From Thermomonas sp. S9 (GTDB lineage Bacteria; Pseudomonadota; Gammaproteobacteria; Xanthomonadales; Xanthomonadaceae): DNA of 64,000 nucleotides. The stretch spans positions 372,001-436,000 of the forward strand of contig NZ_JAJDFY010000001.1 of the NCBI RefSeq assembly GCF_024704365.1, given 5' to 3'. Shown here in pieces: positions 1 through 64,000 of the stretch. The notes under the pieces were generated by a model. That model saw only the letters and a program-made list of their open reading frames with translations, was not told where the DNA came from and did no database searches. The translations under genes were made by a program, and so were the position numbers. Position 1 is the first letter of the stretch; each line of letters starts with the position of its first letter.

Positions 1-237
1 GGCGATGCCTTCGACGCTCGGCGCGTTGTTGAACAGCACCCCGCCGCCGCCGTTCACCTGGATGTCGATGAAGCCGGGCGCCAGATACCCGCCGCCGAGG
101 TCGATGCGCACCCCGCCGCCGGGCGGATCGCCGTGCAGCACGGCGACGATGTGGCCGTCCTCGACCACCACGCAGACCTCCGGCTCGAACCCGCGCCCGG
201 TCAGGACATGGCCATTGTGGAAGACCAGCGGTTGCAT
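1..237 (-). CDS. nagA: N-acetylglucosamine-6-phosphate deacetylase, N-terminal part
   Basis: This minus-strand gene enters from the left edge; only its first 79 codons are present. The translation starts MQPLVFHNGHVLTGRG, has a short beta-rich N-terminal region and then PGFIDIQVNGGGG, the amidohydrolase-family segment in which NagA carries its characteristic D-x-Q-x-N-G sequence. NagA removes the acetyl group from GlcNAc-6-phosphate in amino-sugar and peptidoglycan recycling. The ATG at 237 is the only sensible start, because the homologous region begins immediately after it. Other amidohydrolases share the fold, but the DIQVNGGGG signature favours NagA. The neighbouring gene is divergent, so operon partners lie outside the window. 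Confidence 0.85.
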   Translation of the reverse strand, partial: MQPLVFHNGHVLTGRGFEPEVCVVVEDGHIVAVLHGDPPGGGVRIDLGGGYLAPGFIDIQVNGGGGVLFNNAPSVEGIA

Positions 238-347
238 GCGCGGGCGGAGGACGGGCGGCGGCCATGGGCCGGGGCCTGCCAGCCTACCCGCACCTTGCCG
301 GCCTGCGGTAGTCTTGGCGTTCACCGCATGCGTCCGGGGGGAATGGC

Positions 348-1544
348 ATGGCTGGATCGGAACTCCAGGTGATGGTGATCGAGGATCACGGCTTCCAGCG
401 CAGGATCGCGCTGCGGCTATTGGCCGAGCTGGGCATCGAGCGCACCCTCGAGGGGGCCGACGGGCTGCATGCGCTGGACGTGCTGCGGCGCCAGCCCAGT
501 CCGCCGGACGTGGTGCTGGTGGATCTGGACATGCCGGGCATGGACGGCATCGAATGCATCGGCCAGATCGCGCAGGAGCGCCTGGCGCGGGCGGTGGTGG
601 TGGTCAGCGCGCTGGACCCCGCCTTGCTCAATACCGTACAGACCATGGCCCGCGCCTACGGGCTGCGGGTGCTGGGCAGCGTGGAGAAGCCGCTCACCCG
701 CGACAAGCTGCGGGACGTGCTGGCGCGCTTCGGCGAGCACGCCGGCGAGGCGCTGATCGAAGCCGCCAGCGATTTCAGCGTGCCGGCCCTGCTGGCGGCG
801 CTGGAGCAGGGTGAGATCGTGCCATGGTTCCAGCCGCAGGCGGAGCTGGGCAATGGCAAGGTCGTCGGGGTCGAAGCGCTGGCGCGCTGGGAGCGCAGCG
901 ACGGTAGCGTGGTGCGTCCGCTGCAGTTCGTGTCGCTGCTGGAGCGCGAAGGCCAGGCGCACGCGCTGACCGAGCGCATGCTCGACGAGGGCTGCCGCTG
1001 GCTGCGGCGCTGGAATCGCGACGGCATGCGGCTGAAACTGTCGGTCAACGTCTCGCCGCTGGCGCTGGCCGACGCCCAGGCCGCCGACCGCTACCAGGCG
1101 ATCGTCGAAAACCACGCGCTCAAGCCCGAGGACGTGGTGCTGGAGCTCACCGAGAGTTCGGTGATGGCGGATGCCGCCTGCGGCCTGAGCGTGCTGGCGC
1201 GCCTGCGCCTGAAGGGCTTCGGGCTGTCGATCGACGATTTCGGCACCGGCTATTCCTCGCTGGCACAGCTGGCGCAGGTGCCGTTCAGCGAGCTCAAGAT
1301 CGACAAGGAATTCGTGTGCGGCGCGCATCTGCAGCCGCGCAAGCGCGCGATGGTGGAGGCCAGCCTGGACCTGGCGCGCAAGCTGCGCCTGGCCACGGTG
1401 GCGGAAGGCGTGGAGAGCGCCGAGGACTGGCAGCTGCTGGCCGAACTGGGCTGCGAGGTGGCGCAGGGCTGGCTGATCGGGCGCCCGGTGCCGGGCAGCG
1501 AGCTGCCCGCGGCGATCGCGCGCTGGCGGCGGCCGGTGCACTGA
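348..1544 (+). CDS. Response regulator with EAL c-di-GMP phosphodiesterase domain
   Basis: The 398-residue protein has an N-terminal receiver domain (about residues 6-125; acidic pocket E12/D13, phospho-acceptor D59 in VDLDMPG) followed by an EAL domain (about 140-390). The EAL part keeps the signature VEALARW, the metal-binding ELTESSVM and the DDFGTGYSSL loop 6 motif, so it is expected to hydrolyse cyclic di-GMP to pGpG. There is no GGDEF domain. A G-rich Shine-Dalgarno stretch precedes the ATG. A large hybrid kinase starts 41 bp downstream on the same strand and is the obvious candidate phosphodonor; this pairing is inferred from proximity only. Confidence 0.93.
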   Translation: MAGSELQVMVIEDHGFQRRIALRLLAELGIERTLEGADGLHALDVLRRQPSPPDVVLVDLDMPGMDGIECIGQIAQERLARAVVVVSALDPALLNTVQTMARAYGLRVLGSVEKPLTRDKLRDVLARFGEHAGEALIEAASDFSVPALLAALEQGEIVPWFQPQAELGNGKVVGVEALARWERSDGSVVRPLQFVSLLEREGQAHALTERMLDEGCRWLRRWNRDGMRLKLSVNVSPLALADAQAADRYQAIVENHALKPEDVVLELTESSVMADAACGLSVLARLRLKGFGLSIDDFGTGYSSLAQLAQVPFSELKIDKEFVCGAHLQPRKRAMVEASLDLARKLRLATVAEGVESAEDWQLLAELGCEVAQGWLIGRPVPGSELPAAIARWRRPVH

Positions 1545-1585
1545 GCCGGATGCGCGGCATGCCATCCTCCGCCCGGGCCTGATCC

Positions 1586-4489
1586 ATGCGCTTCGACGCC
1601 CTGCGCTACAGCATCCGCAAGCAGCTGCTGGGGCTGTTCGGGCTGTTTCTGATCACTGGCGTGCTGGTGCTGGCGCTCGACCAGTTCCAGCAGTACCTGG
1701 CCGAACGCGCGCTGATCGCGATGCGCGACGACGTGCTGGCCGGCATGCAGCGGATCCGCAAATTGTCCAACACCTACGAAATGGATCTGGTGGACACCAC
1801 CTTCCGCACCCGCAACTACCTGATCGACTGGCAGCAGGCGGCGGCCACGCTGGCGCGCGCGCAGGACACCGCCACCGCCGAATGGCAGGCGCTGCAGGCG
1901 ATGCCGCTGGACGAGGAGGGGCGCGCGCTGCTGGCGCAGGCGCTGCTGGCGCGCCCGCGCGCCGACCAGGCGCTGGCCGACCTGCAGGACATCGTGCAGC
2001 GGCAGGACATTCTCGCCCTGGGCCGGTTCGCGGACCGCGAGCTGTACCCGGCGGTGGACCCGCTGGTGGCGCGCCTGGAGCAGATCGATGCGCTCGGGCA
2101 GGCGCGCGCGGATGCGCTGGTGCGCCAGGAGCTCACCCGCGCCGCGTGGTTCGGGCGCGCACGCATCGGGCTGTCGCTGCTGTGCTTCGTGCTGGTCGCA
2201 CTGTTCGGCCGGCGCGTGCTGCACAACGGCTATCGCGGGGTGGAGAGCCTGCACCGGCTGGCGCTTGACATGGCCCGCCACGACTACACCAGCCTGCCGC
2301 GCTTCCGTCCGCGCGGCGAGCTGGGCGAGGTGATGGAGAGCTTCCTGCGCATGCGCGAGCAGGTGCGGCGGATGGAAGCCCAGCTCACCGACCAGCTGGC
2401 GCGCAACGACAGGGTGCGGGTGACATTGGAGCGGCGCGAGCAGTTCCAGCGCCTGCTGCTGGAAGCGGCGCAGACGGCGATCTTCGCGGTGGATGAAAAC
2501 GGGGTGTTCTCGCAGGTCAATCCGTTCGCGGAAAAGCTGCTGGGGTGGCCGGCCGGATCGCTGGTCGGGCGCGAACGGCTGGATGCGATCCTCGATCCGG
2601 AGGCGCTTGGCGCGCTGGCGCGCGCGCTCAGCGAGGCCTATGGCCACACCGTGCCGGCCGACTGGACCGCGCTGCGCGAGCTGGCCCGCCACCGCGAGCC
2701 GCCGCGCGAGTTCGCCCTGCGCCACCAGCGCGGCCGCACCCTGCCGGTGCTGCTGGCGCTGTCGGCGATGCGCAGCGATACCGGCGAGATGATCGGGTTG
2801 CTGGCGGTGGCCACCGACCTCACCCACCTCAAGCGGCTGGAGCACGCCCTGCGCGACAGCGAGGCGCGCGCGCGCGAAGCCAACCACGCCAAGAGCGCGT
2901 TCCTGGCGGCGATGAGCCACGAGATCCGCACCCCGATGATCGGCGTCACCGGCATGATCGAGGTGCTCGGGCACACCCGCCTGGATGCCGAGCAGCGGCG
3001 CGCGCTCAACGTGATTCAGGCCTCGGCCGAGACCCTGCTGCGGATCATCGGCGACATCCTGGATTTCTCGAAGATCGAAGCCGGGCGGATGGAGCTGGAG
3101 CCGGTCGCCACCGACCTGCCGGAGCTGGTGCGCAGCGTGGTCGCCAGCTATGCCGGTTCCGCTTCCAGCAAGGGGCTGGCGCTGGAGTGCCGGATCGGCA
3201 GCGACCTGGCCCCGGCCTATGAGGTCGACCCGGTGCGGCTGCGCCAGGTGCTGGGCAATTTCCTGTCGAACGCGCTCAAGTTCACCGCGCAGGGTGGCGT
3301 CACCGTCAGCGTGGAGATCGAGGGCAGTGACCCGGACGCCGGCCCGCCGGGCCGCGATGCGCTGGTGCTGCAGGTCGCCGACACCGGCATCGGCATCAGC
3401 GCGCAGGCGCAGGCGCGGCTGTTCCAGCCGTTCGCGCAGGCCGAGGCCGACACCACCCGGCGCTTCGGCGGCACCGGGCTGGGCCTGGCGATCAGCCGCC
3501 GGATCGCCGAGCTGATGGGCGGCCGCATCGAGATGGAGTCCGCGCCCAGCAAGGGCACCCGCATGCGGCTGCACCTCACCCTGCCGCGCGCGCCGGCCGC
3601 CGCGCTGCCGCAGCCGCCGCACGCGGGCCGGCGCCTGGGCGGTTTCGCGCCGCGCCGGCTGCCCACGGTGGCCGAGGCGGAGCAGGAGCGCAGCCTGGTG
3701 CTGCTGGTGGACGACCACGCCACCAACCGCCAGGTGATCCAGCGCCAGCTGGCGCTGGCCGGGTATGCCTCGGAAGTGGCCGAGGACGGGCTGGAGGGCC
3801 TGGAGCGCTGGCGCAGCGGGCGCTATGCCCTGCTGCTGACGGACGTGCACATGCCGCGCATGGACGGCTACCAGCTGGCGCGCGCGCTGCGCGAGGAAGA
3901 GGAGCGGCGCGGCCTGCCGCGCACCCCGATGGTGGCGCTCACCGCGGCCGCGCTGAAGGGCGAGGCCGAGCGCTGTCTGGCTGCGGGCATGGACGACTAT
4001 CTGGCCAAGCCGGTCGGGATCGCCGCGCTCGGCGCCTGCCTGCAACGCTGGCTGCCGCATACCGCCAGCAGCGCGGGCATGGACGAGGAAGAGGGGCACC
4101 GCATCCAGGCCGCCAACAATGCCCGCGCGGAGGCCGCCGCCGGCGACCCAGCGGAGGCCTCGCCGGTGCTGGACACGGCGGTGCTGGATGCGCTGGGCGG
4201 CGCCGATCCGGCTGCGCTGCTTGACGACTTTCTCGCCACCACCCGCGACGATCTGCACGTGCTGGAGCGGCTGCACGAGGCCGGCGACCTGCCCGGCCTG
4301 ACCCGCCAGGCGCACAAGATCGAGGGCGCTGCGCGGCTGGTCGGCGCGCAGGCGCTGGCGGACGCCGCGGCCGCGCTGGAGGCGGCCGGCCGGCGTGGGG
4401 ACTGGGCCAGCGTGCTGCCGCTGGCCGCCGATCTGCGTACCGCGGTGGAGCAATTGCGCCTGCACGTGGAGGCGCGCGCGCGCGGGTGA
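1586..4489 (+). CDS. Membrane hybrid sensor histidine kinase/response regulator with Hpt domain
   Basis: The 967-residue phosphorelay protein has two N-terminal transmembrane helices (about 12-34 and 198-216) bracketing a roughly 165-residue periplasmic sensor of unrecognised type. A HAMP-like linker and a PAS domain (about 285-420) follow. Next come a HisKA domain with [10 protein letters not shown], a HATPase_c domain ([10 protein letters not shown]-box, [17 protein letters not shown]), a receiver domain ([12 protein letters not shown] and [11 protein letters not shown]), and a C-terminal Hpt domain with [13 protein letters not shown]. The order HK-REC-Hpt matches BvgS/RpfC-type internal phosphorelays. 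It lies just downstream of the REC-EAL protein, which could be the output of the relay. The input signal cannot be deduced. Confidence 0.93.
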
Positions 4490-4555
4490 AGGCGGCGGCA
4501 TGCGCCGGCACGGGCCGGCGTGTAGGCTGTCGCGGTGGCGATCCGGAGCCCTGCG

Positions 4556-5172
4556 ATGAAGACCTGGCTGGTGGCGTGTTCCAAGGGCGGCGTCGGCAAG
4601 ACCACGCTGGCCATCCATCTGGCGGCCCAGGCGGCGCTGGCGGAACGCACGGCGGCGCTGGTGGATGCCGATCCGCAGCGTTCCGCCACCCGCTGGTGCG
4701 AGCGCCGGGCCGGCCTGCAGGGCGCGGTGGCGGCGGTGGACGGCACCCGCCGCGCCTGGCACAAGCGCCTGCCGGGCGGCGTGCAGCGGGTGGTGGTGGA
4801 CGCCCCCGGCCGGCGCCGACCGTGATGCGCTGGAGGCCTTCCTCGACGAAGCCGATGCGCTGCTGGTACCGGTGCAGCCCTCGGCGCTGGATATCGAGGC
4901 CGCGTCCGGCTTCCTGCACGACCTGCTGCGCCACCCGCGCCTGCGCAAGGGCAAGCTGCCGGCGGCGCTGGTGCTCAACCGCTGCAAGCCCAATACCCAC
5001 GCAACCCGGCAGGCGCTGGAGCTGCTCGCCGGCTGGCCCTTGCCGGTGGTGGCGCAGCTGCGCGACAGCTCAGGCCTACGTGGTGCTGACCGGGCTGGGC
5101 AAGACCGTGTTCGACTACCATTCCGCCCAGGTGCGCGAGCACCAGCAGGACTGGATGCCGCTGCTGCACTGA
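4556..5172 (+). CDS. Small ParA/MinD-family ATPase, two apparent frameshifts
   Basis: The N-terminus MKTWLVACSKGGVGKTTL carries a deviant Walker A motif (KGGVGKTT), followed by VDADPQ and a VVVDAP Walker B region. This is a ParA-like ATPase of about 205 residues, the size of the short chromosomal ParA proteins of xanthomonads rather than of plasmid partition proteins. The frame is lost twice by one extra base: in a C5 run near 4803-4807, and near 5072-5075. Reading across both gives one continuous domain ending in HQQDWMPLLH. No parB lies nearby, so the cargo is unknown. The shifts look like sequencing errors, but a real pseudogene is not excluded. Confidence 0.75.
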
Positions 5173-5211
5173 GCTGGGCGAGCCCTGACCCTTCCCCATG
5201 GATACCTTGCG

Positions 5212-5685
5212 ATGCGCGAACTGATCCTGCTCCGCCACGCCCACGCCGATGCCGCCGCGCCCGGGCAGGACGACGCCGGCCGCCCGCTGTCGGACACCGG
5301 CCTGGCCGAGGCGCGCGCCGCCGGCGACTGGCTGCGCCAGCACGGGCTGCGCCCCGACCGCGTGCTGTGCTCGCCGGCGCGGCGCACCCGCCAGACCCTG
5401 GCCGCGCTGGGTGAGCTGGGCTGCGGTGATGTGCGTGAGGAACCGGCGATCTACGAGGCCAGCCCCGGCACCCTGGTGGCGCTGGCCGACGCCCATGCCG
5501 ATGCCGCCTGCCTGCTGATCGTCGGCCACAACCCGGGGCTGGAACAGCTGGCGGCGCTGCTCTACAGCGGCCAGTCCGGCGACCATCGCGGGATGCCGCC
5601 GGGCGCGATCGCGGTACTGGCGTTCCCGGAGGATGCCGCGGTCGAACCCGGCGCCGCGCGCCTGGCGCGCTTCTGGTGGCCTTGA
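5212..5685 (+). CDS. sixA: SixA-type phosphohistidine phosphatase
   Basis: The 157-residue histidine-phosphatase-superfamily protein begins MRELILLRHAHAD. The RHA triad holds the catalytic histidine, and a second histidine follows in IVGHNPGLE. Length and motifs match SixA, which dephosphorylates phosphohistidine on Hpt domains or PTS proteins. A kinase with a C-terminal Hpt domain is encoded about 700 bp upstream, which makes a regulatory link attractive but unproven. The gene lies 39 bp after the ParA-like gene and stops 4 bp before the next start, so it is probably co-transcribed with the phospholipase-D gene. Confidence 0.88.
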   Translation: MRELILLRHAHADAAAPGQDDAGRPLSDTGLAEARAAGDWLRQHGLRPDRVLCSPARRTRQTLAALGELGCGDVREEPAIYEASPGTLVALADAHADAACLLIVGHNPGLEQLAALLYSGQSGDHRGMPPGAIAVLAFPEDAAVEPGAARLARFWWP

Positions 5686-5689
5686 GCCC

Positions 5690-7684
5690 ATGTGTCGGGC
5701 GCGGGGCGGCCGCTGGCTGGCGGCCTGGCTGGTTCTGCTGCTGTGCTCCGGCTGCGCCACCCTGGGCCGCGCCCAGCGTGATGCGGCCGCCGGGATCGCG
5801 CAGGCGGCGCGCAGCACGCAGGTGGACTGTGCCCGCGCCGATGCCTGCGCCACGCCCTCGCCGGTACTGGACATGGCGCGCGAGGTCTGGGCCGCGTCCA
5901 CCGCGCAGGCACCGCATCACCGCGCGCTGATCCTCGACCACGCCCCGGATGCGCTGCTGCTGCGCATCCACCTGATCCGCAGCGCGCGCCGCAGCATCGA
6001 GCTGCAGACCTATATCTTCGACGAGGACGACTCCGCCCAGCTGGTGATGGACGAGCTGGAGGCCGCCGCCTTCCGCGGGGTCAAGGTGCGCATCCTGATC
6101 GACCAGCTGGCCGCGCTGCGCAAGGTGGAGACCCTGGCGGCGCTGGCATCGCGCCATGCCAATCTCGAATTGCGCCTGTACAACCCGGTGCTCGACCGCG
6201 CGCGCCTGCCGCTGCCGATGTATGCCATCGCCTCGCTATGCTGCTGGCGCCAGCTCAACCGGCGCATGCACAACAAGCTGCTGGTGGTGGACGGGCGGGT
6301 CGGGATCGTCGGCGGGCGCAATTACCAGGACGACTATTACGACTGGGGCGAGGACTACAACTTCCGCGACCGCGACCTGCTGCTGGCCGGGCCGCAGGTG
6401 GCGGCGATGCAGGCCAATTTCGAGGCGTTCTGGCGTTCGCCGCGCAGCGTGCCGCCCGAACGCCTGGGCGACGTGGCGCGCTACCTGCGCCGCTATGGCG
6501 CGCCGGCCACGCCACCGCACCATCCGTTCCGGCGCCCCGAGCGGGTGCGCGCGCTGCTCGCCCAGGCCGATGATCCGGCGCTGCTGCGTGCGCGCTTCGT
6601 GACCCCGGCGCTGGAGGTCGGCGGGGTGTCGTTCATCGCCGACCTGCCGCGCAAGCACCGCGAAGAGACGTCCGCCGGCGTGCCGGCAGAGCCGGCCGTG
6701 GGGGCTGCCAGCCGCGGCCTGCTTGAGCTGTTGCAGGGGGCGCAGCACGAAGTGCTGCTGCAGACGCCCTATCTGGTAATGTCCAAGCCCGCGCAGCAGG
6801 TGTTCCGCGCCTTGCACGCGCAGCCCTCGCCGCCGCGGATCCTGATCTCCACCAACAGCCTGGCGGCGACCGACGCCTTCATCGCCTACGCGATGTCGTA
6901 CAAGTACAAGCGCCGCTACCTGCGTGATTTCGGCTTCGAGATCCACGAATTCAAGCCGTTTCCGGCGGATGCGCCGCTGGAGCTGGGCGAGACCGGAGCC
7001 GTGCTGGAGCGCGAGCCGGACGAGGACGTCGAAGCGGAGAAGGCGGATGCGGCAGGCGCGCCGGCCGCCCTCGGCTCCGGCGGCAGCCTGCTCGAGCGCC
7101 GGCTGGCCAGGCGCGGCCTGCGCAGCGAGCCGGTCAGCGAGGCCGGGCGGCTGTCGCCGTTCGCCTCCTCCGGCGGGCTGCCGGTACGGCTCAAGCGCGC
7201 CGGCCTGCGCATGGGGCTGCACGCCAAGTCGCTGGTGGTGGACGAGCGCGTGGGGGTGGTCGGCACCCATAACTTCGATCCGCGCGGCGACACCCTCAAC
7301 ACCGAGAGCGCGGTGGTGATCGCCGACCCCGCCTTCGCCCGCCAGCTGGCCGCCAGCATCCTGCGCGATATGGCCCCGGCCAACGCCTGGACCATCGGCC
7401 GGCGCGACGACGCGCTGCTGCTGCCGGGGGTGGAGTACACCCTGGCCAAGCTGTCGGAGCGGATGCCGATCTTCGACCTGTGGCCGCGCAAGTACGCCAC
7501 CAGCTACGACTACGTGCCCGGCCCCGGCTGCCCGCCGACCAGCGTGCCGCCGTCGCCGTTCGCTGCCGACTTCCGCCGCTGCAACCAGCCGGTGGGCGAT
7601 TTCCCGGAGGTGGACCTCGGCCTGAAGTGGCTGGGCGTGCGCCTGTTCACGGCGTTCGGCTCGGGGCTGTCGCCGATTCTCTAG
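5690..7684 (+). CDS. Phospholipase D-family lipoprotein, cardiolipin synthase C-like
   Basis: The 664-residue protein starts at the ATG four bases after the sixA stop. A signal peptide ends in a lipobox (LLLCSGCATL), so it is probably an envelope lipoprotein. Two HKD catalytic modules are visible: MHNKLLVVDGRVGIVGGRN near residue 200 and GLHAKSLVVDERVGVVG near 510. A weakly conserved, charged stretch (about 450-490) precedes the second module. The architecture and size resemble ClsC/YmdC, which makes cardiolipin by phosphatidyl transfer, but a periplasmic phospholipase D role is also possible. A PlsC-type acyltransferase lies 0.6 kb downstream, consistent with a phospholipid-related neighbourhood. 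Confidence 0.9.
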   Translation: MCRARGGRWLAAWLVLLLCSGCATLGRAQRDAAAGIAQAARSTQVDCARADACATPSPVLDMAREVWAASTAQAPHHRALILDHAPDALLLRIHLIRSARRSIELQTYIFDEDDSAQLVMDELEAAAFRGVKVRILIDQLAALRKVETLAALASRHANLELRLYNPVLDRARLPLPMYAIASLCCWRQLNRRMHNKLLVVDGRVGIVGGRNYQDDYYDWGEDYNFRDRDLLLAGPQVAAMQANFEAFWRSPRSVPPERLGDVARYLRRYGAPATPPHHPFRRPERVRALLAQADDPALLRARFVTPALEVGGVSFIADLPRKHREETSAGVPAEPAVGAASRGLLELLQGAQHEVLLQTPYLVMSKPAQQVFRALHAQPSPPRILISTNSLAATDAFIAYAMSYKYKRRYLRDFGFEIHEFKPFPADAPLELGETGAVLEREPDEDVEAEKADAAGAPAALGSGGSLLERRLARRGLRSEPVSEAGRLSPFASSGGLPVRLKRAGLRMGLHAKSLVVDERVGVVGTHNFDPRGDTLNTESAVVIADPAFARQLAASILRDMAPANAWTIGRRDDALLLPGVEYTLAKLSERMPIFDLWPRKYATSYDYVPGPGCPPTSVPPSPFAADFRRCNQPVGDFPEVDLGLKWLGVRLFTAFGSGLSPIL

Positions 7685-7765
7685 ATATCCGCGTTGCGCG
7701 CGCGCAAGCGGCGATGCCATGCTTGCGCACACACGCCCCCTCTGCACCATGGAGATGCCACCACC

Positions 7766-8203
7766 ATGCAGACCCCGGTCTTCACTTGGCCGCCGGAGGC
7801 AAGCCTGGAGGCGCTGAACGCGCGCTCGCGCGGCACGCTGATGGAGGCGCTCGGGATCGTGTTCACCGAGCTGGGCGACGGCTATCTGCGCGCGACGATG
7901 CCGGTTACGCCGCAGACCCGGCAGCCGTACGGCTTGCTGCACGGCGGCGCCTCGGTGGCGTTGGCGGAAACCCTGGGCAGCAGCGCCGGGATGCTGATGG
8001 CCGGCGGCAATGCGGTGGTGGGCCTGGAGATCAACGCCAACCATTTGCGCGCGGTGCGCAGTGGAACCGTCACCGGCACGGCGCGGCCGTTCCATCTCGG
8101 GCGCAGCACCCAGGTCTGGGAGATCCAGATCGAGGACGAGGGCGGGCAGGCGGTCTGCATCAGCCGGATCACCCTGGCGGTGCTGCCGGCGCCGCCGCGC
8201 TGA
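7766..8203 (+). CDS. Hotdog-fold acyl-CoA thioesterase (PaaI/YdiI type)
   Basis: The 145-residue protein contains the 4-hydroxybenzoyl-CoA/PaaI-type hotdog signature QPYGLLHGGASVALAE, in which the glutamate of the long helix is the likely catalytic residue, and the closing segment WEIQIEDEGGQAV. Closest families are YdiI/MenI (1,4-dihydroxy-2-naphthoyl-CoA thioesterase) and EntH; the substrate cannot be told from the sequence. The ATG at 7766 is preceded by GGAGA at a suitable distance, whereas upstream in-frame starts lack one. It lies 81 bp after the phospholipase-D gene and 56 bp before plsC. Confidence 0.88.
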   Translation: MQTPVFTWPPEASLEALNARSRGTLMEALGIVFTELGDGYLRATMPVTPQTRQPYGLLHGGASVALAETLGSSAGMLMAGGNAVVGLEINANHLRAVRSGTVTGTARPFHLGRSTQVWEIQIEDEGGQAVCISRITLAVLPAPPR

Positions 8204-8259
8204 GGGGCCGGCATATGCGTGATTCCGCCGCCGCAAGGCATCGGGTATCGTGCTCTCCC

Positions 8260-9039
8260 ATGAAGTTTCCCCCGGTTCACACCGCCCCGCGCGGCAGGGC
8301 GGCGCGGGCATGGCGCTACGCCTATCGCACGCCGCTGCTGGCCTGGCACCTGCTGGTCGACCTGCCGATCACCCTGCTGCTGATCGCGCTCGGGCGCGGC
8401 GGGTGGCTGTCGCACGCGATGGTGCGCTGGTGGTCGGGCGGCCTGCTGCGGGTGTTCGGCATGCGGTTGCAGCGCGAGGGCGCGCCGCTGCCGGGCGGCA
8501 CCCTGTTCGTGGCCAACCATGTCAGCTGGGTGGACATCATGGTCCTGCACTCGCAGCACATGATGGGCTTCATCGCCAAGTCCGAGATCCGCCGCTGGCC
8601 GCTGGTGGGCTGGATCACCACCCATGCCGAGACCATCTTCCTGCAGCGCGGCAACGGGGATTCGCTGGGCCAGGTGATGGCCGAGATGGTGCAGCGCCTG
8701 CGCGCCGGGCGCGCGGTGGCGGCCTTCCCCGAGGGCGGCACCCGCGATGGCCGCGCGCTGGGCGCGTTCCACGCGCGCATCTTCGCCACCGCGGTGGAGG
8801 CCAATGCCCCGGTGCAGCCAGTGGCGCTGTGCTATGGCGCGCGCTGCGAGGCGCAGGCGATCGTCGCGTTCGCGCCGCGGGAGAGCTTTCTCGGCAATTT
8901 CCTGCGCCTGTTGGGCGAGCCGGCGCGCCCGGTGCGGGTGTGCTTCACGGCACCGGTCGACCCCGGCCAGCACGACGGCCGCCGCGGCATCGCCGAGGCC
9001 GCGCGCGCGCAGGTGCTGGCGGCGATGCAGGCGGGCTGA
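8260..9039 (+). CDS. plsC: 1-acyl-sn-glycerol-3-phosphate acyltransferase (PlsC family)
   Basis: The 259-residue protein has an N-terminal hydrophobic segment (LLVDLPITLLLIAL) followed by the acyltransferase motif I NHVSWVDI (H-x4-D) and motif III FPEGGTRDG. PlsC enzymes acylate lysophosphatidic acid to phosphatidic acid at the inner membrane. The ATG at 8260 gives the normal family length. It is followed after 2 bp by the YheT-type hydrolase, so the two are probably translated from one message. An ornithine-lipid OlsA-like role is the main alternative. Confidence 0.9.
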   Translation: MKFPPVHTAPRGRAARAWRYAYRTPLLAWHLLVDLPITLLLIALGRGGWLSHAMVRWWSGGLLRVFGMRLQREGAPLPGGTLFVANHVSWVDIMVLHSQHMMGFIAKSEIRRWPLVGWITTHAETIFLQRGNGDSLGQVMAEMVQRLRAGRAVAAFPEGGTRDGRALGAFHARIFATAVEANAPVQPVALCYGARCEAQAIVAFAPRESFLGNFLRLLGEPARPVRVCFTAPVDPGQHDGRRGIAEAARAQVLAAMQAG

Positions 9040-9041
9040 AG

Positions 9042-10103
9042 ATGCGGTCCGGCCCGGTACGGTCCGGCTATGCGCCGCCAGCCTGGCTGCGCAACCCGCA
9101 CCTGCAGTCGCTGCTGGCCTCCAGCCCGCTGCGCGCGGTGCAGTCCCGGCGCCGCCTGCGCCAGGTGCCGGCCACGCATGCGCCGACCCTGCTGGAACTG
9201 ACGGGTGGCGTGCGCCTGCAGGGCGTCGCCAGTGTGCCGGCGGCGCGCGCGCCGCGGGCAGCGGTATTGCTGCTGCACGGCTGGGAGGGCAGCGCCGAAT
9301 CCAGCTACATGCGGCTGACTGCCGCGCACCTGCTGCGCGCGGGGTTCGTGGTGTTCCGGCTCAATTTCCGCGATCACGGCGACACCCATCATCTGAACGA
9401 AGGCCTGTTCCACTCCAACCGGCTGGACGAGGTGGTGGATGCGGCGCACGCGGTTGCATCCCGCTGGCCGCAGCTGCCGATGTTCGCTGCCGGCTTCTCC
9501 CTGGGCGGCAACTTCGCCCTGCGCCTGGCGCTGCGCGCGGGCCAGGCCGGGTTGCCGCTGCGGCAGGTGGCGGTGGTCTGCCCGCTGCTGGACCCGGCGC
9601 GCACGATGGACAGCATGGAAGTCGGGCCGGCGGTGTACATGCGCCATTTCGAGCGCATGTGGCGGCGTTCGCTGGCACGCAAGCGCGCGCTGTTCCCGCA
9701 GGCGCACGGCTTCGACGATGCGGTGCTGCGCCTGCCGATGCGCGCGCTGACCGACTGGATGGTGCGGCATGCCACCGAGTTTCCCTCGTTGGCGGACTAT
9801 TTCGACGGCTATTCGGTGGCTGGCGAGCGCCTGCGCGCGCTGCCGGTGCCGGCGCACATCCTGATGGCGGCGGACGATCCGGTGATTCCGCTGGAGGATT
9901 TCCACCACATCGCGGGGTTTCCGAACGTGCGCCTGGAGCTGGCCGCGCACGGGGGCCATTGCGGCTTCATCGAGCGCGCCAGCCTGGACGGCTACAGCGA
10001 GCGCTGGGTGGCCGCGCGCTTCCTGGCCGCGCTGGATGCGCGCGATCCCGCCGTAGAATCGGCGCACGATCCTTGCGGAGAGTACGACCATGCATCTGCG
10101 TAG
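9042..10103 (+). CDS. YheT-family alpha/beta hydrolase
   Basis: The 353-residue cytosolic hydrolase has the family start PPAWLRNPHLQSLLAS, the oxyanion-hole region LLLHGWEGS, the NFRDHGDTHHLN segment and the nucleophile elbow AGFSLGGN (Ser). The C-terminal AHGGHCGF supplies the catalytic His. YheT/ABHD1-3 proteins are lipid or short-chain esterases of unclear substrate. It starts 2 bp after plsC and its stop overlaps the next gene by 14 bp, indicating one transcriptional unit with possible lipid-metabolic function. Confidence 0.9.
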   Translation: MRSGPVRSGYAPPAWLRNPHLQSLLASSPLRAVQSRRRLRQVPATHAPTLLELTGGVRLQGVASVPAARAPRAAVLLLHGWEGSAESSYMRLTAAHLLRAGFVVFRLNFRDHGDTHHLNEGLFHSNRLDEVVDAAHAVASRWPQLPMFAAGFSLGGNFALRLALRAGQAGLPLRQVAVVCPLLDPARTMDSMEVGPAVYMRHFERMWRRSLARKRALFPQAHGFDDAVLRLPMRALTDWMVRHATEFPSLADYFDGYSVAGERLRALPVPAHILMAADDPVIPLEDFHHIAGFPNVRLELAAHGGHCGFIERASLDGYSERWVAARFLAALDARDPAVESAHDPCGEYDHASA

Positions 10104-10691
10104 CGACAGTTTCCAGCACCGCCAGCCGCTGTCTCCGGCGTTCGCCATGGGCGCGCCCGGCGGCGGCTTCGGCGGCAACCGCAATCCGCATCTGGCCTGG
10201 GACGCGGTGCCGGCCGGCACGCAGTCGTTTGCGCTGCTGTGCATCGATACCGATGCCCCGACCGACGGCGCGCTGGTGGCGGATGCGGCCACCCCGATCC
10301 CGGAGGCCCACCCGCGCGGCGATTTCGTGCACTGGGTGGTGGCCGACATTCCCGCCGACGTGCGCCAGATCGCAGAGGGCAGCTGCAGCGACGGCGTCAC
10401 CCTGCGCGGCAAGCCGGCCGGGCGCGATGCCGACGGTGTGCGCGGGCTGAACGACTACACCGGCTGGTTCGCGGGCGACGCCACGATGGGTGGGCGGTAT
10501 TTCGGCTACGACGGCCCCTACCCCCCGCGCACGACCTGCGCACGCATCGCTATTTCTTCCGCCTGTTCGCCCTCGATGTGGCGAGCCTGGGCCTGGTGGC
10601 GCCGTTCACCGCCGCCGACGTGCTGCGCGCGATGCACGGCCACGTGCTGGCGGAGGCGGCGATCTACGGCACCTACAGCCTGCACGGCTGA
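10090..10691 (+). CDS. YbhB/YbcL-type PEBP (Raf kinase inhibitor-like) protein, one frameshift
   Basis: The protein starts MHLRSDSFQHRQPLSPAFAM and carries PEBP hallmarks: ALLCIDTDAP, the DFVHWVVADIP strand and GRYFGYDGPYPP. The frame is then lost in a C6 tract at 10521-10526. Adding one C restores HDLRTHRYFFRLFALD, the conserved PEBP C-terminus, giving about 200 residues. Bacterial PEBP proteins bind small ligands or phospholipid head groups, with no firm role. The start overlaps the end of the YheT gene, and a GGAG element lies about 12 bp upstream. The indel in a homopolymer suggests a sequencing error. Confidence 0.82.
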
Positions 10692-10743
10692 GGACGCTCC
10701 CGCCGCGGCGCCCGGCGCGGGCACGGCCGCCGCACGGGCATCG

Positions 10744-12117
10744 TCACAGGATGTAGCGGCTCAGGTCCGGGTCCTGCACCAGCGCGCCCAGCTGGGCGTC
10801 CACGTAGGCGCGGTCGATGGTGACGCTGCCGCCCTTGTCCGGGGCCTCGAAGCTCAGCGACTCCAGCAGCCGCTCCAGCACCGTGTGCAGGCGGCGTGCG
10901 CCGATGTTCTCCTGGCGCTCGTTGACGTGCGCGGCGATCTCCGCGATCCGCTCCACCGCCTCCGCGGTGAACGCCAGGCGCACGCCCTCGGTGTCCATCA
11001 GCTCGACGTACTGCCGGGTCAGCGCGGCCTTCGGTTCGGTGAGGATGCGCACGAAATCGTCCTTGCCCAGCGCGGTCAGCTCCACCCGGATCGGGAAGCG
11101 GCCCTGCATCTCCGGGATCAGGTCGGAGGGCTTGGCCAGGTGGAACGCGCCGCTGGCGATGAACAGGATGTGGTCGGTCTTCACCGGGCCGTATTTCGTG
11201 CTCACCGTGCTGCCTTCCACCAGCGGCAGCAGGTCGCGCTGCACGCCCTCGCGGCTGACATCGGCGCCCATGCCCTCGCTGCGCTTGGCGACCTTGTCGA
11301 TCTCGTCGATGAAGACGATGCCGTGCTGCTCGCAGGCCTCGATCGCGGCTTCGCGCACCTCGTCCTCGTTGATGAGCTTGGCTGCCTCTTCCTCGACCAG
11401 CAGCGGCCGCGCGGCCTGGATGGTCATGGTCTTCCTGTGGGTCTTGCCGCCGGAGATCTGGCTGAACATCTGGCGCAGCTGCTGGCCCATTTCCTCCATG
11501 CCGGGCGGCGCCAGGATGTCCACGCCGACGTTCATGCTGAGATCGAGCTCGATTTCGCGCGTGTCCAGCGCGCCATCGCGCAGCTGCCGGCGCAGCTTCT
11601 GCCGGGTCGAGGAGTCCTGCGCCGACGGTTCGGCGCCAATGTCGATGGTGGTGGTCTGTGCCGGGTTGAAGCCGAAGCCAGGCGCGGCCTCGCGCCTGGG
11701 CAGCAGGGCATCGAGGATGCGCTCCTCGGCGCGTTCCTCGGCCTGGGTGCGCACGCGCTGCTTGGCCTGCGCGCGGTACAGCTTCACCGCGGTGTCGGCC
11801 AGGTCGCGGATGATCTGCTCGACATCCTTGCCGACGTAGCCGACCTCGGTGAAGCGGGTGGCCTCCACCTTCACGAACGGCGCGTTGGCCAGCGTCGCCA
11901 GGCGGCGCGCGATCTCGGTCTTGCCAACGCCGGTGGGGCCGATCATCAGGATGTTCTTCGGCATCACCTCGTTGCGCAGCTCGGGCGCCAGCTGCGCGCG
12001 CCGCCAGCGGTTGCGCAGGGCGATGGCGACCGCGCGCTTGGCGGCGTGCTGGCCGACGATGTGGCGGTCGAGTTCCGCGACGATCTCGCGCGGGGTCATG
12101 GAGGAGGAGTCGGTCAT
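10744..12117 (-). CDS. hslU: ATP-dependent protease ATPase subunit HslU
   Basis: The 457-residue AAA+ unfoldase of the HslUV (ClpYQ) protease has N-terminal [17 protein letters not shown], Walker [15 protein letters not shown], the pore-loop segment TEVGYVGKD, Walker [10 protein letters not shown], and the conserved C-terminal tail ending LSRYIL that docks into HslV. The I-domain is present (about 110-230). Length is normal (E. coli 443). It lies 125 bp downstream of hslV on the same strand, the standard heat-shock operon order; no sigma-32 promoter was confirmed. Confidence 0.98.
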
Positions 12118-12242
12118 CGGGAGGGTCCTTCACGGGGCCAGCCCGGTCGGGGCGGCCCCATCAACAAAGCGAGTATCGGGGAGCGACTTGATGGGGTTGC
12201 CCCGGCCGGGATGGCCCGCGATCAAGCCTGGTTCGCGCGGGC

Positions 12243-12794
12243 TCAGAGCGTCTCCACCACGATGTTGCGGTTGGTGTAGATGCAGATGTCGCCGGCGATC
12301 CCCAGCGCCTCGGTGGCGATGGTGCGGGCGTCGAGGTCGGTATGCGCCAGCACGCGCGCGCGGCGGACAGCGCATACATGCCGCCGGAGCCGATCGCGAT
12401 CAGGCCGTCCTCGGGTTCGATCACGTCGCCGGTGCCGGAGATCACCAGCGAGGTATCGGCATCCGCCACCGCCAGCAGCGCCTCGAGCTTGCCGAAGCGG
12501 CGCTCGGTGCGCCAATCCTTGGCCATTTCCACCGCAGCGCGGGTGAGCTGGCCGTGCTTTTTCGAGCTTGGCCTCGAACAGCTCGAACAGGGTGAACGCA
12601 TCCGCCGCGGCGCCGGCGAACCCGGCCAGCACGCGGCCGTCCTTGCCGAGCCGGCGCACCTTGCGGGCATTGGCCTTCATCACCGTGTGGCCGAGCGTCA
12701 CCTGGCCGTCGCCGGCGATCACCACCTGGCCGCCACGGCGCACCGAGACGATGGTGGTGGCGTGGAACACGTGGGGGTTCTGGCTGGGGTCCAT
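12243..12794 (-). CDS. hslV: ATP-dependent protease proteolytic subunit HslV, two compensating indels
   Basis: The peptidase of HslUV begins [20 protein letters not shown]; processing would expose the catalytic threonine before TIVSVRRGG. The ends ([16 protein letters not shown] and [14 protein letters not shown]) are in one frame. The middle ([36 protein letters not shown]) is in another. One extra base in a T5 run at 12557-12561 and one missing base near 12362-12366 account for this exactly and restore a 183-residue normal HslV. Because HslU next door is intact, the pair of indels is most easily read as sequence error. Confidence 0.93.
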
Positions 12795-12868
12795 CGTTTT
12801 CTCCGTTGAATCCTGCATGTGGGGCGCGACCGGCGCGCCTTCAAGTCGATTCATTCCGGGGGGCACGC

Positions 12869-13642
12869 ATGGTTCCGCCGCTGGTCAGCCTGGCCGTGCC
12901 CATCTTCGGGGTGGCGCGCACCTTGCCGCAGGCGCTGGAGAGCGTGCTGGCGCAGGACGAGCCGCGCTGGGAATGCCTGCTGTGGGACGACGGCAGCCGC
13001 GACGGAAGCCGTGCGATCGCCGCCGCCTACGCCGCCCGCGACCCGCGCTTCCGGCTGCTCGGCGACGGATGCAACCGCGGCACCGCGGGCGCGCTGGCGG
13101 CAGCCCTGCAGCAGGCGCGTGGCGACTTCGTGGCCAGCCTCGACGGGGATGACCTGCTGGAGCCGCAGGCGCTGTCGGCGATGCTGGCTTTCCTGCACGC
13201 GCGGCCGGACCTCGGCATGGCCTATTCGCAGTACCGCGAGATCGACGCCGACGGCCGCCTGCATGGGCTGGGGCCGCGCTGCCTGCTGCCCTATTCGCCG
13301 CGGCACCTGCTGGTGGCGTTCATGACCTTCCACTTCCGCCTGATCCGGCGCGCGGCCTACCTCGCGGTCGGCGGCTACGATCCGCGCGCGCTGCTGGTCG
13401 AGGATTACGATCTCTGCCTGCGCCTGTCGGAACGGGTCGGCATCGGCCAGCTTGCGCGTCCGCTGTACCGCTACCGCGTGCACGCCGGCTCGCTCTCGCA
13501 CACCCAGCGCGCGCAGCAGGTGCAGGCCAGCCTGGAGGCCGCCCGCCGCGCGCTGCACCGGCGCGGGCTGGACGCGCACTACCAGCTGGAGCTGGATGCG
13601 CAGGGGCGGCACGTGCTGCGGCCGCGGCGCGCGGGGGGCTGA
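12869..13642 (+). CDS. Family 2 glycosyltransferase
   Basis: The 257-residue GT-A-fold protein has the nucleotide-sugar binding start [20 protein letters not shown], the DDGSRDGS loop and the metal-binding [10 protein letters not shown]. The acceptor region [10 protein letters not shown] is followed by [12 protein letters not shown]. No transmembrane segment is seen, so it probably acts on the cytoplasmic face, adding sugar to a surface polysaccharide or lipid-linked glycan. The donor and acceptor cannot be named. It is divergent from hslV (74 bp apart) and convergent with xerC, with no other glycan genes adjacent. Confidence 0.86.
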
Positions 13643-13661
13643 GACGCGACGCGGCAGTGAT

Positions 13662-14531
13662 TCAGCGCTTGCGCCGCGCGCGCGGGTGGGCGGCGTCGTA
13701 CACCTTCGCCAGGTGCTGGAAGTCGAGGTGGGTGTAGATCTGGGTGGTGGCGATGTCGGCGTGGCCGAGCAGTTCCTGCACGCCGCGCAGGTCGCCGGAG
13801 GATTCCAGCACGTGGCTGGCGAAGCTGTGCCGCAGCAGGTGCGGATGGATGCGCTTGAACACGCCCTGGCGCTGCGCGAGCTGCTTGAGCCGTAGCTGGA
13901 TCGCGCGTGCACTGATGCGCGCGCCGCCGCGGCCGGGGAAGACGAAGCCGTCCGCCGCGCCGCCGCAGTCTTCGCGCCAGGCCAGCAGCGCCGCGCAGGC
14001 GTGCGAGCCGACCGGCACGATGCGCTGCTTGCTGCCCTTGCCGAGCACCGTCACCAGCCTGCCGTCGAAATCCAGGTCCTGCCAGCGCAGCGCACACACT
14101 TCCGACAGGCGCAGGCCGGAGGAATACAGCAGTTCCAGCAGGGCGCGGTCGCGCAGGCCCAATGGCGCGTCGGTGGGCAGCGCCACCAGCTGCACCGCCT
14201 CGTCCACGTCCAGCACCTGCGGCAGCCTGCGCGCGGCCTTCGGCGCGCGCACCCCGGCGCAGGGATCGCGCGCGATGCGCGCGTGCCGCAGCAGCCAGCG
14301 GTACAGGCTGCGGCAGGCCGACAGTCGCCGTTGCAGCGACTTCGGGGCCAGCCCGCGGCGGTGCTCGGCGGCGACGAAGGCGCGGATGTCGGCCTCCTCC
14401 AGCGTCGCCAGGTCGCGCCCCTCGGCCCAGCGCGCCAGCGCGTCGAGGTCGCGCCGGTAGGCGTCGAGGGTATGCGGGGAGCCCTGCTTCTCGACCGCCA
14501 GGTGGGCCAGGAAGTCGTCGATCGCGCTCAT
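13662..14531 (-). CDS. xerC: Site-specific tyrosine recombinase XerC
   Basis: The 289-residue recombinase has a SAM-like N-terminal core-binding domain (about 1-90) and a catalytic domain with SGLRLSEVCALRWQD (Arg I), GKGSKQRIVP (Lys), HPHLLRHSFASH (His/Arg II), LGHADIATTQIYTH (His III and catalytic Tyr). Together with XerD it resolves chromosome dimers at dif. Location after dapF and DUF484 is the same as in E. coli and argues for XerC rather than XerD or an integrase. The start lies 40 bp after the DUF484 stop. Confidence 0.95.
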   Translation of the reverse strand: MSAIDDFLAHLAVEKQGSPHTLDAYRRDLDALARWAEGRDLATLEEADIRAFVAAEHRRGLAPKSLQRRLSACRSLYRWLLRHARIARDPCAGVRAPKAARRLPQVLDVDEAVQLVALPTDAPLGLRDRALLELLYSSGLRLSEVCALRWQDLDFDGRLVTVLGKGSKQRIVPVGSHACAALLAWREDCGGAADGFVFPGRGGARISARAIQLRLKQLAQRQGVFKRIHPHLLRHSFASHVLESSGDLRGVQELLGHADIATTQIYTHLDFQHLAKVYDAAHPRARRKR

Positions 14532-14571
14532 CGCCCGGTGCCGTCGTGCGCGCCTGCGCCGGTGGCGCGGC

Positions 14572-15258
14572 TCAGCCGTCGAACCGCTGCAGCGCCGTCG
14601 CCAGCGCCTCGCCCAGCATGCGCAGGAACAGCGTGCCCATGCCCGGGAAGAAGCGGTGGGGATCGAAGCTGCCCACTGCCACCAGGCCGACCCCGTGCAG
14701 CGATAGCAGCACCGAGCTCTGCACCTCGCCCCGCGCGCGCCGTACAGCAGCGCGTGCTTGTCCGGATGCAGGCGGCCGCAGACCGGATCGCCGCTGGCGA
14801 GCAGGTCGCGGAAGCCGGCCAGGCGAGGATCGTCCTCGGCGATCACCTGCAGCCAGTCGGCCTCCTCCAGCCCGGCCACCGGATGGAATGCCACCACCCG
14901 CACCAGGTCGCTCTGGAAGTCCTCGCGCAGGCTGCCCACCAGCGCGCGCCAGGTATCCGCCGCGCTGCGCTGTTTCATCATGGCCAGCGTCAGCTGGTGC
15001 ATGCGCACCGCCAGCCGCTCGTTCTCCTGCGCGTTGGCGAACAGCTCGTGCAGGCGGCGGGTCAGCTCGCGGTTCTTGTCGCGCAGGATCTCCAGCTGGT
15101 AGGCTGGCCAGCGACGCCGCCGGGCCGCTGTCGCGCGGCACCACCAGCGCCAGCGCCAGGTCCGGAAACTGCTGCAGGAAGGTGGGATGCCGGCGCAGCC
15201 AGGCCGCCACCTCGTGCGCGCTGATGCGTTCGGTGATGCCGTCGAACTCCTTGCTCAC
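14572..15258 (-). CDS. DUF484 family protein, two frameshifts
   Basis: Translation starts at a GTG ([20 protein letters not shown]) whose bases overlap the dapF stop as GTGA, implying coupled translation. The protein continues through [20 protein letters not shown], a coiled-coil region and a GAF-like part ending [16 protein letters not shown] and [13 protein letters not shown]. It is about 228 residues, as usual for DUF484. The frame breaks near 15104-15108 (one extra base) and near 14728-14735; both are bridged by continuous homology in the other frames. DUF484 sits between dapF and xerC in many gammaproteobacteria; its function is unknown. Confidence 0.88.
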
Positions 15259-16085
15259 GGGATGTCTCCTTCGAAGACGAATGCGGCTGGGCCGGCCATC
15301 CACAGATGGTCGTCGGCGTCTTGCTGGATGTGCAGTTCCCCGCCCGGCAGCGCGACCGTCACGCCGGCGGCCGCGCGCACCCGGCCGCGCCGATCCAGGA
15401 GCGCCACCGCCGCGCAGGCGCCGCTGCCGCAGGCCAGGGTTTCGCCGGCGCCGCGCTCGTACACCCGCAGGCGCAGGCGGTCCGGTGCCAGCACCTGGGC
15501 GAAGCCGACGTTGACCGACTGCGGAAAGGCCGGGTGCTGCTGCAGGGCGGCGCCGATGCCGGCCACGTCCGCGCCGTCCACCGCCTCCACTTCCAGCAGC
15601 GCGTGCGGATTGCCCAGCGAGACCGCGCCGACCACAAGCGTGCGGCCGGCGATCTGCAGCGGGTAGGCGTCCTGCGTCTGCGCAAAGCCGCGCAGTGGAA
15701 CGTCTGCCGGGAAAAAGCGCGGCGCGCCCATGTCGATCACGAAATCGCCGCGCGCATTGCGTCGCACCGGGTGCCGCCCGGCCGGGCTCGTGATCACGAA
15801 GGCGTCCTGTGCCGGCGCCGCGCCCGCACGCACCAGCCAGGCCGCGACACAGCGCGCGCCGTTGCCGCACTGGCCGGCCACGCTGCCGTCGGCGTTCCAG
15901 ATCCGGTAGGACGCCACCGCATCCGCGCCGGGCGCCGGTTCGATCGTCAGCAGCTGGTCGCAGCCGACGCCGAAATGGCGGTCGGCGATCCGCGCGCACT
16001 CGGCGGGCGTGGGCGGCGCGCGGCCGTCGCGCAGATCCAGCACGACGAAGTCGTTGCCGGCGCCGTGCATCTTGCTGAAGTGCAT
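15255..16085 (-). CDS. dapF: Diaminopimelate epimerase
   Basis: The 276-residue enzyme converts LL- to meso-diaminopimelate for lysine and peptidoglycan synthesis. The start [17 protein letters not shown] is diagnostic. The two catalytic cysteines are seen in GQCGNGARC and [10 protein letters not shown], and the second-domain motif SVNVGFAQV is present. It follows lptM by 10 bp and overlaps DUF484 by four bases (GTGA), forming the lptM-dapF-DUF484-xerC operon known from E. coli. Nothing about the sequence is unusual. Confidence 0.97.
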
Positions 16086-16095
16086 GCCGCCCCGT

Positions 16096-16241
16096 TCAGC
16101 CCTGTACCGGCGGCGGATCCTGGGCCGGGGCGGCCGGCGGCGCGTCGGGTGCCGGCTTGTCCGGCAGCACCAGCGCCCCTTGTTGCCGCAGGCGGCCAGC
16201 AGGCAGGCGAGCACGGACAGCAGGAGCAGGCGTCGGGTCAT
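16096..16241 (-). CDS. lptM: LptM (YifL)-like small lipoprotein, one frameshift
   Basis: The tiny lipoprotein gene encodes [20 protein letters not shown], a signal peptide with lipobox LLAAC. One base is missing in the next G run (16178-16182), after which the other frame gives [18 protein letters not shown], the LptM-like continuation. The mature part is only about 28 residues. In E. coli LptM assists oxidative maturation of LptD in the LPS export machine; the same position directly before dapF supports the assignment. A TACACT box lies exactly 6 nt before the ATG (minus strand 16253-16248), suggesting a leaderless start for the operon. Confidence 0.8.
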
Positions 16242-16314
16242 GCCGGCAGTGTACCCGCGGCCGCGGCCCACTGTCGCGCGCGTGGCCGCGCCCGCGGGGC
16301 ATGCATGGTCGTGC

Positions 16315-16677
16315 TCATGGCCGTGGCTCCGGGCGCCGCCACAGCCACAGCGCGACCAGCGCCATCACCGCGTCCACCGTGGCCGCCATCCACGGTTGCG
16401 GCGCGGTGAACCACACGCCGACGCCGGAGGCTGCCATCATCACCGTGGCCAGCCACTTGGCGCGCCGGCTCACGGTGCCCTCGCGCTCCCAGTCCAGGAT
16501 CGCGCGGCCGAACTGCGGGTGCCGCAGCAGCCAACCGCGCAGGCGCTGCGAGCCGCGCGCGGCGGCGAACGCCGACAGCAGGATGAATGGCACCGTCGGC
16601 ATCACCGGCAGCAGCACGCCGATGATGCCCAGCGCCAGGCAGGTCCAGGCCAACGCGGCCCACAGCCAACGGGTCAT
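16315..16677 (-). CDS. DUF454 (YbaN-type) inner-membrane protein
   Basis: The 120-residue protein starts [20 protein letters not shown] and continues into [20 protein letters not shown], the typical DUF454 glycine/proline-rich helical pair. Then comes the conserved [16 protein letters not shown] motif and two further helices near the C-terminus. YbaN proteins are small inner-membrane proteins of unknown function. The gene stands alone between lptM (73 bp away) and the peptidase gene, on the same strand as both. Confidence 0.86.
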
Positions 16678-16793
16678 GGGGCTATCGCCTTTGCTGTCGC
16701 AGCGCGCACCGCGGGGGGTGTGATCGTGCTGTACGGACTCATGCGGAAAACACCGCGCCTGGCCGGGCGCTCCTGGGAGGAGGTGAGCGGAGG

Positions 16794-18911
16794 TTATTCG
16801 ACCCCCAGCCGATCCAGCATGAACGCATACATCTCCGCCTGCTCGCGGTGGCGGCGGAAGCGCCCGGACTTGCCGCCGTGGCCGGCGTCCATGTTGGTGC
16901 GCAACACCACCGGTTCGGCCGAGGTGTTGAGGTCGCGCAGCCGCGCCACGTACTTGGCCGGCTCCCAGTACTGCACCTGCGAATCCCACAGCCCGGTGCC
17001 GACGAACATCGCTGGATACGCCTGCGCGCGCAGGTTGTCGTAGGGTGAGTAGGACAGCATGTACTGGTAGTACTCCGGCTGCTCGGGGTTGCCCCATTCG
17101 TCGTACTCGTTGGTGGTCAGCGGGATGCTGGGGTCGAGCATGGTCGTCACCACGTCCACGAACGGCACCTGCGACAGGATCACCCGGTATTTCTGCGGCG
17201 CCATGTTCGCAATGGCGCCCATCAGCAGGCCGCCGGCGCTGCCGCCGTAGGCCGCCACGCGGTCGGGTGCGGCATAGCCTTCCTTCACCAGGAAGTCGGT
17301 GACGTCGATGAAGTCAGTGAAGGTGTTCTGCTTGTTCAGCAGCTTGCCGTCCTCGTACCACTTGCGGCCCAGCTCCTGGCCGCCGCGGATGTGGGCGATG
17401 GCATAGGCCATGCCGCGATCCAGCAGGCTGACCGTGGCGACCGAGAAGCCCGGATCCATCGACATGCCGTAACTGCCGTAGCCGTACTGCAGCAGCGCGG
17501 CCTTGCCGTTCTTCGCGAAGCCCTTCCTGTAGACGATGGACACCGGAATCTTTGTGCCATCGCGCGCGGTGGCCCACAGGCGCTCGCTGACGTACTGCGC
17601 CGGGTCGTAGCCCGGCACCGGCTGGCGCTTGAGCAGGCGGCGCTCGCCCGTCTTCACGTTCAGCGCGTACACGGTGGCCGGGGTGGTCATCGAGGTGTAG
17701 CTGTAGCGTACCCAGTCGGTGGCCGGCTCGCTGTTGACGTCCAGCCCCATCGAATAGGCCGGCTCGTCGGCGGCGATGTGGTCCTCGCGTCCGTCCGCGT
17801 GCAGGAGACGCAGGCGCTCGAGACCGCCGCTGCGCTCGGCGATCGCGGTGAAGCCGTCGAACAGCTCGAAGCCCTCCACCAGCACGTCGTCGCGGTGCGC
17901 GATCCAGTCCTGCCAGTCCTTGCGCGAAGTGGCGCCGTCGGCGGCGGTGACCAGCTTGAAATTGGTCGCGCCGTCGGCATTGGTGCGGATCACCCAGCGC
18001 CCGCCGAAGTGGTCGGCGTCGTACTCCACGTCGCGCGCGCGCGCGGCCAGCACGGTGAACTCGCGCGGAGCGTCGGCCGGCGCGTAGCGCACCTCGTCGG
18101 ACACCGTGCTGCTGACACCGATGACGATGTATTGCTCGTCGCGGGTGCGGTCGATGCCGATGTAGAAGCTGTCGTCGTGTTCCTCGTAGACGACAGGGTC
18201 CAACGTCGGGTCGGTGCCCAGCACGTGCTTCTTCACCCGCACGGTCAACAGCGTCTCCGGGTCGTTCTCGACGTAGAACAGGGTCTTGTTGTCGTCGGCC
18301 CAGACCAGGTTGGGCGAGACGCCGGCGATCGTTTCCGGGTAGGCCTCGCCGGTGACGAGGTTGCGGAAGCAGATGGTGTACTGGCGGCGGCCGTTGCTGT
18401 CGTCGGCGTAGGCCAGCACGGCGTTGTCCGGCGTCACCGCGTAATCGCCGACGCTGTAGTAGTCCTTGCCGGCGGCCAACCGGTTGACGTCCAGCAGCAC
18501 CTCTTCGCCCGCGAAGTCGCCGGCGGCATTGGCCTGCTGGATCGACAGGGCGTCGATCCCCGGCGCGTCCTTGCGGCGGGCGTGGATCGGGTAATCCTTG
18601 CCGGTTTCGAACCGCGCGTAGTACCAGTACCCACGGTCGCGGCAGGGCACGCTGGCATCGTCCTGCTTGATGCGCGCCACGATCTCGCCGTAGAGCTTGT
18701 CCTGCACCGGCGTGCTCGACGCCAGCACGGCGTCGGCGTAGGCGTTCTCGGCGTTGAGATAGCCGAGCATCGCGGCGTCCTTGCGGCTGTCATCGCGCAG
18801 CCAGTAGTACTCGTCCTGGCGCTCGGCACCGAATGGCGCCTGCACCACGTGCGGCTTCTTTTCCGCGTCGGGCGGCGTGGGCGGAGTCTTGGCGGAAGTG
18901 GGGCTGCTCAT
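16794..18911 (-). CDS. ptrB: Oligopeptidase B (S9A serine peptidase)
   Basis: The 705-residue protein has an N-terminal seven-bladed propeller (about 75-430) and a C-terminal alpha/beta hydrolase domain with nucleophile motif GGSAGGLLMGA. The acidic member is expected in FVGTGLWDSQVQYWEP, and the catalytic His lies in MDAGHGGKSGR. These and the start PHVVQAPFGAERQDEYYWLRD fit oligopeptidase B, which cleaves short peptides after basic residues. No signal peptide is present, so it is cytoplasmic. A second S9 peptidase lies upstream on the same strand with only about 26 percent similarity by eye, so they are not a recent duplication. Confidence 0.93.
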   Translation of the reverse strand: MSSPTSAKTPPTPPDAEKKPHVVQAPFGAERQDEYYWLRDDSRKDAAMLGYLNAENAYADAVLASSTPVQDKLYGEIVARIKQDDASVPCRDRGYWYYARFETGKDYPIHARRKDAPGIDALSIQQANAAGDFAGEEVLLDVNRLAAGKDYYSVGDYAVTPDNAVLAYADDSNGRRQYTICFRNLVTGEAYPETIAGVSPNLVWADDNKTLFYVENDPETLLTVRVKKHVLGTDPTLDPVVYEEHDDSFYIGIDRTRDEQYIVIGVSSTVSDEVRYAPADAPREFTVLAARARDVEYDADHFGGRWVIRTNADGATNFKLVTAADGATSRKDWQDWIAHRDDVLVEGFELFDGFTAIAERSGGLERLRLLHADGREDHIAADEPAYSMGLDVNSEPATDWVRYSYTSMTTPATVYALNVKTGERRLLKRQPVPGYDPAQYVSERLWATARDGTKIPVSIVYRKGFAKNGKAALLQYGYGSYGMSMDPGFSVATVSLLDRGMAYAIAHIRGGQELGRKWYEDGKLLNKQNTFTDFIDVTDFLVKEGYAAPDRVAAYGGSAGGLLMGAIANMAPQKYRVILSQVPFVDVVTTMLDPSIPLTTNEYDEWGNPEQPEYYQYMLSYSPYDNLRAQAYPAMFVGTGLWDSQVQYWEPAKYVARLRDLNTSAEPVVLRTNMDAGHGGKSGRFRRHREQAEMYAFMLDRLGVE

Positions 18912-18984
18912 GGGGACAAGACCGGCGATCAGTGCGTGGGGTTGCCTGAATGGGGCGTCGCAAGGGGGTTTGCAACGCTTTGCT

Positions 18985-19010
18985 CGTCATCCCCGCGCAA
19001 GCGGGGATCC
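18985..19010. repeat. Short palindromic REP-like repeat
   Basis: The 171 bp between the two peptidase genes contain a palindromic stretch (CCCCGC-GCAA-GCGGGG core) within a CGTCATCCCCGC...GCGGGGATCC context. That is the usual form of interspersed extragenic palindromes in xanthomonads. A degenerate partner (CGCTGGAATAACGCCGGAAG) lies about 55 bp further on. Copy number in the genome cannot be checked from one window, so the REP assignment is tentative. Confidence 0.4.
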
Positions 19011-19082
19011 ATGGGCGTCGTGCACGGCGCAACCGGGGGCGGTGGCCCGGGCTTCCCCCTTTCGCTGGAATAACGCCGGAAG

Positions 19083-21215
19083 TCATTCCGTCAGCCGGTT
19101 CCACAGGAAGGTGTAGGCCAGCGCGGCCATGTGCGCGGCCTGCGCGTTGTCGGCGGCACCACCGTGGCCGCCTTCGATGTTCTCGTAGTAGTGCACGTCT
19201 TTTCCGGCCGCTTCCATCTTCGCCATCATCTTGCGCGCATGCCCCGGGTGTACGCGGTCATCCTTGGTCGAGGTCAGCAGCAGCGTCGGCGGATACGTCC
19301 GCGCCGGGTCGAACAGGTGGTAGGGGCTGAAGGTCTTGATGAACTCCCAGTCCGCGGTGTCCGGATTGCCGTATTCGGCCATCCACGAGGCGCCGGCCAG
19401 CAGGTGGCTGTAGCGCTTCATGTCCAGCAGCGGCACCTGGATCACGATCGCGCCGAACTTCTCCGGGTACTGGGTGAGCATGTTGCCCATCAGCAGGCCG
19501 CCGTTGCTGCCGCCCATCGCGCCCAGGTGCGCGGGCGAGGTGATCTTGCGCGCAATGAGGTCGTCGGCGACCGCGGCGAAGTCCTCGTAGGCCTTGTGGC
19601 GGTTGGCCTTGAGCGCAGCCTGGTGCCAGCGCGGGCCGTATTCGCCGCCGCCGCGGATGTTGGCCAGCACGTACACCCCGCCCTTCTCCAGCCAGCCTTT
19701 GCCGAGCGCACCGGAATAGGTCGGCGTCATCGACACCTCGAACCCGCCGTAGCCGTACAGCAGGGTCGGCGCCTTGCCGTCGAACTTCAGATCCTTCGGC
19801 CGCACCAGGAAGTAGGGCACGCGGGTGCCGTCCTGGCTGGTGGCGAAGTGCTGCTCGATCACGTCGCGGCGGGCGTCGAAGAAGGCCGGGTTCGACTTCA
19901 GCACCTCGGGCGCCTTGCCGATCTCGGCCAGCGACAGGGTGGTGGGGGTGAGGAAATCGGTGGCGGTCAGCCACACCGCGTTGCTCTCGTCGGGATCGAC
20001 CGCCGCCACCGCGACCGTGCCCATCGCCGGCGCGCCGGTAAAGTCGCTGCGCGCCCAGCCGTGCGCGCCGGGGGTCAGCACCACGAGCCGGTTCTTCACG
20101 TCCTCCATCACGTTCAGCACGAGATGGTCGCGGGTCCAGGTGTAGCCGGCCAGCGCGGCCTGGTCGGTCGGTGTGAACAGCAGGTCGAAATCGCGTTTGC
20201 CGGCCATGAAATCATCGAAGCGGGCGGCGATCAGCGCGCCGGCCGGATAGGTCCTGCCGCCGGCGGCGTAGGGCTCGCGCAGCTCCAGCAGCAGCCAGTC
20301 CTTGTGCACGCTCTTCTGCGCGCTGTTGGGCGCGTCGATCTTGGTCAGGCCCGCTGCCGCTCCTGCGCATCCTGCGCCCGCGGCACTCGCACATCCATGT
20401 GCGTCGCGCAGGTACAGCTCGTCGTTGTAGAAGGCCAGGGTGCGGCTGACGAAATCGCGCTGGTAGCCCGGCGTGTGGTCGCGCAGGGCCGCGATATACA
20501 TGTCGTCCGGCTTGCCCTCGTACACGACGCTGGCCGTCGCCAGCGGGGTGCCACGCTTCCACTGTTTGACGATCCGCGGATAGCCGGAGCGGGTAAGGCT
20601 GCCGGGGCCGAAGTCGGTGTACACGTACACGCTGTCCTCGTCGATCCACGCCAGACCGCCCTTGGCCTCCGGGCGGAAGAAGCCGTCCTTGACGAACTGC
20701 CTGGTGGTGAGGTCGAACTCGCGGGTGACGTCGGCATCCGAACCGCCCGGAGAGAGCGCGATCAGGCAGCGCTCGTATTTCGGGCGCAGGCAGTCGGCGC
20801 CGTGCCAGACCCACTGCGCGCCCTCGGCGGCATTCAGCGCGTCGAGGTCGAGCACGGTTTCCCAGCGTGGCTCGGGCTTGCGGTATTCCTCCAGCGTGGT
20901 GCGCCGCCACAGGCCGCGCGGATGCTGGGCGTCCTTCCAGAAGTTGTAGTAGTACGCGCCGATCTTCTCGACGCCGGGGATCTTGGCGTCGGAATCGAGG
21001 ATCGCGCGAATGTCTGCTTCCAGGGTCTTGAACGCGGGCGCAGCGGCGATTTCGGCCTCGGTCCGGGCATTGCGTTCGCGCACCCAGTCCAGCGCCCTGG
21101 CCCCGTGCACGTCTTCCAGCCACAGGTATGGGTCGTCGCCGGATGGCGTTTGCGCGGAGGCGCCAGCGCTCATGGCCAGGCTGGCGATCAGGGCGGCATG
21201 GGTGAGCTGGGACAT
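19083..21215 (-). CDS. Secreted prolyl oligopeptidase-family (S9A) peptidase
   Basis: The 710-residue protein starts MSQLTHAALIASLAMSAGAS with a cleavable signal sequence ending ASAQ, so it is probably periplasmic. The mature part has the POP start DPYLWLEDVHGARALDWVRE, a beta-propeller, and the catalytic domain with GGSNGGLLMGN (Ser), LLTSTKDDRVHPGHAR (Asp region) and IEGGHGGAAD (His). A small alanine/glycine/cysteine-rich insertion (about 320-335) is atypical. The ATG at 21215 gives the signal peptide directly; longer reading upstream is not supported. The substrate is probably proline-containing peptides. Confidence 0.92.
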   Translation of the reverse strand: MSQLTHAALIASLAMSAGASAQTPSGDDPYLWLEDVHGARALDWVRERNARTEAEIAAAPAFKTLEADIRAILDSDAKIPGVEKIGAYYYNFWKDAQHPRGLWRRTTLEEYRKPEPRWETVLDLDALNAAEGAQWVWHGADCLRPKYERCLIALSPGGSDADVTREFDLTTRQFVKDGFFRPEAKGGLAWIDEDSVYVYTDFGPGSLTRSGYPRIVKQWKRGTPLATASVVYEGKPDDMYIAALRDHTPGYQRDFVSRTLAFYNDELYLRDAHGCASAAGAGCAGAAAGLTKIDAPNSAQKSVHKDWLLLELREPYAAGGRTYPAGALIAARFDDFMAGKRDFDLLFTPTDQAALAGYTWTRDHLVLNVMEDVKNRLVVLTPGAHGWARSDFTGAPAMGTVAVAAVDPDESNAVWLTATDFLTPTTLSLAEIGKAPEVLKSNPAFFDARRDVIEQHFATSQDGTRVPYFLVRPKDLKFDGKAPTLLYGYGGFEVSMTPTYSGALGKGWLEKGGVYVLANIRGGGEYGPRWHQAALKANRHKAYEDFAAVADDLIARKITSPAHLGAMGGSNGGLLMGNMLTQYPEKFGAIVIQVPLLDMKRYSHLLAGASWMAEYGNPDTADWEFIKTFSPYHLFDPARTYPPTLLLTSTKDDRVHPGHARKMMAKMEAAGKDVHYYENIEGGHGGAADNAQAAHMAALAYTFLWNRLTE

Positions 21216-21316
21216 GCGCAGGACTCTCCGTTGGGCGGGGGAGACGAACGCTAGCACAGGCCTGCAATCCGGGAATGCGACCAGCACCCCCATGACACGC
21301 GCGACGATCCTCGTGT

Positions 21317-23675
21317 TCAGACAAGACGGACGCCGCGCAAACGCAGCGCATTGCCGATCACCGATGCGGAGCTGAAACTCATCGCCAGGGCGGCGATCAA
21401 CGGTGAAAGCAGCCAACCGGTGAGCGGATACAGCGCGCCGGCCGCAATGGGAATGCCGAGTGCGTTGTAGAGAAAGGCGAACATCAGGTTCTGCTTCATG
21501 TTGCGGACCGTGGCCATTGACAAGGCGCGTGCCACCGCAATACCGCGCAGGTCACCCTTGACGAGCGTGATCTGTGCGCTGTTCATCGCCACGTCGGTGC
21601 CGGTGCCCATGGCGATGCCGGCGTCGGCCTTTGCCAAGGCCGGGGCATCATTGATGCCGTCACCAGCCATCGCAACGATACGCCCCTCGCGCTGCAACCG
21701 CTCCACCAGTTGCAGTTTGTCGGCGGGCTTGACTTCGCCATGCACCTCATCGATGCCCAAGCGCGCCGCCACGGCCTCGGCCGTGGTCAGACCGTCGCCC
21801 GTAGCCATGACGACGCGCAAGCCCTCCGCGCGCAACGACGCCAGCGCTTGCGGCGTGGTCTTCTTCACCGGGTCGGCGACGGCCAGGATTGCGGCGAGCA
21901 CGCTATCGACGGCCAGATGCATCACGCTGGCACCCTCACGGCGCAGTGCCTCCGCCCGCTCGGCCAATGGCCGTACGTCCACACCGATCTGCTCCATCAG
22001 CGCGGTGTTGCCCAGTGCCACGGTATGTCCATCGACGCGCCCACGCACGCCGATGCCTGAGTGCGAGTCGAACTCCTCGGCGCGTGAGAGCACCAGGCCC
22101 TGCTCGCGCGCGGCCGTGACGATGGCTTCCGCCAGCGGATGCTCGCTGCTCTGGTCTAGGCTGGCAGCCAGTCGCACGGCTTCGCTGGCGGTGAAGCCTT
22201 CGGCTGCGACCGTCGTCTGATAGCGCGGCCGGCCCTCGGTCAATGTGCCGGTCTTGTCGACGATCAGGGTATCGACCTGGCGCATTTTCTCGATTGCGGC
22301 GGCATCGCGAAACAGCACCCCCTGCGTAGCCCCTCGCCCGGTCGCCACCATGATCGACATGGGCGTGGCCAAGCCCAGCGCGCAGGGGCAGGCGATGATC
22401 AGCACAGCCACGGCGTTGATGAGGCCAAAAACCCAACGCGGTTCCGGCCCGAACAGGCCCCAGGCAAAAAAGGTCAGCACGGCGATGGACACCACCGCGA
22501 TCACGAAATAGCCCGCCACGGCATCGGCCATGCGCTGCATCGGCGCCTTGGATCGCTGCGCCTGCGCCACCATTTGCACGATCTGGGACAGCATGGTCGC
22601 CGAGCCGACACGTTCGGCGACCATGACGAATGCGCCACTGGTATTGAGCGTCGCACCGATGACCTTGTCGCCCACCCGCTTGGTCACGGGCAGGGACTCC
22701 CCCGTCAGCATCGATTCGTCCACAGCGCTGCTGCCCTCGATGACCGTACCATCTACCGGAACCTTTTCGCCGGGTCGAATGCGCAGCCGATCGCCGACAT
22801 GGATGTGCGTCAGGGGCACGTTCTCTTCCGTGCCATCGTCGCGAAGGCGCCGGGCGGTCCTGGGGGGTCAGTCCGAGCAAGGACTTGATGGCGGCCGAGG
22901 TCTGCGAACGCGCCTTGAGTTCCAGTACCTGCCCCAGCAGGGTCAGGGAAATGATCACCGCCGCCGCCTCGAAGTACACCGCGACCCGGCCCATGGATAC
23001 GAACGACTCCGGGAACAGTTCTGGGGCCACGGTCGCCGCCACGCTGTAGACGAACGCCGCCCCGGTGCCCAGTCCGATCAGGGTCCACATGTTCGGGCTG
23101 CGATGGACCACGGACTGCCAGCCGCGCACGAAGAACGGCCGGCCCGCCCACAAGACGATGGGCAGGGACAGAACGAGTTCGATCCAGGTCTGTGTGCGCG
23201 CCTCGAACCAATGCAACTGGTGGCCGAACATGGCAAGCACAGTGACCATGACGGTCAGCGGCAGGGTGCACCAGAAGCGGCGCTGGAAATCGCGCAGCTC
23301 GGGACTCTCTTCTCCTTCGAGATCCGGCAGCACCGGCTCCAGCGCCATGCCGCACTTCGGACAATGGCCGGGGTGATCCTGCCGAATCTCGGGGTGCATG
23401 GGGCAGGTGTAGATGGTGCCTGCCGCCAGCGCCGGCGCTTCGACAGACGAAGGCTCATGGCCGCTGTGGGCATAGCGCGCCGGCTCGGCGACGAACTTCG
23501 CCCGGCACTTGGCGCTGCAGAAGTAAAAGAGTCGGCCTGCGTGCTCGACGTGGTGCTCGGACTGCGCAGTCGCGTCCATGCCGCAGACAGGGTCCTTCGG
23601 ACTTTCGGCCCGCTGCAGTGCGCTCGGGTGGTCGTGGGCGTGTCGGAGGTGTTCGTGGTCTGATCGCAGGTTCAT
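21317..23675 (-). CDS. Copper-translocating P1B-type ATPase, one frameshift
   Basis: The ATPase of about 786 residues has no classical HMA domain. Its N-terminus instead has a YHS-like Cys module ([19 protein letters not shown]) and a heavy-metal-binding motif ([15 protein letters not shown]). The channel motif [11 protein letters not shown], phosphorylation site [11 protein letters not shown] motif SSEHPLAEA and hinge [11 protein letters not shown] are all intact. One extra base at 22857-22862 shifts the frame between LLGLTPQ and [14 protein letters not shown]; the rest is continuous. It exports Cu(I) or Ag(I) from the cytoplasm. It starts 4 bp after the DUF2933 gene at the 3' end of the copper operon. 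Confidence 0.92.
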
Positions 23676-23679
23676 GACT

Positions 23680-23933
23680 TCACGCCTCCCTGTTGGCGGG
23701 TTTGTCGGGCGGCGCACCATGCCCGCCATCGCTACCGTGGCCATGCAACAGGTGCATCAGCGGGTACGCCAGCAGCAACAGGTACACCCAATTGCTGCGA
23801 CATGAATCCAGTGCTCGCGCAGCAGGTAGAAGCCGCCGATGAGGGCCACCATCAGCAACGCGATCCTGACACGCCGGCTCAGGCTGGACGAGCCACGCGT
23901 GTCGGGGTGGTGATCATGATGCGTCGCGCCCAT
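23680..23933 (-). CDS. DUF2933-type small membrane protein, one frameshift
   Basis: The short gene encodes a His-rich start (MGATHHDHHPDTRG), a basic stretch and one membrane helix (IALLMVALIGGFYLLREHW). A frame change near 23785-23800 is followed by VYLLLLAYPLMHLLHGHGSD and a stop four bases before the ATPase start. The helix followed by PLMHLLHGHG is characteristic of DUF2933, small proteins often found in copper and silver resistance operons. Histidines at both ends could bind metal. A start further upstream would run into the DUF411 gene, so the ATG at 23933 is preferred. Confidence 0.7.
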
Positions 23934-23952
23934 CGCCGGGTGCGGGGTTTCT

Positions 23953-24414
23953 TCATGGATGAGAACTGAACGCTTGCGCAGCCCCGTCTTTCCCAACCAG
24001 CAAGACCTGGTAGGCATCACGGTGTCCTCCGTAGGCGACACCATCCATGCCGGGTGAACCAATGGGCATGCCCGGCACCGCCAAGCCCAAGGCTTGGGGC
24101 TTTTCCTTGAGCAGCCGCTGGATGTTCGTTGCGGGTACGTGGCCTTCGATCACATAGCCTTGGATCAGGGCCGTATGGCAGGAACCGAATTTCTGCGGCA
24201 TCCCGAGGCGAGTGCGGGACGCGCCGTTGCCCTGGTCGACGGCACTCACGCGGAATCTGCTTTTCTCCAGGTGGGCAATCCAGTCCTTGCAACATCCACA
24301 GTTCGGGTCCTTCCACACCTGCACGGCGGCCGTCTGCAGTGCGGCGGCGGGTGTGAGGAAGGGGAAAAGGCTCAGGGCAATCATCGCCATCAGCATGCGC
24401 GGTCGTCTGCTCAC
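23953..24414 (-). CDS. DUF411 periplasmic metal-binding protein (CopG-like)
   Basis: The 153-residue protein has a signal peptide (about 1-26) and a thioredoxin-like DUF411 domain with the cluster DPNCGCCKDWIAHL, then FGSCHTALI, GHVPATNIQRLL and GLAVPGMPIGSPGM. The Cys/Met ligands match DUF411/CopG proteins reported to bind copper in the periplasm of proteobacterial resistance operons. It lies 55 bp after the cytochrome gene and just before DUF2933, in the same orientation, and is probably co-transcribed with copAB. Confidence 0.88.
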   Translation of the reverse strand: MSRRPRMLMAMIALSLFPFLTPAAALQTAAVQVWKDPNCGCCKDWIAHLEKSRFRVSAVDQGNGASRTRLGMPQKFGSCHTALIQGYVIEGHVPATNIQRLLKEKPQALGLAVPGMPIGSPGMDGVAYGGHRDAYQVLLVGKDGAAQAFSSHP

Positions 24415-24469
24415 GTGAGATCGGCTGAAGTTGTTCGTGTCAAGGCAGGTCTCCTACTCGGAAATGCTT

Positions 24470-25063
24470 TCAGGGTTGATTGCCGTCCTGAATCGCGCCC
24501 TGCGGCATCGCCTCTTCATCGCTTCGTGCGGTGAGGATCTGATACTGCTCCGGCGTCAGCTCCGGCAAGCGCTGCAGGAAAGTCACCATATTCCAAATGC
24601 GTTCGTCATCGTGGGTCGTTCCCCATGCCGGCATTCCTGAGGCTTTAATGCCATGTTTGATGATCCAGAAACGTCGTCTCGCTTGTGCCGTTAGGTCTTT
24701 TCCGTCCACCTGGGTGGGGGGCAGGCTGAGATTAGGCGGTACCGGATACAGCCCCAGAGTGAAATCACTCTCTTTCTTTCCGGGGCGCAGGTGGCACCCC
24801 GCACACATGTCATTGTAATCGGCACCACCGGCAAGCAGGCGGTTGGGCGTGCCCAGGTCGCCGGGCACTTCGATATCGGCACTGGCGCGGGCTATGGAGC
24901 GCTCACGCAAGGTCTCGAGCGCCCAGTAGGTCAGCCCGTTATGCGGCACATCGGCACCGATCGGATACCAGCCGGAGTAGAGGAAGGCCATCCCCGCCGC
25001 CAGCGCGAACAGGCCCGTGCCCAGCAGGCATTTCCCACAGGACAGCAGAGCTCTGGATTTCAT
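24470..25063 (-). CDS. Membrane-anchored mono-heme cytochrome c
   Basis: The 197-residue protein has an N-terminal hydrophobic segment (CLLGTGLFALAAGMAFLYSG) that may be an uncleaved anchor. A single heme-binding CAGCH motif lies near residue 88, and KASGMPAWG supplies the likely axial Met. LPELTPEQYQ near the end is typical of cytochromes found with copper resistance genes. AAAGGAG lies 6 bp before the ATG. Its electron partner is unknown; one plausible role is to link CopA-type oxidation to respiration, but this is inference. Confidence 0.85.
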   Translation of the reverse strand: MKSRALLSCGKCLLGTGLFALAAGMAFLYSGWYPIGADVPHNGLTYWALETLRERSIARASADIEVPGDLGTPNRLLAGGADYNDMCAGCHLRPGKKESDFTLGLYPVPPNLSLPPTQVDGKDLTAQARRRFWIIKHGIKASGMPAWGTTHDDERIWNMVTFLQRLPELTPEQYQILTARSDEEAMPQGAIQDGNQP

Positions 25064-25081
25064 GTAATCTCCTTTGGAGTG

Positions 25082-25110
25082 CCGCCCTTGCGGGTAAAGA
25101 GCAAGGGCGG
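25082..25110 (-). promoter_or_regulatory. Intercistronic hairpin in the copper operon
   Basis: A perfect 10-bp inverted repeat (CCGCCCTTGC / GCAAGGGCGG, 9-nt loop) lies between the Met-rich protein gene and the cytochrome gene. On the minus strand no T-tract follows, so it is more likely an mRNA-stabilising or processing hairpin that separates copA-copB-Met-rich from the downstream genes than a full terminator. Confidence 0.5.
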
Positions 25111-25117
25111 GTTTCAG

Positions 25118-25423
25118 TCATTTTTCGTGTGCGTTCCGCGGCGGCTTGCTTTGCTCGGCTTTTTCACTTTGCTGTTGGTGTTTGGCATGAGTGCCGTTTG
25201 ATGCTGAGCTGTCTTGATGCATGTCTTTCATGCACTTTTGCATCATCGCCTGCATCACGGGATCATTCATGTCCATCTTGCCGTGATCCATGCCTTTCAT
25301 GGCGGCGCAGTCAGGTTTTTGCTGTGCCTCTTTCATGTGCTCTTTTGGGTCATGCGCGGGCGCATTCATGGCCAAGAACAGGGCGGGGATACCCAAGATC
25401 AGAAAGGATGTTGCTGTTTTCAT
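25118..25423 (-). CDS. Small periplasmic Met/His-rich protein of the copper operon
   Basis: The 101-residue protein has a signal peptide (MKTATSFLILGIPALFLAMN) and a mature part dominated by Met, His, Lys and Asp, for example AAMKGMDHGKMDMND and MQAMMQKCMKDMHQD. Such methionine clusters bind Cu(I) in PcoE/SilE/CopC-like periplasmic proteins, but the sequence is low-complexity and no family can be named firmly. It follows copB by 33 bp on the same strand. It probably buffers periplasmic copper. Confidence 0.75.
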   Translation of the reverse strand: MKTATSFLILGIPALFLAMNAPAHDPKEHMKEAQQKPDCAAMKGMDHGKMDMNDPVMQAMMQKCMKDMHQDSSASNGTHAKHQQQSEKAEQSKPPRNAHEK

Positions 25424-25456
25424 GGTGTGACTCCTGTGGGTTGATTGGGGCGGCCT

Positions 25457-26398
25457 TCAGAACCAGAAACGCAAGCCGGCCACATACCGCGCTTCCCGGG
25501 CACGCTGCCCTTCGGTGTGGACAAAATCGGCGGTCTGCCCGAACCTGCCAGCCCATTCGACGCCGACGTAGGGCGCGAACTGGCGCGAGAACTCGTAACG
25601 CAGGCGCAAGCCCACTGCCGCATCGGAAAGCCCACTGCCCAAGCCACGCGCTTCATCGCGCCGGCCGTACAGATTGACTTCCGCGCGGGGCTGCAGAATC
25701 AGGCGCTGGGTGAGCAGGAGCTCGTACTCGCTCGACAGACGCAGTGCCGTGCGTCCCGAGCTGCCGACGTAGGCGGTGGCATTGACATTGAACCAGTACG
25801 GCGCGAGTCCCTGGATGCCGAAAGCAAGCCAGGTCCGGTCAGGCCCCGTGCCGCTGTCCTGCCGCCCCCCGAGTTGGGCGTCCCAGTACGAGGCGATCGC
25901 ATGGCCCCAAAGGACCTCCGTGCGAGCCTCCTCCAGTTTGCCTTTGGTGACGTTACCTTCGGCCTTGAGGACCAGGCGGTCGTAGGTGCCGCCGAACCAG
26001 GCTAGCGCGTCATAGGCGGTCGCGTTGCCGTTCTTCGTGTCAACGCGCTCCAGGCGATCGAGGAGCACGCTGCCAAACGCATGTTCATCGGAGAACCGCA
26101 GTTGCCGTGGCCCGGGAAGTACGTAAGGGCCCGACTCCAACGTTAGGCCATTGGAATACGCATTCGGATCACGGGCATCGGCGGGGGCGGGGCCGCCCTG
26201 CATGTTGCTGCCGTGGTCCATGGTGGCGCTCGCGGGCGATTTGGCTCGCGTTGGCGCGGCAGCCGCGCCTGCGTGAGCGGCATGGTCGCCGTCTTCCATC
26301 GATGTTTGCGCCCAGACGGGTGCCGCACCGAGCAACACCAGCGCCGCAGTGAAGAGAGAACAGGGTTTCATTGCGAATCTTCTTTTGCTCGGTTTCAT
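25457..26398 (-). CDS. copB: Copper resistance protein B (outer membrane)
   Basis: The 313-residue protein has a signal peptide, a His/Met/Asp-rich linker (MEDGDHAAHAGA, MDHGSNMQGG) and a C-terminal beta-barrel-like domain ending YVAGLRFWF, with aromatic C-terminal Phe as in outer-membrane proteins. SDEHAFGSVLLDRLE and GLSDAAVGLRLRYEFSR are typical of CopB/PcoB. The ATG at 26398 overlaps the copA stop as ATGA, implying coupling; a second Met nine codons later gives a cleaner signal peptide and may be the true start. Confidence 0.93.
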   Translation of the reverse strand: MKPSKRRFAMKPCSLFTAALVLLGAAPVWAQTSMEDGDHAAHAGAAAAPTRAKSPASATMDHGSNMQGGPAPADARDPNAYSNGLTLESGPYVLPGPRQLRFSDEHAFGSVLLDRLERVDTKNGNATAYDALAWFGGTYDRLVLKAEGNVTKGKLEEARTEVLWGHAIASYWDAQLGGRQDSGTGPDRTWLAFGIQGLAPYWFNVNATAYVGSSGRTALRLSSEYELLLTQRLILQPRAEVNLYGRRDEARGLGSGLSDAAVGLRLRYEFSRQFAPYVGVEWAGRFGQTADFVHTEGQRAREARYVAGLRFWF

Positions 26399-28238
26399 GA
26401 CACGACCACCTCGCGGAACATGCCCATGTCCATGTGCAACATCAGGTGGCAGTGCCAGGCCCAGCGACCCAGGGCGTCGGCGGTCACGAGGAAGCTGACG
26501 CGCTGTGCGGGTTGAACCGGGATGGTGTGGCGACGCACCAGGAACTGACCCTCGGGCGTTTCCACCTCGCTCCACATCCCGTGCAAATGCATCGGGTGGG
26601 CCATCATCGTGTCGTTCTGTAGGATGATGCGCGCCCGCTCGCCGTATTTCAGATGCACCGGCGTGCTTTTGCCGAACTCGAGGCCGTCGAACGACCAGGT
26701 ATAGCGCTCCATGTTGCCGGTGAGGTGCAGCTCGATTTCGCGCTCGGCCCTCGAGGATCCAGCGGGCCGCCGATCGTCTTGAGATCCGCCAGCGTCAGCA
26801 CGCGCCGACCGTTGTTGCGCAGACCGATGCCCGGATCGTCGAGATTGGTCCGTGGCGTATCCACCCGCATATCGGTACTCGGGCCATATTCTGTTCGCGC
26901 ATGACGAACCGTGGTGCTGGGCTTGGCCAGCGCGCCGCCGGCCATGCCATGCATCGCGTGCTGGCCGTGATCCATGGCCATCGCGCCATGATTCATGTTG
27001 GACATGCCGTGCTGCATGCCCGGCATGTCGTGGCCCATCGCCGCGTGGCCCATCGCGCCCATGGCCGGGCCGCCATACCCCATCGCGCCCATCATATCGG
27101 CCATGGTGAGCCATTCGACGGGATCGAGCGCAGGCACGGCGGCACTCAAGCCCTCGCGCACCGCGAGTGTGCCGCGGGCGAAGCCGGTTCGATCCATTGA
27201 TTGCGCGAAGATCGTGTGGGCGTCCTCTTGGGGTGTGACGATCACGTCGTAGGTCTCGCCCGGTCCAAAGCGAAACTCATCGACGGTGACGGGCTCGACG
27301 TTCTGCCCGTCGCTTTGCACCACCGTCATCTTGAGCCCCGGGATTCGCACGTCGTAGAAGGTGTTGGCCGCGCCGTTGATGAGCCGCAGACGCACGCGCT
27401 CGCCCGGCCGGAACAGGCCGGTCCAATTGCCGGCAGGGGTGACGCCGTTCATCAGGTAGGTCAAGGTCGCCGCCGAGAGATCGGCCAGATCGGTCGGGTT
27501 CATCCGCATCTGGTTCCACATCGCGCGCTTGTCGAGTGCGCTCGAAAGCCCCATGTCGGCGACGTCCCGGAAGAAGTCAATGGCCGTCGGCTGGTGGTAG
27601 TTGTAGTAGTCGCTCTGCGCCTTGAGCTTGGCGAGCACCCGCATGGGGTCTTCGTCGGTCCAGTCGGACAGGTGCACGACGTAGTCCCGGTCGGCACGGA
27701 TCGGGTCGGCATCGCGCGGTTCGACGATCAATGCCCCGTACATGCCGGTCTGCTCCTGCATGCCGGAGTGCGAGTGATACCAGTAGGTGCCGGTTTGTTC
27801 GAGGCGGAACCGATAAGTGAAGGTTTCGCCCGGGGGGATGCCCGGAAAACTGATACCGGGTACCCCGTCCATCTGGTAGGGCAGGATGATCCCGTGCCAG
27901 TGGATCGACGTGGCTTCGCGCAGGCGATTGGTGACGCGGATGGTGACTGTGTCGCCCTCACGCAGTTTGAGCGTCGGCGCCGGGATGGAGCCATTGATGG
28001 TGGTCGCCATCCGTGGCTTACCGGTGAAATTGACTGGCGATTCGCCGACCACCAGGTCGATGTTCGTGCCGCTGAGCACGGGCGCTGCACCCGTGCGCGT
28101 GTCGGACAGCCCCTGTGCCGCAGCACGCAGCCAGGGTGACAGGCCGATCATGACGCCGCCAGCGACCAAGCCGCGCACGAAACGCCGCCGAGCGGGCACC
28201 AACGGCAACGGTGAATGAAACGGTCTCAAGGGCGGCAT
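26395..28238 (-). CDS. copA: Periplasmic multicopper oxidase CopA, one frameshift
   Basis: The protein of about 614 residues has a Tat signal (RRRFVRGLVAGG) and all copper-ligand motifs: HWHG, YWYHSHSGMQEQTG, HPMHLHG and WHCHLMLHMDMG. A long Met-rich insert (about 370-430, repeats such as MGAMGYGG and MQHGMSNM) is typical of CopA/PcoA, which oxidise Cu(I) in the periplasm. One base is missing near 26745-26752, where the frame passes from GGPLDPRG to EREIELHLTGNMERY. The ATG at 28238 follows GAGGAG and is preferred over the upstream ATG at 28277. It is the first gene of the minus-strand copper operon. Confidence 0.95.
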
Positions 28239-28311
28239 GGGCTCCTCGCAATGAATTGCTGATTTCGTGGATGACATGCTAGAGGGCCACCCCTGTTAGG
28301 AAGCTGTCTGC

Positions 28312-28338
28312 CCGATTACATTTTCATTATCAATGTGT
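28312..28338. promoter_or_regulatory. Putative CopR-binding box in the copA/copR divergent promoter region
   Basis: The 155 bp between copA and copR hold an AT-rich dyad (ACATT at 28318-28322, AATGT at 28332-28336). On the minus strand this reads CTGACA-N5-ATAAT, close to the CopR/CusR-type recognition sequence I remember for pseudomonads (CTGACA-N5-GTAAT). It stands out against the GC-rich background and is placed to control both divergent transcripts. Binding is inferred from sequence and position only. Confidence 0.5.
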
Positions 28339-28393
28339 CAGGTGCATTCAAAACCTTCACACTAGCGGCTATTCGATATGGCCGAGCACCCTT

Positions 28394-29080
28394 ATGAAGA
28401 TACTGATCGTTGAAGATGAACCCAAAACGGGCGACTACCTGCGTCAAGGCTTGAGCGAAGCGGGTTTCGTGGTCGATCTGGCGCAAGACGGCGCCGATGG
28501 GCTGCACCTAGCCTTGCTGGGCGAGTACGACTTGATCATCCTGGATGTGATGCTGCCCGGCCTCGACGGCTGGCAGGTACTGCAATCCTTGCGCCATCGC
28601 GGCCTGCAGATGCCGGTGCTGTTCCTGACTGCACGCGATCAGGTGGAAGACCGTGTAAAGGGGCTGGAGCTGGGAGCCGACGATTACCTGGTCAAGCCGT
28701 TTTCATTCGCCGAGCTTTTGGCCCGCGTGCGCACCATCCTGCGGCGTGGACGAGGCGGCGGACTGGACAGCAACGTCCTGCGCGTGGCCGATCTGGAGCT
28801 GGACTTGCTGCGCCGCCGCGTCACACGGGGCGGAAAGCGCATTGACCTGACGGCCAAGGAGTTTGGTTTGCTGGAACTGCTGATGCGCCGTCATGGCGAG
28901 GTCCTGCCCCGCTCGCTGATCGCCTCACAGGTCTGGGACATGAATTTCGACAGCGACACCAATGTGATCGAGGTGGCCATCCGGCGCTTGCGCGTGAAGA
29001 TTGATGAGGAGCATGAAGTCAAGCTGATCCACACCGTGCGTGGCATGGGCTACGTCTTGGAAGCGCCCGAGGCGCGGTGA
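28394..29080 (+). CDS. copR: Copper-responsive OmpR-family response regulator (CopR/CusR type)
   Basis: The 228-residue regulator starts [20 protein letters not shown], with the receiver phospho-site [11 protein letters not shown] and switch residues FLTARD and [10 protein letters not shown] winged-helix domain follows ([44 protein letters not shown]). The sequence is very close to the CopR/PcoR/CusR group rather than to generic OmpR proteins. It is divergent from copA and immediately followed by the sensor gene, the standard copRS arrangement controlling the adjacent operon. Confidence 0.93.
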
Positions 29081-30460
29081 ATGTTGCACTCCCTGTCGCT
29101 GACGACCCGGCTCACCCTCTTCTTTACGTTGGCGGCTGGGGCTGTGGTGTTTGGATTGGCCTTGTTGGTCATCGCTGCATCCGAGCGGCATTTCATCGAG
29201 CTGGATCACATGGCGCTGCAGGACAAGCAGCACCTGATCGAGGATATTTTAGCGCGATCCAATTCGACCGAGGACGCCAAGTGGCTTGCTGCGCGAGGCA
29301 TTGAGCCACCATCACGGGCTGTACGTCAGCGTCCACGATTCGAAGGGTGAAACTCTCTTCCGGTCCGAAGGATTTCGCCTCCCGCGCGAACTGTCACCGG
29401 CGGATAAAGGCAACGGCGAAGACGCGCTGAAGCATTGGGCCGACGAAGGGCGAGCGTTTCGCGGAGTGCGTTTCCAGGCTGTTCCCGCCTATGACGCGAC
29501 GACGCGGCTGGACATCCTCATTGCCATGGACACCGCGTTACACACACGGTTCATGCAGGATTTGCAGCGCACGCTGATGATCTATGCCGCCGTGACGATC
29601 GTCCTCTGTGCCGTGCTGAGCTGGTTTGCCGCGTACAAGGGGCTGGCGCCATTGCGGGCCATGAAGTCGCGGGCGACCATACTCACGAGCCAGCGGCTGC
29701 ACCAGCGCATGCCCGTCGAGGCGGTACCCATCGAAATGGCCGATCTGGCTCACGAACTCAACAAGATGCTGGACCGGCTGGAAGACGCGTTCACGCGACT
29801 GTCGGAGTTCTCGTCGAATCTGGCGCATGAGCTGCGCACCCCCTGAGCAACCTGCTGACCCAGACCCAGGTCGCATTGGCTACCCGGCGCGATGCCGATA
29901 CCTATCGGGAGATCCTGGCTTCCAATGCCGAGGAACTGCAGCGTCTGGGTCGCATGGCGTCCGATATGCTGTTCCTGGCCAAGGCCGAACGCGGGATGAT
30001 GCCGCCGAACCGGGAGCGTTTCTCGGCAGCCGAAGAAACGTACGCCCTGATCGAGTTTTATGAGGCGGTCGCCGATGAGAAGGGCGTCAGACTGGCTCAG
30101 CGTGGTGAGGGTGAGATCGTCGGCGATCGCTTGATGTTCCGCCGTGCCCTGAGCAATCTGCTTTCGAACGCGCTGCACCACACCCCGCCCCATGGCGAGG
30201 TCATGATCGAGATCAGCCGGTCTTCCCAAGCCACCCGGGTGAGCGTCGAGAACACCGGCGAGGACATCGATCCGAAGATCTTGCCGCGCCTGTTCGATCG
30301 CTTTTACCAGGCCGACCCATCGCGGTCACATCCGGAAACCGATGGCGCAGGGCTGGGATTGGCGATTACCCGCGCCATCATGCAAACCCATGGAGGATCG
30401 ATCAGCGTGATTTCCGCGCAGGGCAGGACTAGGTTCTGCCTGGAGTTCCCAGTGATGTGA
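29081..30460 (+). CDS. copS: Copper sensor histidine kinase CopS, two frameshifts
   Basis: The ATG directly follows the copR stop. The first frame gives TM1 (LFFTLAAGAVVFGLALLVIA), and after a shift near 29290 the periplasmic domain (LYVSVHDSKGETLFRSEGF), TM2 (IYAAVTIVLCAVLSWFAAY), HAMP and the dimerisation motif LAHELRTP. A missing C in the C5 run at 29840-29844 shifts the frame again into LSNLLTQTQVALATRRDAD and the ATPase domain (NLLSNALHH, LFDRFYQADPSR, GAGLGLAITRAIM). Bridged, it is a normal kinase of about 460 residues, heavy-metal sensor type (CusS/CopS). Confidence 0.9.
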
Positions 30461-30669
30461 AACAGTTGGGGCGAGCCCGCCCAAGTGTCTTTGGTCTGCG
30501 CGCTTTCGCAGAGGCTGTTGCACGCGTTCCGTGTCCTGCCGCGACGCCAGCAGAGCCGCATCATCAAGCGCGTCGAGGCGTACGCGCGGGGGGGGCTGAC
30601 ATTCCGACGGGTCTGGAGTGATGGACCGGCGACCAGCCTTGCGCATCCATGTCGCACCGGTTGCGACGC

Positions 30670-31584
30670 TCAGAATCCGGCCGCCGCCAGCGCCTTCTCC
30701 GCCTCGCGACGGCCGATGTCGATCAGCTCGGCGGCGCGCCAGAACTCGTAGAACTGGCAGGCATCGCGCGGGATCTGGATCAGCAGGTCGGGCGGATCCA
30801 GCGCCAGCTGCACGTGGGTGATGCGCTCCTGCATGGTGTCGAGTGCGCGCGCCATCACCTCCACCAGGCTGAGGTGGTGCGTGTGCTGCGCGCCGGACGG
30901 GCCGACGTGGCGCTCCATCCAGCGGCCGAGCAGCCCCGGCTCGGGTTCGGGATGACGGGCTTCGACGTCGCGGACCGGCGTGTCCCAGCGCGTCGGCGGG
31001 CTGCCGTTGAGGTCGACCGCGACCACCCGATGCCGGCCGGTGAGCCGGGTGGCGGTGATCGGCAGCGGTGACAGCAGCCCGCCATCCACCAGCGCCATTT
31101 CGCCCATCATCAGCGGGGTGAAGATGCCGGGAATCGCGAACGAGGCGCGCAGGGCGTCCCACAGGTCGCCGCGCCGCAGCCACACCTCGCGCTGCCGGTG
31201 CAGGTCCACCGCCACCGCGGTGAAATCGATCGGCAGGTCCTCGATCCGCGGTTCGCCGATCGCCTCGCGCAGGGCGCGCATCAGCCGGGTGCCGGTGAAC
31301 ATCGCCGGGCGGCCCAGGCCGGGGTCCAGCAGGCGCAGCATCCGGTTGCGCGGGGTGGTGAGCATCCAGTCGCGCAGCACGTCGAGTTTGCCGGCGGCGA
31401 ATGCCCCGCCGACCAGCGCGCCGCTCGAGGTGCCTGCCACGGCCGCCACCTGGAGGCCGCGTGCCTGCAGCACCTCGATCACGCCGATGTGGGCCAGTCC
31501 GCGCGCGCCGCCGCCACCCAGGGCCAGGGTGAGCGCGGTCGCAGCGGAGCCGGTGGGCGCGGGAGCCGGTGCGGGATCGCTCAT
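30670..31584 (-). CDS. rssA: Patatin-like phospholipase (RssA/NTE type)
   Basis: The 304-residue protein carries the patatin oxyanion motif LALGGGGARGLAHIG, nucleophile motif AGTSSGALVGG (G-x-S-x-G) and the catalytic Asp in LVDGGLLSPLP, a Ser-Asp dyad lipase. There is no signal peptide or membrane helix. RssA-type proteins are cytoplasmic lipid hydrolases of unclear role. The start overlaps the stop of the upstream WYL regulator gene by four bases (ATGA), so the two are translationally coupled. Confidence 0.9.
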   Translation of the reverse strand: MSDPAPAPAPTGSAATALTLALGGGGARGLAHIGVIEVLQARGLQVAAVAGTSSGALVGGAFAAGKLDVLRDWMLTTPRNRMLRLLDPGLGRPAMFTGTRLMRALREAIGEPRIEDLPIDFTAVAVDLHRQREVWLRRGDLWDALRASFAIPGIFTPLMMGEMALVDGGLLSPLPITATRLTGRHRVVAVDLNGSPPTRWDTPVRDVEARHPEPEPGLLGRWMERHVGPSGAQHTHHLSLVEVMARALDTMQERITHVQLALDPPDLLIQIPRDACQFYEFWRAAELIDIGRREAEKALAAAGF

Positions 31585-32555
31585 GCGTCGTCCTGATGGT
31601 TCGACAGCGCCAGTTGCAGGTGCGCGCGCAGCTGTTCGCGCAGGGCGCGCGGCTCCACGATTTCGGCGTCGGCGCCGTACTGCAGCACGTCCATCAGCAG
31701 CTCGCGCGGGACCGAGTATGGCAGCTTCAGCTCATAGCGGCCGTCCGGCAGGAAGCGGCCCTGCTGCTGCGAATGCCAGCGTTCGTCGGCCACCCAGCGC
31801 GCGGCCTTGGCCGAGAAGCGGATGGTGGCCCAGCCCTTGGGCGCTCCGGAGAAAATGCCGTAGCCGGCGGCCAGGTGCGCATCCAGCGCCGCCTCGTCCA
31901 CGTCGCGCGCGGCGGCATCCAGCAGGCGCGCGCCGCTGATGCGGTCGATCGAGAAGCTGCGCAGGGCTTCGCGCTCTTCGTCCCAGGCGTCGAGGTACCA
32001 GTTGTCGCGGTAGTGGGTGAGCCGCTGCGGGCTGACCGTGCGCCGGGTGCGCTCGTCGGTGGTGCGCGCGCGGTAGTCGAAGGCCAGCTGGCGCCGGTCC
32101 AGCACCGCCGAGGCGACGATCCGGAACACATGCTCGTCCATCCGGCGGCCGCGGTGGGGAATCACCCGCACCCGTTCCAGCGGCCAGCGCTTGCCGCCGG
32201 ACTGCGCCTCCAGCAGCTTCTCCACCCGCTGCTGCAATGGCGCCAGCGCCGACGACAGCATGCCGCCGCTGCTGCGCGCCAGCAGCTGCTGCGCGGCCAG
32301 CAGCGCGTGCAGCTCCTCCGAGCTCAGCCACAGGCCCGGCAGCTCGAAGCGCTCGGCCTCGGCCTTGTCGTAGTGGAACCCGGCCTCGCCGTTGCCGACC
32401 ACCGGCGCCATCAGCGCATCGCGCAGGAAGGCGATGTCGCGGTACACGGTGGCGCGCGAGCAGCCCAGCGCATCCTGCAGGTGGGCCACGCTCACTGGCC
32501 GCCGCGCGGCGCGCAGGTGGCGATCCAGGGCGATGATGCGTTCGTAGCGGTCCAT
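31581..32555 (-). CDS. WYL-domain transcriptional regulator (YafY/PafC type)
   Basis: The 324-residue protein has an N-terminal HTH_11-type DNA-binding domain (VSVAHLQDALGCSRATVYRD) and a central WYL domain (LAFDYRARTTDERTRRTVSP, LTHYRDNWYLDAWDEERE, FSIDRISGARLL), followed by a WCX-type C-terminal extension (APKGWATIRFSAKAARWV). WYL regulators respond to nucleic acid or nucleotide ligands. Context (coupled to a patatin phospholipase) does not show the target. A CATAAT box lies exactly 6 nt before the ATG (32567-32562, minus strand), suggesting a leaderless transcript. Confidence 0.92.
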   Translation of the reverse strand: MDRYERIIALDRHLRAARRPVSVAHLQDALGCSRATVYRDIAFLRDALMAPVVGNGEAGFHYDKAEAERFELPGLWLSSEELHALLAAQQLLARSSGGMLSSALAPLQQRVEKLLEAQSGGKRWPLERVRVIPHRGRRMDEHVFRIVASAVLDRRQLAFDYRARTTDERTRRTVSPQRLTHYRDNWYLDAWDEEREALRSFSIDRISGARLLDAAARDVDEAALDAHLAAGYGIFSGAPKGWATIRFSAKAARWVADERWHSQQQGRFLPDGRYELKLPYSVPRELLMDVLQYGADAEIVEPRALREQLRAHLQLALSNHQDDA

Positions 32556-32654
32556 GCCCGGATTATGCGGCAGCCGGTGGCGGGTTCGGCGGTCATCGGC
32601 AGGCTGCCGCGGATTCGTTAGACTTGCTGTCAGTCCCTGCCTGATGCGTGTCGC

Positions 32655-33286
32655 ATGCCGCCGCTGTTATGGCTGGTGCTGGCCGCACCGCCGACCGCCT
32701 TCGCCGTTCCCCCGTTACCGGTGCTGCAGCCGGAGGTGGCGCAGCGCCTGCTGGATCCGCCGGTCTGTCTGGCACCGCGCTGCGTCAATGGAGAATGGGT
32801 GGTGGAGGCGATGCCGGCGATCCCGCCGGGCCAGCGCCGGGTCGGGCCGGAGGACCTGCCCGGCGGCGGCGGCCGCCTGCGCGTGCCCGGCGCCCCCGCG
32901 ACTGGGTGAAGGCGCAGGGCAGCAATGCGCGGGTGGGCATGCAGTACGGCCTGCAGGCGCTGCAGACCCGCGATACCCGCGTGACGCTGGCGCTGGGCAC
33001 CGGCTACCGCCTGACGCCCTATGCCGACGACGGCATCGCCGGCACCGGCCCGATCCTGCGCGGCCAGCTGGAATGGAACCAGGCGCTGGGGCGGTACGCG
33101 CGGCTGTCGCAGGTGACCCGGCTGGAAACCGGGCGGCACGGTGCGTTCCTGCGCAACAGCCTGCTGCTGAACGTGCAGCTGCGGCCGGCGCTGACCTTGA
33201 GCTCCGGGGTCGAGCTGCGGCGCGACCGCGACCTGGCCGGGCGCGACCAGACCGACGCCACCGTGAAGCTGAAATACGCGTTCTGA
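32655..33286 (+). CDS. Hypothetical secreted beta-barrel-like protein, one frameshift
   Basis: I do not recognise this family. The first frame gives a signal peptide (MPPLLWLVLAAPPTAFAVPP) and a proline-rich mature start with two cysteines (PPVCLAPRCVNGEW). After one missing C in the run at 32891-32895, the other frame continues with alternating hydrophobic strands (VGMQYGLQALQTRDTRVTLA, FLRNSLLLNVQLRPALTL). It ends VKLKYAF, a C-terminal Phe strand as in outer-membrane barrels. Total is about 210 residues. It is convergent with hemC (11 bp apart). An outer-membrane location is inferred only from these features. Confidence 0.65.
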
Positions 33287-33297
33287 CCGCGCGGCCT

Positions 33298-34212
33298 TCA
33301 GGTGGCATCGATCAGCGCGCGCGCGCCCTGCGCCAGCAGCGCCCGCGCCACCGCCATCCCCAGCGCGTCCGGGTCGGCCGCCGATCCTTCCGCCTGCGCC
33401 CGCACCTGGCGACCGTCGCTGGCGCTGCCGACCAGCCCCTGCAGGTGCAGGCGCGCGCCGTCCAGGGTGGCCAGCGCCGCCACCGGCACGTGACAGCTGC
33501 CGTGCAGGGCGCGGTTCATCGCGCGCTCGGCTTCCACGCAGGCGCGGGTGGGCGGATCGTCCAGCGCCGCGCACAGCGCCAGGGTGGCGGCATCGTCGGC
33601 GCGGCATTCGATCGCGATCGCGCCCTGCGCCGGCGCCGGCAGCCAGTCCGGCGCCGTCAGCCGCGCGCACACACGTTCGCCCAGCCCCAGCCGTTCCAGC
33701 CCGGCGCAGGCCAGCACGATCGCGTCGTAGTCGCCGGCATCGAGCCTGGCCAGGCGGGTGTTCACGTTGCCGCGCAGATCGCGCAGTTCGAGGTCGGGGC
33801 GCCGCGCGCGCAGCTGCGCCTGCCGGCGCAGCGAGGAGGTGCCGACCCGCGCGCCAGGGGGTAGCGCGGCCAGGTCCGCAAAATGCGGGCTGACGAACGC
33901 GTCTGCCGGATCGTGGCGGGCCAGGATCGCGCCCAGCGCGAAGCCCGGCTCCAGTTCCATCGGTACGTCTTTGAGCGAATGCACCGCGCAGTCGGCATCA
34001 AAGCGCTGGATCGCCAGTTCCAGCTCTTTCAGGAACAGCCCCTTGCCGCCGATCGCCGCCAGCGAGCGGTCGAGGATTTCATCGCCGCGCGTGCTCAGCG
34101 GCACCAGTTCGACGTCCAGGCCGGGGTGGGCCTGCTGCAGGCGGGTGGCGACGTGCTCGGTCTGCCACAGGGCGAGCGGGCTCTTGCGGGTGGCGATGCG
34201 CAGGCGGGTCAT
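33298..34212 (-). CDS. hemC: Hydroxymethylbilane synthase (porphobilinogen deaminase)
   Basis: The 304-residue enzyme makes hydroxymethylbilane in heme synthesis. Diagnostic segments are [64 protein letters not shown] and the dipyrromethane cofactor cysteine in [11 protein letters not shown]. The start at 34212 lies exactly 6 nt after GATAAT (34224-34219, minus strand) with no Shine-Dalgarno, so the mRNA may be leaderless. An algR-like gene lies 52 bp upstream, the same pairing as algR-hemC in pseudomonads. Confidence 0.97.
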
Positions 34213-34264
34213 GCGCGGATTATCGCCGTTCCGCGGCCGGTTCCGCTGCGGGCGATGCGGTCGG

Positions 34265-35002
34265 TCAGGCAGGCCGCAGGGTCTCACGCAGCTGCGGCAG
34301 GCAGCGGCGGCTGACGGCGAGCGGCTGCGGCACGTCGCGCAGCACTGCCTGCACGTGGCCGTCCGCGGTGCGCCGCAGCTCCACCAGCTGCGCGCGCGCC
34401 ACCAGGCAGTTGCGGTGGATGCGCAGGAAGCGGTCGGCAAACTCGGTTTCCAGCGCCTTCAATGGTTCTTCGATCAAATCCTCGCCGCGCGCATGATGTA
34501 CCACCACGTACTTCTCGTCGGCCTGCAGGTAGCGGATGTCCTCCACCGGGATCCGCCGCAGGCTGCCGCGCAGGCGCGCGCACAGGTGGTCGCGCGCGGG
34601 CGCGGCGCTGCCGGCATCGGTCCGTCCAGCGAGGAAGGTGCGCACCTTGTCCAGCGCCTGCGCCAGGCGTTCGGCGCGCACCGGCTTGACCAGGTAATCC
34701 AGCGCCCGCGCCTCGAACGCGGACAGCGCGTGCGCGTCGAATGCGGTGCAGAACACCACCGCTGGTGCCGGGGAGCATGCCGCCAGCCGGTGCGCGGCCT
34801 GGATGCCGTCCAGGCCGGGCATCGCGATGTCCAGCAGGACCAGGTCCGGGTGCAGGCGCTGGCAGGCCTCCAGCGCGGCCTGGCCATCGCCCGCCTCGCC
34901 GGCCACCCGCACCCCGGGCTGCGCCTCCAGCAGCGCGCGCAGGCGCGCGCGCGCCAGCGGCTCGTCATCGACGATCAACACCTGCAGCGGTCGCGTGGCC
35001 AT
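34265..35002 (-). CDS. LytTR-family response regulator (AlgR-like)
   Basis: The 245-residue regulator has a receiver domain ([52 protein letters not shown]) and a LytTR DNA-binding domain ([36 protein letters not shown]). The closest relatives are AlgR proteins, which control type IV pili and exopolysaccharide, and the position next to hemC supports this. The partner sensor AlgZ/FimS is not adjacent; an esterase gene precedes it instead. Phosphorylation Asp lies in LLDIAMPG. Confidence 0.9.
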
Positions 35003-35065
35003 CCCCCTCCCTCCGACGCCGGTTGCCGCCCTCGCCGCGATGGTAGCCGCGCCGCGGCGGCAGCG

Positions 35066-35737
35066 TCATCCGGCGCCCAGGCGCGCCGTCATCCACTCGC
35101 CGAGGTCGGCGATCTCCTCCGCGCACACCGCGTGCTGCATCGGGTAGCGGCGCAGCGTGGCCGCGAACCCGAGCCGGCGCAGCGTGTCTGCGGTGGCTTC
35201 GCCGGCCGCCAGCGGCACCACCGGGTCGAACACTCCGTGCGCCATGAACAGCGGCTGCGCCGCGGCCTGCGGCTGCAGCCGTTCGCGCGCGGTCTGCGCT
35301 GGCATCGGCAGGTAGGTGGACAGCGCGACCAGCCCCGCCAGCGGCGCCTGCCGCGCCAGCCCGGCCGCCAGGGTGATCGCCCCGCCCTGCGAGAACCCGG
35401 CCAGCAGCAGGCGCTGCGGCGGGATCCCGCGCGCCGCCTCGCGGGCAATCAGCGCTTCCACCTGCGCGATGGACGCATCCACGCCCGCGAGGTCGGCGCG
35501 CTGGGCGAGGTCGAGGTCGCGGATGTCGTACCAGGCGCGCATGCGCATGCCGCCGTTGATCGTCACCGCGCGTAGCGGCGCGTGCGGGAACACGAAGCGC
35601 AGCGGCGGCCAGGTCGCGCGCACCAGCTCCGGCACGATCGGTGCGAAGTCGTGGCCGTCGGCGCCCAGCCCGTGCAGCCACAGCACGGCCCACTGCGGGT
35701 TCGGGCCGGTTTCGCGTTCGACGGTGTCCAGCAGCAT
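35066..35737 (-). CDS. Carboxylesterase/lysophospholipase (alpha/beta hydrolase, EstB type)
   Basis: The 223-residue phospholipase/carboxylesterase-family enzyme has the oxyanion region VLWLHGLGADGHDF, FVFPHAPLRAVTINGG, MRAWYDIRDLD, the nucleophile GFSQGGA (Ser), MAHGVFDPVVP (Asp) and QHAVCAEE (His). It resembles Pseudomonas carboxylesterase II and acyl-protein thioesterase-like enzymes. It has no signal peptide. The ATG at 35737 is the natural start because the conserved region begins at once. It precedes the algR-like gene by 63 bp on the same strand. Confidence 0.9.
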   Translation of the reverse strand: MLLDTVERETGPNPQWAVLWLHGLGADGHDFAPIVPELVRATWPPLRFVFPHAPLRAVTINGGMRMRAWYDIRDLDLAQRADLAGVDASIAQVEALIAREAARGIPPQRLLLAGFSQGGAITLAAGLARQAPLAGLVALSTYLPMPAQTARERLQPQAAAQPLFMAHGVFDPVVPLAAGEATADTLRRLGFAATLRRYPMQHAVCAEEIADLGEWMTARLGAG

Positions 35738-35931
35738 GCGCGGTTCCTGCGATCGGGGCCGCGCCATTATGCCGGCGCGGCTTTCAGCCGGCGGGCGCCG
35801 CCAGCAGCGCGGCGGTGTCCGGCAGGCGCGCGCCGGGCGGCCAGCGCCGGAAGGCCTCGGCAGCGCGCATCGCTGCGAATCGCCGGCACCGGCGCAGTAA
35901 GCTTGCAGGCGTGTCCCAGCTCCCGCCGTCC

Positions 35932-36624
35932 ATGTCCGCTCTCCGTCCGCCTGCCGTGCGCATCCTGCTGATCGAAGACCAGCACGACATCGCTGCCAGC
36001 ATCTGGGATTTCCTGGAGCGGCGCGGCTACGAGATGGACCACTGCGCCGATGGTGCGTCCGGGCTGGCGCGCGCGCTGCGTGGCGAAGCCGACGTGATCG
36101 TGCTCGACCTCGGGCTGCCGCGGCTGGACGGGCTGGCCCTGTGCCGGCGCCTGCGCGAGGCCGGGCACGGGATGCCGGTGCTGATGCTGACCGCGCGCGA
36201 CACCCTCGACGACAGGCTGCGGGGCTTCGCCGAGGGCGCCGACGACTACCTGGTGAAGCCGTTCGCGATGCCCGAGCTGGAGGCGCGCATCCGCGCCCTG
36301 CGCCGGCGCGCACAGCCCATGCCGGATGACCTGCCGACGTTCGCCGGGCTGTCCTACGATCCGCGCAGCCTGACCGCGCAGCGCGAGGGGCGGCGGATCC
36401 CGCTGACCCGTCTGCAGGGCGCGCTGCTGCATGCGCTGCTGCGCGAGGCGCCGCGCATCGTCAGTCACGCTGCGCTGATCGAGAGTGCCTGGCGCGGCGG
36501 TGCCGACGTGGCCGCGCTGCAGACCCAGGTATACGAATTGCGCAATGCGATCGACAGGCCGTTCGGGAGGCCGCTGCTGCACGCGGTGCGCGGGGTTGGC
36601 TATCGCCTGGCGGCGCCGGAATGA
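35932..36624 (+). CDS. OmpR-family response regulator
   Basis: The 230-residue regulator has a complete receiver domain (ILLIEDQHDIAASIW, LDLGLPRLDGLAL, MLTARDTLDDR, VKPFAMPELEAR) and a C-terminal winged helix (IPLTRLQGALLHALL, LQTQVYELRNAIDRP, VRGVGYRLA). Its stop overlaps the kinase start as ATGA, so the two form a coupled two-component pair. The regulon is not evident. It is divergent from the esterase gene. Confidence 0.92.
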   Translation: MSALRPPAVRILLIEDQHDIAASIWDFLERRGYEMDHCADGASGLARALRGEADVIVLDLGLPRLDGLALCRRLREAGHGMPVLMLTARDTLDDRLRGFAEGADDYLVKPFAMPELEARIRALRRRAQPMPDDLPTFAGLSYDPRSLTAQREGRRIPLTRLQGALLHALLREAPRIVSHAALIESAWRGGADVAALQTQVYELRNAIDRPFGRPLLHAVRGVGYRLAAPE

Positions 36625-37805
36625 GGCCGCGCCTGCCGCTGCGCTGGCGCTTCGCGCTGCTGGCTATGCTGCTGGGATTGCTGCTGTCGGGGCTGGCGGC
36701 GCTGGTGCTGCTGCGCGCGGCCTACGAAGACGAATACATCGTCTCGCGCGAGATCCTGCGCGGCCAGGCCGAAGACTACGGTCGCCGGCTGGCGCAGGGG
36801 CAATCGGTGCAGCTGCCGCAGACCCAGCGCCTGCGTGGCTATCGCCTGCAGGATCCGGCGCTGCCGCGCGCCTATGCCGGATATCCGCTGGGTGTGCACG
36901 AGGATCCGGTGGATTCCGACATCCACGTCGGTGTGTTCGATACCGCGGCCGGGCGCCTGCTGTTCGTGATCGACCTCGGCGACATCGAGGCGATGGAGCG
37001 CCACCTGCGCCTGCTGATGGGGCTGATCATCGGCCTCGGCGCGCTGCTGTCGGGCTGGCTGGGCTGGATATTCTCCGGGATCGCGCTGCGCCCGCTGCAG
37101 GCGCTGGCGCGCGCGGTGGACGCGCTGCCCGCGCAGCCGCAGCCGACCCGGCTGGCGGATGCGCTCAGCCACGATGCCCTGGGCCGGCTGGCGGACGCCA
37201 TCGACCGCTACCAGGCGCGGCTGGTGGAGGCGGACGCGCGCGAGCAGGCGTTCCTGGCCGATGCCAGCCACGAACTGCGCACTCCGCTGGCGGTGGTGCA
37301 GGGCGCGCTGGACGTGCTGCAGGACGATCCGGCCGCCACGCCCGCGCAGCAGGCGCGGCTGGCGCGGCTGGCGCGCGGCGCGGCGGACATGCGCCGGCTG
37401 CTGGAGGCGATGCTGTCGGCGGCGCGGCGCAAGCCGCTGCGTGGCGAACGGGTGGCGGCCGAGGAACTGCTGCGGCGGGCGGCCGATGCCGCGCTGGCCG
37501 GCCGCCCCGGGCCGCCGCTGGAAATCCAGGCGGCCGGCGAGCTCGAGGCTGCCCCGGCCGAGGCACTGCTGCTACTGGCCGGCGTGCTGCGCATGCTGGC
37601 ACAGGCGGATGGCGACGGCGTGCTGCGCCTGCACTGGCGGGCGCCGTGCTTCCTGCTGCAGCGCGAGGCCGCCGCCAGCAGCACCGCCGTGCGCGCCGAC
37701 ACCGGCACCGGCTCGGCCCTGCTCGACCGCCTGGCGCAGCGGCTCGGCTGGCAGGTCCGCTGGGAGGACGCCCGGCGGGTGGTAGTGGTCACCGGCCCGG
37801 GGTGA
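36621..37805 (+). CDS. Sensor histidine kinase with degenerate ATP-binding domain
   Basis: The 394-residue membrane protein has TM1 (FALLAMLLGLLLSGLAAL), a sensor of about 100 residues, TM2 (LLMGLIIGLGALLSGWLGWI), a HAMP-like region and a HisKA domain with DASHELRTPLAVVQGAL. The catalytic domain is shortened and lacks a recognisable N-box (N-x3-N) and G1 motif; only TGTGSALLDRLAQRLG resembles the G2 box. It may be a weak kinase, a phosphatase or a pseudokinase for the coupled response regulator. No frameshift explains this; the frame is intact to the end. Confidence 0.88.
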   Translation: MRPRLPLRWRFALLAMLLGLLLSGLAALVLLRAAYEDEYIVSREILRGQAEDYGRRLAQGQSVQLPQTQRLRGYRLQDPALPRAYAGYPLGVHEDPVDSDIHVGVFDTAAGRLLFVIDLGDIEAMERHLRLLMGLIIGLGALLSGWLGWIFSGIALRPLQALARAVDALPAQPQPTRLADALSHDALGRLADAIDRYQARLVEADAREQAFLADASHELRTPLAVVQGALDVLQDDPAATPAQQARLARLARGAADMRRLLEAMLSAARRKPLRGERVAAEELLRRAADAALAGRPGPPLEIQAAGELEAAPAEALLLLAGVLRMLAQADGDGVLRLHWRAPCFLLQREAAASSTAVRADTGTGSALLDRLAQRLGWQVRWEDARRVVVVTGPG

Positions 37806-37817
37806 AGCGGCAACGGA

Positions 37818-37893
37818 TGGTGGGCCCACCAGGACTCGAACCTGGAACCAAGGGATTATGAGTCCCCTGCTCTGACCATTGAGCTATGGGCCC
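37818..37893 (-). tRNA. tRNA-Ile2 (CAU anticodon, lysidine type)
   Basis: The 76-nt cloverleaf has encoded CCA. The acceptor stem is GGGCCCA/TGGGCCC, D-arm AGCTCAATGGTCAGAGC, anticodon arm GGGGA-CTCATAA-TCCCT with anticodon CAT, and T-arm CCAGG-TTCGAGT-CCTGG. The sequence closely parallels E. coli ileX rather than initiator or elongator Met tRNAs. It therefore should be the isoleucine tRNA whose wobble C is converted to lysidine by TilS to read AUA. It lies between a kinase gene and rpoD. Confidence 0.92.
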
Positions 37894-37922
37894 GCGCGGG
37901 GAATTGTAATGGCCCGCAAACG

Positions 37923-37948
37923 CGAAACCCGCCGGGGGGCGGGTTTCG
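37923..37948 (-). terminator. Hairpin terminator downstream of rpoD
   Basis: A perfect 11-bp inverted repeat (CGAAACCCGCC / GGCGGGTTTCG) with a 4-nt G loop lies 24 bp after the rpoD stop. The stem is stable and positioned as a rho-independent terminator, although the following T-tract on the minus strand is short (GCGTTTGCG). Confidence 0.72.
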
Positions 37949-37971
37949 TGGCGCGATGATGGGCTGGGGCC

Positions 37972-39834
<1,863 letters not shown>

Positions 39835-39925
39835 GGAAGCGGTACCTGTGGAAGGTCTGCGCGTGACGCAGGAAAGAACCCAGCATTATACCGTGCAGGC
39901 GGAACATCCGCCCGCGCGGGCCTGG

Positions 39926-40365
39926 TCACGGCCGCAGCAGGAAGGTGACGGGGCCGTCGTTGACCAGGCTGACCACCATATGGGCGCCGAAGCGGCCGGT
40001 TTCCACCCCGGCGGGTGCAGTTCGCGGCAGAGCGTCACCAGGCGTTCGAATTCGCGGCGGGCCTGCTCCGGCGGCGCGGCACTGCCGAAGCTGGGGCGCA
40101 TGCCGCTGCGGGTGTCGGCGGCGAGGGTGAACTGGCTGACCAGCAGCAGCCCGCCGCCGGTGTCGGCCAGCGAGCGGTTCATGCGTCCGGCGGCGTCCTC
40201 GAATACGCGGTAGCCGAGCAGCCGTTGCGCCAGCCGCCTTGCCTGCGCCTCGCCATCGTCGGGCTCGATCCCGACCAGCGCCAGCAGTCCGGGGCCGATC
40301 GCGCCCACTGCCTCGCCATCGACGGTCACCCGGGCTGCGGTCACGCGCTGGATCAGGGCAAGCAT
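39926..40365 (-). CDS. dtd: D-aminoacyl-tRNA deacylase, one frameshift
   Basis: Dtd removes D-amino acids from mischarged tRNA. The start MLALIQRVTAARVTVDGEAV and LLLVSQFTLAADTRSGMRPS (with the SQ-T motif of the active site) are in one frame. A missing G near 40008-40011 shifts to VETGRFGAHMVVSLVNDGPV, which includes the conserved NxGPVT cross-subunit motif. Restored length is 146 residues, normal for the family. TACAAT lies exactly 6 nt upstream of the ATG, implying a leaderless message from the divergent promoter shared with the acyltransferase gene. Confidence 0.92.
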
Positions 40366-40367
40366 AC

Positions 40368-40399
40368 CGGCATTGTAGGCGGACCCACCTACAATGCCG
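40368..40399. promoter_or_regulatory. Palindromic divergent promoter between dtd and the acyltransferase gene
   Basis: A perfect 12-bp inverted repeat (CGGCATTGTAGG / CCTACAATGCCG, 8-bp spacer) places a TACAAT -10-like hexamer on each strand: 40377-40372 for dtd and 40390-40395 for the acyltransferase. Each hexamer lies 6-7 nt from an ATG, so both transcripts are predicted to begin at their start codons. No clear -35 boxes are visible. The symmetry could also be an operator. Confidence 0.6.
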
Positions 40400-40402
40400 A
40401 TG

Positions 40403-41320
40403 ATGACGGAGTTTCTCGCTACCCTGCTGTACGCCCCCGCCTGGCTGGCGGCGCGCCTGCCGTGGCCGCTGCTGCGGGCGCTGGCCGACGCCCTGGCCTG
40501 GCTGTGGCTGCGTCTGGACGCGCGTGAGGCGCGGGTGGCGCGGCGCAATCTGGAGCTCATCCGCCCGTCCCTGGCACCCGCCGAACGTGAGCGTTTGCTG
40601 GGTGAAATCATGTGCACCACCACCCGCCAGGCGCTGGAAACCCTGCGGCTGTGGACACGCCCGCCCGCGCGCAATCTGGCCGATATCGTCGAAGTCCATG
40701 GCGAGGCGCTGTTCGATGCCGCTCTGCGCAGCGGACGTGGGCTGATCGTGGCCGCCCCGCACCTGGGCAATTGGGAGCTGCTGAACCAGTGGCTGGCGCA
40801 CAAGACCCCGCTGGCGATCCTGTACCGCCCGCCGGAGTCGGCGGTCGGCGAAGCCTTCCTGCGCCGCGCCCGCGCCCACGCCGGCGGGCAGGTGGAGCAG
40901 GTCCGCGCCGAGGCGGCGGGCGTGCGCACCCTGCTCAAGCGCCTGCAGAAGGGCGGCGTGGTCGGGATCCTGCCCGACCAGCAGCCGAAGGCCGGGGAGG
41001 GCGAGTTCGCGCCGTTCTTCGGCAAGCCGGCGCTGACCATGACCCTGCTCTCGCGGCTGGCCGCGCGCAGCGGGGCGCAGGTGCTGCTGGCCTGGTGTCG
41101 GCGCCTGCCGGGCAAGGGCGCTCCGCGCTTCACCCTGCACATCGCTTCAGCGCCGGCGCAGGTGGCGGATGCGGATCCGGCGCGCGCGGTGGCGGCCCTG
41201 AACGCTGCGCTGGAGGCGGCGATCGGGCAGGACTTCACCCAGTACCAGTGGACCTACAAGCGCTACACCCTGCGTCCGCCGGGCAGCGGCGAGGACAACC
41301 CCTACCGCGATCTGTACTGA
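40403..41320 (+). CDS. Lysophospholipid/lipid A acyltransferase (LpxL/HtrB family)
   Basis: The protein of about 305 residues has a single N-terminal hydrophobic segment and the LpxL-family motif GLIVAAPHLGNWEL (H-x4-E/N region). It also has LAILYRPPES, GGVVGILPDQQPKAGEGEF and the C-terminal QYQWTYKRY. Such enzymes add secondary acyl chains to lipid A from acyl-ACP at the inner membrane. Three in-frame ATGs lie within ten bases (40394, 40400, 40403). The last lies 7 nt after TACAAT, as expected for a leaderless start; the first would be inside the -10 box. Confidence 0.9.
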   Translation: MTEFLATLLYAPAWLAARLPWPLLRALADALAWLWLRLDAREARVARRNLELIRPSLAPAERERLLGEIMCTTTRQALETLRLWTRPPARNLADIVEVHGEALFDAALRSGRGLIVAAPHLGNWELLNQWLAHKTPLAILYRPPESAVGEAFLRRARAHAGGQVEQVRAEAAGVRTLLKRLQKGGVVGILPDQQPKAGEGEFAPFFGKPALTMTLLSRLAARSGAQVLLAWCRRLPGKGAPRFTLHIASAPAQVADADPARAVAALNAALEAAIGQDFTQYQWTYKRYTLRPPGSGEDNPYRDLY

Positions 41321-41333
41321 GCGCGCTGCGCCG

Positions 41334-42940
41334 TCAGCGCGGCTGATAGCGCAACGAATGAGCCGCCGGCGGCAGCGGGCGCTGCTGCGCCGGCAGGCCG
41401 AGCCAGACCTCGGCCGGCCACACCTGCAGCCAGCGCAGCCGCCATGGCTGCTGGAATAGCGGCGCGGGCGTCTGCGCGGGGTGACCGGATTCCACCACCA
41501 GCAGCCCTTGCGGATGCCGGCGCGCCCACTGCCGGGCGTCGGCCTCGTCCAGCGCCGCCACCGGCGTCTGCAGGCGACCGGCGAAGTGGAACTGCAGCTG
41601 ATAGACGCCCAGATAGCCCAGCGGGCGGCCCTGCCTGGCCGCGCTGGCCAGCACCTGCGCGGTCGGGGCCAGGTCGTACTGCGCGCGCAGCAGGGGGTTG
41701 CGGCGGCATGGAGCGTAGCCACCGCCAGCAGCAGCCCGGCCGCGTGCGCCGGCAGGCTGCGCCAGCGCCACAGGGCCACGCCGAGCAGGAGCAGCGCGAA
41801 GCCGGCCAGCGCTGCGCTGCGCTGCACTTCGGCGGGCAGCGGCGGCCAGCCGAAGTGCGCGGCCACCAGCAGTGCGCCCAGCGCCACCAGCAGCAGACCC
41901 GGCATCCAGCCCAGATGCGGCCGGCGCTCGGCGGCGGCCGCCAGCAGCAGCGCGAAGGCGGGGAAATCCGGCAGCAGGTAGTAGGCCTGCTTGCCGCTGA
42001 TCAGGCTGAACAGCAGCAGCACGCCGAGCAACCACATCCACGGCAGGCGCAGCGCCGGATCGCGCCACAGCGCCGGCACCTGCCGCCACCACCAGGCCTG
42101 CCACCACCACGGCGCCAGCAGCACCAGCAGCACCGGGAGATACCACCACCATGGCTCGGCGTGATCGAAGCTGTGCTGGATGCGCCCGGCGGTCTGGGTC
42201 ACCAGCAACGCATGCCGGTATTCGGGATCGCCCAGCAGCAGCGCCGGGAGCAGCCACAGCGCGAACAGCGCGATGCCGCCCAGCACCGCCAGCGTGGCGT
42301 TGCGCGCGAAGCGGCGGCCATCGGCGCGCGCCGCCGGATGCCACAGGCGCGCGGTGAGCAGCGGCACCCCCAGATGCAGCAGCGCCACCGGGCCCTTGGC
42401 CAGCAGGCCGAGCCCCACCGCCAGTGCCAGCCCGATCCAGCCCGGGCGCCAGCCATCGCCCTGGCGGCGGCACAGCGCCAGCAGCCCGCCCAGCACGGCT
42501 GCGGCCAGCGGCAGCTCGTACATCACCTGCCAGGAGAACAGCACGAAGTACCACAGCCCGACCATCACCCAGGCGGTGCCGGACGCGATGCGCGGACGCT
42601 GCGGCAGCAGCCGCTGCGCCAGCAGCCCGCTCTGCACGATCACCAGACCGGCCAGCAGCACCATCAGCAGGCGCGGCCAGACATCGCTCACGCCGCCCGC
42701 CGCCCAGCCGGCATGGATCAGCCACGGCAGCAGCGGGGTCTTGTGCGAATACGGCGCACCGTTGAACAGCGGCACCAGGTAGCTGCCGCGCGCCCACATT
42801 TCCCAGGCCACCGCCAGGGTGCGGGTGGAATACAGCGGCACCGGGCCGTGCAGGAAGATCGACGGCAGTGCGACCGTGAGCCAGGTCAGCAGCGGCAGGC
42901 GCAGGGCGCGCGCTGCGCGCAGTTCGTGCAGGAAGGACAT
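41334..42940 (-). CDS. ArnT/PMT-like family 39 glycosyltransferase, one frameshift
   Basis: The integral membrane protein of about 535 residues has some ten hydrophobic segments (for example LPWMWLLGVLLLFSLISG). Its start, LPSIFLHGPVPLYSTRTLAV and MWARGSYLVPLFNGAPYSHK, fits the first periplasmic loop of ArnT-type transferases, which use polyprenyl-phosphate sugars. The conserved ISGKQAYYLLPDFPA follows. A frame change near 41705 joins to LLRAQYDLAPTAQVL and a soluble C-terminal domain. It may decorate lipid A, as the adjacent convergent gene is a lipid A-type acyltransferase. TATCTT lies 6 nt before the ATG. Confidence 0.88.
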
Positions 42941-43013
42941 TGGGCAAAGATACTGCACAGGCTTGCGGCCTGGGCGACAATGGCGGCGATCCATCCGCGC
43001 AAGGAACCTTTCG

Positions 43014-44024
43014 ATGCCCGAACGCATCCTCGTCGTCGGCGGCGCCGGCTACATCGGCGCGCACATGGTCCAGCAGCTGGTGCGCGCGGGCTTCACGGTG
43101 GCGGTGGCCGACGATCTCTCCTCCGGCCGCCGCGAGGCGGTGCGCGGCGCCGAGCTGCACGTCGGCGACATCGGCGATGCCGCGTTCGTGGAGCGCCTGC
43201 TGCGCGAGGTGCGTCCGGCGGCGGTGATGCACTTCGCCAGCTTCATCCAGGTCGGCGAATCCATGGCCGACCCCGGCAAGTACTACCGCAACAACGTCGG
43301 CGCGACCCAGGTGCTGCTGGACGGCATGCGTGCGCACGCAATCACCCGCTTCATCTTCTCCTCCACCGCGGCGATCTTCGGCGATCCGCAGTACGTGCCG
43401 ATCGACGAGGCGCATCCGAAGGCGCCGATCAACCCCTACGGCCGCAGCAAGTGGTTCGTGGAGCAGATGCTGGAGGATTACGACCGCGCCTATGGCCTGA
43501 AGTCGGTCTGCCTGCGCTACTTCAACGCCGCCGGGGCCGATCCCGAGGGCGCGCTGGGCGAATGCCACGAGCCGGAAACCCACCTGATCCCGCTGGTGCT
43601 GCAGGTGGCGTCCAACCGGCGCGCGCACATCACCGTGTATGGCGAGGATTACCCCACCACCGACGGCACCTGCATCCGCGACTACATCCACGTCGAGGAC
43701 CTGTGCCAGGCGCATCTGCTGGCCCTGCGGCAACTGCTGGAAGGCGGGGAGAGCGCGCGCTACAACCTCGGCAATGGCAATGGCTATTCGGTGCGCGAGG
43801 TGATCGCCGCCGCGCGGCGCGTCACCGGGCATCCGATCCCGGTGCAGGCCGGCACGCGCCGGGCGGGTGACCCGCCGGTGCTGGTGGCCGATGCCAGTGC
43901 CGCGCGCCGCGCGCTCGGCTGGCAGCCGCGCTTCGCCGATCTGGAGACGATCGTCGCCCACGCCTGGGCGTGGGAGCGCAAGCACGCAGTGTGGTCGCGG
44001 GGCGATGTGCTGCCTCAAAAATAA
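43014..44024 (+). CDS. galE: UDP-glucose 4-epimerase
   Basis: The 336-residue extended SDR has an N-terminal Rossmann motif VVGGAGYIGAHMVQQL, catalytic Ser/Tyr/Lys in FSSTAAIFGD and YGRSKWFVEQML, and the epimerase segments CLRYFNAAGADPEG, YPTTDGTCIRDYIHV and NLGNGNGYSV. It interconverts UDP-glucose and UDP-galactose, feeding LPS or exopolysaccharide. AAGGAA precedes the ATG by 7 bp. It ends 11 bp before the target-site duplication of the miniature element. Confidence 0.94.
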   Translation: MPERILVVGGAGYIGAHMVQQLVRAGFTVAVADDLSSGRREAVRGAELHVGDIGDAAFVERLLREVRPAAVMHFASFIQVGESMADPGKYYRNNVGATQVLLDGMRAHAITRFIFSSTAAIFGDPQYVPIDEAHPKAPINPYGRSKWFVEQMLEDYDRAYGLKSVCLRYFNAAGADPEGALGECHEPETHLIPLVLQVASNRRAHITVYGEDYPTTDGTCIRDYIHVEDLCQAHLLALRQLLEGGESARYNLGNGNGYSVREVIAAARRVTGHPIPVQAGTRRAGDPPVLVADASAARRALGWQPRFADLETIVAHAWAWERKHAVWSRGDVLPQK

Positions 44025-44035
44025 AATGATTCGAA

Positions 44036-44195
44036 CTAAGGAAGGTCTGAACAACGCCATCCAGGCGTTGTCAGCCCACGCCGAGTCCGGTACAGGCCCG
44101 GACTCGGCTCACACGCATCCATCACTTGCGTGATGGATGCGTGGCCGGCCCTCCATGGCCGGCGGGAACCTCTGAGTTGATCAGAGGTTCCCTAA
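44036..44195. mobile_element. IS5-like MITE with CTAA target duplication
   Basis: A 152-bp insertion (44040-44191) has 15-bp imperfect terminal inverted repeats, GGAAGGTCTGAACAA on the left and the complement of GGAACCTCTGATCAA on the right (3 mismatches). It is flanked on both sides by CTAA (44036-44039 and 44192-44195), the 4-bp duplication type of the IS5 family, whose ends also begin GGAAGGT. It carries no gene. The interior is a chain of hairpins: 44047-44074, 44080-44108 (11-bp stem), 44113-44142 (13-bp stem), 44145-44164 and 44166-44192. It is therefore a non-autonomous element needing a transposase in trans. Confidence 0.75.
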
Positions 44196-44261
44196 CGTCC
44201 CCGCCTTCTGGCCAATGGGCTTCCATCGGCGTGCCGCGGGCGGAGGATTTCGCGAATCAGC

Positions 44262-44590
44262 GAGTGCGCAAGCCGCGCCGCGCGCCAGGTCGCGCCGGAC
44301 GGCGGTGCCTGGCCGGCGCTGTCGCCGAGGTACAAGCGGCGCAAGGACAAGCGGCGGCCCGGCCTGCCGATGCTGAAGGACGACGCCCCCATGCTCGGTG
44401 ACGGCCTGCACTACCAAGTGCCGCCTGGCGTGGGCGTGCTGTACCTGGGCACCAGCGTGCGCTATGGCGCCGCCCAGCACTTCGGTCATGGGGCATCCTG
44501 CCCTGCAACTGCTGGGCCTGTCCGCGGAGGACGGCGCCGAGCTGGTGACCATTGCCGAGGATCACGGGCGCGCGGTTGGGGGGGCTGATC
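44262..44590 (+). pseudogene. Phage virion morphogenesis (Mu gpG-like) fragment
   Basis: In one frame the translation reads RQVAPDGGAWPALSPRYKRR, then LGDGLHYQVPPGVGVLYLGT and SVRYGAAQHFGHG. This is the order seen in phage virion-morphogenesis/tail-completion proteins of Mu-like phages. After a shift near 44490 another frame gives LQLLGLSAEDGAELVTIAED, the usual C-terminus. The N-terminal half is absent or scrambled and no start is visible, so this is a decayed fragment starting about 70 bp from the MITE. Assignment rests on motif order only. Confidence 0.62.
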
Positions 44591-44660
44591 CGGCCACTGC
44601 CGGAACGGGAGCGCCGATTCCGAGCGTCAGGAGGCGACGGAGTGATGGTAGGATCGCGCC

Positions 44661-44888
44661 ATGGACCTGCTGGTCATCCTGCTGGTGTTGCTCCTCGCCG
44701 GGGGCGTGCATTCGGCCATCCACGGCGTGGTCAAGCCGCTGGCGGATCGCGCCTATCCCGCGGAGGCATCCTCGCCACCACCGCCCCCGTCGCCCGCAGC
44801 CACCGCCCGCCGTCGTCGCCGCCGCGTCTGGCTGGTGCTCGCGATCTGGATTCTCATCGGCAGTCTCATGCAGCTGTTCCCGCGCTGA
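44661..44888 (+). CDS. Small two-helix membrane protein of the prophage scrap
   Basis: The 75-residue protein has a first membrane helix (MDLLVILLVLLLAGGVHSAI), a proline- and arginine-rich middle (SSPPPPPSPAATARRRRRR) and a second helix (VWLVLAIWILIGSLMQLF). No family is recognised; it resembles small phage membrane proteins only in general character. TAGGAT lies exactly 6 nt before the ATG, matching the leaderless pattern seen at resident genes, so it could equally be a host gene. Confidence 0.5.
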   Translation: MDLLVILLVLLLAGGVHSAIHGVVKPLADRAYPAEASSPPPPPSPAATARRRRRRVWLVLAIWILIGSLMQLFPR

Positions 44889-44943
44889 CGCCGGCGTGCC
44901 CGGCGGAGGCCGGCCATGGTTGACCTGATCCCGCACGCGGGGC

Positions 44944-45657
44944 TCAACCGGCCAACGCCCGTGCTTGCATCACATTGCGTCTTGTCCCACGCCGCCTCGA
45001 TGCGCTGGCAGGCGGTCTCGAAGATCGCCGGGTCGATCTCCACACCGACGAACCGCCGCCCCGTCTGCAGGCAGGCCACGCCGGTGCTGCCGCTGCCCAT
45101 ATAGGGGTCGAGCACCACCTTGTCGATGCCCACGCGCGCGGTTTCGAGGCACCAGGCCATGACCGACACGGGTTTCTGGCTGACATGGTGACGGACGCGC
45201 TTGCCGTCCGCGCCATCATCCGCGCGCATCCGCCCCATCCAGAAATGCCGGACGATCACGCGCGGGTTGCGCCGGTTGGTCCACATGAACTCGGCATCGA
45301 CGAAACTCGCCGCCGGGCCATGCCCGCAGCTCTTGTCCCAGCACAGGAAGCGCCCGCCCTCGGGCAGCCGGGTCTTGTAGTGGTCGGCACCGAACAGCAC
45401 CACCGGCCTGTCACCGGCCGCCTGCGTCCACGGCCGCGGGTCGAACGGATCATCGTCGCCGATGATCCTATCCGTCTTGGCCACACATCCCGTCCATCCT
45501 TTCCCGCCTCCGCTGTGCTGGAATCCGATGCCATAGGGGGATCGCTCACCAGAGCATCCCATTCCGGCAGCGCGCCCGCCTGCAGCAGCGCAAGGCTGTC
45601 GCCGCAGTACAGGATGGCGCGGCCGCCGGCGAGCGTGCGGGTGGTCAGGTGTTGCAT
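44944..45657 (-). pseudogene. Phage-type DNA N4/N6 methyltransferase, frameshifted (copy 1)
   Basis: It starts MQHLTTRTLAGGRAILYCGD after a GGAGG element and runs to ALPEWDALVSDPP; one missing C at 45529-45534 then shifts into YGIGFQHSGGGKGWTG, restoring the catalytic DPPY motif. It continues through VVLFGADHYKTRLPEGGRF to VLDPYMGSGSTGVACLQTG, the AdoMet motif, and ends near IEAAWDKTQCD with no certain stop. The order DPPY then DPYMGSGST is that of beta-class phage adenine or cytosine-N4 methylases. The same frameshift is present in the duplicated copy, so it is probably older than the duplication rather than a random read error. Confidence 0.78.
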
Positions 45658-45686
45658 GCTGGTTTCCTCCGCATGTTTCCGTTGTC
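45305..45686. repeat. Direct repeat, copy 1 (5' part of methylase gene and upstream region)
   Basis: Positions 45305-45663 are identical to 46175-46533 (offset 870), including the same single-base defect in the DPPY codon region. The similarity continues with a few mismatches to about 45686/46556. It contains the first 115 or so codons of the methylase gene and its Shine-Dalgarno region. Confidence 0.93.
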
Positions 45687-45690
45687 CGCG

Positions 45691-45718
45691 TTGATGCCCG
45701 GGCGGGGTTGGCTATACT
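45691..45718 (+). promoter_or_regulatory. Sigma-70-like promoter, repeat copy 1
   Basis: TTGATG and TATACT are separated by 16 bp, with a GGGCGGGGTTGGC spacer that recurs in the second copy at 45940-45967 (TTGACG-16-TATACT, spacer GGGCGGGGTAGGC) and, diverged, at 46561-46589 (TTGCCG-17-TATGCT). All three face the plus strand. Predicted starts are near 45725, 45974 and 46596. Confidence 0.6.
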
Positions 45719-45755
45719 TGGTGCAAGGGCTGGCGGCAAAATCTCCCTCCATCCG

Positions 45756-45959
45756 GTGAGGGCAGACCTGGGGCCCAAAGGTTTCGTCGCCGGGCGCGGG
45801 AGTCCGGCGCGCCAGCCCCGCGAGGCGGTCCAGGTGCCGCCTCATTTCGAGGCGCAGGTGGAGGCGCGCGGCGACGAGCTGGCCGCCGCCTTCGGCCTGC
45901 TGCGGCAGAAGCTCGCGCAGGTGAAGGAAGCCGCCCGCTTTGACGCGCGGGCGGGGTAG
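45756..45959 (+). CDS. Putative small phage protein
   Basis: A 67-residue frame starts at GTG (RADLGPKGFVAGRG) and runs through PHFEAQVEARGDELAAAFGL and RQKLAQVKEAARFDARAG. The helical, charged pattern and codon use look coding, and it follows a promoter by about 30 bp, but there is no clear Shine-Dalgarno and I recognise no family. A TTG at 45708 would extend it into the promoter and is less likely. Confidence 0.4.
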   Translation: MRADLGPKGFVAGRGSPARQPREAVQVPPHFEAQVEARGDELAAAFGLLRQKLAQVKEAARFDARAG

Positions 45960-45967
45960 GCTATACT
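45940..45967 (+). promoter_or_regulatory. Sigma-70-like promoter, repeat copy 2, before tRNA-like element
   Basis: TTGACG-N16-TATACT is the best consensus promoter seen in the window. Its predicted start (about 45974) lies only four bases before the tRNA-like sequence. The spacer repeats that of the promoter at 45691-45718. Confidence 0.62.
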
Positions 45968-45977
45968 GAAAAATGCT

Positions 45978-46060
45978 GTGATGCGGTGTACCCCGATTGG
46001 CAAGGGGGTCGCCCGCCGCGCGGGTAGACGTACGCAGGTTCGATTCCTGTCCCGCATCAC
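45978..46060 (+). tRNA. tRNA-like element (anticodon uncertain, possibly degenerate)
   Basis: The 83-nt sequence is closed by a perfect 9-bp helix (GTGATGCGG / CCGCATCAC). It has a canonical T-arm (GCAGG-TTCGATT-CCTGT at 46034-46050) and a D-arm-like ACCCC-GATTGGCAAG-GGGGT containing the GG pair. The anticodon arm is irregular (CCC-GCCGCGC-GGG, no U33); read naively the anticodon would be CGC. It directly follows a strong promoter. It may be a phage tRNA, a decayed tRNA or a tRNA-mimic; functional charging is not supported by the anticodon loop. Confidence 0.42.
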
Positions 46061-46175
46061 AGTTTTCCATCAAGCACCACCGCCTCACCGCGCGCCACCA
46101 TCGAGCGCAGCGTATCGACTTCGATCATCCGCGACGCAGTGCGCACGATGTTCAGGCCGTTGCCACGGTAATCGA
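46057..46175 (-). pseudogene. C-terminal fragment of an unidentified phage protein
   Basis: The minus strand encodes DYRGNGLNIVRTASRMIEVD, then TLRSMVARGEAVVLDGKL and a stop. The segment is joined in frame to the truncated second methylase copy at 46175, exactly where the direct repeat ends, so the junction marks a deletion or recombination event. No family is recognised. Confidence 0.5.
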
Positions 46176-46527
46176 CTCGCCGCCGGGCCATGCCCGCAGC
46201 TCTTGTCCCAGCACAGGAAGCGCCCGCCCTCGGGCAGCCGGGTCTTGTAGTGGTCGGCACCGAACAGCACCACCGGCCTGTCACCGGCCGCCTGCGTCCA
46301 CGGCCGCGGGTCGAACGGATCATCGTCGCCGATGATCCTATCCGTCTTGGCCACACATCCCGTCCATCCTTTCCCGCCTCCGCTGTGCTGGAATCCGATG
46401 CCATAGGGGGATCGCTCACCAGAGCATCCCATTCCGGCAGCGCGCCCGCCTGCAGCAGCGCAAGGCTGTCGCCGCAGTACAGGATGGCGCGGCCGCCGGC
46501 GAGCGTGCGGGTGGTCAGGTGTTGCAT
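46175..46527 (-). pseudogene. Truncated DNA methyltransferase (copy 2)
   Basis: The first 115 or so codons of the methylase gene are repeated, including the same missing C before the DPPY tyrosine. The copy stops after SCGHGPAAS, where it is fused to an unrelated fragment. It lacks the DPYMGSGST AdoMet-binding half and cannot encode an active enzyme. Confidence 0.85.
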
Positions 46528-46556
46528 GCTGGATTCCTCCGCATGTTTCCGCTGCC
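46175..46556. repeat. Direct repeat, copy 2
   Basis: Partner of 45305-45686, same orientation, offset 870 bp. The identical core is 359 bp; the remaining 23 bp carry several substitutions, so the duplication boundary or later divergence lies upstream of the methylase start. Confidence 0.93.
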
Positions 46557-46594
46557 CGCTTTGCCGCGCGGGCTTAGGCGGGTTATGCTGTGTT

Positions 46595-47504
46595 TCATGG
46601 CCAGCGCATGGCGCCGTCCGGCTCATACCCGGAAGCGTTGCGGACGTTAGGCGCCGGGGCTGGCCATTTCCTCGCGCTCTTGAGCGACACCATGCGCCTT
46701 CCACGGCGCACTTCGAACACCCAGAGATACCTCACGCCATCGACCTGGTGACGCACAGCGATGGCCGGCGAGCCGTTGTCCGTCGTCCCCATCGGCTCGA
46801 TTGCCCCGTCGAGTATTGCGCGCGGTAAAAGGCGGTAGTCTGCCGATGTCACGGCAACCTGCCCCATACCGGCATCGATGCCGTCCGCGCCGTGCCGCCG
46901 CTCGATGTGGCGCACCTCGTCAGCGGCCACCGCCCAGTCGTATAGATCCCGCCCAAGCGCCTCGACGCCGGTCATGGCCGCGATGGACTCGGCCTCGGCG
47001 CTGGTCAGCAGCCCCATGGTGCGGTACGGCTCGGCGGCGCGCCCTTCGAGCACGGCCTGGGCGTAGCGCCGCACGGCCTCGCCCGTCTCCGGCTGGCTGC
47101 GCACGGCCAGCGCCAGCGCGTCGCGCGCGCCCGGCGGCACGCCGCCCATGTAGGCCTTGGCCAGCTCATAGGGCCAGGCCACGGTCTTGGCCGCGAGCGC
47201 CCGCACGGCATCGGCCACCGTCGCCCCCGGCTGATACCCCCACCCCTTGTCGATGCCCACCGGCTCGCCGGTCTTGGGGTCGATGGCGTCCCACCCCGGC
47301 GGCGGCTCGGTATAGCCGGGCTTGCCGCCCAGCAGTTCGGCGGTCTTGGGGCCGGCGGCGCCCACAACGCGGCAGCCGCAGCCCCAGCCGTTGGGCGGGT
47401 AATGCTGCTGCCAGAAGCGATGATCGGCGGGCAGGGTCAGGCCGTCCCAGGCCTTGTGCTGCAGGCGCGGATGCTCGGCCCCGAAGACGTGATCCCCATG
47501 CCGC
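46595..47504 (-). pseudogene. Mu F-like head morphogenesis protein with C-terminal BECR-type nuclease domain, N-terminus lost
   Basis: The preserved part reads FGAEHPRLQHKAWDGLTLPA, then WQQHYPPNGWGCGCRVVGAA, the Cys-containing hallmark of phage MuF/SPP1 gp7 minor head proteins. A Gly/Pro-rich linker with EPVGIDKGWGYQPG and a C-terminal domain (VRHIERRHG, VAVTSADYRLLPRAI, YLWVFEVRRGRRMVSL) follow. The latter has the pattern of the phage Barnase-EndoU-ColicinE5/RelE-like (PBECR) nucleases often fused to MuF. About 270 codons are open, but the N-terminal MuF half is missing or out of frame. No immunity gene is recognised. It sits at the right edge of the prophage scrap. Confidence 0.68.
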
Positions 47505-47608
47505 AGCCTGGATTTTCTGGCAAGCCTGACGGAGCAACTCGAGACGGAGGCCGACCGGACAGCGGTGGCCCTCGCGACCGGCCAACGCTCGACGGAACCC
47601 GCGTCGAG

Positions 47609-48511
47609 CTACAGCGGATGCCGATCCAGGAACGCCCGGATCAGCGGCACCAGCGCCTCGTGTTTGTCTTCCAGCACGTAATGGCCGGCATCGGCGTAGG
47701 CATGCACTTCCGCGTTCGGCAGCGCGTGCCGGAAGCCGTCGAGGAAGTGCTGGTCGAACACGAAATCACGCAGGCCCCAGCCGATGAAGGCCGGACGGTC
47801 CGCATAGCCGGGCAGCGCGCGTGCGCTGGCCTGCACCAGCGGCATCGCGCGGTCGCCGTCGTGCAGCGGGATGTCCTGCATGAAGCGCAGGGTGGCAATC
47901 GCCTTGTCCCAGCCGGCGTACACGCCGGCATAGGCCGCGCGCACGTCCTTCGGCAGCGAACGCCTGGTGCCGAACCACGCCGCGCCGCGCGCGAACAGGT
48001 TGAAGCGGCGGATCAGCCAGCCGCCCAGACGCGAGTCGCGCCCCATCGCCAGCCGGCGCGGGAAGCGCTTGGCCGGCGGCAGCGGGAACGCGGCGGTGTT
48101 GGTGATGACCAGGCGCTTGATCCGCGCGGGATCGCGCAGCGCCCAGCCGAAGCCGATCATCCCGCCCCAGTCGTGCACCGCCAGCGTCACCGGGCCGTCG
48201 ATGCCGAGGTGCTTCAGCAGCGCATCGAGATCATCGATGCGCGATTGCAGGGTGTAGTCGTAGCGCGGCTGCGCGGACACGCCATCGTCCGGGCGGTCGC
48301 TCAGGCCCATGCCGACGTGGTCGGGCGCGATGCAGCGGTACCTGTCCGAGAGGCCGGCCACCAGGTGGCGCCAGTAATAGCTCCACGACGGATTGCCGTG
48401 CAGCATCACGACGACTTCGCCGCCGCGCGGGCCTTCGTCGAGGAAGGACAGTGCGATGCCGGGACGGACGTCGAAGCGGTGCGGTGTGAACGGATAGTCG
48501 GGAAAGCGCAT
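47609..48511 (-). CDS. Haloalkane dehalogenase-like alpha/beta hydrolase, OleB candidate
   Basis: The 300-residue protein starts MRFPDYPFTPHRFDVRPGIA. It carries HGNPSWSYYWRHLVAGL (oxyanion region with the Asn/Trp halide-site positions), the aspartate nucleophile elbow VHDWGGMIGF, and a His in YADAGHYVLED. The fold fits haloalkane dehalogenases and OleB, the beta-lactone decarboxylase of xanthomonad olefin biosynthesis. The RYDYTLQSRIDDLDALL segment resembles OleB more in my reading. oleA, oleC and oleD are not in the window; the prophage scrap begins 100 bp downstream. TACAAT lies 6 nt before the ATG (leaderless). Confidence 0.84.
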   Translation of the reverse strand: MRFPDYPFTPHRFDVRPGIALSFLDEGPRGGEVVVMLHGNPSWSYYWRHLVAGLSDRYRCIAPDHVGMGLSDRPDDGVSAQPRYDYTLQSRIDDLDALLKHLGIDGPVTLAVHDWGGMIGFGWALRDPARIKRLVITNTAAFPLPPAKRFPRRLAMGRDSRLGGWLIRRFNLFARGAAWFGTRRSLPKDVRAAYAGVYAGWDKAIATLRFMQDIPLHDGDRAMPLVQASARALPGYADRPAFIGWGLRDFVFDQHFLDGFRHALPNAEVHAYADAGHYVLEDKHEALVPLIRAFLDRHPL

Positions 48512-48538
48512 CCGCCCATTGTAGGCGGTGCGCCGCCC

Positions 48539-49195
48539 TCAGCCCTGCCTGCGCAGCAGGAAGGCCTGGCGTTCCACCTGCTCCAGCGCGAACCCGAAGC
48601 GCGCCGCCAGCCACTGCAGCGTGGCCAGGCGGTGGAAGCTGACGTGGGTGCGGTCGTCGCGGTAGCGCCAGCGCAGGAAGTTCTCCGGCCGCTCCGGCGC
48701 CAGCTGGGTCATCACCCCCAGCCAGCCACCGGAGCGCACCAATGCGGCCAGTTGCGTCCAGCCGGCCAGCGGGTCGCGGAAATGCTCCACCACCTCGGTG
48801 CAGGTGACGAAGTCGTACTGCGTCTCCAGCAGCGTCGCGTCCGGCGCGTAGAACGGGTCGTACTCGGCCATCGCCATGCCCGCCTCGCGCAGCATCACCG
48901 CCAGCACCGGCCCCGGCCCGCATCCGAAGTCCAGCCCGCGCATGCCCGGCACCAGCTTCGCCCGCAGCGGCTCCGCCAGCCGCGCCAGGAACGCGCGGTA
49001 GCGCGCATCCGCGGGATCGTTCCGGTGCAGATCGTAGATCGCGCGCTCCTCGGCCGCGGACAGGTGCGAGGCCGGATCGGCCATCACCAGGGCACAACGC
49101 GAGCATTCGAAATAGCGGCGCGCGCGGTCCTCGCAGAACGCCCGGGTCTCGCCCGCGCAGAGCGCGCAGGGGGGAAGCACCGCGGCGGTCAGCAT
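48539..49195 (-). CDS. Class I SAM-dependent methyltransferase with N-terminal zinc ribbon
   Basis: The 218-residue protein has an N-terminal Cys pair (PPCALCAGETRAFCED, ECSRC) like a zinc ribbon, then a methyltransferase domain with LDFGCGPGPVLAVML (AdoMet motif I), YDFVTCTEVVEHFRDPLAGW (motif IV region) and RDDRTHVSFHRLATL. Similar proteins occur widely in gammaproteobacteria without known substrate. The ATG at 49195 is chosen; the upstream ATG at 49270 overlaps a TACAAT box and adds a low-complexity Ala/Pro stretch. It is 27 bp upstream of the OleB-like gene, same strand. Confidence 0.85.
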   Translation of the reverse strand: MLTAAVLPPCALCAGETRAFCEDRARRYFECSRCALVMADPASHLSAAEERAIYDLHRNDPADARYRAFLARLAEPLRAKLVPGMRGLDFGCGPGPVLAVMLREAGMAMAEYDPFYAPDATLLETQYDFVTCTEVVEHFRDPLAGWTQLAALVRSGGWLGVMTQLAPERPENFLRWRYRDDRTHVSFHRLATLQWLAARFGFALEQVERQAFLLRRQG

Positions 49196-49334
49196 CGGCG
49201 GCGGCGGTGCGGGGCCGGATCGAGGAACGCCCGCGGCATGCGCGGCTCCTGCAGTCGATGGGGAGCGCATTGTAGGCCCGCGATGCGCGATGGCGGTGCG
49301 CCGGCATGCTGGATGTGGGAATCGGATACGCAGA

Positions 49335-49459
49335 AAGAAAAGCCCCGCAGCCAGGGGGGACTGCGGGGCCGGGGAAGGCCGGTTGGGGAGGACCGGTTGC
49401 CTTCCGGTTGATCACACCAGGGGAGGGGTAGTGATCGACAACAGGCGTTGCACCTGTTG
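49335..49459 (-). ncRNA. sX13-like small RNA with C-rich loops
   Basis: The 432-bp gap between the methyltransferase gene and polA contains a structured minus-strand RNA of about 125 nt. Stem 1 is CAACAGG/CCTGTTG (49459-49439). GATCAC/GTGATC encloses a CCCCTCCCC loop (49436-49410). GGAAGG-CCGGT...ACCGG-CCTTCC encloses CCTCCCC (49405-49373). The terminator stem has a CCCCCC loop. A CATATA -10-like hexamer lies 6 nt before stem 1. C-rich loops next to polA are the features I recall for sX13 of Xanthomonas, an Hfq-independent virulence regulator. The rest of the gap shows nothing else. Confidence 0.7.
49342..49369 (-). terminator. Rho-independent terminator of the sX13-like RNA
   Basis: A 9-bp stem GCCCCGCAG/CTGCGGGGC with a 10-nt loop is followed on the minus strand by TTTTCTTTC. 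It is a strong canonical terminator and also ends any polA read-through. Confidence 0.85.
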
Positions 49460-49627
49460 CGCGCTATATGACCACTCCGCGCCTTGATGGTTCGTGAAGA
49501 TTGGGGTTAAAAAACCGTTCGGTTCAGGAATGATTCATTGCATTCCGGCCGATGCCGCCAGCCGCGGCCGTCGGTCACGGCTGGCGGGCGTGCAGGCGCA
49601 TGCCTCGCGCAGCATCCGCGCGGGGCG

Positions 49628-52393
49628 TCAGTGCGCCTCGTCCCAGTTCGCGCCCACCCCGCCCTCCACCAGCAGCGGCACCCGCAGCTCGGCCACGCCC
49701 GCCATCAGCGCGGGCACCTGCGCCTGCAGCGCGGGCACGAAGTCTTCATCGGCCTCGAACACCAGCTCGTCGTGCACCTGCAGGATCATCAGCGCGCGCG
49801 GCGCGCCGGCGGCGGTGCGCTGGCCGTCCAGCCACGCATCCACCGCCACCATCGCGCGCTTGATGATGTCGGCGGCGGTGCCCTGCATCGGCGCGTTGAT
49901 CGCGGCGCGCTCGGCGCCGGCACGCTGCGCGGCGTTGCGCGAGTGGATGTACTCCAGCGCCAGCCGCCGGCCGAACACGGTCTCGACGTAGCCCTGCTCG
50001 CGCGCCTGCGCGCGGGTGCGCTCCATGTAGTCGCGCACGCCCGGATAGCGGCTGAAGTAGAGCGCGATGTAGTCCTGCGCCTGGCCGCGGTCGATCCCGA
50101 GCTGGCGCGCCAGCCCGAACGCGCCCATGCCGTAGATCAGCCCGAAGTTGATCGCCTTGGCCGCGCGCCGCTCCTCGCTGGTCACCGCTTCCAGCGGCTT
50201 GCCCAGCACCTCGGCGGCGGTCGCGCGATGGATGTCCGCGCCCTGCGCGAACGCGCGCAGCAGCGCCGGGTCCTGCGACAGGTGGGCCATGATCCGCAGC
50301 TCGATTTGCGAGTAGTCGAACGACAGGAGGCGGCGCCCCGGCGGCGCGATGAACGCGGCGCGGATGCGGCGGCCCTCCTCGGTGCGCACCGGGATGTTCT
50401 GCAGGTTGGGATCGGACGAGGACAGCCGCCCGGTGGCGGCGCCGGCCTGGTGGTAGCTGGTATGCACGCGCCCGCTGGCGGGGTTGACCATCTCCGGCAG
50501 CTTGTCGGTGTAGGTGCTGCGCAGCTTGGCCAGGCCGCGGTAGTCGAGGATCACCCGCGGCAGTTCGTGCAGGTCGGCGATCGCTTCCAGCGCTTCCTCG
50601 TTGGTCGAAGGCGCACCGCCCGGGGTCTTCACCCGCGCCGGCAGTTTGAGCTCGTCGAACAGCAGCGCGCCCAGCTGCTTGGGCGAATCCAGGTTGAAGC
50701 TGCGCCCGGCCAGCTCGGTGGCGCGCTGCTGCAGGGCGAGCATGCGCCGGGAGAGGTCGGCCGACTGCCGGCGCAGTTCCTCCACGTCGATCATCACGCC
50801 GTTGTCCTCGATCCGCGCCAGTACCGGCACCAGCGGCATCTCGATGTCGCGATAGACCGACTGCAGGCGCGGCGCGGCCGCAAGTTTGGGCGCCAGCACG
50901 CGGTGCAACCGCAGGGTGATGTCGGCGTCTTCGGCGGCATAGCGGGTGGCCGCCTCGATCGCCACCTGCGAGAACGGGATCTGCCTGGCGCCCTTGCCGG
51001 CCACATCCTCGTACTTGAGGGTGTCGTAGCCGAGGTGGCGGCGCGCCAGCGAATCCATGTCGTGGCGGGCCAGCCCAGCCTCCAGCACGAAGCTCTCCAG
51101 CAGGGTGTCGTCGGCATAGCCGCGCACATCCACGCCGTGGCGGCGCAGCACGTGCAGGTCGTACTTGCCGTGCTGGCCGAGCTTCTTCCTGGCCGGGTCT
51201 TCCAGCAGCGGGCGCAGCGCCTCCAGCACCGCGGCGCGATCCAGCTGCGTGGGCGCGCCGGGATAGGCGTGCGCCAGCGGGATGTAGCAGGCGACCCCGG
51301 GTTCCACGCAGAAGCTGAGGCCGACCAGGTTGGCGCGCAGCGGGTCGAGGCTGTCGGTCTCGCTGTCGAACGCGAATTCCTCCGCCGTGCGCAGGCGCGC
51401 GATCCAGTCGTCCAGCTGCGCCCGGGTCAGCACGGCTTCGTACGCGCCCGGCGCGGCCAGCACCGGGTCGGTCTGCGTGGCTGCGGCTGCGGACGCGGCG
51501 GTAGGCGCGGGGGCCGCGGCGGACACGCCCGCATCCAGTTCCTTCAGCGCCTGGTTGAACCCGAAGCGGGTATAGAGCGCGCGCAGCGCATCCACATTGC
51601 GCGGGCGCAGGGCGAGATCGGCCGGCGCCACGTCCAGCGCCACGTCGGTCTTGATGGTGACCAGCGCGCGGTTCAGCGGCAGCCGCGACAGCGCCGCGCG
51701 CAGGTTGTCGCCGATCTTGCCTTTGATGGCCTCGGCGTTTTCGGTCACGCCCGCCAGCGAGCCGTATTCGGCCAGCCATTTGGCCGCGGTCTTCGGCCCG
51801 CACTTCTCCACGCCCGGCACGTTGTCGATGCTGTCGCCCATCAGCGCCAGGTAATCGACGATCTGCGCCGGGCGCACGCCGAACTTGGCGAGCACCGCTT
51901 CCTCCGAATCCAGCCGGCTGCCGCTCATGGTGTTGACCAGCGCGATCGAGCCGCGTCCGGCGTCCGCCGGCGGCCGCACCAGCTGCGCGAAATCCTTGTC
52001 GCCGGTGGAGACGGTCACCTGCATGCCCTGCTGCGCCGCGCGCACGGCCAGGGTGCCGATCACGTCGTCGGCCTCCACCCCCGGCACGCGCAGGATCGGG
52101 ATGCCCAGCGCCGCCACGACCTCCAGCATCGGCGCCACCTGCGCGCGCAGGTCGTCCGGCATCGGCGGACGGTTGGCCTTGTAGTCGGGGTACAGCGCGT
52201 CGCGGAAAGTCGGCCCCGGCGCGTCCACCACGAAGGCGATGTGCTCGGGCTGCTCCTTCAGGTGCGCGCGCAGCATGTTGACCACGCCGAACAGCGCGCC
52301 GGTCGGCTCGCCGGCCGCGTTCGACAGCGGCGGCAGCGCGTGGTAGGCGCGGTACAGGTAGGAGGAACCGTCGATCAGGACCAGGCGTGTCAT
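49628..52393 (-). CDS. polA: DNA polymerase I
   Basis: The 921-residue protein has the N-terminal 5'-nuclease (LVLIDGSSYLYRAYHALPPL, GVEADDVIGTLAV, LMGDSIDNVPGV), a 3'-5' exonuclease domain (EFAFDSETDSLDP, RYAAEDADITLRLH) with its acidic residues present, and a C-terminal polymerase (SSDPNLQNIPVRTEEGR, FDYSQIELRIMAHLSQ, RRAAKAINFGLIYGMG, QVHDELVFE). It acts in Okazaki fragment processing and repair. TAGAAT lies exactly 6 nt before the ATG (52405-52400), so it is probably leaderless. It is divergent from prpF. Confidence 0.98.
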   Translation of the reverse strand: MTRLVLIDGSSYLYRAYHALPPLSNAAGEPTGALFGVVNMLRAHLKEQPEHIAFVVDAPGPTFRDALYPDYKANRPPMPDDLRAQVAPMLEVVAALGIPILRVPGVEADDVIGTLAVRAAQQGMQVTVSTGDKDFAQLVRPPADAGRGSIALVNTMSGSRLDSEEAVLAKFGVRPAQIVDYLALMGDSIDNVPGVEKCGPKTAAKWLAEYGSLAGVTENAEAIKGKIGDNLRAALSRLPLNRALVTIKTDVALDVAPADLALRPRNVDALRALYTRFGFNQALKELDAGVSAAAPAPTAASAAAATQTDPVLAAPGAYEAVLTRAQLDDWIARLRTAEEFAFDSETDSLDPLRANLVGLSFCVEPGVACYIPLAHAYPGAPTQLDRAAVLEALRPLLEDPARKKLGQHGKYDLHVLRRHGVDVRGYADDTLLESFVLEAGLARHDMDSLARRHLGYDTLKYEDVAGKGARQIPFSQVAIEAATRYAAEDADITLRLHRVLAPKLAAAPRLQSVYRDIEMPLVPVLARIEDNGVMIDVEELRRQSADLSRRMLALQQRATELAGRSFNLDSPKQLGALLFDELKLPARVKTPGGAPSTNEEALEAIADLHELPRVILDYRGLAKLRSTYTDKLPEMVNPASGRVHTSYHQAGAATGRLSSSDPNLQNIPVRTEEGRRIRAAFIAPPGRRLLSFDYSQIELRIMAHLSQDPALLRAFAQGADIHRATAAEVLGKPLEAVTSEERRAAKAINFGLIYGMGAFGLARQLGIDRGQAQDYIALYFSRYPGVRDYMERTRAQAREQGYVETVFGRRLALEYIHSRNAAQRAGAERAAINAPMQGTAADIIKRAMVAVDAWLDGQRTAAGAPRALMILQVHDELVFEADEDFVPALQAQVPALMAGVAELRVPLLVEGGVGANWDEAH

Positions 52394-52470
52394 CCCGCGA
52401 TTCTACGCAGCACCGCCTGCCGGTGCCGGTGGAGGGATAATGGCCGCCCCACCGCCACGCGAGTCCCGCC

Positions 52471-53655
52471 ATGCCGCATGCCCCGCAGCTCCGTATTCCC
52501 GCCACCTACATGCGCGGCGGCACCAGCAAGGGCGTGTTCTTCCGGCTGCAGGACCTGCCGGTTGAGGCGCAGGTGCCGGGGCCGGCGCGGGATGCGCTGC
52601 TGCGGCGGGTGATCGGCTCGCCCGACCCCTACGGCAAGCACACCGACGGCATGGGCGGCGCGACCTCGTCCACCTCCAAGTGCGTGATCATCTCCACCAG
52701 CTCCCGGCCCGATCACGACGTGGATTATCTGTACGGGCAGGTCAGCATCGACAGCGCGTTCGTGGACTGGTCCGGCAACTGCGGCAACCTGTCCGCCGCG
52801 GTCGGCCCGTTCGCGGCCGCCAGCGGCTTCCTCCCGGCCGAACGCATCCCGCAGGACGGCACCGTCACCGTGCGCGTGCGGCAAGCCAATATCGGCAAGA
52901 CTATCCTGGTGCACGTGCCCATCAGCGGCGGCCAGGTGCAGGAAACCGGCGACTTCGAACTGGACGGAGTGGCCTTCCCGGCGGCGGAGATCGTGCTGGA
53001 GTTCCTCGATCCAGCCGACGACGCAGGCGAGGGCGGCGCGATGTTCCCCACCGGCAACCTGGTCGATACTCTCGACGTGCCCGGCGTCGGCCCCCTGCGG
53101 GCGACGCTGATCAATGCCGGCATCCCCACCGTGTTCGTGAACGCCGTCGACCTCGGCTACGACGGCACCGAGCTGCAGCCGGCGATCAACGACGACAAGG
53201 CCGCGCTGGCGAAATTGGAAGCCATCCGCATCGCCGGCGCGCTGCGCATGGGCCTGATCCAGGCGCCGGAGGAGGCCGCCACCCGCCAGCACACGCCCAA
53301 AGTGGCGTTCGTGGCGCCGCCGCAGGCCTATGTGGCCTCCAGCGGCAAGCCGATCGCGGCTGATGCCATCGACCTCAACGTGCGCGCGCTGTCGATGGGC
53401 AAGCTGCACCACGCGATGATGGGCACTGCCTCGGTCGCGATCGCCACCGCCGCCGCGGTGCCCGGCACGCTGGTGAACCTGGCCGCCGGCGGCGGCCGGC
53501 GCGAGGCGGTGCGCTTCGGGCACCCTTCCGGCACGCTGCGGGTGGGCGCCACGGTCGAGCAGCGCGACGGCCAGTGGACGGTGACGCGCGCGGTGATGAG
53601 CCGCAGCGCGCGGGTGCTGATGGAAGGCCACGTGCGGGTGCCGCGCACGTTCTGA
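52471..53655 (+). CDS. prpF: 2-methylaconitate cis-trans isomerase PrpF family
   Basis: The 394-residue protein of the diaminopimelate-epimerase-like superfamily has the PrpF start IPATYMRGGTSKGVFFRLQD, HTDGMGGATSSTSKCVIIS, and the conserved DWSGNCGNLSAAVGPFA with the active-site Cys, ending EGHVRVPRTF. PrpF works with AcnD in the 2-methylcitrate pathway of propionate use. No prpB, prpC or acnD gene is in the window, so it may be a stand-alone PrpF-like isomerase (for example 4-oxalomesaconate-type). It is convergent with the SDR gene (31 bp). Confidence 0.92.
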   Translation: MPHAPQLRIPATYMRGGTSKGVFFRLQDLPVEAQVPGPARDALLRRVIGSPDPYGKHTDGMGGATSSTSKCVIISTSSRPDHDVDYLYGQVSIDSAFVDWSGNCGNLSAAVGPFAAASGFLPAERIPQDGTVTVRVRQANIGKTILVHVPISGGQVQETGDFELDGVAFPAAEIVLEFLDPADDAGEGGAMFPTGNLVDTLDVPGVGPLRATLINAGIPTVFVNAVDLGYDGTELQPAINDDKAALAKLEAIRIAGALRMGLIQAPEEAATRQHTPKVAFVAPPQAYVASSGKPIAADAIDLNVRALSMGKLHHAMMGTASVAIATAAAVPGTLVNLAAGGGRREAVRFGHPSGTLRVGATVEQRDGQWTVTRAVMSRSARVLMEGHVRVPRTF

Positions 53656-53686
53656 GGCACGCGGCGCGCGGCTCCCGCCGCCCGGC

Positions 53687-54562
53687 TCACCCCTCGGGCG
53701 CGAATCCGGCCTTGCGCAGCTCGTGGCGGGCCTGGTCGAAGCCCTGCATCGGCGCGAAGTCGCCGTTGCGGTCGGTGAGCTCGGCCCAGCGCGCCAGGAT
53801 CTGCTCGCCGCTGGCCGCCTCGCCCAAATGGATGCCCTGGGTCAGCGCGACATAGGCCAGCTCGAACCCGCCGGCACCGGCGCTGAGGATGGCGCGGTTG
53901 GGCGCGTTCTCGGCCACCAGCGCCAGCACCGCCGGGCTGACCAGCTCCGGCTTGAACCAGGCCAGCTGCTCCGGCGGCAGGATGCCTTCCAGCATCCGCG
54001 TGGCGGCCAACGGAGCCAGGCAGTTGACCCGGATGTCGTGCCTGGCGCCCTCGATCCCGAGGGTCTGCATCAATCCCACAAGCGCCATCTTGGCGGCGGC
54101 GTAGTTGGCCTGGCCGAAGTTGCCGTACAGCCCGCTGCAGGAGGTGGTCATCACGATGCGCCCGTAGTTGCGTGCGCGCATGCCGTCCCACACCGCCTTG
54201 GTGCAGTGCACCGCGCCCATCAGGTGTACCTCGAGCACCTGCCGGAACTCCTCCAGCGTCATCTTGGCGAAGCTCCTGTCGCGCAGGATGCCGGCGTTGT
54301 TGACCAGGATGTCCACCCGGCCCCAGTCCTGCTCGATGGTCTGCACCATGTCCTGCACTGCCGCGGGATCGTCCACCGCGCATTGCGCCGGGCGCGCGCT
54401 GCCGCCGGCGGCGCGGATCTCGGCGGCGACCAGGTCGGCATCCTCGCCCAGATCGTTCACCACCACCCTGGCGCCGCGGCTGGCCAGTAGCAGCGCATGC
54501 GCGCGGCCCAGCCCGCCGCCGGCGCCGGTGATGATCGCCACCCGCCCACTCAAATCGATCAT
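53687..54562 (-). CDS. Short-chain dehydrogenase, MFE-2/3-hydroxyacyl-CoA dehydrogenase type
   Basis: The 291-residue SDR has the NAD-binding motif VAIITGAGGGLGRAHALLL, NDLGEDADL (Asp at the end of beta-2, NAD preference), LVNNAGILRDRSFAKM, catalytic Ser/Tyr/Lys in TSCSGLYGNFGQANYAAAKM and IRVNCLAPLAATRM. The HAL-LL and GILRDRSF features are those of the dehydrogenase module of peroxisomal multifunctional enzyme 2, so the substrate may be a 3-hydroxyacyl-CoA. Its ATG overlaps the likely HAD-gene stop as ATGA. Confidence 0.9.
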   Translation of the reverse strand: MIDLSGRVAIITGAGGGLGRAHALLLASRGARVVVNDLGEDADLVAAEIRAAGGSARPAQCAVDDPAAVQDMVQTIEQDWGRVDILVNNAGILRDRSFAKMTLEEFRQVLEVHLMGAVHCTKAVWDGMRARNYGRIVMTTSCSGLYGNFGQANYAAAKMALVGLMQTLGIEGARHDIRVNCLAPLAATRMLEGILPPEQLAWFKPELVSPAVLALVAENAPNRAILSAGAGGFELAYVALTQGIHLGEAASGEQILARWAELTDRNGDFAPMQGFDQARHELRKAGFAPEG

Positions 54563-55316
54563 GCAGGCACTCCTTTTCGTGCATGGCCAGCAGTGTATCC
54601 AGCGCCGCCACCACCGCCGGCAGCGCGTCCAGCGCCGCCACCCGGCGCAGGCGGGGATGCTCCGCGGCGACCTCATGTGCGGCCTCGTGGCGCCAGGTGG
54701 TGTGATAGGGCACGTGCACGCCCCAGCCGCCCAGCGCCAGCACCGGCGCGATGTCCGAGCGCAGCGAATTGCCCACCATCAAAAAGCGCGCGGCCGGCAC
54801 GCCGAACTCTTCCAGCAGCCGTGCATAGGTCGGCACGTCCTTCTCGCTGACGATCTCGATCCGCCGGAACAGCTCGGACAGCCCGGACTGGCGCACCTTC
54901 GCCTCCTGGTGGAACAGATCGCCCTTGGTGATCAGCACCACCGGGAACTTTGCGGCCACCGCCTCCACCGCCGCGCGCACGCCCGGCAGCAGCTCCACCG
55001 GATGGCGCAGCAGCGCCTTGGCGATCGCCACGATGCGGTGGATGTCGGCGGCGCTGATGCGCCCGCCGGTGATCTCCACCGCCGCCTCCACCATCGACAG
55101 CGCCATCCCCTTCACGCCATAGCCGAAGAGGGCGATGTTGCGCGCCTCGTACTCGTACAGGCGCTGGCCGGCATCCTGAAGGTCCACGTAGCCGGCGATG
55201 ATGTGCTCGAACTGCGCCTGCGCCGCGTCGAAATGGTCCTGGCTGCGCCAGAGGGTGTCGTCGGCATCGAAGCCGACCAGCGCGAGGCCGCGCGCAGACG
55301 AAGACGGGAAATCCAT
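54559..55316 (-). CDS. HAD-family hydrolase, probable frameshift near the 3' end
   Basis: The protein of about 250 residues has HAD motif I LVGFDADDTLWRSQDHFD, a helical cap (FGYGVKGMALSMVEAAVEIT), motif II VVLITKGD, the conserved KDVPTYARLLEE and motif III/IV FLMVGNSLRSDIAPVLALGG. Without correction the frame runs on antisense-like through the SDR gene; the natural stop is the TGA that overlaps the SDR ATG, one frame away, so an indel probably lies near 54580-54640. The ATG at 55316 lies exactly 6 nt after TAGAAT. The substrate is unknown. Confidence 0.84.
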
Positions 55317-55386
55317 CACCGCATTCTAAACACCGGGCCGCTGCGGCATGATGCGCCGTCGTTTCCTCCCCCCTACCGCCGCCGCC

Positions 55387-55905
55387 ATGACCGACTGGAC
55401 CCGCCTGCTGCGCGACATCCCGGATTTCCCCAAGCCCGGGATCCTGTTCAAGGACGTGCTGCCGGTGCTGGCCGATCCGCAGGCTTTCGCCGTGGCGATC
55501 GCCGCGCTGGCCGACCCCTGGCGCGATGCGCGCATCGACGCGGTACTGGCAATCGAGGCGCGCGGCTTCCTGCTCGGCGCCCCGCTGGCGCACGCGCTCG
55601 GCGCCGGCCTGGTGCCGCTGCGCAAGCCCGGCAAGCTGCCCGGCACCGTGCGCGAGGTGTGCTATGCGCTGGAATACGGGCAGGACGCGCTGCAGGTGCA
55701 GGCCGGCGCACTGGCGCCCGGCGCGCGGGTGCTGCTGGTAGACGACGTGCTGGCCACCGGCGGCACCCTGGCCGCGGCCTGTGCGCTGGCGCAGCAGCTG
55801 CAGGCCGAGATCGCCGGCGCCGGCGTGCTGCTGGAACTGTCCGCGCTGGGCGGCCGCACGCGCTGGACCGTCGCCGCCCCGCTGCACGCCGCGCTGGTGG
55901 CGTGA
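55387..55905 (+). CDS. apt: Adenine phosphoribosyltransferase
   Basis: The 172-residue enzyme salvages adenine to AMP. It has the family start WTRLLRDIPDFPKPGILFKD, AIEARGFLLGAPLAHALG, VPLRKPGKLPG and the PRPP-binding motif VLLVDDVLATGGTLAAAC. The ATG at 55387 gives the standard length; an upstream ATG at 55348 would add 13 unconserved residues. It is divergent from the HAD gene and convergent with yjdM. Confidence 0.95.
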   Translation: MTDWTRLLRDIPDFPKPGILFKDVLPVLADPQAFAVAIAALADPWRDARIDAVLAIEARGFLLGAPLAHALGAGLVPLRKPGKLPGTVREVCYALEYGQDALQVQAGALAPGARVLLVDDVLATGGTLAAACALAQQLQAEIAGAGVLLELSALGGRTRWTVAAPLHAALVA

Positions 55906-55922
55906 GGCGAACGGTGCCCCGC

Positions 55923-55965
55923 CCTCAGTGCGCGGCGGCCGCAACCGGGCCGCGCACGCCTGAGG
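55923..55965. terminator. Imperfect hairpin between convergent apt and yjdM
   Basis: CCTCAG-TGCGCGGC pairs with GCCGCGCA-(3-nt bulge)-CTGAGG around a 12-nt loop. Position between convergent genes suggests a shared terminator, but there is no T-tract on either strand. Confidence 0.35.
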
Positions 55966-55975
55966 CCGGCGGTGC

Positions 55976-56314
55976 TCAGGCCTTCTTCACGAACTCCGAC
56001 TTCAGCCCCATCTGGCCGATGCCGTCGATCTTGCAGTCGATGTCGTGGTCGCCGTCCACCAGGCGGATGTTGCGCACCTTGGTGCCCACCTTCACCACCA
56101 GCGAGGAGCCTTTCACCTTCAGATCCTTGATGACGGTGACGGTATCGCCGTCCTGCAGCACGTTGCCCACGGCGTCCTTGACCACGCGCGCCGCCTCTTC
56201 CTCGGTCGCCGGTTCGCCCGCGCGCCATTCGTGGCCGCATTCCGGGCAGACCAGCTGTGCGCCGTCTTCATAGGTGTACCCGGAGGCGCAGTGGGGACAG
56301 GGCGGTAGTGGCAT
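55976..56314 (-). CDS. yjdM: YjdM/PhnA-type zinc-ribbon protein
   Basis: The 112-residue protein has an N-terminal zinc ribbon ([24 protein letters not shown]) and a C-terminal SH3-like domain with [36 protein letters not shown] and [17 protein letters not shown], all diagnostic of YjdM. The old name alkylphosphonate utilisation protein PhnA is not backed by function here and no phn genes are present. The ATG at 56314 is preferred because family members begin just before the first CPxC pair. Confidence 0.92.
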
Positions 56315-56433
56315 GGGGATGGCCGCCGGCATGGACTGGGCGCGCATTTTACCGGCTCCCCGCAGGGTTCCTGGCTGCCGCTCATCCGGCAAACGCAGTA
56401 GAGTCCCGACTCCGATCGATGAGGCGACTGCCG

Positions 56434-57453
56434 ATGGAATGGGTGGACCTGCGCAGCGATACCGTCACCCGGCCGACCGCCGCGATGCGCGCGGCGATGC
56501 GGGATGCCGACGTCGGCGATGACGTGTACGGCGAAGACCCGACGGTGAACGCATTGCAGGCGCGGTTGGCCGCCGAACTCGGGTTCGAGGCGGCGCTGTT
56601 CGTGCCCAGCGGCACCCAGTCGAACCTGCTGGCGCTGCTGGCGCACTGCGAGCGCGGCGACGAATACCTGGTCGGCATGGACGCCCACACCTACAAGTTC
56701 GAGGGCGGCGGCGCGGCGGTGCTGGGCTCGATCCAGCCGCAGCCGATCGTGCAGGCCGAGGACGGCACGCTCCCGCTCGCGCGCGTGGCCGCGGCGATCA
56801 AGCCGGTCGATCCGCACTTCGCGCGCACCCGCCTGCTGGCGCTGGAGAACACCTGGCACGGCCGCGCGCTGCCGTTGGGCTACCTGAGCGAGGCCGGCGC
56901 GTTCGCGCGCGCGCACGGGCTTGGCGTCCACCTCGACGGCGCGCGCCTGTTCAATGCGGCGGTGGCCTGCGGGGTGCCGGCGCGCGAGATCGCGCGGCAT
57001 TTCGACAGCGTGTCGGTGTGCTTTTCGAAAGGGCTGGGCGCGCCGGTCGGCTCGGTGCTGGTGGGCACGCAGGCATTGATCGACAAGGCGCGGCGCTGGC
57101 GCAAGGTGTGCGGCGGCGGCTGGCGCCAGGCCGGGATGCTCGCCGCGGCCTGCATGCATGCGCTGGACCACCACGTGGCGCGCCTGGCCGAGGATCACGC
57201 GCGCGCCGCGCGCCTGGCCGCGGCGCTGGGCGCGATCGACGGCATCACCCTGCTCGGCCAGCACACCAACATGGTGTTCATCGACGTGCCGGCCGAGCGC
57301 CTGCACGCGCTGGATGCCCACCTGCGCGCAGCCGGCGTCCGCATCAGCATCGGCTACCTGCCGACGCTGCGCCTGGTGACCCACCTGGACGTGGACGACG
57401 CCGGGATCGCGCGCACCGCCGACGCCTTCGCGGAGTTCTTCACGCGCGCCTGA
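56434..57453 (+). CDS. ltaE: Low-specificity L-threonine aldolase
   Basis: The 339-residue fold-type I PLP enzyme cleaves L-threonine/allo-threonine to glycine and acetaldehyde. It has the start [71 protein letters not shown] and the PLP-lysine segment [14 protein letters not shown]. An ATG at 56419 would add five residues; GAGG before 56434 favours the shorter form. It is convergent with a hypothetical secreted-protein gene. Confidence 0.93.
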
Positions 57454-57469
57454 GCGGCGTGTCGCCGGC

Positions 57470-57918
57470 CTACCAGCGCCGCCAGCCCCACGGGCCCACC
57501 AGCCCGGGGCCGCTGGCATTGCCCACCTGCACGTCCACGTTGACGGTGCCGGTCTTGCCGCCGCCGGTGGCGGTATCGGTGCAATAGTGCAGGCGCGCCG
57601 CGGTGAAGTTGCTGCTGCCGAAATGCTCGGTGTAGCCGGCGCCGGCGCTCACGCTGCCGCTGAAATGGCGCGGGTTGCCCTGTGCATCCCGCGGGCAGCC
57701 GGAAGACGCCACCCAGCCGCTGCCGGCATCCGCGATGCCCGGTGCCATCGGCGACAGCACGGGCGCCACCACAGGCGCGGACAGCGGCGCAGGAGCGAAT
57801 GCCTGCGCCGGCGGCAGCGACAGATCCAGCGCCGATTGCGGTCCTCCTGGCGCTTCCCCGCCAGTGCCGGCAGCACCGGCGCGCACCACAATGCAGCCAT
57901 CGCCAGGGCCTTGCGCAT
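57470..57918 (-). CDS. Hypothetical secreted protein, one frameshift
   Basis: I do not recognise this protein. It begins with a signal peptide (MRKALAMAALWCAPVLPALA). After a shift near 57850-57858 the other frame gives a Pro/Ala-rich linker (SLPPAQAFAPAPLSAP) and a Gly/Ser-rich C-terminal part. The latter has ASSGCPRDAQGNPRHFSGSV, GYTEHFGSSNFTAARLHYC and TGTVNVDVQVGN, including a likely Cys-Cys pair. Total is about 149 residues. The mature part could be a small beta protein, periplasmic or extracellular. The 231 bp upstream to the CPXCG gene show no further gene. Confidence 0.6.
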
Positions 57919-58149
57919 GTCGGCGTCCTCGATCGGTTTCGTCCCGCCCGGCGGGCGATGCAGGCCGACGCTAGCAAGGATTGCTTGAACGCGCGCTGGC
58001 TATCGCGGCCTGCGCGCATTCGGGCGTAGCCGCCTGCGCGCCGGATTGCGACGTGCGTACCCATCGCCGCGACACGTCGACCTCGCCGGCAACATGGCTG
58101 CCGCCGGCCCCACCAAGCAGCGGATCACGGGTGGCCGCGGTCGCCCGCC

Positions 58150-58338
58150 TCAGGCCTCGTCCTGCGAATACACCGACAGCGCGAGCCCACCGGCGTCGTC
58201 CACGTCCACCACCACCGTGATCGGGCGGCAGCACACCGTGCAGTCCTCGATGTAGTGCTGCGCGCCGGCACTGGCGTCCAGCATCAGGGTGACGGTCTCG
58301 CCGCAGTACGGGCAGGCGACATCGCGTGCGTCCAGCAT
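58150..58338 (-). CDS. CPXCG-motif cysteine-rich small protein
   Basis: The 62-residue protein carries VACPYCGETVTLMLD and IEDCTVCCRPITVVVDVD, two Cys pairs forming a probable zinc ribbon, which is the CPXCG family found in many proteobacteria without known role. The ATG at 58338 follows the lipocalin stop by 5 bp on the same strand, so it is probably co-translated with it. Confidence 0.85.
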   Translation of the reverse strand: MLDARDVACPYCGETVTLMLDASAGAQHYIEDCTVCCRPITVVVDVDDAGGLALSVYSQDEA

Positions 58339-58343
58339 CGCGC

Positions 58344-58889
58344 TCACCCCAGCGTGCCCTGCGGCAGCACCAGCCGCTGCACCGGATACCCGCGGCGGGC
58401 GGCGCGCTCGCGGATCGCGTTGAACTCCGCGCGCGGCATCGCCGGCGTCCGCGAGAGCACCCACAGGTATTTGCGCGACGGGCCGCCGACCACCGCCCAG
58501 CGGTAGTCGGGATCGAGCTCGACCACCCAGTAATCGGCCCAGGTGAACGGCAGCCACGCCAGCCAGTCCGGCGCGAAACGCACCTGCAGCGCGCCCGGCT
58601 GGCCCGGCACCCGGCGCGCCACGCCGTCGGATACGTCGAAGCGTCCGTCGCGGGTGCGGCAGGCGTTGCGCACGCTCACCAGTCCGTCCGCGCGCAGGCT
58701 GTAGGTGGCGCTGATGTCGGCCACGCACTGGCGCTGGAAGAACATCGGCAGATGCGCGATCTCATGCCAGCTGCCGGCATAGCGCTGCAGGTCCAGCGCC
58801 GGCACCGGCACGTTCGGCAGCGTCGGCGGCTCCTGCGCCGCGGCCGTGGAGGCGGCGAGCGCGAGGGCGAATGCGAGGGGACGCAGCAT
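58344..58889 (-). CDS. blc: Bacterial lipocalin (Blc family)
   Basis: The 181-residue protein has a signal peptide (MLRPLAFALALAASTAAAQE) without a lipobox, then the lipocalin G-x-W signature LQRYAGSWHEIAHLPMFFQR, CVADISATYSL, WLPFTWADYWVVELDPDY and the third-motif region YLWVLSRTPAM. Blc proteins bind fatty acids or lysophospholipids at the outer membrane. Unlike E. coli Blc it appears to be periplasmic rather than lipid-anchored. The ATG at 58889 is chosen because the signal peptide starts there. Confidence 0.92.
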   Translation of the reverse strand: MLRPLAFALALAASTAAAQEPPTLPNVPVPALDLQRYAGSWHEIAHLPMFFQRQCVADISATYSLRADGLVSVRNACRTRDGRFDVSDGVARRVPGQPGALQVRFAPDWLAWLPFTWADYWVVELDPDYRWAVVGGPSRKYLWVLSRTPAMPRAEFNAIRERAARRGYPVQRLVLPQGTLG

Positions 58890-58980
58890 GGGCAGGCTCC
58901 GGCGGGGGATGCGTGCATCCTCGCGCCGCGCGCGTGGTGGCGGGGTGAATGCGCGCACGGGCACCCTGCGCCGGCCCGCG

Positions 58981-59315
58981 TCACCCCTCCAGGTAGAACT
59001 CCAGCGGGATCAGCTCCACCGCCCAGCCCCCCTCTTCACCGATCTGCGCGGCCGGGTGCATGGCGGCCAGGCGCAGCGCTTCGTCGCGGCTGTCAGCTTC
59101 GATGATGAACAGCCCCACCACTTCCTTGGCCTCCGCGTAGGGGCCATCGCTGACGTGCGTGTTACCGTCACGCGGGCGCAGCGTGGCCCAGGTGTCCAGG
59201 TCGCCCAGCGATGCGGACAGCCGCACCTTGCCGGTGGCGCGCATCGCCTGGTCCAGCGGCGGGCATTGGCGACCAACGCCTTCACGGCGTCGGGCGGAGT
59301 CGCCGCGCCGGCCAT
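58981..59315 (-). CDS. YCII-related (DGPF-domain) protein, one frameshift
   Basis: The C-terminal 80 residues (MRATGKVRLSASLGDLDTWA, VSDGPYAEAKEVVGLFIIEA, VELIPLEFYLEG) hold the DGPF-type YCII motif with the catalytic-looking Asp. The N-terminal piece MAGAATPPDAVKALVANA is in another frame; one indel near 59262-59268 joins them to about 112 residues. Family members usually start with a further strand (M-x-F-L-L), so the true start may lie upstream. YCII proteins are small dimeric enzymes or binding proteins of unclear function. Confidence 0.74.
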
Positions 59316-59342
59316 CGGGTGATCGGTGTCGCGATGCCTCGC

Positions 59343-60376
59343 CTACCGCGCACACGCCTTCGGCCCGCCGGCCGTGGCGAAGGCGCGTGCGAAGAAGGGC
59401 AGCATCGCGGTCTCGAAGCGTGCGCGGGCGTGGTCGGTATGGGTGCCGTCGTAGGTGACGAAGGTGTGCGCGATGCCGTGCCGATCCAGCGCCTGCGAAA
59501 ATGCGCGCGCGCCGGCCGTCACGCTGGTGATCTGGTCCTGCAGCCCGGCGTCGAAGGCGATCCCGCACAGGCGCCGATAGCCGGCCGGATCGCGGTCGAG
59601 CCGATAGAGCGGCATGTAGCGCTTCCACGTTGCCTCGACGGCGGCGTGCCGCTCGATTCGCCCGTCGGGCGCGGTCGTGAACGGCAGCGGCGGCTCGGCG
59701 TCCGGGGCGGCGCCATCGGGCGCGGCGAAGGCCATCGCCATCGCACGCAGCCAGCCGCCGAGGGGCTGTTGCCAGCGCGCGCCTGCCTGCGCCAGATCGC
59801 CGGCGAAGCCCAGGCAGCAGGGGCTCACGGCATACACGTAAGCGAACGTGTCGGGATGCCGGCCGGCCAAGTACAGGGCGCCGAACCCGCCCATTGACTG
59901 ACCCGCCAGCCCGCGCGCCCGGCGCTCCGGGCGCGTGCGGAAGCGCGCATCGACGAACGCCACCAGCTCCTTCGCCACGAAGTCTTCCCAGTGGCCGAAG
60001 CGGGCGGAGTTGACGTAGAACGAGCCGCCGTAGCGATTGTTCGCCGCCGGCATCACCACGATGAACTCGTCGGGGCCGGCCATCCGGTCCAGCGTGGCGC
60101 CGAGGTCCATGCCCTGGTAGCTGCCATCGAACCACTCGCCGGGCTCGGACGTGGCCCCGTGCAGCAGGTACACCACCGGATAGCGCCGGGTGGCCTGGGT
60201 GTCATAGCTGGGCGGCAGATAGACCGTGATCGCACGGTCCGGCGAATCCCCGATCGCGTTCCCGCGCAGGGCCGTGGAGTGCAGTGTCTCCACCACCACC
60301 CGCGCCTGCGCGTCCACGGCCGCAAGGCCGGCCAGGGCAGCAGAAGGCCCAGAACCCATCCGACTCGGTGCCTCAT
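59343..60376 (-). CDS. Secreted esterase D-like alpha/beta hydrolase, one frameshift
   Basis: A signal peptide (MRHRVGWVLGLLLPWPALR) is in one frame. After an indel near 60315-60325 the other frame gives VVVETLHSTALRGNAIGDSP, YPVVYLLHGATSEPGEWFDG, the nucleophile RGLAGQSMGGFGALYLAGRH and YDGTHTDHARARFETAML with the catalytic His. This is the putative-esterase (EstD, FrsA-like/antigen-85-like) family of about 345 residues. Export is inferred from the signal. The substrate is unknown. It follows in the same direction as the YCII gene, 27 bp apart. Confidence 0.84.
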
Positions 60377-60590
60377 CCCGCCCTCCTCGGCCACCCGCGA
60401 CCGGAGCAGCTTAGTCCCGAACCGGGGGAGCGGAAAAGAATGGGAGTGGGCTGCTTACGCGGGCGTTCCTGCGGTGGATGCGGCGACTCATCCTGGCGAA
60501 GGGTGGGCGGCATCCGTCGAGCACGCCCGATCGTGCTTCTGCAGTTTTGCCGCGAGCGGGGATTCGTGCCCGCGCGGGTTTCGGTGCCGC

Positions 60591-61523
60591 TTATGCCGAT
60601 GCCAGCCAGTCGCGTGGGCGTAGGTAGTCGGCCAGGCGGGCTTCCGGGCTGCCGGGTTCGGGGGCGTAGCCGTATTCCCAGCGCACCAGCGGCGGCAGGC
60701 TCATCAGGATGGATTCGGTGCGGCCGCCGCTCTGCAGGCCGAACAGGGTGCCGCGGTCGTACACCAGGTTGAACTCCACGTAGCGCCCGCGGCGGTAGAG
60801 CTGGAACTGGCGCTCGCGTTCGCCATACGGCGTGTCCTTGCGGCGCGCGACGAGCGGCAGGTAGGCATCGAGGAAGCCATTGCCGACTGCCTGCATGTAG
60901 GCGAAGTCGGCATCGAAATCTTCGCTCAGGTCGTCGAAGAACAGCCCGCCCACGCCGCGGGTTTCGTTGCGGTGCCTGAGGAAGAAATACTCGTCGCACC
61001 AGCGCTTGTGCGCGGCGTAGCGCGCCTGCCCGCCGAACGGCTCGCACAGTGCGCGCGCGGTGCGGTGCCAGTGCCGCACGTCCTCGTCGAAGGGATAGAA
61101 CGGCGTCAGGTCGAAGCCGCCGCCAAACCACCACGCCACCGTTTCGCCGTCGCGCTCGGCGCGGAAGTGGCGCACGTTGGCGTGGGTGGTCGGCAGGTAC
61201 GGGTTGCGCGGGTGGAACACCAGTGACACGCCCAGCGCGCGCCAGGATGCGCCTGCCAGCTCCGGCCGGTGGGCGGTGGCGGACGGCGGCAGGCGGTCGC
61301 CCGACACGTCGGAGAAGCCGATCCCCGCCTGCTCGAACACCGCGCCCTCGCGCAGCACGCGGGTGCGCCCGCCGCCGCGGATGGGCGAGGTGTCCGGGTC
61401 CTTCGCCCAGGCGTCTTCACGAAAGCGCGCGCTGCCGTCGGCGTCTTCGATCGCCGCGCAGATACGGTCCTGCAGGCCGGTGAGGTAGTCGCGGACGGTG
61501 GAAAGCGGCGCGATGGCGGTCAT
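60591..61523 (-). CDS. hemF: Oxygen-dependent coproporphyrinogen III oxidase
   Basis: The 310-residue enzyme converts coproporphyrinogen III to protoporphyrinogen IX in heme synthesis. Diagnostic segments are [69 protein letters not shown] and [20 protein letters not shown] (61535-61530) lies exactly 6 nt before the ATG with no Shine-Dalgarno, predicting a leaderless transcript. With hemC at 33.3 kb it is the second heme gene in the window. The 214 bp downstream show no gene. Confidence 0.98.
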
Positions 61524-61644
61524 GCCGGCATTGTAGGGGCACGTGTGGGCCTGGCGTCACGCAACGGAAGCATTTGCACGGATAATGTGCGCCGGGACCT
61601 TCTCCGCAGGGATCGCGGATCCATCTCTGGGGAGAGAACTCACC

Positions 61645-64000
61645 ATGCATCGCCGCAACCGGCGCAGGCTCGGGCTTGCCTGCGCGCTCGCTTTACTGTG
61701 TTCGTCCGTGGTCGCGACCGATTTCGGGTTGCCCGACCACTATGAGTTCAACGCCACCCTGTCGGTGCCGTTCCAGGTGCAGGCTGGCGGCTTCCCGATC
61801 CGGATCGACTTCGACTACCCCGGCGCCGGCGACATCACCCGCGCCGCCTGGCTGGTGGAAGTGCTCTCGCCGACCGGCGCGGTGATCGGCAGCGACAGCG
61901 GGATCGCCACCCTGGCGCACGGGCGCGGGGTGCGCAGCGGGCGCTGGAACGGCTTTGCCAGCGGCGGCCGCCGTCTGCCGGCGGGGTATTACACGGTGCG
62001 CCTGCGCGCGGTGCCGATGGTAGAGGTGCCGGCCGATGCGCGTCTGAGTACCGAGCAGCGCGTGCGCAAGGCGCTGGCGGTGTTCGCCGACGAGGTGGTG
62101 GAGCAGCGCTACGACGTGATGCTGGGGCAGGTGCCGAAAGCGCGCCTGCGCGCGATGGTGCCGCTGCCGACCGGCCCGACCAGCGCGCGCGCCACCGGTG
62201 CGCCGCTGCGTGCGCAGTCGCTGGTGGCGCCAGCGGTGGCCTGCCCTACACCATCTACTACGGCAACCTGCACAGCCAGACCAACCACAGTGACGGCGGC
62301 ACCCCGGTGGCCACCTGCGGCGGGGCAGAAACGCCGCAGGCCGGCGCCTACGGGCCGGCCGACGCCTACGCGATGATGCAGACCCAGGCTGGCGGCGACT
62401 TCCTGCTCGCCTCCGAGCACAACCACATGTACGACGGCTCGACCGGCACCAACACCTCGGCCAGCCCCACCACCGCCAACAACCTGTTCAACTCCGGCCT
62501 CGCCGCCGCCGCCAGCTATCGCAGCGCGCATCCGCAGTTCCTGGCCCTGTACGGTAGCGAGTGGGGCGTGATCAGCAACGGTGGCCACCTCAACATCATC
62601 AATCCGGACGGCCTGGCCAGCTGGGAATACAACAGCAGCAACCAGCTGATCGGCAGCGTCGCCACCCCGAAGTCGAACTACGCCAGCCTGTACGCCACCA
62701 TGAAGGCGCGCGGCTGGATCGGCCAGTTCAACCACCCGGCCAGCAGCGGCCAGTTCCAGATCAACGGCGTGTCGCTGGCGTACGACGCCAATGGCGCCGA
62801 AGTGATGGTGCTGGCGGAGGTACTGAACAGCTCCGCGTTTTCCACCAACACCACCATGACCGAGACCGGCCGCAGCAGCTACGAGAGCGCATGGAACAAG
62901 CTGCTGGAGGCCGGCTACCGGCTGGCGCCCTCCAGCGACCAGGACAACCACTGCGCCAACTGGGGCCTGAGCTTCACCAATCGCACCGGCGTGCTGCTGC
63001 CCAGCGGCACCGCGCTCACGCCGGCGGCGTTCTATGACACCCTGCGCGCGCGCCGGGTGTTCGCCACCGAGGACCGCACCAGCCAGCTGGTGCTGACCGC
63101 CAACGGGCACGTGATGGGCGAGTCGTTTTCCAACACCGGCCCGGTGACGCTGATCGCCAATTACGCCAGCAGCAGCGGCCAGAGCGCGCAGCGGGTGCAG
63201 TTCTTCGAAGGCGTGCCGGGCCGCAACGGCACCGTCACCCAGCTCGCGGAAGGCAGCGGCAGCTATACCTTCACGCCCGCCACCGGCAAGCACTTCTACT
63301 ACGCGAAAATCACCCAGGCCGACGGCCTGCGCCTGTGGTCGGCGCCGGTGTGGATCGATCAGGGCGGCAGCACGCCGGCCGATACCACCCCGCCCACGGT
63401 CAGCGCCAGCGAATCCGGCAGCAGCGGCACCATCACCCTGTCGGCCAGCGCCAGCGACAATGTCGGCGTGAGCAAGGTGGAGTTCTGGATCGACGGCGTG
63501 CTGGTCGCCACCGATACCAGCGCCCCGTATGCGGTCACCTTCGATTCCACCACCCTGTCCAACGGCAGCCACGGCCTGGTGGCGAAAGCCTATGACGCCG
63601 CCGGCAACGTCGGCACCTCCTCGTCGGTGAGCTTCAGCGTGAGCAATGCCGCCGCCGACACCACCCCGCCCACGGTCGGCGCCAGCGAATCCGGCAGCAG
63701 CGGCACCATCACCCTGTCCGCCACGGCCAGCGACAACGTCGGCGTGAGCAAGGTGGAGTTCTGGATCGACGGGCTGCTCAAAGGCACGGTGCTGACGCCG
63801 CCGTACACGCTGGCGCTGGACTCGACCACGCTCAGCGACGGCAGCCACACCCTGGTGGCCAAGGCCTATGACGCCGCCGGCAACGTCGGCACCTCCTCGG
63901 CGGTGGCCTTCAGCATCAGCAATGCGCCGGCCGCGGTGGAGCGGATCAGCAACGGCGGCTTCGAATCCGGCACCACCGGCTGGACCGGCAGCAGCGGGGT
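61645..64000 (+). CDS. Secreted CehA/McbA-type PHP metallohydrolase with Ig-like repeats, partial, one frameshift
   Basis: A GGAGAGA element precedes an ATG and signal peptide (MHRRNRRRLGLACALALLCS). An N-terminal beta domain (about 25-190) is separated by a shift near 62232-62240 from YTIYYGNLHSQTNHSDGG, the PHP metal-binding start. Further likely ligands lie in LLASEHNHMYDG, YGSEWGVISNGGHLN, GQFNHPAS and SSDQDNHCANWG. Then come two near-identical Big-type repeats (VSASESGSSGTITLSA, VGVSKVEFWIDG) and a start of a carbohydrate-binding-like module (NGGFESGTTGWTG) cut by the window end. It probably hydrolyses phosphoesters or carbamate/amide-like bonds outside the cytoplasm. Confidence 0.86.
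63381..63932 (+). repeat. Two tandem 276-bp Ig-like domain repeats
   Basis: Period 276 bp (92 codons), units starting at 63381 and 63657. Long stretches are identical (for example the codons for GSSGTITLS and NVGVSKVEFWIDG), with divergence in the middle of each unit. They encode consecutive Big-type domains of the PHP hydrolase and could recombine to change domain number. Confidence 0.85.

What the first reader, a model, noticed from the sequence alone, without database searches (positions are those of the whole stretch)
16239..61535. Leaderless-mRNA signature: -10 box exactly 6 nt before ATG at ten or more genes
A TANAAT-like hexamer followed by exactly 6 nt and ATG is seen at lptM (16253), the WYL regulator (32567), hemC (34224), dtd (40377), GT39 (42952), the gene at 44661, the OleB-like gene (48523), polA (52405), HAD (55328) and hemF (61535); the LpxL-type gene has 7 nt. 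Sigma-70 starts 6-7 nt after the hexamer, so the start codon would be the first transcribed base. None has a Shine-Dalgarno. The exact constant spacing is far too regular to be chance.
Basis: partly seen in the sequence, partly recalled or inferred. Interest (0 to 1): 0.72.

Follow-up and report, generated by a model that had tools for sequence, protein, structure and literature searches.

The report
Conserved promoters for leaderless bacterial genes
In this Thermomonas-like bacterium roughly one gene in twenty appears to be transcribed from the first letter of its start codon, leaving no room for the usual ribosome-binding site; this is a known way of starting genes in this bacterial order, here seen to be kept gene by gene in related species.

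Summary
The spacing observation is real. All ten named sites have exactly 6 nt between hexamer and ATG, but the consensus is looser than stated: 5 of 10 are TANAAT, 8 of 10 TANNNT, hemC (GATAAT) and WYL (CATAAT) neither. One site (44661) is better read as Shine-Dalgarno AGGA. Genome-wide, TANAAT-N6-ATG occurs 36 times, against 2 at N13 and 4 for N6-GTG. The peak persists in 400 kb of the genome without the window. The strongest evidence is comparative: upstream DNA is scrambled between relatives, yet a -10 hexamer stands 6 or 7 nt from the ATG in 77 of 79 distinct polA upstreams, 27 of 28 hemC, 25 of 27 lpxL, 37 of 59 hemF and 21 of 32 WYL, own copies excluded. Where PolA starts earlier (9 of 80 loci) the box precedes the earlier ATG. 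dtd (3 of 30) and OleB (3 of 25) show it only in few relatives. Leaderless transcription is very likely, but not new: Zheng et al. 2011 (PMC3160421) describe TANNNT about 12 bp upstream of starts and name Xanthomonadales. Possibly new is the gene-specific fixing of the hexamer (polA TAGAAT, hemC GATAAT, WYL CATAAT).

The parts
16239..16253 (-). lptM: -10 TACACT (16248-16253), 6-nt spacer, ATG 16239-16241
   Evidence: TACACT or TATACT with N6 also before lptM in 4 of 7 relatives looked at (L163, L164, L172, L176); in the other three lptM was not found
32553..32567 (-). WYL-domain regulator: -10 CATAAT (32562-32567), N6, ATG 32553-32555
   Evidence: CATAAT at N6 or N7 in 21 of 32 distinct ortholog upstreams, own copy excluded
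34210..34224 (-). hemC: -10 GATAAT (34219-34224), N6, ATG 34210-34212
   Evidence: -10 at N6/N7 in 27 of 28 ortholog upstreams, GATAAT in 25
40363..40377 (-). dtd: -10 TACAAT (40372-40377), N6, ATG 40363-40365
   Evidence: only 3 of 30 ortholog upstreams have a -10 there
40390..40405 (+). LpxL-type acyltransferase, divergent from dtd: -10 TACAAT (40390-40395), N7, ATG 40403-40405
   Evidence: TA[ACG]A[AC]T at N6/N7 in 25 of 27 ortholog upstreams; own copy and L162 were scored at an earlier ATG and read as N7 by hand
42938..42952 (-).
   Evidence: the one relative found (L161) has TATCCT-N6-ATG; no Pfam hit for its first 424 residues
44649..44663 (+). ORF at 44661: TAGGAT-N6-ATG, better read as Shine-Dalgarno AGGA 7 nt before ATG
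   Evidence: no Pfam hit, no convincing ortholog
   Evidence: 3 of 25 ortholog upstreams
52391..52405 (-). polA: -10 TAGAAT (52400-52405), N6, ATG 52391-52393
   Evidence: 78 of 80 loci, 77 of 79 distinct upstreams at N6/N7
55314..55328 (-). HAD-family hydrolase: -10 TAGAAT (55323-55328), N6, ATG 55314-55316
   Evidence: 11 of 21 ortholog upstreams
61521..61535 (-). hemF: -10 TACAAT (61530-61535), N6, ATG 61521-61523
   Evidence: 37 of 59 distinct upstreams at N6/N7

Best explanation
These are housekeeping-type promoters whose -10 element sits so close to the gene that RNA polymerase starts at the A of the start codon, giving leaderless mRNAs read from a 5'-terminal AUG. Shown: a -10-like hexamer at 6 (less often 7) nt before ATG, a genome-wide excess at that spacing, conservation of hexamer and spacing in relatives, and co-movement with the start codon. 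Inferred: that the transcript starts at the A (a -10 hexamer normally ends about 6-7 nt before the start point; recalled), and that translation begins by binding of a ribosome with initiator tRNA directly at the 5'-AUG (recalled). An estimated 4-5% of genes use it; many others have Shine-Dalgarno-like words, and the anti-SD end pattern of 16S rRNA is present.
For: Spacing: 36 at N6 against 2 at N13, 4 for N6-GTG, 0 for the reversed pattern; tally of listed places; peak without the window. Gene-anchored: a loose -10 at N6 of a candidate ATG in 16 and at N7 in 4 of 330 called genes with an ATG candidate, background 1.3 per spacing. Comparative, own copies excluded: polA 77/79, hemC 27/28, lpxL 25/27, hemF 37/59, WYL 21/32, HAD 11/21 distinct upstreams at N6/N7. 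In all 9 of 80 PolA loci whose codon aligned to the own start is no start codon, TAGAAT stands 6-7 nt before an earlier in-frame ATG, 1 to 10 codons up. In a sister family 7 polA upstreams have a non-T first base and all 7 carry TGC just before the hexamer. 34 of 36 strict sites open into a reading frame. Leaderless-type genes fold less at the 5' end than other ATG starts (first 30 nt: -2.97 against -4.64 kcal/mol, P 0.010; 40 nt P 0.037; 60 nt P 0.062; n 34 and 240).
Against: No RNA 5' end was mapped. No -35 element is seen: TTG at -25 to -21 from the hexamer in 0 of 36 strict sites; leadered-type TANAAT sites have it in only 2 of 48, so the lack is not special to the class. dtd (3/30) and OleB (3/25) are not leaderless-type in most relatives; hemF, WYL and HAD lack the box in a third to a half of theirs. 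Two of the 36 strict sites run into early stops. 44661 fits SD better. The base before ATG is G, a purine, in 61 of 171 N6 and 9 of 39 N7 cases, so a start one base earlier is not excluded there.
Confidence: 0.92

Rival explanations
1. The promoters are real but give transcripts with very short leaders (1-5 nt), or the genes also have upstream promoters, so that leaderless mRNA is only part of their output.
For: N7 sites are common (14 of 77 polA, 10 of 25 lpxL, 9 of 22 WYL, 3 of 28 hemC, 3 of 37 hemF). G precedes the ATG in 61 of 171 N6 and 9 of 39 N7 cases. In the two Arenimonas loci the polA TAGAAT lies about 28 nt before the ATG. Upstream transcription cannot be seen in DNA.
Against: C precedes ATG in 108 of 171 N6 and 30 of 39 N7 cases and A in only 1 of 210, so the A of ATG is usually the first purine offered at that place; N5 (2) and N8 (3) are low beside N6 (29) among the listed places.
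Confidence: 0.25
2. The hexamer is not a promoter but an AU-rich translation element that keeps the ribosome-binding region unstructured.
For: Gene starts of both kinds are less structured than gene interiors, the leaderless-type ones most.
Against: The spacer is mostly G/C; extended -10 TGC accompanies the loss of the first T in a sister family; the same hexamer also appears 23-30 nt before other ATGs.
Confidence: 0.04
3. Chance matches selected by eye in one window.
For: The window overlaps the richest 30 kb of the genome; 44661 looks like such a case; the hexamer definition was stretched.
Against: Genome-wide excess also outside the window and conservation in relatives.
Confidence: 0.01

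Closest known systems
TA-led leaderless genes of bacteria (Zheng et al. 2011, PMC3160421; passages seen)
   Same: TANNNT about 12 bp upstream of the translation start, resembling the -10 box. [quoted passage not shown] the estimate here is about 4-5% of called genes.
   Different: That survey classed genes within 20 bp of the start, genome by genome. Here a class with a non-T first base (GATAAT, CATAAT) is conserved, which TANNNT misses, and single genes are followed through a family.
-10 motif adjacent to ORFs in Deinococcus-Thermus (Zhong et al. 2025, PMC12340547; part 1 of 3 of Results read)
   Same: TANNNT mostly 6-7 bp upstream of the ORF, TACACT the commonest form, conserved among homologs within the genus Deinococcus, used to correct start codons; reporter mutants there show a promoter role.
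   Different: Nearly one third of D. radiodurans genes against about one in twenty here; no reporter test here; that paper reports the first T nearly invariant, here hemC and WYL have G and C.
Leaderless mRNAs mapped by RNA sequencing in Cupriavidus metallidurans (PMC7563307, passages) and Bradyrhizobium japonicum (PMC4842269, passages)
   Same: 4.67% of primary starts in Cupriavidus (leader under 5 nt); 192 starts exactly at a start codon in B. japonicum.
   Different: Other classes of bacteria, with RNA evidence. The B. japonicum leaderless motif is an extended -10 (TGnTA), absent here in 210 of 211 aligned family sites.
Leaderless mRNAs in Xanthomonas campestris pv. vesicatoria (Schmidtke et al. 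2012; paper not held; only its reference entry seen)
   Same: Same family; I recall about 14% leaderless mRNAs.
   Different: Not checked; the number is recalled.

Membership tests
TA-led leaderless genes (Zheng et al. 2011) | TANNNT -10-like hexamer about 10-12 bp upstream of the start codon | tested here: met
   8 of 10 named sites; genome-wide N6 peak; hemC and WYL depart in the first base
TA-led leaderless genes (Zheng et al. 2011) | More such sites than expected | tested here: met
   N6 36 against N13 2; 16 against 1.3 per spacing at called genes. Controls are other spacings, not shuffles as in the paper
TA-led leaderless genes (Zheng et al. 2011) | No Shine-Dalgarno before the start | tested here: met
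   9 of 10 named sites by reading; 44661 fails; none of the 21 candidates listed carried the SD flag
Leaderless mRNA | RNA 5' end at the first base of the start codon | not testable with these tools
   no RNA data
Leaderless mRNA | Translation from a 5'-terminal AUG without SD pairing | not testable with these tools
   mostly-ATG use is consistent (N6-ATG 36, N6-GTG 4)
Deinococcus-type -10 motif adjacent to ORF | -10 motif 6-7 bp before the ORF in about a third of genes | tested here: not met
   position met, share only about 4-5% of called genes
Sigma-70 promoter with -35 element | TTG-type -35 element 15-19 bp upstream of the -10 | tested here: not met
   TTG at -25 to -21: 0 of 36 strict sites, 2 of 48 leadered-type sites

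The most novel reading that the evidence does not exclude
Some old leaderless genes each carry their own frozen -10 variant (polA TAGAAT in 76 of 77 matching upstreams, hemC GATAAT in 25 of 27, WYL CATAAT in 21 of 21) while spacer and flanks drift. With no visible -35, promoter strength and start-codon position would then be encoded in one hexamer placed by the ATG, making a fixed-output gene set (polA, heme and envelope genes) whose translation needs no SD pairing and could persist when normal initiation is limited.
Probability: 0.25. Interest if true: 0.55.

Novelty: new member of a known kind. Interest (0 to 1): 0.33.

Why it matters
Where this signature is present it fixes the start codon, which helps annotation of N-termini. 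The family offers many genomes in which gain and loss of leaderless status can be followed gene by gene (widely kept: polA, hemC, lpxL; narrow: dtd, OleB; leadered in Arenimonas polA), which makes the question of why certain housekeeping genes stay leaderless testable. The phenomenon itself is already described for this order.

Tried and rejected
A lack of -35 as a mark special to leaderless promoters: rejected. In 211 aligned family sites TTG stands at each offset from -25 to -19 in 0 or 1 case. Against other TANA[AC]T hexamers of the own sequence TTG at -25 to -21 was 0 of 37 against 8 of 33, but in relatives 1 of 215 against 2 of 65, and 48 leadered-type TANAAT sites of the own genome lack it as well (2 of 48).

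TAG/TAA of the hexamer as the stop codon of an upstream gene: rejected as a general reading, since the third base of the 36 strict sites is C 16, G 13, A 4, T 3.

Extended -10 as a general feature: not in this family (TGn in 1 of 211), present in a sister family.

GTG/TTG leaderless starts: no clear peak for TANAAT; 4 TANNAT-N6-GTG against 1.2 per spacing and 3 GTG/TTG genes with a non-T hexamer at N6 against 0.3 were not followed up.

N6 enrichment as special to this family: not so. In some searches (369 class genomes, read by eye, no statistic) the four genomes of this family have 36, 33, 31 and 45 at N6 against 2, 4, 4 and 3 at N13, and one other-family genome of the order 13 against 4; but other low-background genomes of the class show it too, some with like ratios (18 against 1, 22 against 3, 12 against 1).

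Rows dropped before counts: tblastn hits starting after query residue 12, under 50% identity, with less than 60 nt upstream, or with no start codon nearby; identical upstreams were counted once; where the aligned codon was no start the nearest in-frame ATG was taken. The genome search kept loci for the best 30 matches among 56-60 matching genomes per gene, so counts lean to nearer relatives. Counts include the own copy of hemC, WYL, dtd, OleB, HAD and lpxL; one search leaves these out. Several HAD orthologs with CATACT or GATACT at N6 are counted as misses. WYL and hemC hexamers were selected by a pattern that fixes positions 2 and 4-6 for non-T forms, so only positions 1 and 3 speak to locking. 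One search used the 100 of 123 places that one search listed. The gene caller is home-made (407 genes, some surely false; it missed the frame-shifted HAD gene).
Full report
What the window is. The window is 70.0% GC and lies in a 2.85-Mb, two-contig genome. The nearest named relative by PolA is Thermomonas haemolytica (91% identity), so this is a Thermomonas-like member of Lysobacteraceae (Xanthomonadaceae).

Checking the sites. One search shows exactly six nucleotides between hexamer and ATG at all ten places: TACACT (lptM), CATAAT (WYL), GATAAT (hemC), TACAAT (dtd), TATCTT (GT39), TAGGAT (44661), TACAAT (OleB), TAGAAT (polA), TAGAAT (HAD), TACAAT (hemF). Five fit TANAAT and eight fit TANNNT. 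Pfam supports hemC, dtd, an alpha/beta hydrolase, a HAD hydrolase, the WYL regulator, hemF and the lipid-A acyltransferase (dtd, HAD and GT39 were sent trimmed) and polA. The 44661 ORF and the GT39-type protein had no hit at 0.001, and the lptM reading runs on into dapF. At 44661 the 'hexamer' contains AGGA seven bases before ATG, with AGGAGG upstream, so it is better read as SD-led and I drop it.

Is it more than chance? In the whole genome TANAAT-N6-ATG occurs 36 times, its reversal 0 times, N13 twice, and N6 before GTG four times. Among the 100 of 123 listed places of TANAAT-N0..30-ATG, 29 are N6 and 4 are N7; the other spacings up to N22 have at most 3 each; a second broad rise over N23-N30 fits ordinary leaders. 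In 400 kb from seven relatives TANANT at N6 is 10 against 0.81; those stretches were chosen around hemC, so they include orthologs of window genes. The window is a rich spot: the tightest 30 kb of the genome holds 6 of the 36 sites (P 0.001).

How many genes? With a simple codon-usage gene caller on 464 kb (407 genes), a loose -10 stands at N6 of a candidate ATG in 16 genes and at N7 in 4, against 1.3 per spacing. The excess of about 17 is some 4% of called genes, nearer 5% with GTG/TTG cases. Of the 21 candidates listed, 8 are in the window. A Shine-Dalgarno-like word stands before some candidate start in 158 of 403 genes, against 56 in shifted controls, and the 16S 3'-end pattern with the anti-SD is found at two places. 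Leaderless initiation is thus a minority mode beside SD.

Comparative evidence. The 80 polA loci show scrambled upstream DNA except for TAGAAT and its distance from ATG. In 69 of 80 a TANAAT stands 6 or 7 nt before the ATG aligned to the own start (59 and 10). In nine (L055, L069, L072, L078, L080, L094, L103, L111, L120) the aligned codon is no start codon, and TAGAAT sits 6 or 7 nt before an earlier in-frame ATG, 1 to 10 codons up. The two others are Arenimonas, where TAGAAT lies about 28 nt upstream, an ordinary leader. Counting distinct upstreams without the own copies, a -10-like hexamer stands at N6 or N7 in polA 77 of 79, hemC 27 of 28, lpxL 25 of 27, hemF 37 of 59, WYL 21 of 32, HAD 11 of 21, dtd 3 of 30, OleB 3 of 25 (sequences of all but polA and hemF). 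lptM shows it in the 4 of 7 relatives where lptM was found; GT39 in the one relative found. Leaderless status is therefore widely kept for some genes and narrow for others.

Promoter or translation signal? Among 19 polA loci from other families of the order, 8 have a hexamer of this kind at N6 and one at N5; 10 have none. Seven of the nine have GAGAAT, AAGAAT or GACAAT in place of TA, all seven are from one sister family (f2), and all seven have TGC just before the hexamer. An extended -10 replacing the first T is what a promoter would do (recalled from sigma-70 promoter rules) and is hard to explain as a translation signal. The spacer is mostly G/C, and the base before ATG is A or T in only 2 of 171 N6 and 0 of 39 N7 cases; it is C in 138 of these 210 and G in 70.

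Gene-specific hexamers. The hexamer variant is tied to the gene: polA TAGAAT in 76 of 77, hemC GATAAT in 25 of 27, WYL CATAAT in 21 of 21 matching upstreams, whereas hemF (TAGAAT 23, TACAAT 11, others 3) and lpxL (TAGACT 11, TACACT 6, TAAACT 5, TAGAAT 3) vary. For polA the entropies are 0-0.10 bits in the hexamer against 0.85-1.54 in the spacer. I take this as purifying selection on hexamer identity, perhaps tuning output; no tree-based test was run. Because hemC and WYL do not start with T, a TANNNT definition would miss them.

Mechanism. With the -10 hexamer ending six bases before ATG, sigma-70 polymerase is expected to start at the A (recalled rule). The mRNA would begin 5'-AUG and be read without SD pairing. 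Weaker folding of the first 30 nt (P 0.010; weaker support at 40 and 60 nt) and mostly-ATG use fit this. RNA evidence is missing.

Comparison with what is known. Zheng et al. 2011 (PMC3160421, passages) define TA-led genes by TANNNT about 12 bp upstream of the start, name Xanthomonadales as one of two gamma-proteobacterial groups where they are most found, and give 4.5% (3.0-5.7%) for gamma-Proteobacteria with detected leaderless genes. The estimate here agrees. Zhong et al. 2025 (PMC12340547, part 1 of 3 of Results) show by reporters in Deinococcus that such a hexamer 6-7 bp before the ORF acts as a promoter, and that it is conserved among Deinococcus homologs. Searches for leaderless with Xanthomonadaceae, with Stenotrophomonas, Lysobacter, Xanthomonadales or Thermomonas and with TANNNT, conserved across, orthologs, listings only, showed no paper whose title or abstract start treats gene-specific hexamer conservation in this family; subscription papers are mostly not held, so this is weak evidence of absence.

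Verdict. The phenomenon is ordinary for the order; the frozen gene-specific -10 variants are the part worth a further look.

Noticed in passing
window 40363-40405: dtd and the LpxL-type gene diverge from two TACAAT boxes placed back to back 12 bp apart; the start codons are only 37 bp apart, so each promoter's -35 zone would fall at the other gene's -10 or start. T. haemolytica (L162) keeps both boxes.
   Followed up: partly
window 39886-40365, 41147-42940, 53328-55316, 15255-16241: Reading frames of dtd, the GT39-type gene, the HAD gene and lptM/dapF look frame-shifted toward their ends (odd C-termini, run-on into the next gene); with 89.9% completeness in two contigs this suggests indel errors in the assembly rather than biology.
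   Followed up: no
G000:C1:412363-442030 (window 40363 to beyond the end): Six of the genome's 36 TANAAT-N6-ATG sites, all on the minus strand, lie within 30 kb (P 0.001 by simulation).
   Followed up: partly
G000:C1:879326-879340 (L017): A second gene resembling the PolA 5'-3' exonuclease domain (40% identity over residues 4-303) also begins with TACAAT-N6-ATG, so polA and this paralog both look leaderless.
   Followed up: no
L313-L318, L324 (polA of a sister family in the order): The polA -10 has G or A for its first T (GAGAAT, AAGAAT, GACAAT) and TGC just upstream, an extended -10, at the same place before ATG (N6 in six, N5 in L317).
   Followed up: partly
L125, L127 (Arenimonas polA), also L309: TAGAAT lies about 28 nt before the ATG instead of 6: a switch between leaderless and leadered polA within the family.
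   Followed up: no
G000, 36 strict sites: By eye (names guessed from the N-termini, not searched) several leaderless-type genes look like housekeeping or repair functions such as thymidine kinase, RecO, PrfC, ApaG, LpxH, IspG, QueE.
   Followed up: no
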